A stretch of 33,220 nt of DNA from an uncultured Clostridia bacterium (GCA_944391225.1 CALXSS010000021.1:1-33220); one strand, 5' to 3'; counted from the first letter of the stretch, positions 1 through 33,220 are shown. The notes: generated by a model not told the origin, from the sequence alone. Program-made: numbers and translations.

Positions 1-194
1 ATATGAATATGATCTGGGCATGCTTCTGCTTCTATTAATTCTACTTTCTTTTCTTCGCAAAGCTTTCTCAGTATCTTTCCTATTTCCGCTCTCAGTTGGC
101 CATATATTACTTTTCTCCTATATTTCGGAGCAAATACTATATGATACTGGCACCTATAGGTTGAATGTTCTAAGTGTCTTATTTCATTTTTCAT
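1..194 (-). CDS. tnpA: IS200/IS605-type transposase TnpA, N-terminal part (runs off left edge)
   Basis: Reading the minus strand from ATG at 194 gives about 64 residues to the window edge. They contain YRCQYHIVFAPKYRRKVIYG and EAEACPDHIH, the hallmark start of small Y1 (HUH) transposases that excise and insert single-stranded DNA. The H-I-H metal-binding pair lies at the very edge; the catalytic tyrosine would be beyond it. A GGAGG ribosome binding site lies just upstream (about 204-208). The family is normally about 130-150 residues, so less than half is visible. Whether a tnpB accompanies it cannot be seen. Identification is secure; activity is unknown. Confidence 0.9.
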   Translation of the reverse strand, partial: MKNEIRHLEHSTYRCQYHIVFAPKYRRKVIYGQLRAEIGKILRKLCEEKKVELIEAEACPDHIH

Positions 195-320
195 GTAAAA
201 AACCTCCTGTTATTTTAGTAATGCGATCGCCAAATCTATTACTATTATAACATGAGGTTTTCATATACTAAAGTATTTTTGTTTACCACTGGTATAACCA
301 GTGGTTTTGTCAAGCTAAAG
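195..320 (-). mobile_element. Probable left end of the IS200/IS605 element
   Basis: Upstream of tnpA lies a perfect palindrome ACCACTGGT-ATA-ACCAGTGGT (285-305), a 9-bp stem with a 3-base loop. IS200/IS605 elements have no terminal inverted repeats; TnpA recognises a subterminal hairpin at each end. This hairpin about 90 bp upstream of the start codon fits the left end. The exact cleavage point cannot be fixed, because the other end and the empty site are not visible. Confidence 0.6.
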
Positions 321-325
321 CGTCC

Positions 326-366
326 AAAAAGAGGCTGCTGCAAACTCGACGAGCTTGCAGCAGCCT
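326..366 (-). terminator. Terminator of the GH43-like/GH9-like operon
   Basis: Stem AGGCTGCTGCAA (332-343) pairs with TTGCAGCAGCCT (355-366). Read on the minus strand it is followed by CTCTTTTT (down to 326), a classic intrinsic terminator. The same AGAGGCTGxxGCAA palindrome recurs at 11253 and 28926. Confidence 0.75.
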
Positions 367-398
367 TAGTGGTTTTAGAAATAAATAGTACAGAACGT

Positions 399-466
399 AC
401 GAAACAAAGTGGGCAAAGCCCCATTCCCCGAAAGCGTACGGGGATACGTAAAATGGTGAGCTTCGT
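399..466. other. Nested stem-loop region between IS end and GH9-like gene
   Basis: Nested complementary segments: ACGAA (399-403) with TTCGT (462-466), CCATT (421-425) with AATGG (452-456), and CCCCG (426-430) with CGGGG (439-443). A small GGGC-AAA-GCCC hairpin (411-421) competes for the CCATT arm. On the minus strand this is the 3' untranslated region of the GH9-like operon, before its terminator. No protein function is assigned to it. Confidence 0.35.
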
Positions 467-495
467 TTGTAACATAAATAGAGTTTTTAAAGTAT

Positions 496-3400
496 TTATT
501 CTACAGCTATTTCTTTCACATCAGTATACGGTCTCATACTACTGTTCCAAATGAACAGCTTGACAGTATCATGCTCTGCTGTCAACATTTCTGAATGCTC
601 GTACCTGCCGCAAATATCCGCCACAGCAGTTTTCAGCTCCACCAGCTCGCCGCGGCTATATGCGGCGGCAGTTATCAAAACATTTTCCGCATTTCCTGCT
701 ATAGCCGCGCTTATTCTGCCGTTATCTTCCGAAAAGCTCAATATCTCTATTTCCTCCGCCTCAGCTGCGCTTATACCTGCACTCCTCTCAAAATGGCCTA
801 TCCCATATGAGAATACTGTTTCAGAAACATTTTCGGGCATAACATATTCGCCTACAAAATAATAGCTGTCCTCATTTTCTTCAGTGAGCGTCAACTTAGT
901 TTTTGAACCGCCGTCCTCGCTTACGTATACAAACGCTTTTTCCTGCTTTTCATAATCTATATTTACAGGCGCTCTCAGTTTGATTTTTACCACTGTACCC
1001 GGCGCCGCGCTCGATTTGTCTGTTTCAATGCTAATATTATCTGCCGAGGAATATGCTATAGCCTCATTCCAAGCGGTATTATACGCAACCCAGCCCTCAA
1101 CATAGCCATAATCGGCGTCAGGATCGAAAGGATATGCGTCCTCCTTAGGAGATGCGTCGATCCTTCCCGGCACCTCGCCGAGAACGCCGTTGCCCACATC
1201 CGGGAACTTAGACGGCCAGCCTAAATCCGCGCCCTCAATATCAGTTACAGCGTCATGAAAATACATCATTCCCTGCGGATTTCTGCCAAACATATTGTCG
1301 CGCCCTGCATCGCCTATCACCTTTATGCGTTCCGCTCTTTCCTCGTCCTCCAAAGCCATAGCGGCGGCATAGGCAGCAGCCTGAAATCCTATTTCATTTC
1401 CAGGCTCGTTCATAAGATCAGACGACTGCCCTGCATCCTTTGCAAACGCAGCCCCTGTCCAATAATCCTTGTCATCACCCGCCATTACCGATGACGCCAT
1501 TCTCATATCCCACAGGTTATCTGAGCGCGCAATCATCTTTGCAGTCCAGTATTCTATAGTATCATAAAGACCCTCGGGGGCTCTTTCAGGATACATCAGC
1601 TCAAAATATGCCAAGCCCTCCATAAGCACTCGTTCGCTCATTCTCTGTCCCTTTGAATACACCGGATCGGTAATATCTATCTCATTGATAAGATATTCAC
1701 AGTTGCTGTATGCCGCCTCAAAATACCGTTCTGCGCCCTCGATACCGTCGCGCTTAGCCACCTCGTACATTAGCAGACTAGGAAGAACCGAATGCCCGGG
1801 AGGATATGAACCCTTTATTGTGCCTATTGTTTTTTGTACCGCAAAGAGGTCGTATTGCTCACCGGGGACATTATAATATACCACCGCTCCGGTTTCGTCA
1901 GGATCCCCCCACACATCCATTGTCATATCTCTGAACCTGATGTAGTCCTCATAAGAAACATAGTCGCTTATATACGGATATAGGTAGAGAAAATACGCCA
2001 TCTGTTCCTTGATCAGAGGATGCAGCGCATGTCCGTCTATTACATGGTTTTTATAATACACCTCCGCGGCAAATTTCATAAGCCAGACTATGTTCGGCTC
2101 ATCCTGAGTGCGCAGCGATTCAAATTCGGTGTCCCCTACTCTGTAAACATCATAAGGCAGATTTTCATACAGAGCGGGATTTGACATATACTGCAATACA
2201 AGCGAGTTCATCTCGAACGAGAACTGATGTGAATCGCGCCAGCCTATACCCTTTCTGCCTCGCTCCCACTTATCACAGCGCGACTGCTCCATAAAGTCGA
2301 GAGCGACCGGCACGCTTATGCGCTCGATAAAATTCTTCGCTATCGTAAAATCATAAGACTGCGCTCCGCTGCAGACAAGATAGTATTCCTTTGCGCACTC
2401 GGGCGCAAGCTCTGAAAAATCAGCAATAGAACCTATTACCGTTCCACTGTATACCGTTTCTCCGCTTTCCTTTTCAATGACTGAAAAGCCCGTGCCATCA
2501 GAAACATTTGTAACAGTTGCGCGTTTTACACTCTCCGTGTCAAAACCGGACTGATTAAGAAAAATAGCCGTTGTTTCCGTATCCGTTTCGCTGCTGACAG
2601 TGTCCGGGGCATCAGCCTCCGAAATACCCTTGACAAATCTTATTGAGGTGGCATATGTTCTCTTATTTTCTGTTGTGCGCATTGAGACCGTCACAGCGGT
2701 CTCGCCCGCAGCCTCAACAGCCGCAAGCCTTACCCAGCCGTTTCCGCTCTGATCCACACGCCTTGTCCATACTCCGGCTGACGTTGTTATTTTAAATTCA
2801 GCAAACGCTCCTGACTCCTCCGGCACCCATGTATCTACAGTGTAAACCGCCCGTTCGCCCGCCTCAAGCAAATAAGGGTATCCGCTCCATACAGCAGTGC
2901 TGTTTTTGCTCTCTGATGCGTACGCGCTGCCGCCGTCATGATCCATACCCGCGCATTCCTGCCAGTTTTCCGCCGGAGCAAGCTCTGCCTGCTCCGCGCT
3001 CTCAATTAACACCGAATCCTGCGGATAGGTTATGCTGTATACCGAAATATCATCAACAAGTATTTTTCCTGCATACACCCTTGCTCCGATCACTCCTGCA
3101 GACGGCTTTTTCCTGGCATATACACCGTCAAAAACGCAGTTCCCGTCCACATCGACACTGATACAGCCGTCAATCACATCTATATCCACATCATGCCAAG
3201 CATTCACCGAAAAATTATCCGTTTTCTTTTCAGATAACCTTAACGCGCTGCCGTTCTCCCACTTATACAGTTCATAGCCGCGGTCTGATGATCTTGTTCC
3301 TGCAAAGCGGAACATCAGATAATTATTCTCATCCTCATACATGAACACTATGCCGCCTGAAAAATACTGCAGTGTCTGCTCCGGCTTTATCCGCGCGCTG

Positions 3401-3666
3401 ATTCTGTAATCCGAGCCGTAAAACTCGCTGTTAACGCATATTGCGCTTTTATTGTGAGCGGCGTTAAGTGATAGCGCGCTGTTTCCGTCCTGTGTTGCAA
3501 TAGTGCAGCTTTCATTATCCTGAACAGTCCAGCCGTCAAGCCCGTTTTCAAAGCTTTCCTCAAAAAGCGGCTCAAGGACTGTTTTTTCCGCGCTGATACA
3601 GCACAGCTGTATGCTCAAAGCAGCAGCCGCGGCTGTAATAATAGCTGTTATTCTTTTTAAATTCAT
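496..3666 (-). CDS. Secreted multidomain GH9-like glycoside hydrolase
   Basis: The start is ATG at 3666, with AAGGAGG seven bases upstream, rather than the in-frame ATG at 3687; this gives 1056 residues. Order: signal peptide (1-~27); concanavalin-like sugar-binding domain (~33-212); beta-sandwich (~220-348); Ig-like GH9 N-terminal domain from AIFLNQSGFD (~367-445); (alpha/alpha)6 catalytic domain (~450-875); Ig-like domain (~880-965); C-terminal module ending LFIWNSSMRPYT. GRNPQGMMY (~795) and EGWVAYNTAWN (Glu857) match the GH9 C-terminal motifs with the acid glutamate. The DAGD aspartate motif appears as DSHQ (478-481), so the usual base may be missing. Second gene of an operon, 72 nt after the GH43-like gene. 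GH9 members are mostly endoglucanases; the substrate here is uncertain. Confidence 0.75.
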   Translation of the reverse strand: MNLKRITAIITAAAAALSIQLCCISAEKTVLEPLFEESFENGLDGWTVQDNESCTIATQDGNSALSLNAAHNKSAICVNSEFYGSDYRISARIKPEQTLQYFSGGIVFMYEDENNYLMFRFAGTRSSDRGYELYKWENGSALRLSEKKTDNFSVNAWHDVDIDVIDGCISVDVDGNCVFDGVYARKKPSAGVIGARVYAGKILVDDISVYSITYPQDSVLIESAEQAELAPAENWQECAGMDHDGGSAYASESKNSTAVWSGYPYLLEAGERAVYTVDTWVPEESGAFAEFKITTSAGVWTRRVDQSGNGWVRLAAVEAAGETAVTVSMRTTENKRTYATSIRFVKGISEADAPDTVSSETDTETTAIFLNQSGFDTESVKRATVTNVSDGTGFSVIEKESGETVYSGTVIGSIADFSELAPECAKEYYLVCSGAQSYDFTIAKNFIERISVPVALDFMEQSRCDKWERGRKGIGWRDSHQFSFEMNSLVLQYMSNPALYENLPYDVYRVGDTEFESLRTQDEPNIVWLMKFAAEVYYKNHVIDGHALHPLIKEQMAYFLYLYPYISDYVSYEDYIRFRDMTMDVWGDPDETGAVVYYNVPGEQYDLFAVQKTIGTIKGSYPPGHSVLPSLLMYEVAKRDGIEGAERYFEAAYSNCEYLINEIDITDPVYSKGQRMSERVLMEGLAYFELMYPERAPEGLYDTIEYWTAKMIARSDNLWDMRMASSVMAGDDKDYWTGAAFAKDAGQSSDLMNEPGNEIGFQAAAYAAAMALEDEERAERIKVIGDAGRDNMFGRNPQGMMYFHDAVTDIEGADLGWPSKFPDVGNGVLGEVPGRIDASPKEDAYPFDPDADYGYVEGWVAYNTAWNEAIAYSSADNISIETDKSSAAPGTVVKIKLRAPVNIDYEKQEKAFVYVSEDGGSKTKLTLTEENEDSYYFVGEYVMPENVSETVFSYGIGHFERSAGISAAEAEEIEILSFSEDNGRISAAIAGNAENVLITAAAYSRGELVELKTAVADICGRYEHSEMLTAEHDTVKLFIWNSSMRPYTDVKEIAVE

Positions 3667-3688
3667 TTTGATCCTCCTTGCCGTCATC

Positions 3689-3725
3689 AGGGCTGTATCC
3701 TTTTGCCAAGCTATGATACAGCCCT
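3689..3725 (-). other. Intercistronic hairpin between the GH43-like and GH9-like genes
   Basis: A perfect 11-bp stem, AGGGCTGTATC (3689-3699) with GATACAGCCCT (3715-3725), lies between the upstream stop codon and the ribosome binding site of the GH9-like gene. There is no T-run after it on the minus strand. It is more likely an mRNA-stability or processing structure than a terminator (inference). Confidence 0.5.
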
Positions 3726-3738
3726 GTTTTGTAACTGC

Positions 3739-6083
3739 TTATTCCGCTCTCAGCGGTATAAACACATTAGTTGTAAAGCTTTCGTTGTTGTTGATCCTTG
3801 TTGCGCCGAAAAGCATTACAGGATCGCCATTTTCATCAAACATCAACCATGGTCTTTCAACGCGGCTGTTGTTTGTTGTGCCGTTCTCCCATGTGATATA
3901 ATTGTCAAGCACAAGCATATTCTTAGCCGGCAGCCAATCGGTGATGCCGTTGTCAGACTCAAACAGCACCAGCGCTCCGTCTATTCCGGTAAAGCTTGCC
4001 GCGGCATCGCGCACTACGGCATAATATTTTTCATTTTTTTCTGAATACCATACAAACGGATCCTCCGCCGCAAGAGTTCCCTTGCCCTCGAATATAAGCC
4101 CATCCTGTCTTATGAACGGTCCAGTTGGATCATCTGCTATAGCAACGCCTATCTTTACAACGCCGTTCTTTTTAGAGGTGTCGCCGCCTGTAGTATCCTG
4201 AACCCCTTGTAGATCAAAAGTATCCTGCCGTCGGGCATGACTGTGAGCGCCGGATTTGACACCATCATGCTGTCCCATTTAGATGTTCCGTCCTCATTCG
4301 GCTCAGTGTCAGGCGCGAGCACAGGCTCGTCAAGCCTTGTCCACGGGCCGTCAAGGCTGTCGCTTACGGCAACTCCTATCTGCTGCCTGTTCCGATACTC
4401 ATACCACTGCGGCGAGTATGATGACGGAGTCTCAGCAGTACCCTCGGGAGCGATCGTTCCCATATAATACAGATAATACTTTCCGTCCTTTTCGATTATA
4501 TACGGATTATGCGCTGTTGTGCCGTCCCAGTATTCTCTGCCGCGCGCGCCTATCACGACCTCATTGAACACATATGGACCATCGATATTATCTGACACAG
4601 CGTGAGCTATTTCCGAATGCGATACCCAACCCGGCACAAATCCGTATTCAAGCTTCCAGCGTGAATAGAACACATGATACTTTCCGTCATCGCCCTTAAT
4701 ATAGGAACCGCACCAGGTATAATACCCCTCGTCAAGCAGCTGATTTGATTTTGGCACTTTCTGCACCATCGCCGCAATATCAAATTCGTTTCCGCTGTCA
4801 GTTACCGATACAGTTTCAGTCATTGGTCGCATAGTACCGCTCTCCCATACATATAAATTTACTTCATTCAAATTTGCAGGATCATATTCTCTACTGCCTG
4901 TAAACTCAACAGAATTTGACCCCTGCTCGCTGCCGAGGAGCTCATTTTTATAATCCAAAGAACGCAATGTTCCATCCTCGTTATAAACAGCGTACGCCAA
5001 CACAAGATCTTGTTCTTTTCCGCTGAGGTTGACTATTTCAGATGAGATATTCCCCTTTATCATCTCAAAGCCTTTTATCATTATATCCTTTTTCGGCTCA
5101 GCTGTTATGACAAGATCATCTATATACACTCCCTCATAGCCAGAGGAGGCATAGCCAAGCCCTATCTTAAGGCATGACAAGCCCTGAGCATTTTTGATCA
5201 CGCTTTCCTTATCGAGCAGCGTTTCGCCTGTTTCCTTATTTTTCACAGTCAATCTCTGTGTTTTATTCCCAAAATTCATTTCGGAATGTACGCTGTAGAC
5301 TATGCCGTTAGGCCCTATGCTGCCAGTTTCGGCAGTGGTTGTATATTTCGCGCTGCCGTTAGCGCCGTTATTAAGCGAGTTAGAGCCAAGCGCGGTACTA
5401 AAGCCATAGCGCATCGTTTTTCCCTCTATATTAGCCGCGGACGCTGACTCGCGCAGATAGAATGAGAATATATCCTTGTTATTGTCATCAGTAAATCTGA
5501 TAAATGTATCGCCCGACTCGGCAAGCGGATGATAAATATCCATATCTATGGTGAACCTTTCGCCCATATCCTCAGAAGGTATATCAAACTGTGACACGCC
5601 CGGAGATGACGTGCCGTTTCCGCCCTTGAATTGGAGCATGCCGTTATTCAGGCATACATCAAAGCCCGATCCGCTCTTATTAAAGCCCCACATATCATCG
5701 CTGCTGTCCTCGAAATCAAGGTCAACCAGCTTATAGCGGTACTGCTTTGGCGCATCTTCTCCGTCGACAGTTATTACCTGTTCATTTGCAAAGTTGTCTA
5801 TTCCGTATGACACTGTATATTTGCCGGCTGTTTCGCTGTATTCCGCTGAATCAGCGCCATATATGACCGTATCAGCCGGATCCTTTTCGGTTTCCGTGAC
5901 GCGTATATCATCAATAGTCATACTGCTTGCAGGCGCAGCGCTCCAGCCCTCGGCAGCATCTTCAAAATCCTCTGCCGCCAACAGTCCGGCATCAGGGTTC
6001 GACTCATAGGCTAACGCCGCAAACGCCGTCAATGAGATCGCAGCCACTGCCGCCGCTGCTATCATCCGTTTTATAACTGACAT
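3739..6083 (-). pseudogene. Secreted GH43-superfamily beta-propeller enzyme, one-base frameshift
   Basis: The start at 6083 has a GGAGG site ~8 bases upstream and begins a signal peptide (MSVIKRMIAAAAVAAISL). After it come a LamG-like region (~110-330), a copy of the LYVWESGTMRPM module (~335-430), and a catalytic propeller with TTAHNPYIIE, SNPALTVMPDG, AEDPFVW and ERPWLMFDENGDP blades. The frame breaks at GGGG (4203-4206): with five G the reading continues from IYKG into VQDTTGGD and on to the stop at 3739, giving about 781 residues. Everything after the break is well conserved in the shifted frame, so this is a very recent lesion, a sequencing error or a slippage switch. First gene of an operon with the GH9-like enzyme. 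Exact GH family is uncertain (GH43/32/117-like fold). Confidence 0.7.
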
Positions 6084-6124
6084 ATTCTTTTCCTCCTGTT
6101 TCTCTTTATGCTGCTAAACAATAC

Positions 6125-6150
6125 AGCACGGCGGATCCGTTTTCCGTGCT
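6125..6150 (-). other. 5' leader hairpin of the GH43-like operon
   Basis: AGCACGG (6125-6131) pairs with CCGTGCT (6144-6150). It lies between the promoter and the start codon at 6083, so it would be in the mRNA leader. Confidence 0.4.
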
Positions 6151-6164
6151 CTTTCTATAAGCTA

Positions 6165-6193
6165 ATTATACACAAAAACAGCCGCAATTGTAA
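6165..6193 (-). promoter_or_regulatory. Candidate promoter of the GH43-like/GH9-like operon
   Basis: On the minus strand TTACAA (6193-6188), 17 bp, then TATAAT (6170-6165). The -10 is perfect and the -35 is weak, about 80 bp upstream of the start codon. A weak -35 is compatible with activator-dependent expression (inference). Confidence 0.5.
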
Positions 6194-6236
6194 TGAATTA
6201 TGTTTGACATTATACTGTAATATCTTTATATGCGAA

Positions 6237-6276
6237 CAAAAAAAAGAGGCGGCAAGCCCGTTGAGCATTGCCGCCT
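6237..6276 (-). terminator. Terminator of the stalk-domain protein gene
   Basis: AGGCGGCAA (6247-6255) pairs with TTGCCGCCT (6268-6276). It is followed on the minus strand by CTCTTTTTTT. It lies directly after the stop codon at 6285. Confidence 0.8.
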
Positions 6277-6284
6277 GATAAGTA

Positions 6285-7181
6285 TCAATATTCAATTGAT
6301 ATGAGCCTGTAGGTGTCGTTTCCGTTATAGTTGTACGGAGTAACGACAGCCGTGCCGCTCCCGCTCCTGTGAAGCTTGTCGCTGTAATCGCCTACGGTCT
6401 TATTAGTCAGCTGATAGCAGACGTCAAGCACCTCCTGATAACCTGAATAGTAATTCGTAAAGCCTACGGTATATGTGCCGTCGCCGTTATCATACATCGT
6501 ATCGGCTATAGAGAACGTTCTTGATGCGTCGCCCTCCTCTCCGGAATCGAAATAATAATATCCTCCGTCATAGACAAAATCACGCGTGAACCATTCCTCA
6601 TTATATGACGCCGTGCCATGCTCGACACTCAGCCCGATATACCTGTCCACAGTTTCTGAAACAGCCTGACCCGACACCTTATAATATGCGTTGATATAGT
6701 CGTCAGGCTCAAGATACCTCAAAGCCTCCTCCTCAGAAATGCCTGTCGCGGCGGCTGTGTAGTTCCTTGAATTATGCAGGCAGCCGAAATATATAAGCTG
6801 CTCCCTTGTGGCTGAATGCACGTCAAAGCTGTTAATATCAAGCTCGCTGAAGTTGCTGAGGAAAATATTCAACATATAGATCTGATGATCGGTCATACCG
6901 CTCACAAGCTCTGCCGGAGCGTCGGGGTATACATATCCGTCCTTTGAAAGCTGTATTGTATTATTCTTAAAATCCACATCAAATCCGCCCACAGCATCGG
7001 CAATATCTCTCAGCTTAAAATATGTGCTGTCGTTTATGTTATAGCCCTCCAGGCTTATGCTCTCGCCGTTGAGCAGGACCGGGAAAGGATTGCTTACCGC
7101 CATATACTGTCCTGCCCATGCTCCAGCAGCTCCGAACACTACCGCCCCGGTCATAACTCCTGCTAAATATCCCTTTTTCAT
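6285..7181 (-). CDS. Secreted stalk-domain (copper amine oxidase N-like) protein of unknown function
   Basis: The start is placed at ATG 7181 (MKKGYLAGVMTGAVVFG), because AGAGGTG sits seven bases upstream of it; the in-frame ATG at 7202 has no such site. Length 298 residues. A signal peptide or N-terminal anchor (~1-24) is followed by a short domain (~28-80) with NPFPVLLNGESISLEGYNIN and STYFKLRDIADAVG, the pattern of the copper amine oxidase N-like/stalk domain of Bacillota surface proteins. The remainder (~90-298), rich in Tyr, Asp and Ser, is not recognised. It is transcribed alone, with its own promoter (7218-7246) and terminator. Probably exported and surface-associated; no enzymatic function can be claimed. 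Confidence 0.8.
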   Translation of the reverse strand: MKKGYLAGVMTGAVVFGAAGAWAGQYMAVSNPFPVLLNGESISLEGYNINDSTYFKLRDIADAVGGFDVDFKNNTIQLSKDGYVYPDAPAELVSGMTDHQIYMLNIFLSNFSELDINSFDVHSATREQLIYFGCLHNSRNYTAAATGISEEEALRYLEPDDYINAYYKVSGQAVSETVDRYIGLSVEHGTASYNEEWFTRDFVYDGGYYYFDSGEEGDASRTFSIADTMYDNGDGTYTVGFTNYYSGYQEVLDVCYQLTNKTVGDYSDKLHRSGSGTAVVTPYNYNGNDTYRLISIEY

Positions 7182-7217
7182 TATACCGCACCTCTCTTTC
7201 AATTATATATCACTATA

Positions 7218-7246
7218 ATTATATCATAACTGTTATTGCCATTCAA
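7218..7246 (-). promoter_or_regulatory. Sigma-A promoter of the stalk-domain protein gene
   Basis: Minus strand TTGAAT (7246-7241), 17 bp, TATAAT (7223-7218), 37 bp from the chosen start codon. Confidence 0.7.
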
Positions 7247-7307
7247 GCTAAATTTTCTCAGATCAGCCTATAAGTAAGAAAAGAAATATTATAAAGCTCC
7301 ATTTTGC

Positions 7308-7336
7308 TTGAAAAGCAAATAAATATATGTTATAAT
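7308..7336 (+). promoter_or_regulatory. Sigma-A promoter of the GT51 transcript
   Basis: TTGAAA (7308-7313), 17 bp, TATAAT (7331-7336). The expected start site near 7343 leaves a leader of about 150-240 nt before the 30-codon ORF and the GT51 gene. Confidence 0.75.
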
Positions 7337-7365
7337 CTAATTGAACAGCAGGAAAGAGCAATGAT

Positions 7366-7476
7366 ATGATAGAAACCTCAAGATCGATCCTGCGTCCGTT
7401 TCTTGAATATTATCGCTCTGTATCCGGCGCTGCTTTTTTGTTACGCTTTAACGCTGTATCACGACTGATACTATAA
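7366..7476 (+). CDS. Possible 36-residue ORF in the GT51 leader
   Basis: An ATG at 7366 follows GGAAAGAG (7351-7358) and reads 36 residues, rich in Arg, Leu and Phe, to TAA at 7474. No homology is recognised and the composition is not distinctive, so this may be chance. It is listed because it lies between a strong promoter and the coupled ORF at 7497. Confidence 0.2.
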   Translation: MIETSRSILRPFLEYYRSVSGAAFLLRFNAVSRLIL

Positions 7477-7496
7477 TCATTTGGGAGGATAATACT

Positions 7497-7589
7497 ATGG
7501 TAAAACACAAAGGAATAAAGGCTATGCCTGACGCGGAGACCGTAAACCGCTGTATATCGGGAAAAGCGGCAGATGAGGTGAGGCTATGA
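7497..7589 (+). CDS. 30-residue ORF translationally coupled to the GT51 gene
   Basis: ATG 7497 has a strong GGGAGG site (7482-7487) nine bases upstream and reads MVKHKGIKAMPDAETVNRCI, then ten more residues. Its TGA (7587-7589) overlaps the GT51 ATG (7586-7588) in an ATGA arrangement, typical of translational coupling. The GT51 gene has only a modest GAGGTGAGG site of its own inside this ORF. The peptide is not recognised. It may act as a coupling leader rather than a functional protein. Confidence 0.5.
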   Translation: MVKHKGIKAMPDAETVNRCISGKAADEVRL

Positions 7590-8251
7590 AGTTTTTAAAA
7601 AGATTATTTCTGCTCATACTCATTGTGCTGATGCTTTGCGGAGCTTTCTTTGCCAAAAAGGGCTATGACAAATACCGTTCGGCATTGTCGGAGCTGCCGC
7701 TTGAGAAGGCTATAGCTCAGCTTTGCTCAAAGGAGCACTACACCGAATATGAAGATATACCCTCCGTGTATTTTGACGCTGTAGTCGCCGTGGAGGACAG
7801 GCGCTTTTATAAGCACGGCGGGTTTGACATAATAGGCACAGCGAGGGCAGTTTACAACGACATCAGGGCGCGCGAATTTCTTGAGGGCGGCAGCACGATA
7901 TCCCAGCAGCTTATCAAGAATATCTATTTCAGAAATGACGATACGCTCACAAGAAAAATAGCTGAGATCTTTTTAGCCGTCAGGCTTGAAAAAGAATACG
8001 AAAAGAAAGATATACTCGAATTCTATGTAAACGGCATATATTATGGCAGCGGCTATTACTGCATCTATGACGCCGCAGAAGGGTATTTCGGCAAAGAGCC
8101 TGTAAGCATGACGTTTGATGAATGCACGCTGCTTGCCGGCATACCGAACGCCCCGTCGGTATATTCGCTTGACGTAAACCCGGAGCTTGCCCGGCAGCGT
8201 CAGCAGCATGTGATAAAATGTATGGAGGAATGCGGATACATAACTCAATAG
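7586..8251 (+). CDS. Monofunctional peptidoglycan glycosyltransferase (GT51)
   Basis: A 221-residue protein with one N-terminal membrane anchor (~5-24: LKRLFLLILIVLMLCGAFF) and a single GT51 transglycosylase domain on the outer face of the membrane. The family motifs are present in order: VAVEDRRFYKHGGFD with the catalytic glutamate (~residue 73), EGGSTISQQLIKN, RKIAEIFLAVRLE, and ILEFYVNGIYYGSG. There is no transpeptidase domain, so it resembles MtgA-type enzymes (about 220-270 residues) that polymerise lipid II into glycan strands. Its start overlaps the stop of the 30-codon ORF. Two hairpins close the transcript (8250-8268 and 8275-8316). Not obviously linked to the polysaccharide genes. 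Confidence 0.9.
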   Translation: MKFLKRLFLLILIVLMLCGAFFAKKGYDKYRSALSELPLEKAIAQLCSKEHYTEYEDIPSVYFDAVVAVEDRRFYKHGGFDIIGTARAVYNDIRAREFLEGGSTISQQLIKNIYFRNDDTLTRKIAEIFLAVRLEKEYEKKDILEFYVNGIYYGSGYYCIYDAAEGYFGKEPVSMTFDECTLLAGIPNAPSVYSLDVNPELARQRQQHVIKCMEECGYITQ

Positions 8252-8316
8252 CGGCGAGTTTTGCCGCTATAATCAAAACAGCTCCGTTCCGGCTGTCCGG
8301 AACGAAGCTGTTTTTT
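8250..8316. terminator. Two hairpins forming a bidirectional terminator between convergent genes
   Basis: AGCGGC (8250-8255) pairs with GCCGCT (8263-8268). Then AAAACAGCT-c-CGTTCCGG (8275-8292) pairs with CCGGAACG-a-AGCTGTTTT, ending at 8314. T-runs lie at 8311-8316 on plus, and as the complement of 8275-8278 on minus. It serves both the GT51 gene and the small protein gene at 8322-8480. Confidence 0.8.
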
Positions 8317-8321
8317 ATATT

Positions 8322-8480
8322 TTATTGTTGTTTTCCGAAAAGCGTTCCAACATTAGTTGTGATCGACGCGTTCAAACCGTTTTTTTCCTCATCAGCAGCA
8401 TTGGAATCTCCGGATGAGGTTATCACTGATTCTCTTTCAAAATAATCTATCTCGATTTTTGGCATATCATATCTTTCCAT
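8322..8480 (-). CDS. 52-residue small protein, first copy of a conserved-leader family
   Basis: ATG at 8480 has GGGAGGA seven bases upstream and reads 52 residues to TAA at 8322. The N-terminal half contains MPKIEIDYFE and SVITSSG. It matches the second small protein (30953-31114) through the pattern aromatic-x-x-P-x-I-[D/E]-I-x-x-F-x-x-[D/E]-x-[V/I]-[V/I]-T-x-S-G. The C-terminal halves differ; here it is polar (DEEKNGLNASITTN) and ends GKQQ. There is no signal peptide, no membrane segment and no cysteine. The gene starts 24 bp from the MITE-like element at 8504 and ends in a strong terminator. The ribosome binding site plus the cross-window match make it a real gene. Function unknown. Confidence 0.75.
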   Translation of the reverse strand: MERYDMPKIEIDYFERESVITSSGDSNAADEEKNGLNASITTNVGTLFGKQQ

Positions 8481-8503
8481 AATGCTTTCCTCCCGATCAT
8501 GAT

Positions 8504-8761
8504 AGGTAGTGTAAAGTGTTTTTACGTATTACTATGAAAACCTTAGCAGCTATGCGGGTTGTAGCGTCTATTTGTGCAAAATGACGATCACCTCCCCTTA
8601 TTTCCCTTTGTAATATCCTAACATCATGCTCAAAATGGTTGTCAAGCCCGGGCTGAAAGCCCGTTAATTTCAGGCTTTACAAGCATTTTTGAGCATGATA
8701 AAATGTTGCACAAAGGGATTAAGGTTTTCTGTAGTTTTTCATATTTTACTTTACACTACCT
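8504..8761. mobile_element. 258-bp MITE-like element with nested inverted repeats
   Basis: It is bounded by a perfect 14-bp inverted repeat, AGGTAGTGTAAAGT (8504-8517) and ACTTTACACTACCT (8748-8761). Further matching blocks occur inside both arms in the same order: AAAACCTTA, TCCCTTTGT and CATGCTCAAAA. The left arm carries about 60 extra bases. The centre is a ~25-bp near-perfect stem (8625-8649 with ~8672-8697) around CGGGCT-GAA-AGCCCG (8649-8663). No ORF of useful length is inside. The ends containing GTGTAAA resemble IS256-like (Mutator-type) termini as I remember them, which would make this a non-autonomous derivative (inference). No target-site duplication is obvious. Confidence 0.6.
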
Positions 8762-8925
8762 GTAAATGCCTTATGGCTGTTGATATATATATTGTAATAC
8801 TTTTTTTTACTATTTGTCTATATTTATTGTATGTTTTAACCAAAAATATTTATTTTCGGCTATATCTCCAAACTTTGAAACTAAATTTTATGAAATTTAT
8901 ACAAATATATGTCCCCTTGATGATA
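8762..8925. other. AT-rich intergenic stretch without recognisable genes
   Basis: Very AT-rich sequence between the MITE-like element and the 3' end of the AraC gene. I see no ORF with a ribosome binding site and no clear terminator. Confidence 0.5.
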
Positions 8926-9714
8926 TCACAACATCGGCGTGTTTGAGCATCTTTTTCTGAACCGGTGCGGAGTTACACCGAAATGCTTTTTGAACACCGC
9001 CGCAAAATAATTGCTGTCGTTAAAACCGCATTGATATGCTGTTTCGGTCACAGATGCATCGCCGCGGCGGAGCAGCTCGGCAGCCTTATCGAGCCTTACG
9101 GCTGTAAGATAATCGCTGAACCCGAAACCGGTCACCTCCTTGAATCGGCGTGAAAAATATGTGCGCGAAAATCCGGCGTACCGCGCCGCCTCGTCAAGAG
9201 TGATCCTGCGGTCAGGGTGCATTGCGATATACTGCGCGGCGCGCTGTATCTGTTCTTCCTCAGTGCAGCGCACGGCAGAGGAGCTGACAGACCCCGGCAG
9301 CCGCGCCACAGTTATCATCAGCGCTCCAAAAAGCGCTGACACCATCTCGTCAGCATACTGTTTACCGGACTCATACTCCGTAAGTATCCACTCGAGCAGC
9401 CGCTCTGCCTGAGGGCATTCGCGCGCGTTAAAAAGAGCCTCGGAAACGGGAAACAGCCCCGGCTGTACAGCTCCGTCCGGGAACGTCAGAACGTACCGCT
9501 CCGCCTCATTTTTATCATTATACGAGACCCTGTGCAAACAGCCGGGCGGTATATACATAACATCGCCCGCGCTTAAGGTATACAGCGTGCTGCCAACAAA
9601 CATCCTGCGTCTGCCCTCACAAAGATAATACAGCTCGCCCCTGCCCTGATGGAAATGCTCGCGAGGCATCTCCGAAAGCGGCTTTTGTTTTCTTTTAGTT
9701 ATAGTTATATCCAT
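8926..9714 (-). CDS. AraC-family regulator (cupin + HTH), likely controls the MATE gene
   Basis: 262 residues. The N-terminal cupin (~15-100) contains HFHQGRGELYYLCEGRRR and SAGDVMYIPPGCLHR. The C-terminal AraC domain (~160-258) has two helix-turn-helices: ITLDEAARYAGFSRTYFSRR, and VTETAYQCGFNDSNYFAAVF with KKHFGVTPHRFRKR. These regulators bind a small ligand in the cupin and activate or repress nearby promoters. The gene is divergent from the MATE transporter with 118 bp between them. That gap holds a strong promoter for this gene and three AT-rich half-sites, one inside its own promoter, suggesting autoregulation. The ligand is unknown. Confidence 0.9.
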   Translation of the reverse strand: MDITITKRKQKPLSEMPREHFHQGRGELYYLCEGRRRMFVGSTLYTLSAGDVMYIPPGCLHRVSYNDKNEAERYVLTFPDGAVQPGLFPVSEALFNARECPQAERLLEWILTEYESGKQYADEMVSALFGALMITVARLPGSVSSSAVRCTEEEQIQRAAQYIAMHPDRRITLDEAARYAGFSRTYFSRRFKEVTGFGFSDYLTAVRLDKAAELLRRGDASVTETAYQCGFNDSNYFAAVFKKHFGVTPHRFRKRCSNTPML

Positions 9715-9728
9715 TCCAAAACCAGCCC

Positions 9729-9802
9729 ATCATAATATTTTCCTGTTTTTTATTATATACCATAATATTATTATAGTCAATAGCAAAATATTATGATATA
9801 CT
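9729..9802. promoter_or_regulatory. AraC/MATE divergent control region with three candidate half-sites
   Basis: ATCATAATATTTT (9729-9741) and AAAATATTATGAT (9785-9797) are a perfect 13-bp inverted pair; a third half-site, CATAATATTA, lies at 9761-9770. The regulator's own promoter is TTGACT (9780-9775), 17 bp, TATAAT (9757-9752) on the minus strand, with the third site in its spacer. For the MATE gene, TATACT (9797-9802) may be a -10 but its -35 (TAGTCA, 9774-9779) is poor, as expected for an activator-dependent promoter. Binding by the neighbouring AraC protein is inference. Confidence 0.6.
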
Positions 9803-9832
9803 AATTCACATCATAACACAGGGGGGATCATC

Positions 9833-11203
9833 TTGAAAGACAAAAAACTGCTTGAGGGCAGCGTATACAAAGCTCTTATAATGCTTGCAGTGCCTATAAT
9901 GCTGAACAACCTGCTGCAAACCTTTTATAATCTTACCGACACCTACTGGCTCGGCAGGCTTAACGCCGATTCCATGGCTGCAATAACGCTTGTTTCGCCG
10001 CTGCAGAATGTTATAACGAGCTTTGGCGGAGGGCTTACAGCCGGAGGCTCGGTCATTCTTTCGCAGTGCTTCGGCGCGGGAGATATGAAAGAAAGCTCCG
10101 ACACCGCTAACCAGGTATTTCTTATGCTCATGTCATTTTCGGTCATAGCAGGACTTATACTGTTTTTCGGCTGCGGCGCGATGATAAGCGGAATGGGCGC
10201 GCAGGGCACGGTATATGACTACGCTGTGCTGTATCAAAGGATAATGAGCGCGGATATACCGCTGATATATGCGGTGAATGTGTACACCTCCGTCCACAAT
10301 TCAGCTGGCAGGACGGGAAAGCCGCTCGCGCTCAATTTTGTGGGCATAGCTGTAAATATGATACTTGATCCGCTGTTTATTGCTGTTTTTGGCTGGGGAG
10401 TTGGCGGCGCGGCTGTGGCGACTGTAATATCAAAGATACCGTGCGCCGCGCTTGCAATGTATTTCCTTACCAGAAAGGACGCTCAGCTGAGAATAACACC
10501 GCTGCGGATAAGACCGGACAGGAAAACGATTCTTGACATTATAAAAACCGGACTGCCTATGGGCATTGGCAATTCAGCAATGCAGTTCGGATTTGTGCTT
10601 ATGAACAAGAACGTTATGGATTACGGAACAATAGCAGTTGCGGCATACGGCATAGGCAACAAGCTAAACGGCATAGTTTCCACGCCATCGACTGCTATGT
10701 CGAACGCGGTCTCTATAATATCCGGTCAGACTAAGGGCGCGGGAATGAGAAAGCGCGGCATACAGTCAATGACAGCCGGTATGATAATGATGGTTGGTCT
10801 GCTCGCGGCTACCGGCTTTGTGCTGTCTCGAAATTCCATATCGCACGCGGCGGCAGGCATATTCTCGACCGACGCCGAGGTAATAAACAGCGCGGCGCGG
10901 TTTCTCGCGATAATGTCTGCAATGACCTGGACAAACGGTATTTACGATTCGGCAAAGGGCTACCTTACAGGACAGGGACGCACCCTTTCCACAGTGACGA
11001 TAAACGCCGCAAGGCTGTGGCTTTTCCGCTTTGCCGTCCTGTTCGTATGCGAAAGCGTTCTGGGCATGGGAGTGGACAGCATATGGTACGCGGTAACGCT
11101 TTCAAACGCTATGGCGGCGGCTGTTATGGGTATATACGCTGTTATCACAATACGCGGCAGCCACGCCAAAAAACATCTTTTTTACAGGCCGCTGCACACC
11201 TAA
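9833..11203 (+). CDS. MATE-family multidrug/cation antiporter
   Basis: 456 residues starting at TTG (9833), with GGGGGG (9821-9826) upstream. It has about twelve hydrophobic segments in two similar halves. The first half has the MATE signature region PIMLNNLLQTFYNLTDTYWL, and the loop LSQCFGAGDMKES follows the second helix. The second half begins around GLPMGIGNSAMQFGFVLMNK. These transporters expel cationic drugs or metabolites in exchange for Na+ or H+. The length matches the family (~450). It is controlled from the divergent AraC region, so it is probably induced by a compound sensed by that regulator. Substrate unknown. Confidence 0.92.
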   Translation: MKDKKLLEGSVYKALIMLAVPIMLNNLLQTFYNLTDTYWLGRLNADSMAAITLVSPLQNVITSFGGGLTAGGSVILSQCFGAGDMKESSDTANQVFLMLMSFSVIAGLILFFGCGAMISGMGAQGTVYDYAVLYQRIMSADIPLIYAVNVYTSVHNSAGRTGKPLALNFVGIAVNMILDPLFIAVFGWGVGGAAVATVISKIPCAALAMYFLTRKDAQLRITPLRIRPDRKTILDIIKTGLPMGIGNSAMQFGFVLMNKNVMDYGTIAVAAYGIGNKLNGIVSTPSTAMSNAVSIISGQTKGAGMRKRGIQSMTAGMIMMVGLLAATGFVLSRNSISHAAAGIFSTDAEVINSAARFLAIMSAMTWTNGIYDSAKGYLTGQGRTLSTVTINAARLWLFRFAVLFVCESVLGMGVDSIWYAVTLSNAMAAAVMGIYAVITIRGSHAKKHLFYRPLHT

Positions 11204-11246
11204 AAGCAAACCCGCAAGCTCCCTGCGCGCTTGTAAATACCGCCAT

Positions 11247-11283
11247 AAAAAAGAGGCTGTAGCAAGCTCTTTGCCACAGCCTC
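11247..11283 (-). terminator. Terminator of the GH116-like gene
   Basis: GAGGCTGT (11253-11260) pairs with ACAGCCTC (11276-11283). On the minus strand it is followed by six T (11252-11247). The convergent MATE gene ends at 11203. The rest of the 165-bp gap shows nothing else. Confidence 0.75.
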
Positions 11284-11368
11284 GTATTTAGCTCTGCTGA
11301 TATTTAAACAGCTGACACATCTGTCGGATAATATCCGAATTAACATCTAATTCTTAAAATATAAATCC

Positions 11369-14300
11369 TTATTTCTTCGCATAATCTATCGGTTTCATTG
11401 TGCCCATGCCGTCCCAAAGCATTATTCTATAGGAGCAGTCCTCGGGTATATCAAAGCTTTCTTCTGTCTTTTCCCCCGCTTCCAATTCAGCAGCTGTTCC
11501 AAGCTGAACGCTATCAAGCGTGCCGTCACTGTTATATGATGCCGCTATAAGCTGTAGCTTAACTGCGGTATCAGTAGAATTTCTAACCTCCGCTTTTATT
11601 CTGCCGTCCTCCTGCTCCGCTACATCAAATATAATCCCACTTTCATTAATTCTCATATTCATAGCAAAAAAGAGATTTACTTTTGTTCCTGTGAACGTGA
11701 GTGAATATATACCCGGCTCAAGCACGCCTGTATAAGCATATGCTATTCCCATATTGACTGAGCTTGACGCGGATTCAAGCTTTGCTATCTTTATCTGATT
11801 TGAAATACAGTCCAGAACCTCTGTTGTTTCACCGTTTGTAAGTGTTACAGTATAGCCTCTGCCGGTATATTCCCTCATCAGAAGATCCAGCCTGTAGCTT
11901 CCTTTCTCTGGAATATAGATCGTCTTTGTAATATCCGCTGTAGTATAGAAACGGTATTTGTTTTCAAAATCTGCCAGACTTCCGAACGGCTCGCCTGCCT
12001 CTGTATAATTTCCTGTCAGCGCCGGATCAGCTGTATACCAGCCCGTGCTGTGCTCAGATATATTATTTGTAAGCATGTCGGCTGTATATACCGTATCAGT
12101 ATCCAGCTCCGCCCTTGTTTCTGACGCATCCACTATTTTTACCGCATACAGATCCGGCAGCCATGTGCTGCTGTTATAGAAGGTTATATCGCCGCTGTAG
12201 TCCTCATTTAAGCTGAGCATGAACTCATGCAGAACCAGCCCGTCTGCAAGATCGCGTTTTGACGCATATACAGCCGTTCCGTTTCCGTTTTCAAATCCCA
12301 CTGTTATATCATTAGCGTTTCCGCCTATATAATAAAGCTTGTATTTTCCGGCTTTAAGCTCAGTTGTAACAGCCGGCTTTATATTATAAGCTCCGCTGCA
12401 GCCAATATAATTTATCATATATCCGGTATACGATCTTGATATAGCTGAGCTGTTATCAGCATCTGCAAACAGCTTTCTTGTTTCCTCGTCTATTTCATCA
12501 TCAAAAACATAAACATTATCATTCGTATTCAGCCGCGCGCTCTTTTCTCCTGTATTATACCTTTCCAGATCAAAATATCCGGCGCCGCTGGGGTGCTGCT
12601 GCTCTGTGCCCGCAAAGGTGTACTCATCAACTGTCGGGTCTGACTGCTCCGGCGGCGGTGTCTGGTTCCCATCGCCATATTCCTCGTCATTATTATAAAC
12701 ATATATCTCATTGATCGACCAGTAATTTGACGGGGCTGAACCTGTCTGGCATATTTTTATATATCTCGCGCTGCATCTTATAAATGTTATATCCGTTTCG
12801 CCGCCCGCTCCGGCTCCTGAGGCTATACAGCTGCCGAAATTCTGTCCGTCCTCAGACACATATACCTCGTATCTGCGCGGATAATCCTTTGATGAGGCAG
12901 TATTATCAAGCTTTATCTTGTTGAACTCATATACATCTCCAAGATCAAGCAAATACCACTCATTCCCCTCCTGATAAGAAGAATTCCATCTTGTAGCCGG
13001 GTCTCTGTCAAATGCGCTGCCTGCCGCGTCAGTATTTTTTGACGCGCTCGCGCTCCAGTTTTGATTTGGTATCTGATATTTATACTCGAAAACAAAGCTG
13101 TCAATATCAACAAGTCCGCCGCTTTCATCATCATTCGTTCGGAATCTCAACACAACATTATCTGTACCTGAGATCACACTGTCAAGCTCGCAGCGTATCT
13201 CCTGCCACTCGCCGCCGGTATTTGGTATTTCTATGTTCTGAACTGTCTCGCCGCTTACAAGACCTAATGCAAGCTCTATATGCGAGCTTTTACTGCTGCG
13301 CACCCTCAGCCTTATCGCCTTAGCTCCGTCCTCAAACCCGACTCCGTCATATTTTACATAGTCCTGATCGTCACATTCTGTTACATATGATATTCCGTTT
13401 TCCTCCGCAACGCTTATTCCTCCGGCGCTTGAATATTTCTCCGCTTCTATCGTCTTAAACGCGCTCATTTCGGCTGTGACCGGAGGAATTTCTATATCGT
13501 CCGGCTTTTCAGGATCGGCAGGCGGCTCTTTGCCCGGATCACCCTCTGTAACAATATTGAGCCCCTCTGCTGTAACATAGTTATTATACTCTACAGCGAG
13601 CGTTTTTGAATATCCCTCGCCTGTGCGCTCAAACGGATATTCCACACCGTTTATTTTAACGCTTATATCGCTATCGCCAAAATTATCCTCAAGATAAAGC
13701 GTGCTTACATATATTTCATTATCAGGCTTAAACGTTATATTCTTGTTCTGATACGCCTCGCTTCCCTCTGAGGCTGTTTCAACACAGCTTATCGTTCCCC
13801 ATCCTTCCGGAGATACATATGCCGCATCAGTCATTTTGTGATCCATCTCCGGCAGAAGTATCGGCTCAAGCCACAGCTCCTTAGTTGCCGCGTTGCGCTG
13901 ATAGCCTATCACATCATAATAGTTTCGCCATATCGATGGGATCGATATATACTGCTTGTCTCCGCTTATATTTGTTGCGGCATAATTTGCAGTGCTGACT
14001 GACGGCAATATATCAAGAGGATGATTAAACACATAATTCCTGTTCTTGAACTGCCTGTTATACGATTCTTTCTGCAATGCCTCATAATGGCTCTGACGCT
14101 GTGTATGGAGCAGCAGACCGCCGTAATGAGTAAGCATATATGGCGTCCATTCGTCATATGTGCCCTGCGGATAGCCAAGCGTCTTGTAAAGCGGATGATA
14201 ATAATCGTCAAGGCATTCAAGAACATAATCCGTTTCCTCCTGCGTCCATATCTGTCCAAGCCTCAGATGTATTGAAAGCCATTGTCCGGCAAAATATGAT

Positions 14301-15889
14301 TCAGATATTCTTCCTGTAGGGAAGTTATTATCCAGATATTTTTTTCTGTAGGATTCCTTTACCGTTTCATAAGCTTCAGCATATTTCTGCGCCAGCTCCT
14401 GATCTCCGCATTTTTCACACATTATATTCATTATCCGGTATGCAACAGCCGATATACTCGTATTATACGCATTCGGGTCACCGCCGGCGTCATATGAATT
14501 TTCCGAATCCTTGAATGTATACGGATACTCCGGATCTCCATACAGCTCAACCTGATCAAATATTCTCTGTCCGGCTTTTTTCATATATGGGAAGAAATAC
14601 GACAGTTTTTCCTCATTGCCTGTCTGCATATACGCTTCATACACAGAAATTATAAACGCGCAATTCAGATCCACCCATTTATCTATATTTCTGTAATCGG
14701 CATGCTCTGTGTCATCCCAGTCTACAAGCTTATATTTTACAGAGGTGTCAGCCATATAATTGAAATCATGATGTATCTGACCGTCATTCCTCTGAGTTCT
14801 TGCCCAGTATTCAAGCTCCTGCCATGCAAACTGAGGTATAAGCAGATCTATTATCTGACGCGCATGCCACATCTGATCCATTGTTCCGAAGCATGTCCAT
14901 TCCCCCTCAGCGAACGCTGTTCTTCCGTCCCTTTTATAAATAGAGTTATTGCTTATATTCACAAGTGAATTAAGGCACTGATTAACAAACCAATCCGGTA
15001 TATCCGAGCCGCGCATTCTGTTTACAAGCTCGTCGGCGTTCGCTTTTAGAACGCTGAAATTTTCAAGTCCAAGTCCGGCTATTTCCGCAGCGTTATTGTA
15101 TATACCAAGATAATACGCGCCGTCCGGATCAGAATTATCATACCATGATAGCACAAATCTGATAGTTTTTGTTTCGCCCGCCTCCAGCGTCACCTTAACT
15201 GCAGTTCTGTTTTTTGTTCCTGATATTCCCGTTTCGCATACGCCTGTTTCAAAAAATTCAATTCCGCTTCCTGCTGAAACTATCCCACCGTCACACTGGG
15301 CAAACACAGCGCGCCCATCGGTTGCAAAGCCTTTGTTATCTATTATTTGCGGCACTTGAGACGTATCCCACAAAAGAGCCGCGGCTGCCTCTGCAGTATC
15401 GCTTCCGCTGTTTCTGAGCTCCAGCTCATAAAACGCATACGGCATACTCATAAGCTCATAGTTCTCACTGTCAAGAGGTGAAAATGCCGTCATGTTTATC
15501 TCTATCCCGTTTATTTCGCCGAAATCCACCATATGCTCAGGCCACACAGCGTCATCGCAGTATCTTCCGTCAATCTTTTGCGCGGTCAAGACATCTCTTG
15601 TTTCTGTTTTTCCTCCATTTGAGGAATAAAACTGAAATCTTGATTCTCCCTCTTTTTTATAGTCGTTCTGGTCTGCCGGAGCTGATGTGACAGCCGCAAA
15701 GCTTCCGTTCATAGCGTTGAACTTTACCGCGCCTGCACCAAATCCGCCAAGCGGCGTGCCTGTAGTTCCGTCCACTTTTTCCTGCTCCGCCTGTTCAGCA
15801 TAAGCAGGCAGTACCGGACAGGCTGCGCCAACAACTGATAGCGCTGCCGCAATACATATCATCTTTTTAAAGATCTTATAAACGCTCAT
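11369..15889 (-). CDS. Secreted GH116-like multidomain enzyme with CBM6 and CBM32
   Basis: The start is ATG 15889 (MSVYKIFKK), with AAAGGAAC upstream, rather than the in-frame ATG at 15949; length 1506. Order: signal peptide (1-~31); GH116-type N-terminal beta-sandwich from TGTPLGGFGAGAVKF (~43-290); (alpha/alpha)6 domain (~300-680); CBM6 (~808-935); F5/8-type C CBM32 (~940-1075); two unrecognised beta-rich domains (~1095-1260, ~1265-1415); C-terminal module ending IMLWDGMGTMKPID. FAEGEWTCFGTMD carries Glu330, aligning with the GH116 nucleophile. At the acid/base site, usually S-D-Q-x-x-G-Q-W, it has SESYFAGQW, with Ser530 in place of Asp. GH116 enzymes are beta-glucosidases, beta-xylosidases or N-acetylglucosaminidases. 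It follows an AraC gene but has its own -10 (TATAAT, 15946-15941) with no good -35. Confidence 0.72.
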   Translation of the reverse strand: MSVYKIFKKMICIAAALSVVGAACPVLPAYAEQAEQEKVDGTTGTPLGGFGAGAVKFNAMNGSFAAVTSAPADQNDYKKEGESRFQFYSSNGGKTETRDVLTAQKIDGRYCDDAVWPEHMVDFGEINGIEINMTAFSPLDSENYELMSMPYAFYELELRNSGSDTAEAAAALLWDTSQVPQIIDNKGFATDGRAVFAQCDGGIVSAGSGIEFFETGVCETGISGTKNRTAVKVTLEAGETKTIRFVLSWYDNSDPDGAYYLGIYNNAAEIAGLGLENFSVLKANADELVNRMRGSDIPDWFVNQCLNSLVNISNNSIYKRDGRTAFAEGEWTCFGTMDQMWHARQIIDLLIPQFAWQELEYWARTQRNDGQIHHDFNYMADTSVKYKLVDWDDTEHADYRNIDKWVDLNCAFIISVYEAYMQTGNEEKLSYFFPYMKKAGQRIFDQVELYGDPEYPYTFKDSENSYDAGGDPNAYNTSISAVAYRIMNIMCEKCGDQELAQKYAEAYETVKESYRKKYLDNNFPTGRISESYFAGQWLSIHLRLGQIWTQEETDYVLECLDDYYHPLYKTLGYPQGTYDEWTPYMLTHYGGLLLHTQRQSHYEALQKESYNRQFKNRNYVFNHPLDILPSVSTANYAATNISGDKQYISIPSIWRNYYDVIGYQRNAATKELWLEPILLPEMDHKMTDAAYVSPEGWGTISCVETASEGSEAYQNKNITFKPDNEIYVSTLYLEDNFGDSDISVKINGVEYPFERTGEGYSKTLAVEYNNYVTAEGLNIVTEGDPGKEPPADPEKPDDIEIPPVTAEMSAFKTIEAEKYSSAGGISVAEENGISYVTECDDQDYVKYDGVGFEDGAKAIRLRVRSSKSSHIELALGLVSGETVQNIEIPNTGGEWQEIRCELDSVISGTDNVVLRFRTNDDESGGLVDIDSFVFEYKYQIPNQNWSASASKNTDAAGSAFDRDPATRWNSSYQEGNEWYLLDLGDVYEFNKIKLDNTASSKDYPRRYEVYVSEDGQNFGSCIASGAGAGGETDITFIRCSARYIKICQTGSAPSNYWSINEIYVYNNDEEYGDGNQTPPPEQSDPTVDEYTFAGTEQQHPSGAGYFDLERYNTGEKSARLNTNDNVYVFDDEIDEETRKLFADADNSSAISRSYTGYMINYIGCSGAYNIKPAVTTELKAGKYKLYYIGGNANDITVGFENGNGTAVYASKRDLADGLVLHEFMLSLNEDYSGDITFYNSSTWLPDLYAVKIVDASETRAELDTDTVYTADMLTNNISEHSTGWYTADPALTGNYTEAGEPFGSLADFENKYRFYTTADITKTIYIPEKGSYRLDLLMREYTGRGYTVTLTNGETTEVLDCISNQIKIAKLESASSSVNMGIAYAYTGVLEPGIYSLTFTGTKVNLFFAMNMRINESGIIFDVAEQEDGRIKAEVRNSTDTAVKLQLIAASYNSDGTLDSVQLGTAAELEAGEKTEESFDIPEDCSYRIMLWDGMGTMKPIDYAKK

Positions 15890-15997
15890 TTTTACAGTTC
15901 CTTTCAAATTATTTTTATTGCAGCTGTTTTTCATAATTAAATTATACACCGTTTATCTCTCAATTAACATTCGCTTTTTATTCAAAACCAATCAAAA

Positions 15998-16035
15998 ATA
16001 ACACAAAAGGATCGTTCCCTATCCCCTTGTGTTAT
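15998..16035 (-). terminator. Terminator of the AraC gene upstream of the GH116-like gene
   Basis: ATAACACAA (15998-16006) pairs with TTGTGTTAT (16027-16035), with additional AGGAT/ATCC pairing inside. It is followed on the minus strand by TTTTTG. This separates the AraC transcript from that of the GH116-like gene. Confidence 0.7.
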
Positions 16036-16040
16036 CTTAA

Positions 16041-16859
16041 CTATGCTTTATAATATTTTTCAATATTTCTCCTGAATTCCCGTGGTGTCACACCATATAT
16101 ACTTCGGAAAGTGCGGTTGAATGTGCTCTGACTTTCAAACCCTGAATTTTCTGATATGGCTGTTAAGCTGTCCTGAGTTGTTCGGATAAGCTTAGCCGCA
16201 TATTCTGCCCTCAGCGCGCCTACATATCTTCTGAAATTCATTTTTACATTTTCAGAAAATATCCTTGACACATAGCTCCTGCTTATTGAAAGAGCCTTTG
16301 CTACACTTTCGATCGTTATCGGCTCAGTAAAGTTTTCCTCGATATATTTTACTATCTTGTAGCTTATGCTCTCCACCGGAAACGGCTTTTTATGCTCCAG
16401 CTCAAGGCACGGCATCAGGTTCAGGATCACTATTATTATCCATGCAAGACGCATATCCGCGCTTGTGCTTTTATCTATCACAGAAAAAGCATATTTTGCA
16501 TCAGCAGATATTTTTTCCGCTCTTATTATCGGATCTGCCGGTTCTGAATTTCCTATATCCGCCAAAAAAGTCTTATATATTTTTTCCGAACAAATTATAA
16601 GTATTTCATCTGCAGGCTGCCCTTCTTCGGTCTTTCTTACATAGCTGTGATTCACCTCCGGAAATATCACTGCCGCATCGCCCTCGTTAAGACAGTAGGT
16701 CCTGTCCTCGACCGTAATATACTGCTTACCGGATCGCATATACAGTATTTCAATATCAGAATGAATATGAGGTCTGAAATTCACATCTTCACGATTATTT
16801 TTTACTGAAAAACTGTGTCTGCGTATTTCGTAATAAGTAATAATATTTATCACCGCCAT
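16041..16859 (-). CDS. AraC-family regulator, candidate controller of the GH116-like gene
   Basis: 272 residues. The N-terminal cupin has FRPHIHSDIEILYMRSGKQY and NEGDAAVIFPEVNHSYV (~30-75). The C-terminal DNA-binding domain (~170-268) has ITIESVAKALSISRSYVSRI and LTAISENSGFESQSTFNRTF, then GVTPREFRRN. The ribosome binding site is weak. The start is 25 nt after the phosphatase stop codon, so the two are probably cotranscribed. The downstream GH116-like gene has a good -10 but no -35, as in AraC-activated promoters, and AraC proteins are common local regulators of plant-glycan loci in Clostridia. That this one senses a released sugar is inference. Confidence 0.88.
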   Translation of the reverse strand: MAVINIITYYEIRRHSFSVKNNREDVNFRPHIHSDIEILYMRSGKQYITVEDRTYCLNEGDAAVIFPEVNHSYVRKTEEGQPADEILIICSEKIYKTFLADIGNSEPADPIIRAEKISADAKYAFSVIDKSTSADMRLAWIIIVILNLMPCLELEHKKPFPVESISYKIVKYIEENFTEPITIESVAKALSISRSYVSRIFSENVKMNFRRYVGALRAEYAAKLIRTTQDSLTAISENSGFESQSTFNRTFRSIYGVTPREFRRNIEKYYKA

Positions 16860-16884
16860 TCATCTTCTGTATATAGCTTTATCC

Positions 16885-17580
16885 CTATACATAAAACTCC
16901 TTCAAATCATCAAGGCAGACCGCCGCGAGCCTGCCGCCGAACACCTTGCCGCAGTCGATGGAAATATTATTGTTCCTGATCATAACTGTTCCCTCGTTCC
17001 CTTTCTCGGCAAGCGTGGGCAGATGGCCAGTCACAAGATACCTGTCCTTAAAATATACCCTTTCAAGATCGGCAGGCTTGAATATCAGCTCGTGCAGGCT
17101 GTAGTCCGAAAGCTCTCTTTCCTCAGAAAAATTGTCAAGCCCGGCATGGACAAGCACAAAGCTTTTTCCGCCTGCCTCGACCTCCTCATACAGCGAAAAC
17201 TCCTCAAGGTATTCAAGAATGTCGTATCTTTCATCAAGCTCGAGCTTCTGGAACTGCTCAAGCGTTACCGCGCCGCCGTCCTGCTGCCACAGCAGCAGCT
17301 CCTGCATAAGCGCGCTGTTTTTGATCTCGTTACAGCTTTCCTCCGTTATCTCCTTCATAAGCTGCCTGAGCACCTTTAGCGCCATATACTCATGATTGCC
17401 TATGATGGGAAACACATTGGGGCGCAGCATCATATCCTTGAGCACCCTTACAGGCTCCGGTCCTCTGTCTATGCAGTCGCCAAGAATGAAAAGCTCGTCG
17501 CGGTCCGAAAACCTCATTTTCCTGAGCAGCTCCCTGTATGCCTCATACTCACCGTGAATATCGCTCATTACATAAATCAT
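16885..17580 (-). CDS. PPP-family metallophosphatase (calcineurin-like)
   Basis: The start is ATG 17580 (MIYVMSDIHGEYEAYRE), with GGGAGG upstream, rather than 17610; 231 residues. The metal-binding motifs are all present: SDIHGE, GDCIDRGP, GNHEYM, VHAGLD and TGHLPT, then SIDCGKVFGGRLAAVCLD. This set is typical of bacterial PPP-type serine/threonine phosphatases and of PrpE/ApaH-like dinucleoside polyphosphate hydrolases of 220-250 residues. The exact substrate cannot be read from sequence. It has its own promoter (17692-17720) and precedes an AraC gene by 25 nt. A housekeeping or signalling role is likely, and any link to polysaccharide use is not evident. Confidence 0.88.
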   Translation of the reverse strand: MIYVMSDIHGEYEAYRELLRKMRFSDRDELFILGDCIDRGPEPVRVLKDMMLRPNVFPIIGNHEYMALKVLRQLMKEITEESCNEIKNSALMQELLLWQQDGGAVTLEQFQKLELDERYDILEYLEEFSLYEEVEAGGKSFVLVHAGLDNFSEERELSDYSLHELIFKPADLERVYFKDRYLVTGHLPTLAEKGNEGTVMIRNNNISIDCGKVFGGRLAAVCLDDLKEFYV

Positions 17581-17691
17581 AGCTCCGCCTCCCTGTTTAT
17601 CTATAAGCAATTGTAAAACTGCGTTTGATGCCGACCTGTTCCGGACAGCATCATATAAAGCAGCTTATTACCACTCCGTATCATAAATATA

Positions 17692-17720
17692 ATTATATAA
17701 TATATTCCCGCTTTTTTCAA
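17692..17720 (-). promoter_or_regulatory. Sigma-A promoter of the phosphatase gene
   Basis: Minus strand TTGAAA (17720-17715), 17 bp, TATAAT (17697-17692). The leader to the start codon at 17580 is about 105 nt. Confidence 0.75.
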
Positions 17721-17777
17721 CTATTCTGCGGAATTTTAACCGTTATTATTCCGGTTTGGCAAAAATCATTTTTACAG

Positions 17778-17803
17778 CAAAAAAGCCGCCCTTGTGGACG
17801 GCT
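17778..17803 (-). terminator. Terminator of the GH112 gene
   Basis: On the minus strand AGCCGTCC pairs with GGGCGGCT (17803-17784), followed by TTTTTT. It lies beyond the palindromic repeats, which therefore sit inside the 3' untranslated region of the GH112 mRNA. Confidence 0.7.
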
Positions 17804-17818
17804 CATGCGTTCTTTTTC

Positions 17819-17945
17819 GGGCGGATCATATCCGCCCCTACATTCATTTTTCGCGGGCGGATCATATCCAACCCTACATTCATTTTCGCGGGCGGATCAT
17901 ATCCAACCCTACATTCATTTTCGCGGGCGGATCATATCCGCTGTA
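17819..17945. repeat. Four tandem ~35-bp palindromic (REP-like) repeats
   Basis: Units begin at 17819, 17855, 17890 and 17925 (spacing 36, 35, 35). Consensus: GGGCGGATCATATCC, then AACCCTACATTCATTTTCGC. In unit 1 the core is a full palindrome (GGGCGGAT-CAT-ATCCGCCC). In units 2 and 3 the right arm has decayed to ATCCAACCC. A related pair lies at 30807-30865. The array ends 10 bp before the GH112 stop codon. Peptides translated from it are low-complexity shadows. Confidence 0.8.
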
Positions 17946-17954
17946 TATGCTCTA

Positions 17955-20096
17955 TCAAAGCTCAATTATAAATGTATCGAACGGTGCAAGGATCGCTTCC
18001 TTTACTCCCGCTTCTGTATTTACATTGGCTTTCTGCTCCTTATCTGAGTTGTTGATTATTACAAGCTGCTTGCCCTCTGGATAGTAGCAGCACTCAGTAT
18101 ACAGGTTATCTGTCATGTACAGCTGGTCAAGGCTCTCGCCGGCAGCTGTAAGGATAAGGTTAAGCAATGTTCTGTTGTTTATCTCGCCATGCTTGAAGCT
18201 TGACATATAAACGCCCATACCCTTGCCGAACTTGTGCATTGTTACAACAGGCTTGTCGCCGTCTGCCATGAGCACCCTTGTATCAGCGTCTGTAATATAA
18301 ATGTTGCCGCGCGAAGCTATTTCTGTACCATCGCAAACAGCCGCGCTGTTCTCTGTCTCGAATGAATACTTGCCGTGGCAGATCCTTGAGCCAGTATCCT
18401 CGCTTACGCCGAGAACATGAGCCATTCTGAAATATGTGTCATAGCCGCATACAGCCGAAGGTTCGTTCACGCCTATGAATGCGCCGCCCTTTGCTACCCA
18501 CTCCGTAAGCATTGTAACGACCTTTTCATCCTTCCACTGTTCGCCGCCCGACCATGCGCTGCCTGCAAAGCCGGCGTTTATAACTACATCAAAATCATCA
18601 AGTCCTCTTTCCTTAAGCTCATCAAAGCAGATGAACTCAACATCAAGAGGCATGCCCGAAAGAGCCTCGATAACATTAATAAGGTCTACCTCAGGATGCT
18701 CATGATAATGACCTGAGCATGTCCATGAACGCAGCTTGCCCCAGAATGTCAGAACTGCTACTCTTGGCTTAAGCACATACGGCTTGCCTGCATTGTGGAA
18801 TTCCTTTATAAGCCTGAACTCATCAGCAATCTTTTCTATATAGTCGTTGAAATCCGGGAACGGCAGAGTAAGCGAAAGGTATCCGCCAAGACCAATTCTG
18901 TCTATCTTGTCACGCAGAAGCGCGCGTCTTACGTTCTTCCAATATCCCTTTGCCTCAAGCGTAGGATTGCCGCCCTCCATAAATGTCGGAGCGCCGCCAA
19001 GACCTACCGGGAACAGATACGGATGCAGACGTATTTCATGAGTTTCTACAGCGTCAACACCGGCGCAGAGTCTTGCCTCAAAGCCGTTGAATACGCACTT
19101 GATAAGTCCGTCAAAGCCGAAATCCTTGAATCTTTCGCCCCACGGCTCTACGCCTACCCATGAATCATCATAGAATACGTATGCCTTTTTACCATATGTA
19201 TGAACAAGCTCTACAAGCTGCTTTCCGAAATCTACAACAAAATCGTTTATGAACTTCATCCAGTCAAGCTTCTTGCTGTCACAGGTCATATGTGTTGCGT
19301 GAAGATCGCCCTTGTTTATAAAGTCCTCTGATGTGATCTTATATCCAAACTTTTCCTCAAACTGCTTTAATGCCAGCGGTGATACTGTGAAATCATATGA
19401 CGCCCAATCTGAGAATCTGTCTCTGTTTCTGCTGTTCGCTCCCCAGATCCATACAAAGTTATAGAACATTGAAGTAAAACGCACTACAGTCGTTGCCGGA
19501 TGTGTTTCACACCAGTTCTTCATCCAGTCAATCATATACTGCTGCGTTTCGGGATAACGCGGATCTATCTGCATAAGATGCTCCTTATCCCAGTTATTTG
19601 TTGTATGGTTATACATCGAGATTTCTTCCCATATTCTGTACGCAAGGAAGTTTACGGTGTACTTGTGCCATGGTGTGATATTCTTTATAGTTACCTTACC
19701 GTCAGCATATTCCCAGTCCTTTACCTCCTCGTTTGTAGTCCTGTCGAATACCTGCCAGTATGCCTTTGACTCCTCAGAATCGTTTATTCTGAACTGCTCG
19801 TCAAAAAAGTCCTTCATGAGCTCTACTGTAAGCTCGCTGCCCTCTGCTACCACAGGATCAGTCATAAGGAAAGTCTGCTGCAGCTTGTCAAGGTTCTGCT
19901 TTGCCCACTCGTTGTGATCTCTTATAATACAGATAGTTGAATAAATACCGTATCCGGCATTTATGATCTCTGGTGAAAGCTCTGTTCCGTCACTGTCGCG
20001 AATAACGTCAGCTCCCCATTTTTCAGCCATTTGCAGAGTAAGCTCCTCATAGCCGCTCTCACCGGGTAATGTAAATCCGCCTTTTGTTTTTCCCAT
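17955..20096 (-). CDS. GH112 beta-galactosyl phosphorylase (galactosyl-rhamnose or galacto-/lacto-N-biose)
   Basis: 713 residues, matching the family (~710-750), with no signal peptide, so cytoplasmic. It opens with GGFTLPGESGYEELTLQMAE and KWGADVIRDSDGTELS, hallmarks of GH112. A TIM-barrel domain carries YVFYDDSWVGVEPWGERF (~305-322), containing the general-acid aspartate (~308) of these inverting phosphorylases. A glutamine-amidotransferase-like domain (~430-620) and a small C-terminal beta-domain follow. Such enzymes use phosphate to release galactose 1-phosphate from Gal-beta-1,4-rhamnose or Gal-beta-1,3-HexNAc. The pectin-type neighbours favour galactosyl-rhamnose; the residues that set specificity were not resolved. 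It has its own promoter (20162-20190), and AGAGAGG precedes the start. Confidence 0.88.
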   Translation of the reverse strand: MGKTKGGFTLPGESGYEELTLQMAEKWGADVIRDSDGTELSPEIINAGYGIYSTICIIRDHNEWAKQNLDKLQQTFLMTDPVVAEGSELTVELMKDFFDEQFRINDSEESKAYWQVFDRTTNEEVKDWEYADGKVTIKNITPWHKYTVNFLAYRIWEEISMYNHTTNNWDKEHLMQIDPRYPETQQYMIDWMKNWCETHPATTVVRFTSMFYNFVWIWGANSRNRDRFSDWASYDFTVSPLALKQFEEKFGYKITSEDFINKGDLHATHMTCDSKKLDWMKFINDFVVDFGKQLVELVHTYGKKAYVFYDDSWVGVEPWGERFKDFGFDGLIKCVFNGFEARLCAGVDAVETHEIRLHPYLFPVGLGGAPTFMEGGNPTLEAKGYWKNVRRALLRDKIDRIGLGGYLSLTLPFPDFNDYIEKIADEFRLIKEFHNAGKPYVLKPRVAVLTFWGKLRSWTCSGHYHEHPEVDLINVIEALSGMPLDVEFICFDELKERGLDDFDVVINAGFAGSAWSGGEQWKDEKVVTMLTEWVAKGGAFIGVNEPSAVCGYDTYFRMAHVLGVSEDTGSRICHGKYSFETENSAAVCDGTEIASRGNIYITDADTRVLMADGDKPVVTMHKFGKGMGVYMSSFKHGEINNRTLLNLILTAAGESLDQLYMTDNLYTECCYYPEGKQLVIINNSDKEQKANVNTEAGVKEAILAPFDTFIIEL

Positions 20097-20161
20097 ATTA
20101 TATACCTCTCTTATTCTGTATTCGGCGCACGCGCCTGCCTAATTTAACTCACTATACATCG

Positions 20162-20190
20162 ATTATAGCATTTTTTTTAACCGCTGTAAA
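20162..20190 (-). promoter_or_regulatory. Sigma-A promoter of the GH112 gene
   Basis: Minus strand TTTACA (20190-20185), 17 bp, TATAAT (20167-20162). The ~60-nt leader holds a small GGCGC/GCGCC hairpin (20124-20135). Confidence 0.75.
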
Positions 20191-20285
20191 TACTTATGCT
20201 AAAGTTGACGCCATTTTGAACAAAAAACAATTCAATTTACACGAGCCCTATCCTTTATCAGACATTTTTTGTCAATGTGTGTTTT

Positions 20286-20888
20286 TTATATCACCTTCAA
20301 ACCAAGCATAGCTGCGATCACTACCGCTTGATACGCGCTTATCTTCGCTCCCTTAAGCTCCTTGAAGCTCTCCGACACCATAAGCCCGTCTATAGTACAA
20401 TCTGAAATATCTATTCCCTTTAGCGGAGTCTCGTAAAAATCAGCGCAGCTCAGATTTACGTCCTTAAACACAGGCTTTTTCAGCCGCGCTTTATAGAACG
20501 AGGCGCTTTTGAAATCACTGCTTTCCAAAACACAGCTCTCTATTATGCTTTCCGACATATTCGCATAACAGAACACACTGTCCTTTATCGCTGTATTTTT
20601 AAAGCAAGAAGAAACCATCCTTACTCTTACGCACTCACAGCCGGTTATACGCGAATTTTTGAAATACGCATTTTCCATCCTGCAGTCCGGCATGCTGCAG
20701 CCCTCAAAGCTGCAGCATGTAAATGTGGCGTTCTCAAGCTCGCATTCGGTAAAATCGCAGTCTATAAACTCACAGTCTGAAAACTCTATGCCGCTTGCGT
20801 ATACTCCATAAACGCTTTCGTTCTTAAAGCTCTTTCCCTTAATATAGTTATCATTTTCCGCCGCCGCGGTTATCATTTCCTCAAGCAT
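20286..20888 (-). CDS. Pentapeptide-repeat protein, cysteine-rich
   Basis: 200 residues with a CGGGAGG site five bases upstream of ATG 20888. Most of the protein (~25-170) follows the A(D/N)LxX pentapeptide pattern in a Cys-rich form, e.g. FSDCEFIDCDFTECELENA and SSCFKNTAIKDSVFCYANMS. Such repeats fold into a right-handed quadrilateral beta-helix. The end (AVVIAAMLGLKVI) is hydrophobic. The gene begins 27 nt after the MocR stop codon, so the two are probably cotranscribed. Family members range from DNA-mimic gyrase protectors to proteins of unknown role. No specific function is supported here. Confidence 0.85.
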   Translation of the reverse strand: MLEEMITAAAENDNYIKGKSFKNESVYGVYASGIEFSDCEFIDCDFTECELENATFTCCSFEGCSMPDCRMENAYFKNSRITGCECVRVRMVSSCFKNTAIKDSVFCYANMSESIIESCVLESSDFKSASFYKARLKKPVFKDVNLSCADFYETPLKGIDISDCTIDGLMVSESFKELKGAKISAYQAVVIAAMLGLKVI

Positions 20889-20915
20889 ATATTCCTCCCG
20901 TTGAATGTTTTTATT

Positions 20916-22274
20916 TCAGCCCGTCAGCTCAGCAAGAGCGCGCGCGAGCATTTGCGCGCCTCGCTTTATATCCCTGCCGGTAACATCGCCAAAGCCCATA
21001 ACTAATCTGTCAGTTCCGTCTGCCGCCTCGTCTCCAAGCATATTGAAGCCCGAGAGTGAAAACAGCTTTATGCCGGCGCGCCGCGCAAGCAGCCTTACTG
21101 CGGCTGTGGAAAAGCTGCCTATCTGCGCTGTAATATATGTGCCGCCGTCCTCATTTATTACCCTGAACCCGCCCTCAAATGCTTGTTCCATGTATAATTT
21201 AAGCTGTGTCTTTTTATCTCTGTAGCTCCTGCGCATCGCCATACAGTGCTTTCTGAAATATCCCTTATCTATGAACTCTGCCAGAGCATACTGCTCCTGC
21301 TTTGATATGAGCGAATAATAATATATATGCGCTCTTTTCCACATATCCCTTACCGGCTCAGGCAGCACCATATACGATGCCTTTATTCCCGGTGAAAACG
21401 ACCTTGAAAACGAGCCTAAATATATCACCTTTCCGCGCGTATCCTCTGTAAACAACGGCGAATCGCCGCTCCATACAAGCTCTGAGTCAACTCCTATTTC
21501 TACAATATACCTTTTCTCAGAAGCATATGCCCATTCAAGCACGGCTCTGCGCTCCTCCTTGCTCATTGTACGGCTGCGCGGAAACCGCGCGCACGGTTCT
21601 ATCAAAAGTATACCGTCTTTGTCGCTCAATGCAGCGGCGTCAAAGCAACCTGTATTATACGGCAGAGCCGTCACGCTCTTTCCATAGGCAGAAAGCGTCC
21701 TGTAATAATGTGGGTCGCACGGGTTTTCTGAAATAAATCCGCTGCCAAATACAGAGGCAAGCGATAAAAGCAGATATTCCGCTCCCGCTCCCATCACTAT
21801 CCTGTCCGGCGGCGCTTTTATATCCCTAAACGATATAAGATACTTGGATATTGCGCTGCGCAGCGCAAATTCTCCGCCCTTATCCACATATGAAAATATA
21901 TCGCTGTTATATGCCGCGTCTCTTAACAGCTTTGCGTATACGCCGCGGTTTACGGCTGATATGTCTATTCCGTTCGGACTGAACACTATTTCCTCTGCCG
22001 CGTCACGCTCCCATGTCATTTCACCGCCAAATGGTTCTACCGGATAATCTACTACATACCCCTGCCGCGGTATTGACCTTATATATCCGCAGTCGGCAAG
22101 CATTCTGTACGCGCTCTCTACGGTATTCTGCGAAACCCCGGCTGTCTTTGCCATTTCCCGTCTTGACGGCAGCATGAATCCGCTGCGCATAGCTCCGGAT
22201 GTGATCTCCGCCGCTATCGCTCTGTAAAGCTGCTCGTACAGCTTTCCCATGCTCTTATCAAGCTTTATATGCAC
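20916..22274 (-). CDS. MocR/GabR-type regulator with degenerate PLP site
   Basis: The start is GTG 22274, with AGGAGG upstream (22284-22289); 453 residues. Reading further upstream would run through the promoter. The N-terminal GntR winged helix (~1-75) has LYEQLYRAIAAEITSGAM, LPSRREMAKTAGVSQNTVES and IRSIPRQGYVV. An aminotransferase-like domain follows (~110-450). Where MocR proteins have T-F-S-K with the PLP lysine, this has GSFSRSFSPGIK (Arg291). The usual D-D-Y-D-S-E-F appears as EIGVDSEL, and the P-S-H-Q-F-P-T-G segment as PCARFPRS. It probably does not form the normal internal aldimine. Divergent from the GH95-CE8 gene and cotranscribed with the pentapeptide gene, it may control both (inference). 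Confidence 0.85.
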   Translation of the reverse strand: MHIKLDKSMGKLYEQLYRAIAAEITSGAMRSGFMLPSRREMAKTAGVSQNTVESAYRMLADCGYIRSIPRQGYVVDYPVEPFGGEMTWERDAAEEIVFSPNGIDISAVNRGVYAKLLRDAAYNSDIFSYVDKGGEFALRSAISKYLISFRDIKAPPDRIVMGAGAEYLLLSLASVFGSGFISENPCDPHYYRTLSAYGKSVTALPYNTGCFDAAALSDKDGILLIEPCARFPRSRTMSKEERRAVLEWAYASEKRYIVEIGVDSELVWSGDSPLFTEDTRGKVIYLGSFSRSFSPGIKASYMVLPEPVRDMWKRAHIYYYSLISKQEQYALAEFIDKGYFRKHCMAMRRSYRDKKTQLKLYMEQAFEGGFRVINEDGGTYITAQIGSFSTAAVRLLARRAGIKLFSLSGFNMLGDEAADGTDRLVMGFGDVTGRDIKRGAQMLARALAELTG

Positions 22275-22307
22275 AACACCACCTCCTGAAAAGCATCGCT
22301 GTTTACA

Positions 22308-22396
22308 ATTATACCACAAAAAAACAGGAGTTTCAACTGGTATCAAAAAAAATAATATTCGTGGTACTGTTTTTTGCTGATAATATGGGTTATAAT
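22308..22396. promoter_or_regulatory. Divergent MocR / GH95-CE8 control region
   Basis: MocR promoter on minus: TTGAAA (22336-22331), 17 bp, TATAAT (22313-22308). The GH95-CE8 -10 is probably TATAAT (22391-22396) with no good -35. Candidate operators: ATACCAC (22311-22317) on the MocR -10, CTGGTATC (22337-22344) abutting its -35, and GTGGTACT (22361-22368) just upstream of the expected GH95-CE8 -35. This gives two direct TGGTA repeats 24 bp apart plus one inverted copy, resembling the spaced direct repeats bound by MocR dimers. Binding is inferred. Confidence 0.55.
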
Positions 22397-22430
22397 TATG
22401 TAAAAACAAAAAAAGAAAGGAATGATACGA

Positions 22431-25400
22431 TTGAAAAAGAAACAGCTTTTATCAGCGCTCATCGCGCTGAGCATGGCTCCCGCCGCTGTACCTGTAAAGG
22501 CGGATGCGGCAGCTGCAGCGTTTGATCCTCAGACTGTAATGTGGACAAACAACAAAATCGAAACAGTGCTTGCTCAGACAGGAAAATATTCTGACGCATC
22601 CACAGTGAATCCAAACGCCTCCACCAAGGATTCTTCGGGTGTTCAGAACCCCTATGGCAAGCCGGGCGAGCTGCTTACAGAATGGGCATACTCCGAATTT
22701 CTATGGACGCATTCCTACCCTGTCGGCAACGGCAGAATGGCTGGAATGGTAGCCGGAGGTATCGATAAAGAGGTGATACAGCTAAATGAGGACACCTGCT
22801 GGGACGGCTCACCATATGGCACGCTAAAAAATGAAAAAGGCGAAACAGTGACAACCGTTAATGGCACTCGCGACGCCCAAACGATCACTACTGACAATTT
22901 CACGGGAGGCAGCATAGAGGACGGCTGGAAATATTTCCGCGGCGCTGATGAAAACGGAGAGCCGGCTGAGATAGGCTCTGCCGATACTCTTGTCGGCGAC
23001 GAGCAATGGCGAGCTGAATATCCGGAATTTGCGTCTCAGAGCATTTCCAATCAGGCTCTTAACATTGACAATGCTGCCGAGGCTGATGCCGTTCAGGACA
23101 GATGGAGCATGGAAAAAATGGTCGAGGAAACCTTTTTAGGCTCGCCCACAAGACAACGCGCATACAAATCATTTGTAGAGGTATATCTTGACTTCGGACA
23201 AAGCAGTGAAAATGCGGATAATTATATAAAAAGCCTTGACATGAAAACCGGTATCGTTACCGTTGAATATGATTACAACGGCTCACATTTCAAGCGCGAA
23301 AACTTTATAAGCTATCCCGATCAGGCTGCTGTAACACATGTAGAGTCCGACAAAGAGCTTGACTTCACAGCGCAGCTTCATACCTATCACAGCGAAAAAG
23401 CTGGATATTACAAATACGAAAAGCTCAGCGATAACGAGGTAAAGCTCACTGCCTCCATAACAAACGGAAGCAAGGACAACAGCGAGCCTGCCACAGTAAA
23501 CGTCATCAAATTTGAGGCGCGCATGCTGCTTGACGGCGACGGCGCTTTCAGCGTATCAGACGATAACACCACGGTAAGCGTAAAGGGCGGCAAAACAGCC
23601 GATATATATGTTGTAGGCGCGACCAACTACGTTGATTACCTCAATCTTGACAGCTCCAAGCCCGGACGCGACTGCGACAAATATATGAATAATATAAAAA
23701 GCAGAACGTATAATCAGATACGCGAAAGACATGTTGAGGATTTCTCATCAGAGTTTTCAAAAACATCACTCTCGCTTGAGAATACTGACGGCGCCGACTT
23801 CTCAGACACGCCCACAGAGAAACGCGTTAGAATGGATATTAACGGCAAGTCAGGCTTCCTTACCGGAGCTGGCTCCAAAACTGCCGACGCCAACAAGAAC
23901 GGAGTTTACTCAACATACTCCAAAGGCGATAATGAGCTTGCCGCGCTTGAATTCAACTACGGCAAATATCTTATAATAAGCGGCTCGCGTGACGGCAGAA
24001 CAGCAGCTGACAGCAGCGAGATAGATATAAAGGAAAGCCAGCCGCTGAACCTTACAGGAAAATGGAACGCGGCGTTCTCAGCCTCATGGAACGGAAAGTA
24101 TACGATCAACATCAACACAGAGATGAATTACTGGGCTGCGCAGCCGCTCAATATAGCCTCATGCGAAAGACCGTTCATAGATACCTTTGCCGAGCTTGCC
24201 AAAAGCGGCGCGGTAACAGCTGCAAACCAGTACGGCATATACAATGGCAGAGGTGATGACAGCTATCAGCCCGGCGACCCGTGGGTAATGCACCACAACT
24301 ATGATCTCTGGCGCGGCACTCAGCCTATAGACAACGCGACAGCGGGATTATGGCCTACAGGCGGCGCATGGCTGCTTGAGCATGCATGGCAGTATTACGA
24401 GTTCAACAAAGATACCCAATACCTTGCAGAAGTATATCCATATATGAAAGGCGCGGCAGCGTTCTTTACTCAGTTCCTTGTAAAGGATCCTGTAACAGGT
24501 TACCTTATAACCGCCGCTTCATGCTCGCCTGAGCAGGGCGGAGTTCAGCCCGGTCCGGCAATGGACACTCAGCTCATAAGAAACCTTTATGACAGAGTTC
24601 GCAGCGCAGCTGAAATATTAGGCAAAACAGATGAGGACAGCGAGTTGCTTTCAAAGATCAGCGAGCAGATGCCATCGGATTATCTTGCAGATGAGGAGGG
24701 CAAGCTTGCGCCTAACCTCATAGATGATAACGGACTTATACAGGAATGGGCGCGCGGCGATGTTTCTTTTGATATTTCTGAGCGCAGCGGCGGAGAATGG
24801 ACTGTAACAAATCCGTTTACAAACGAGAATACAGAAGTATATGCTCACGGCGCAAGCAACAGCACGAATCACCGCCACTGCTCGCATCTGTGGGAGATAT
24901 TCCCCGGCACTCACCTTGACCCGTACAGCGAGGACGAGGCAGAACTGGAGATTTTCAAAGCATATCAGAAATCAGTATCCGCCCGCAGCACAGGCAGTGG
25001 TCAGGGCTGGGGACTTGCATGGAGAATAAATCTCAACGCACGCGCGCTTGACGGGAACAGCGCGTCGGCTATGCTTGAACAGCTCTTTACCACAAGAACC
25101 TCGCCTAACCTGTTTGACCAGCACCCTAACTTCCAGATAGACGGAAACTACGGCGCAACATCAGGTATAATCGAAATGCTTGTTCAGAGCCATAACGGAG
25201 AAATAGCCCTTCTTCCGGCTCTCCCCGACAGGTGGCAGTCTGGTGAAATAAACGGCATTAACACTCGTGAAAATGCTACAGTAGACATTGCATGGGAAAA
25301 CGGCGTTCCCAAAACTGCCGCGCTGCATTCACGCGCAGACGGCGACCTCAGCATCAGATCAAAATACGCTGAAAAAGCAAAAGTATTCGACGAAAGCGGC

Positions 25401-28400
25401 AAAGAGATAAAGACAAGCCTTAACGCCGATAAAACACTTCTTACATTTGCTGCGGAAGCAGGCAAAACATACACTGTAAAGGACTTCGGCACAAACACTA
25501 TCGAAACATCTGTTACATACAAAGCCGGAGATGTTACAGAATTTTATGCAAGCGATAACGGCAGCCTGCCTAAGCTCGCAAACTCTAATACAGAAGTAGG
25601 CTACCTGTACAGACGCGATGGAGTTAAAATAGGCTATGCTGTAGAGGATGTGGACTTTGACGGTCTCACACAGCTCACGCTTAAAATGGCAAGCGTCAGA
25701 AACAACTCAACATATCTGAGCGTTGTTCTGGACACCGCGGACGGGGAACAGATAGCTTATCAGCCTGTAACAACGGGCGATAATGTGCTCGAGCTCAGCG
25801 GTGCTGACGGCATAAGCGGGAAGCATAAGCTGTGGCTGCTGTTTGAACAGGTGCCGTATGACAGCGGCAGCTCTGACAAATACCTCGGCAACGCGGGGGA
25901 TCTTATTGCGGACTACAGAAAGACCGCAGAGCCGACAGAAACAGAGCCTGTCCAGACCTCAGCGCCTGCACAGACGACAGCTCCTGCACAGACGACAGCT
26001 CCTGCCGAAACTGACGCTCCTAAGGACGGATATACAGTTAATGCCGCATATTTCAATGAAAACGGCAAGCTTACCGCCGATCTTTCAGGAACAGGCAAGG
26101 CACAGCTGGCAGCGGCAGCGTATAACGAAAACGGAGAGATGACAGCCATAGATGTCAAGGAAATAGACAAAGGAGGCATAATAGAAATGGATCTGAATAA
26201 GCCTGAGAACGGCAGCGCAAAGCTGTTTATCTGGGACGGCAAAACCATGAAGCCGCTGGCTTGTGTTACCGCTCCGTCAGATCACGCTCCAACTGCCGCG
26301 CCCACTGCCGCTCCTACAGCACAGCCAACTGCCGCTCCAACTGCCGCTCCTACAGCGCAGCCAACTGACGCTCCGGCTGGATCGGGAGTTTACATCGGGA
26401 CAGTGTCATATGACACTGTTCAGCAGGCTGTAAACGCCGCTGCGGCAGCAGCTCCATCGAGTGAAAGCGAGAGAGTATATATTGACCTTTATCCCGGCGT
26501 GTACCGCGAGCAGGTAACAGTTGATACTCCGTATATAACCATACGCAAAAAGGCGGATACAGACGGCGAGGCAAAACTCACATGGTATTATGGCTTAGGC
26601 TCGCTTTATGACAGCTGTAACAGCAGCGGCTACTATGACCCATCAGTGATAGGTGACGGCGAGGCGCACACTCCGCGCGACTGGGGCGCGGCACTGAAAG
26701 TCACCAACAAGGCAACAGGCTTCACTGCTGAAAACATAACTATAGAAAATTCATATAACATATACTACACAGAAGAAGAACTTACAGACATTACAGGTGT
26801 TGACCCCGATCCGAACAACAGCAATTTCCGCCGTCTGGAATGGATAAAGGAACAGATAGAAAACGGAAAGAGCGATGACGAGATAAACGCATATCTGCAA
26901 AGCAGACAAAACATAGATTACAAAGGCGTTACCGCAAGCCCGCGCGAGCGCTGCGCCGCACTTCACTGCTCAGCCGACAAAGCTGTATTCACTGACTGCC
27001 GCATAATATCCACTCAGGATACAGTCGGCATAAATGACGGCAGAATGTATTTCAAAAACTGCCTTATAGGCGGAACTACCGACTACATCTGCGGCAGCGC
27101 TACAGCTGTATTTGACAGCTGCGAGCTTTACACAAACGCCGGAGCCGGCGGCGAATCCGCCACTATTACAGCTCCGTCCAATCCGGCAGTATCTGACGGC
27201 TACCTTTTCTACAACTGCCGCATTACAGGCTCTGAATTTGCTCAGTCAGGAAACCTGGGCAGACCGTGGAGCGGAGTAAACGCAGGCGCGAGCTACATAA
27301 ACACCACCATAGAAAACGCCTCAAACGGCGGCGGGCTGCTTATAAGCAGCAGCGGCTGGACGTCTATGAGCGGAACAGAACCAAAGGACGCCCGCTTCCA
27401 TGAATACGGCAGCGTTACAGCCGACGGAAACAGCGTTGACACGAGCTCGCGTCCTAAGCAGACACTTCTTAACGACTGGACAATGCTGCGCTATAATCCG
27501 CTTGTGTTTACACAGGGAAACGATGGCTGGGATCCGGCAGGTCTCACCTCGCGCTACAACGGCATCAATACAGTTCTTGAAAATACAAGTATAGATACAG
27601 GCGATACTGAAACTGATGTAGTCACTCTCCCACAAGCTCCGGCAGGCTATGAATTCAGATGGGAAAGCGCAAGCGAATTTGCAACGGTAAATGAGGATGG
27701 AAACAGTATATCACTTATCCGCCCTGCTTACGGTGAATCGCCAATAAATGCAGATATAAAGCTTTATGTGCGTGAAGCTGATAACTCGCAGATAGGAGCA
27801 GAAAAGAATATAATATTCAGTATAGAACCGTCAGCAGACACCGAAAACGTATTTACTGTATCAGGAACGGTAACGCTTTCCGTTCCGTCTGAAAACGATA
27901 CTGAGGTGACCGTATTTGTAAAAAGCGGCGCGGCAGTAATAAAAACAGCTACCGTTACTATACCATCAGGAGAGCTCTCTGCAGAATACACAGCTGAAAA
28001 CATACCTGCCGGCAGCTATACTGTTTCAGCGGAATCATCTGACACAGCCTATAACATATCTACTGAGGAAATGAGCTTTACTGCCAACAGCGGCGAGAAC
28101 ATTGCCTACGACATTGATGTGCGCAAAATGATGCTTATAACCAATACAATAACTGATTTTGACACATTCGCGCCGTCTGTAAATCAGGCAGAGGGCTTCA
28201 GCGCGGAAGCATACACCGCAAACGGCGAGGAAACGGCAAATCTCGGCGCTGACAACAGCGTATACAGGCTTACAAAGGCTGCGGGCGTCACCGTTCCGTC
28301 AAAAACAGGGATCAGCTTCGATCTTAGCGGACTTGTGAGCGAGGGCACGAGCCTTGAAAACACAAAAACCCTTTCATTCTCATTCGATATGCTTATGGAA

Positions 28401-28874
28401 ACGATAGAATATCTGCCAAGTGATTACTCATACTTTGATCTGGCATCATCAGCTGATAACGGTGGAAATGATAAGGAGGATCAGACAAGATTTGTGCGCT
28501 GCGGAGTTCACAACGGCTGGAAACAGCTTAACTTCTTTACAGCCGCCAACAACCGCGTAAACGGCGACAACACACAGTTTAACAAAAACAACGAAATGGC
28601 TAACCGCTGGTACAGGATAAGAGCTGATATTGATCTTGTTACAAAGACAATAACCGCCACTGTTTACGACCGCGACAAGGATATGCAGATGCTTAACGGA
28701 AAGCCATTTGTTATAGCAGCTCCTGACGAGGAGGGAAACAATATTAATTATCCCGTTTCCGCCTCACTCAACGATCTGTATTTCAACATCTATATGGATA
28801 AACGCGCAAACACAGAAAACAAGCTTGAATACTATATAGATAATATAAGTCTTGAATACAGCGACTTTGAATAA
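22431..28874 (+). CDS. Secreted GH95 - CE8 pectin methylesterase fusion enzyme
   Basis: The start is TTG 22431: AAAGGA lies nine bases upstream, while the ATG at 22422 would be only one base from it. 2147 residues. Order: signal peptide (1-~28); GH95 (~60-1030); beta-sandwich (~1030-1160); Thr/Pro linker (~1163-1198); module ending LFIWDGKTMKPLA (~1200-1281); Ala/Pro/Thr linker (~1285-1318); CE8 pectin-esterase beta-helix (~1319-1713); three C-terminal beta domains (to 2147). The GH95 motifs are intact: NINTEMNYW (~559), SCSPEQ (~697) and DGNYGATSG (~903). CE8 motifs: ALHCSADKAVFTDCRIISTQ followed by DTVG, GTTDYICGSATAVF, and LGRPW. It would remove alpha-L-fucose or alpha-L-galactose and de-esterify galacturonan. 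There is no visible anchor. Divergent from the MocR gene. Confidence 0.9.
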   Translation: MKKKQLLSALIALSMAPAAVPVKADAAAAAFDPQTVMWTNNKIETVLAQTGKYSDASTVNPNASTKDSSGVQNPYGKPGELLTEWAYSEFLWTHSYPVGNGRMAGMVAGGIDKEVIQLNEDTCWDGSPYGTLKNEKGETVTTVNGTRDAQTITTDNFTGGSIEDGWKYFRGADENGEPAEIGSADTLVGDEQWRAEYPEFASQSISNQALNIDNAAEADAVQDRWSMEKMVEETFLGSPTRQRAYKSFVEVYLDFGQSSENADNYIKSLDMKTGIVTVEYDYNGSHFKRENFISYPDQAAVTHVESDKELDFTAQLHTYHSEKAGYYKYEKLSDNEVKLTASITNGSKDNSEPATVNVIKFEARMLLDGDGAFSVSDDNTTVSVKGGKTADIYVVGATNYVDYLNLDSSKPGRDCDKYMNNIKSRTYNQIRERHVEDFSSEFSKTSLSLENTDGADFSDTPTEKRVRMDINGKSGFLTGAGSKTADANKNGVYSTYSKGDNELAALEFNYGKYLIISGSRDGRTAADSSEIDIKESQPLNLTGKWNAAFSASWNGKYTININTEMNYWAAQPLNIASCERPFIDTFAELAKSGAVTAANQYGIYNGRGDDSYQPGDPWVMHHNYDLWRGTQPIDNATAGLWPTGGAWLLEHAWQYYEFNKDTQYLAEVYPYMKGAAAFFTQFLVKDPVTGYLITAASCSPEQGGVQPGPAMDTQLIRNLYDRVRSAAEILGKTDEDSELLSKISEQMPSDYLADEEGKLAPNLIDDNGLIQEWARGDVSFDISERSGGEWTVTNPFTNENTEVYAHGASNSTNHRHCSHLWEIFPGTHLDPYSEDEAELEIFKAYQKSVSARSTGSGQGWGLAWRINLNARALDGNSASAMLEQLFTTRTSPNLFDQHPNFQIDGNYGATSGIIEMLVQSHNGEIALLPALPDRWQSGEINGINTRENATVDIAWENGVPKTAALHSRADGDLSIRSKYAEKAKVFDESGKEIKTSLNADKTLLTFAAEAGKTYTVKDFGTNTIETSVTYKAGDVTEFYASDNGSLPKLANSNTEVGYLYRRDGVKIGYAVEDVDFDGLTQLTLKMASVRNNSTYLSVVLDTADGEQIAYQPVTTGDNVLELSGADGISGKHKLWLLFEQVPYDSGSSDKYLGNAGDLIADYRKTAEPTETEPVQTSAPAQTTAPAQTTAPAETDAPKDGYTVNAAYFNENGKLTADLSGTGKAQLAAAAYNENGEMTAIDVKEIDKGGIIEMDLNKPENGSAKLFIWDGKTMKPLACVTAPSDHAPTAAPTAAPTAQPTAAPTAAPTAQPTDAPAGSGVYIGTVSYDTVQQAVNAAAAAAPSSESERVYIDLYPGVYREQVTVDTPYITIRKKADTDGEAKLTWYYGLGSLYDSCNSSGYYDPSVIGDGEAHTPRDWGAALKVTNKATGFTAENITIENSYNIYYTEEELTDITGVDPDPNNSNFRRLEWIKEQIENGKSDDEINAYLQSRQNIDYKGVTASPRERCAALHCSADKAVFTDCRIISTQDTVGINDGRMYFKNCLIGGTTDYICGSATAVFDSCELYTNAGAGGESATITAPSNPAVSDGYLFYNCRITGSEFAQSGNLGRPWSGVNAGASYINTTIENASNGGGLLISSSGWTSMSGTEPKDARFHEYGSVTADGNSVDTSSRPKQTLLNDWTMLRYNPLVFTQGNDGWDPAGLTSRYNGINTVLENTSIDTGDTETDVVTLPQAPAGYEFRWESASEFATVNEDGNSISLIRPAYGESPINADIKLYVREADNSQIGAEKNIIFSIEPSADTENVFTVSGTVTLSVPSENDTEVTVFVKSGAAVIKTATVTIPSGELSAEYTAENIPAGSYTVSAESSDTAYNISTEEMSFTANSGENIAYDIDVRKMMLITNTITDFDTFAPSVNQAEGFSAEAYTANGEETANLGADNSVYRLTKAAGVTVPSKTGISFDLSGLVSEGTSLENTKTLSFSFDMLMETIEYLPSDYSYFDLASSADNGGNDKEDQTRFVRCGVHNGWKQLNFFTAANNRVNGDNTQFNKNNEMANRWYRIRADIDLVTKTITATVYDRDKDMQMLNGKPFVIAAPDEEGNNINYPVSASLNDLYFNIYMDKRANTENKLEYYIDNISLEYSDFE
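26285..26385 (+). repeat. Coding tandem repeat for the Ala/Pro/Thr linker of the GH95-CE8 protein
   Basis: Repeated 12-base units of the CCAACTGCCGCT / CCTACAGCACAG type encode PTAAPTAQ-like repeats joining the FIWD module to the CE8 domain. A shorter repeat (25965-26005) encodes PAQTTA units before the module. Such repeats can change length by slippage. Confidence 0.7.
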
Positions 28875-28885
28875 CAAAAAAACTG

Positions 28886-28959
28886 TTGCTAAACAAGCTG
28901 TGATGTGGTAAAATATATAGCAATACAGAGGCTGTTGCAAATTTTTGCGGCAGCCTCTG
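28886..28959 (+). promoter_or_regulatory. Promoter followed by a palindrome ahead of the ferredoxin gene
   Basis: TTGCTA (28886-28891), 17 bp, TAAAAT (28909-28914) is a good promoter. It is followed by CAGAGGCTGTTGCAAA (28926-28941) paired with TTTGCGGCAGCCTCTG (28944-28959). The palindrome may end the GH95-CE8 transcript that stops at 28874. It also lies between the promoter and the next gene, so it could be a leader attenuator. No long T-run follows on either strand. Confidence 0.5.
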
Positions 28960-29010
28960 CTGTTTGATCTGATAAACACGCACATTAAAAAGAACAGGAG
29001 CTGATATTTT

Positions 29011-29772
29011 ATGAAATTATATTCACTGTATTTCAGTCCTACAGGCGGTACGCTAAAGGCAGCAAGACTGCTTTGCTCCGCGTGGGACTGCGAAATAACC
29101 GAGTTAGACCTCGCAGACAGAAGCCTTGACACGGGCAGCCTTAAATTTGAAAAAGACGATGTATGCCTTGTGACCGTGCCGAGCTTTGGCGGACGAGTGC
29201 CGCAGTTCATCATCCCTAAGCTTGAGCGCATGGAGGGAAATGGCTGCCGCGCAGTGGCAGCAACAGCATTCGGAAACAGGGCTTTTGATGATACGCTGCT
29301 TGAACTGAAAAACACACTCGAGTTACATGGCTTTGTATGTATCGGAGCAGCAGCGGCGGTAACTCAGCATTCTATCGCCCCGCGCTACGGAGCGGGCAGA
29401 CCGGACGCAGACGATGAAAAGGAACTGCGTGATTTTTCTGCCAAGCTCAAAGCCGCCGCCGAAAGCGGCACAGCCGCGCCGGTAAATGTTCCGGGCAAAT
29501 ATCCATACAAAGAAACAGGCAGATCCACGATAATACCAGCTGCAGATGATAAATGTATCCGCTGTGGTATCTGCGCATCGCGCTGTCCGGTAAACGCGAT
29601 ACCTGAGAATGATCCGGCTGCTACTGACGCGGAAAAATGTATCTCCTGCCTGCAGTGTATAAGCATATGCCCGCAAAAGGCGCGCAGCGCTGATCCTGCC
29701 ATTCTTAAGGCTGTGGAACAAAGACTTGAAAAGGTATGCTCCGAGCGCAAAAGCAATACATTATACATATGA
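29011..29772 (+). CDS. EFR1-type flavodoxin/ferredoxin fusion protein
   Basis: 253 residues; AGGAG (28996-29000) lies upstream of ATG 29011. The N-terminal half (~1-150) is flavodoxin-like, with SLYFSPTGGTLKAARLL as the FMN-phosphate loop and VTVPSFGGRVPQFIIPKL. The C-terminal part holds two 4Fe-4S motifs, KCIRCGICASRCPVNAI (~180-196) and KCISCLQCISICPQKA (~209-224). This architecture is common in anaerobic Clostridia as the EFR1 family of presumed electron carriers. The redox partner is unknown. It has its own promoter and shares a bidirectional terminator with the GH43 gene. A link to glycan use is not evident. Confidence 0.9.
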   Translation: MKLYSLYFSPTGGTLKAARLLCSAWDCEITELDLADRSLDTGSLKFEKDDVCLVTVPSFGGRVPQFIIPKLERMEGNGCRAVAATAFGNRAFDDTLLELKNTLELHGFVCIGAAAAVTQHSIAPRYGAGRPDADDEKELRDFSAKLKAAAESGTAAPVNVPGKYPYKETGRSTIIPAADDKCIRCGICASRCPVNAIPENDPAATDAEKCISCLQCISICPQKARSADPAILKAVEQRLEKVCSERKSNTLYI

Positions 29773-29818
29773 CCTGAAAACAGCGGATACGCCCAGCGCA
29801 TCCGCTATTTTCAAGTCA
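29771..29818. terminator. Bidirectional terminator between the ferredoxin and GH43 genes
   Basis: TGAAAA-c-AGCGGAT (29775-29788) pairs with ATCCGCT-a-TTTTCA (29800-29813); GAC/GTC can extend it. A/T runs on both sides fit termination in both directions of this convergent pair. Confidence 0.7.
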
Positions 29819-29837
29819 TACATTAACCGCCTTATCT

Positions 29838-30704
29838 TCATACCCATTCCAGCCTTGCGATAGCTGCCGCGCCCTCTATCGGGATACCCTTTCCGTTCCA
29901 GCCGCAGGTAGTTATATAATAGTCCTCACCATCTTTTATTACCTCGCACGCATGAGCATGCAGCTGAGCAACTACCATATCTTTGTGATTATCTCCGTTA
30001 TAATTCCCAAAATCATACGGTTTTTGAGATGCGAACACAAGCGTATTCTGGTAATTCTCTATATTACAGTCAGTATAGGTCACAAACAGATAATACATAT
30101 CGCCGCGCTTTACCACATACGGAGATTCAAACGCGCCCCATGCCGGACGCAGCGGCGCATTTCCGTCTGATGTCAAAGCATACTGCACAAACCGCCAGCT
30201 GCAAAGATCATTCGATACAAGACACGCCACCGCTCCATAACCGTCCTTCACTCCCGATACATACATTATCCACGTATAATCGTTCAGCTTCATTACAAAA
30301 TGATCCCTGTTGCACGCCATCGGCGGAGCGCCTATCATATTTATCTCATATCCCATCCACTCTGTAAGATCAGCCGACACAGCCATCTTTGTTAGCGATG
30401 GTCCGTAATACATATAGTATTTATCATCATTGCCTATAACGCAGGGCGCCCAGGCGCGCGTGCCGTCATCTATAACTCTGCCCTTTTCCTCCATTACACT
30501 GCCGTACAGCCCATTTTCCGATACTGCATGCACAAAATAACGCTCGTATGACGGTATCCCCTCCATACTCGTTATACCGAACAAATGCCATTTTCCGTCC
30601 CTGTCCTTTATTATGCTGTGATCGTTTATGTAATTTCCGCACCTTTCGGGTCTGAACAGCAGCTGCCATTCTCCGGTTATTTTTGGTATCTCTATACCGC
30701 TCAT
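29838..30704 (-). CDS. Cytoplasmic GH43-type glycosidase
   Basis: 288 residues without a signal peptide. CAGGAGG lies eight bases upstream of ATG 30704. It shows the five-bladed propeller pattern of GH43: YINDHSIIKDRDGKWHLFGI (~23-42) with a likely catalytic-base Asp, TRAWAPCVIGNDDKYYMYYG, and GAFESPYVVKRGDMYYLFVT with a likely catalytic-acid Glu. The family is mostly alpha-L-arabinofuranosidases, arabinanases, beta-xylosidases and galactosidases. The subfamily cannot be set by eye. As an intracellular enzyme it would finish imported oligosaccharides. It is monocistronic, with a good promoter (30739-30767) and a shared terminator. Confidence 0.78.
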   Translation of the reverse strand: MSGIEIPKITGEWQLLFRPERCGNYINDHSIIKDRDGKWHLFGITSMEGIPSYERYFVHAVSENGLYGSVMEEKGRVIDDGTRAWAPCVIGNDDKYYMYYGPSLTKMAVSADLTEWMGYEINMIGAPPMACNRDHFVMKLNDYTWIMYVSGVKDGYGAVACLVSNDLCSWRFVQYALTSDGNAPLRPAWGAFESPYVVKRGDMYYLFVTYTDCNIENYQNTLVFASQKPYDFGNYNGDNHKDMVVAQLHAHACEVIKDGEDYYITTCGWNGKGIPIEGAAAIARLEWV

Positions 30705-30738
30705 AGTGACCGCCTCCTGATAGAATAAATTCAGCTTA

Positions 30739-30767
30739 ATTATACATCATACTATACAGCTTATCAA
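30739..30767 (-). promoter_or_regulatory. Sigma-A promoter of the cytoplasmic GH43 gene
   Basis: Minus strand TTGATA (30767-30762), 17 bp, TATAAT (30744-30739), about 35 nt from the start codon. Confidence 0.75.
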
Positions 30768-30800
30768 TGCCTTATATGAAAATGATAGCTTTCCGATTTC

Positions 30801-30872
30801 TTGTAGGGGCAGATATTATCTGCCCGCATTCCCGCCACGCTAAGGGCTGGCGGATACTATCCGCCCCTATAA
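30801..30872. repeat. Pair of REP-like palindromes
   Basis: GGGCAGATATTATCTGCCC (30807-30825) and GGCGGATACTATCCGCC (30849-30865), each within a GTAGGGGC.../...GCCCC context. They share their core with the tandem array at 17819-17945. The two are arranged head to head around TTCCCGCCACGC. This is the main content of the 30705-30952 gap besides a promoter and a terminator. Confidence 0.75.
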
Positions 30873-30910
30873 TCCCAACATTTTAACATGAACCTCTTTT
30901 TATACAGCAC

Positions 30911-30939
30911 AAAACCGGCAGCGGGGATTTCACTGCCGG
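30911..30939 (-). terminator. Terminator of the second small protein gene
   Basis: CCGGCAG (30915-30921) pairs with CTGCCGG (30933-30939), followed on the minus strand by TTTTG. It lies 14 bp after the stop codon at 30953. Confidence 0.7.
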
Positions 30940-30952
30940 AATGCGCTATATA

Positions 30953-31114
30953 TTAAAATTCTATAGCAAAAATCGCCTTTGTTTCTGCCGTACTGCCCTC
31001 ATATTTGCTCTGAGCGCTCGACTTAGCCTTACCGAAATCAGTCATGCCTGATCCTGTCACTATCTCGTCATTGTCAAAAGTTTTTATATCTATGATAGGT
31101 TTCTCAAACTTCAT
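30953..31114 (-). CDS. 53-residue small protein, second copy of the conserved-leader family
   Basis: The start is ATG 31114, with a perfect AAGGAGG (31127-31121) six bases upstream that overlaps the stop codon of the preceding fragment; the ATG at 31135 lacks such a site. The N-terminal half reads MKFEKPIIDIKTFDNDEIVT then GSG. It matches the protein at 8322-8480 in spacing: aromatic-x-x-P-x-I-[D/E]-I-x-x-F, then [V/I]-T-x-S-G. The C-terminal half (FGKAKSSAQSKYEGSTAETK) is unrelated to the other copy. No signal peptide, membrane segment or cysteine. It is followed by its own terminator. It is cotranscribed with whatever lies upstream, now a decayed GH95 gene. Function unknown. Confidence 0.75.
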   Translation of the reverse strand: MKFEKPIIDIKTFDNDEIVTGSGMTDFGKAKSSAQSKYEGSTAETKAIFAIEF

Positions 31115-31127
31115 GATAAATACCTCC

Positions 31128-31739
31128 TTATTCAACTGTAACCTTTACCCAGTCAAGCTCTGTTGAAAGCTTGTTTACCGCTATTACCGCGTATACCGAT
31201 GACTTGCCCGAAATCGTCGGGATTTTTTCTAAAGCTTCGCCAGTTGCTACTAACTCTGAATCCTTGAGCTTTGCCGAAACTCCGAGTGTTGTGTATGAAT
31301 GATCGCCGTCAAATATAACTGTAGCCTCCCATACTGACGCGCCGTCACCATTTTCGTTTATATCCTCAACACACTCAGCATACTCATCTTTAGCCTCGGG
31401 CGTCTGCTTTACAAGCCGTGTCTGTCCTACACGAGTTGAAATATTAGTTATATCTGTGTCACAATAATATGTAAATTTTGTGTTGCCTGAAACATATACT
31501 GTTCCTATATTTCTCCAAGTACCAGCTCCTACAACATTAGTAGCATTTGTTTCCGCCGGAACAGAAAGGCTTGTTTCGCCCGAATCAGATTTTATATTAA
31601 TAGTATATGCATTGCTTGTAAACGGTGTATACTGTTCTATCGTATACAATCCCTCAGGTACATTTTCTATATTAACATCAATATCCATTATGTTATATGT
31701 GTTGTTATGCTGAAATACAATAACATTATCCCTCGTCAT
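31128..31739 (-). pseudogene. Orphan C-terminal fragment of an exported protein, joined to the GH95 remnant
   Basis: An open frame of 203 codons begins at the ATG at 31739 but has no ribosome binding site. In-frame codons before it are cut by TGA two codons upstream. The sequence (NVIVFQHNNTYNIMDIDVNI, VPEGLYTIEQYTPF, WRNIGTVYVSGNTKFTYYCD) is beta-rich and looks like the C-terminal part of an extracellular protein, not like GH95. It overlaps the GH95 fragment by 14 bases in another frame. I read this as the right side of a deletion junction: the 3' end of another gene fused to a truncated GH95. The parent family was not recognised. Alternatively it could be a short gene translated by coupling from the GH95 stop. 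Confidence 0.5.
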
Positions 31740-33220
31740 TTTCTGTCAGATAATCGAGATAGAACTCAGCTGACTCGCGCATTATAGGATAAGCCTTTTC
31801 GCGGAGATAATCCTCGTCACGGTTATAGTTATAGTATTCCCATACGTCCTCGCAGAGCCAGCCGCTGCCGCCTACCGAAAGACCGTATACCGATTCGCCG
31901 TAAGGCATTGTGAATCCCCCCATATATCCGATTCCTTTGATGTGAACCAGCCGTCACAGTCAAAATATGCCTTTGCCGATTCTCTGCCGCTCTCCCTTAA
32001 GCCGTCTATAAAGTCTATTTCCGCTGTGTGGCACTCGCTAAGATTAGTGTTCTGCGCGCACCAGTAGTTCATATTCAGATTAATATTGTAGCAGAACATA
32101 CTGCCCCATTCGGGATCATTGCTGTTGTTCCATACTCCCTGGAGGTTCGCCGGAAGCGTGCCCTCTCTTGAGCTGCTTACAAGCATATATCTGCCGTACT
32201 GGTAGAGCAGAGCCTCAAGTCCTGTATCACTCTTTCCCTGCTTGTAGTCGCTTAAGCGCTGATCTGTAGGAACGTCTGAACGCTGGTCGTTGAGCGAAAG
32301 CACGTTTCTGCCGAACAGTGATGAATAGTCCGCTATATGCTCTGCCTTAAGCTCCTCAAAGCTCATTGATGAGCATTTGCTTATAACATTTTCATTTTCC
32401 GCCTTGTAATCCTTGCCGCGGTATGTAGGCGACAACGCAAGATAATCTGTGCTTGCGGTAAGCAGTATTACAAAGCTCGTTGCACCGCTGACCTTAAGTG
32501 ACGAGCCGTCCGCAGTTACAGTTCCGCCCTCAGGTATTACCTTTAGCTTTGCCTCATAATCAAGGTTTGTGAGAGAGCCGCTCATGGTCAGCACGTCATC
32601 TCCCGCTGCCGCTATAACATCGCCTGTATGTCCCTTGTCAAAGGTTATTGTCGCGTTATACCCGTTTTCCTTGTCGCATTAGTACCTCATTGCTACTACT
32701 CTTTCGGGATAGCTCGCAAAATATGTACGTTTATAGTTAGCGCCATCCATGCTGTAGGATACCGTAGATACCGCGTTATTCAGATCAAGCTCGCGCCTGT
32801 AATTCGACACATTGCCGCTGCCGCCAAGGCTTACCGATACATTGCCGAAATTCTGATATGAACCGAAATTAGTTGTAGTACCATATGACGCGGTCTTGAG
32901 CCAGTCCTTATCGGCTACCTGCTGAGCCTCGTACAGCTTTCCCTCTCGTATCAGCTCTCGTATCTCCTCAAGATATGTATACGCCTCGGTATCAGGCTCG
33001 CTCGGCTTGCCGGAGAACATTGTTTCCTCGTTGAACTGTATCGTGTCCTTTGTTACGCCGCCGAACAGCATAGCGCCCATATATCCGTTACCGATAGGCA
33101 GCGCGTCATTATCCCATTTTTCGCCCGGCTCATCATAGAACAGCTTAAGCTCCGCGTTCTGAGTATCCCAACGCTGAGTAAGATTCTTGCCGTCCTCTGT
33201 CATTCCTCTGTAATACAGAC
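31726..33220 (-). pseudogene. Decayed GH95 glycosidase (stop codon, frameshift, truncation; runs off right edge)
   Basis: GH95 similarity runs through three frame segments: ALPIGNGYMGAMLFGG and QFNEETMFSGKPSEPDTE (33203-32679), then NINLNMNYWCAQNTNL with the catalytic Asn pair (32594-31872), then YGESVYGLSVGGSGWLCEDV (31923-31726). Lesions in order: an in-frame TAA (32681-32679) between VVAMRY and CDKENGYNATITFD; a frameshift at a run of six C on the plus strand (31916-31921), where seven would restore DIWGGFTMPYGE; and loss of homology after LDYLTENDEG, before the glutamate and later catalytic aspartate. The 5' end lies beyond the window. The functional GH95 role probably belongs to the fusion enzyme at 22431. 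Confidence 0.78.

Follow-up and report, generated by a model that had tools for sequence, protein, structure and literature searches.

Two small proteins of a Clostridia genome belong to a multicopy family that pairs with secreted proteins and carries a lasso-type leader motif

Introduction

Prochlorosins are a known case in which one enzyme set serves many scattered precursors that share a conserved leader and differ in their cores, and donor-strand complementation, as in chaperone-usher pili, is a known case in which a short segment completes the Ig-like sandwich of another polypeptide. Lasso precursors are read through a Y-x-x-P-x-L leader by the PqqD-type B1 protein, with Y(-17), P(-14) and L(-12) being required and Thr usual at -2 (PMC10368454). 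The B1 protein of paeninodin binds its own leader with a Kd of 5 nM (PMC5067487), and BsfK phosphorylates Ser3 of its lasso precursor in a reaction that the RRE speeds (PMC10368454).

Here we analyse two small genes, A and B, in a 33,220-nt stretch of DNA from an uncultured Clostridia bacterium (the window), which is contig C21 of a genome (G000) of 2.63 Mb and 81% completeness. The front halves of A, B and their relatives have the geometry of lasso leaders, and the genes belong to a family whose members typically follow genes for large secreted proteins.

Results

Two small genes in the window

The preliminary description had reported two short genes with strong ribosome binding sites and a terminator each. 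Both are genuine open reading frames on the minus strand, and both ribosome binding sites are strong:

8322..8480, minus: small protein A, 52 aa, family member (open reading frame and homology); full sequence (8480->8322) MERYDMPKIEIDYFERESVITSSGDSNAADEEKNGLNASITTNVGTLFGKQQ
8409..8480, minus: leader-like half of A, MERYDMPKIEIDYFERESVITSSG, which fits the family consensus
8325..8408, minus: variable tail of A, from sequence comparison
8489..8494, minus: Shine-Dalgarno GGGAGG of A, read from the sequence
30953..31114, minus: small protein B, 53 aa, family member and second gene of a pair; full sequence (31114->30953) MKFEKPIIDIKTFDNDEIVTGSGMTDFGKAKSSAQSKYEGSTAETKAIFAIEF
31046..31114, minus: leader-like half of B, MKFEKPIIDIKTFDNDEIVTGSG, which fits the family consensus
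30956..31045, minus: variable tail of B, whose end, KAIFAIEF, is strand-like
31123..31128, minus: Shine-Dalgarno AGGAGG of B, read from the sequence
30915..30939, minus: intrinsic terminator after B

The claim of separate terminators thus stands for B (30939-30915) and fails for A, below which the hairpin scores on the plus strand only and is the terminator of the neighbouring gene. Compared by eye, the end of the A tail, TTNVGTLFGKQQ, resembles the tail class of two other copies, C7 (GSIGIMSLLGGKSE) and L253 (NIGTVNNLFNK).

The gene that adjoins A codes for a transglycosylase (7586-8251), whose closest named match lies in goat-gut MAGs labelled Lachnospiraceae (66-67% identity; near relatives may be missing from the comparison), a hint that it was acquired by transfer. 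The goat-gut MAGs labelled Lachnospiraceae/Clostridia that gave the best named matches of this PBP do not carry the small-protein family.

A large family under protein-level constraint

A and B are a sample of a large, unannotated, multicopy family. Neither matched any Pfam or NCBIfam entry at E<=10, in line with the earlier suspicion that gene finders pass over such short genes and that the family may be under-annotated. When the window's genome was queried with A alone, seven places were found, and nine with B alone; a profile built from ten copies found 17 at E<0.005, and the copy number in this genome is put at 16-18. Across the genus the family was detected in 15 of 16 genomes with profile A1 and in all 16 with the larger profile A4, which gave 1-32 copies per genome. 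The 17 profile copies in one genome, together with the positive result in every genome of the genus, show that the resemblance between A and B is not due to chance. Beyond the order, 15 of the remaining genomes in the sample of the class carry the family, and G110 alone has 13 copies. As searches for small open reading frames by the motif alone gave many chance matches, small frames from that hunt were kept only when they had a ribosome binding site and a position between secreted-protein and kinase genes.

The consensus of 95 sequences reads [YF]-x-x-P-x-[MIL]-x-[IV]-x-x-F-[DE]-x-E-[ND]-[VI]-[VI]-T-x-S-G, with P in 100%, F in 98%, Y/F in 98%, M/I/L in 93% and E in 91% of the sequences, and with lower frequencies at its end (T 77%, S 75%, G 45%). 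Family members have a mean length of about 56 aa (39-68) and almost lack cysteine (5 in 74 proteins). Purifying selection acts on two close orthologue pairs, with pN/pS values of 0.20 and 0.13. In the former pair it extends over the full length, and the C-terminal half (pN 0.07 vs pS 0.39) is constrained as strongly as the front half, and the variable part is therefore functional too. Further homologues and protein-level constraint, on which the idea of a family had been made to depend, are thus both present, and the proposed layout of a conserved leader and a variable part in short precursor-type genes largely holds.

Small genes follow genes for secreted proteins

The upstream neighbours of the copies are large and mostly secreted proteins. 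Among 88 distinct copies in the fetched loci, 77 start between -14 and +35 nt from the stop of an upstream open reading frame on the same strand, and a signal-peptide-like start (crude rule) was seen in 42 of 48 upstream proteins with a visible N-terminus, compared with 38 of 88 other open reading frames in the same loci. Pfam matches among the partners include rhamnogalacturonan lyase, cohesin, F5/8 type C, Big_2, Big_3 and InlB-type repeats. A beta-rich domain of about 75 aa (CTD; profile A3) forms the C-terminus of many partners, and a genus-wide search for the CTD gave 77 matches. A listed small protein follows 63 of them within 400 nt; inspection of the remaining 14 revealed a small protein downstream in seven more. 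Fold assignment of the CTD by Foldseek and VIA-align indicated a general beta sandwich and no particular family, with best fold matches (Z 7.3) to ApaG, DUF1425 and a transglutaminase barrel.

The surroundings of B and A in the window are as follows:

31128..31739, minus: remaining 3' part (203 aa) of the partner gene of B, without a Pfam match
31131..31358, minus: CTD of the partner of B (A3 profile, E 5e-19)
8504..8761, no strand assigned: MITE-like element of 258 bp with perfect 14-bp inverted ends, AGGTAGTGTAAAGT, directly above A

B has a partner gene, missing from the preliminary description, which ends 13 nt before it; such pairing with a secreted-protein gene is near-universal in the family. 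The first base of the Shine-Dalgarno of B is the last base of the stop codon of this partner. The N-terminus and signal peptide of the partner are absent from the window. The region above B (31128-33220) is in pieces, with GH65N/GH95 fragments in different frames followed by the 203-aa open reading frame, which has an abrupt start; because the N-terminus is missing and the GH95 fragments lie in other frames, either the partner of B or the assembly is broken, and what lies at this end of the contig is a pseudogene or else a chimera of the assembly. A has no adjacent secreted partner, its nearest upstream gene, 445 nt away, coding for an AraC-like protein, and it looks like an orphan whose partner was lost. 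About 23 nt separate the MITE-like element from the start of A, and one end of the same element (L003 3232-3245) lies about 30 nt above another copy (C99); both of these copies are without the usual tight partner.

Other secreted proteins and short frames in these loci are recorded here for completeness. The window codes for a secreted protein of 2150 aa with fused GH95 catalytic and pectinesterase domains (22422-28874), and for a secreted enzyme that appears split into two overlapping frames of 642 and 179 aa (3739-6083), by a frameshift or an assembly error. Several other secreted enzymes, at 496-3687 and 11369-15949 of the window and at 7691-9517 and 9818-11617 of locus L008, share a different terminal motif, [FL][FLW][IVW]WD..[MG].P[YFL], and are not followed by a small protein. 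In locus L060, a second small open reading frame (MDGKKNTNKKVVLELDELEKVTGGTGG...), which looks like a true double-glycine leader peptide, lies 193 nt after the CTD stop beside a family member. A radical SAM gene judged by eye to resemble SCIFF maturases (L017 4751-6124) stands beside a weak, start-less family match (C31) behind an altronate dehydratase gene, probably by coincidence.

Tails resemble each other as the partner domains do

The tails had been described as diverging completely, a statement that has to be withdrawn. Most tails end in a strand with a terminal aromatic residue, an aromatic lies within the last four positions in 72 of 95 tails, and the ends VTFEF, VTITF, LKIVY and VNVVF recur. 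In 76 pairs, moreover, pairwise similarity of the tails followed that of the partner CTDs (Mantel r=0.30, p=2e-4); r was 0.29 with leader similarity removed, a correlation of which common descent of whole pairs can explain part.

AlphaFold2 models were made of fusions that consist of the CTD, the stop read as Gly, the short spacer and the small protein, for pairs that share one frame. In the L041 fusion the pLDDT was about 90 for the CTD, 41-57 for the leader half, which was not folded, and 84 for the tail; in the divergent L001 pair from the window's genome the values were 75-85, 46-52 and 82. Such fusions place tail and CTD in forced proximity; the high tail pLDDT beyond a disordered stretch nonetheless suggests, at the level of a model, docking of the tail on the partner CTD.

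The leader motif and the candidate machinery

The front half of the family reproduces the YxxPxL geometry of lasso leaders with the same spacing of its three anchor positions. Because the leader carries this motif, we searched for stand-alone PqqD proteins, and most family-positive genomes have one. PqqD is missing from the family-negative genera g7 (bar one weak match), g8 and g9. Within family f1, the table of PqqD against small-protein family is 31/6/8/25 (Fisher p=7e-7, the relatives not being independent), six f1 genomes having copies but no strong PqqD match. The reverse, a PqqD in a genome where no copy was detected, occurs in eight f1 genomes and in many f3 genomes. Among solved structures, those closest to the PqqD of the window's genome (G000:C12) are PqqD-family and lasso RREs, including TbiB1 (5v1u), while its NCBIfam matches to lasso_PqqD and ScmD are weak and below cut-off.

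In the window's genus, the pqqD gene directly follows a gene for a 235-aa HprK-like protein, the relatives of which keep a His, the P-loop Lys and an Asp; the protein mostly has no Pfam match, and its NCBIfam matches to ScmC and HprK-related entries are weak and below cut-off. Beside PqqD in other genera stands an S26-like peptidase, an assignment resting on a weak match to signal peptidase I (E 0.009). It is present in 15 of 16 genomes of the genus (G000:C83:9069-9461 in the window's genome) and tracks the family within f1 (Fisher p=1.5e-7); like PqqD, it is absent from related genera that have no family member. Matches to a related ABC exporter in the window's genome were 23-36% identical, and none could be named as the exporter.

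Most copies in the window's genus are scattered at a distance from any RRE or kinase gene, and in the window's genome the RRE and kinase genes, and the peptidase gene, are single-copy genes at two distant loci; A, B and the other copies would therefore be served in trans. This agrees with the earlier proposal of service in trans, as PqqD, HprK-like and S26-like genes co-occur with the family. Where a lineage has one or few copies, they stand together with the machinery. Six further genera or families have a copy placed between a secreted-protein gene and the kinase gene, and the gene orders read as follows:

L228 (genome G093): secreted protein of 1570 aa, small protein (35 aa), secreted protein of 359 aa, HprK-like, PqqD, S26-like, ABC exporter, PF14907 nucleotidyltransferase
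L230 (genome G059), in a single run: PqqD, S26-like, HprK-like, secreted protein, small protein, secreted protein, ABC exporter
L231 (genome G056): secreted protein, two small proteins, 151-aa open reading frame, HprK-like, S26-like
L260 (another family of the class): end of a secreted protein, small protein, HprK-like, PqqD, S26-like
L261: secreted protein, small protein, secreted protein, HprK-like
L205 (family f3): secreted protein, small protein of divergent sequence (MKTYTKPLVDVFELRVTENIAAPAG...), HprK-like; PqqD and S26-like stand close by

The recurrence of this gene order in many lineages makes the small proteins hard to explain except as substrates of the machinery. Computation thus establishes the family, its pairing and its leader geometry, and shows that it co-occurs and clusters with genes for RRE, kinase-like and peptidase-like proteins.

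In the 16 genomes of the genus, a search for the B2 transglutaminase-type leader peptidase (PF13471, Transglut_core3) found none, and the same search succeeded in control genomes; lacking this peptidase, the system is not a lasso system. No lasso cyclase of the Asn-synthetase-like type was recognized among the genes read beside copies, and the conserved Thr stands 14 residues after the leader Pro, compared with 12 in lasso leaders. A double-glycine/C39 leader, which closes with a GG-type pair (GG, GA or GS), was also considered and rejected, as the consensus ends in [VI][VI]TxSG, with G in only 45% of the sequences and no G at the preceding position.

Discussion

The arrangement is that of a peptide companion rather than that of a typical free-standing secreted peptide. 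On balance, we think it somewhat more likely than not that A and B are RRE-guided, RiPP-like precursors that are tailored in trans and matched each to a secreted partner. Two genomic features of RRE-dependent RiPPs are present, namely a short precursor with a leader and a variable C-terminal part, and a PqqD-type RRE in the same genomes that is adjacent to the precursor in some; as modification is a prediction, 'RiPP-like' is the furthest class that we claim. The leader would be bound by the stand-alone PqqD-type RRE as an added beta strand, and the bound RRE would bring the peptide to the HprK-like kinase and the S26-type serine peptidase and, in other lineages, also to the ABC exporter and the nucleotidyltransferase. 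By analogy, the kinase may act on a Ser or Thr, the likeliest being the conserved Thr/Ser of T-x-S, and the S26-like enzyme would remove the leader near the junction of T-x and S-G (the T(-2) rule of lasso leaders puts the cut one residue before the S). The ABC exporter would then move the product out, where the variable tail would add a strand to, complete or cap the C-terminal beta domain of the partner, so that each peptide would serve one secreted protein only, as its strand donor, cap or anchor. RRE binding, modification, cleavage, export and the extracellular companion role are all predictions from gene content, motif and model.

The same leader and variable core, and the RRE, kinase-like, peptidase-like and ABC genes that several lineages have, could also belong to free secreted RiPPs, either signals or bacteriocin-like. 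Their leader would be removed and their core released as an independent product, and the partner, perhaps a receptor, a carrier or an immunity protein, would be no more than a neighbour in the operon. We regard this as unlikely, for the partners are lyases, cohesins and repeat proteins rather than receptor-like proteins, a genome may hold up to 32 copies, and the tail follows the CTD of the partner. That last observation, with the pairing and the fusion models, would also suit a cytosolic secretion chaperone that binds the partner CTD before Sec export and uses its conserved half to bring in an export factor common to all pairs, with the RRE system unrelated; the lack of a signal peptide on the small protein fits this too. 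What makes such a chaperone rather improbable is that copies sit between the secreted-protein gene and the HprK-like, PqqD and S26-like genes in several lineages, that the leader fits the RRE motif, and that the family is lost together with the PqqD and S26-like genes.

The YxxPxL-type leader and the PqqD, HprK-like and NTP_transf_5 genes, all found in paeninodin-type clusters (PMC7533575), raise the question of true lasso peptides scattered in the genome. Given the missing Transglut_core3 peptidase, the longer spacing from P to T and the lack of a cyclase among the genes read, this is very improbable, and its strict form is already refuted unless another peptidase replaces B2. It is just as hard to credit that the copies are small housekeeping proteins unconnected with the RRE system, with leader resemblance and co-occurrence arising from coincidence or shared ancestry: the dispersal of copies in the window's genus would agree with it, whereas the co-occurrence and operon linkage with RRE, kinase and peptidase genes speak against it.

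Taken together, the preferred reading of matched, RRE-guided precursors suggests that dozens of the proteins secreted by gut bacteria are each supplied with a processed peptide companion. In its fullest form, the reading would be of a protein-maturation system not described before, in which a cell provides each of dozens of extracellular proteins with its own companion peptide, guided by the RRE and phosphorylated and/or cleaved, whose tail finishes the CTD outside the cell; this form is possible but doubtful. If true, it would explain a stratum of unannotated genes for 40-70-aa proteins in gut Clostridia and would mean that peptide-tailoring machinery is used in building the cell surface instead of antibiotics, RiPP-type tailoring finishing or anchoring the secretome rather than making a free natural product. 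Many lyases, cohesins and adhesin-like proteins would then come with a testable protein-peptide pair, and a substrate would be on offer for 'orphan' PqqD, HprK-like and S26-like gene sets that have no lasso cyclase beside them. We found no paper describing this gene set in the accessible literature, which is incomplete and so no proof of novelty; the words kinase and S24 are absent from the main text of two RRE-mining papers (PMC7470986, PMC12710340).

Among described systems, SynChlorMet ScmC/ScmD shares with the family an HprK-like gene adjacent to PqqD (sub-cutoff matches to TIGR04249 and TIGR04248), but the scores fall well short of the curated cut-offs, and radical SAM partners were not seen beside these genes. 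The proposed strand donation can be likened to donor-strand complementation; here, however, the strand donor would be encoded by a small gene of its own, behind an RRE-type leader, the docking is modelled, and chaperone-usher genes play no part. Prochlorosins resemble the family in their conserved leader, variable cores and genome-wide spread, and differ in leader and chemistry (LanM, C39 exporter) and in having no pairing of precursor with secreted protein. A further likeness is to the paeninodin and Bsf lasso clusters (PadeA/B1/K; BsfA/B1/K/N), which share a YxxPxL leader with a stand-alone PqqD-type RRE, an HprK-like kinase, a conserved Thr near the leader end and, in some clusters, an ABC exporter and a nucleotidyltransferase (PMC10368454, PMC5067487, PMC7533575). 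Unlike these clusters, the family has an S26-like peptidase instead of Transglut_core3 and a P-to-T spacing of 14 rather than 12, and its precursors are many and dispersed, each paired with a secreted protein.
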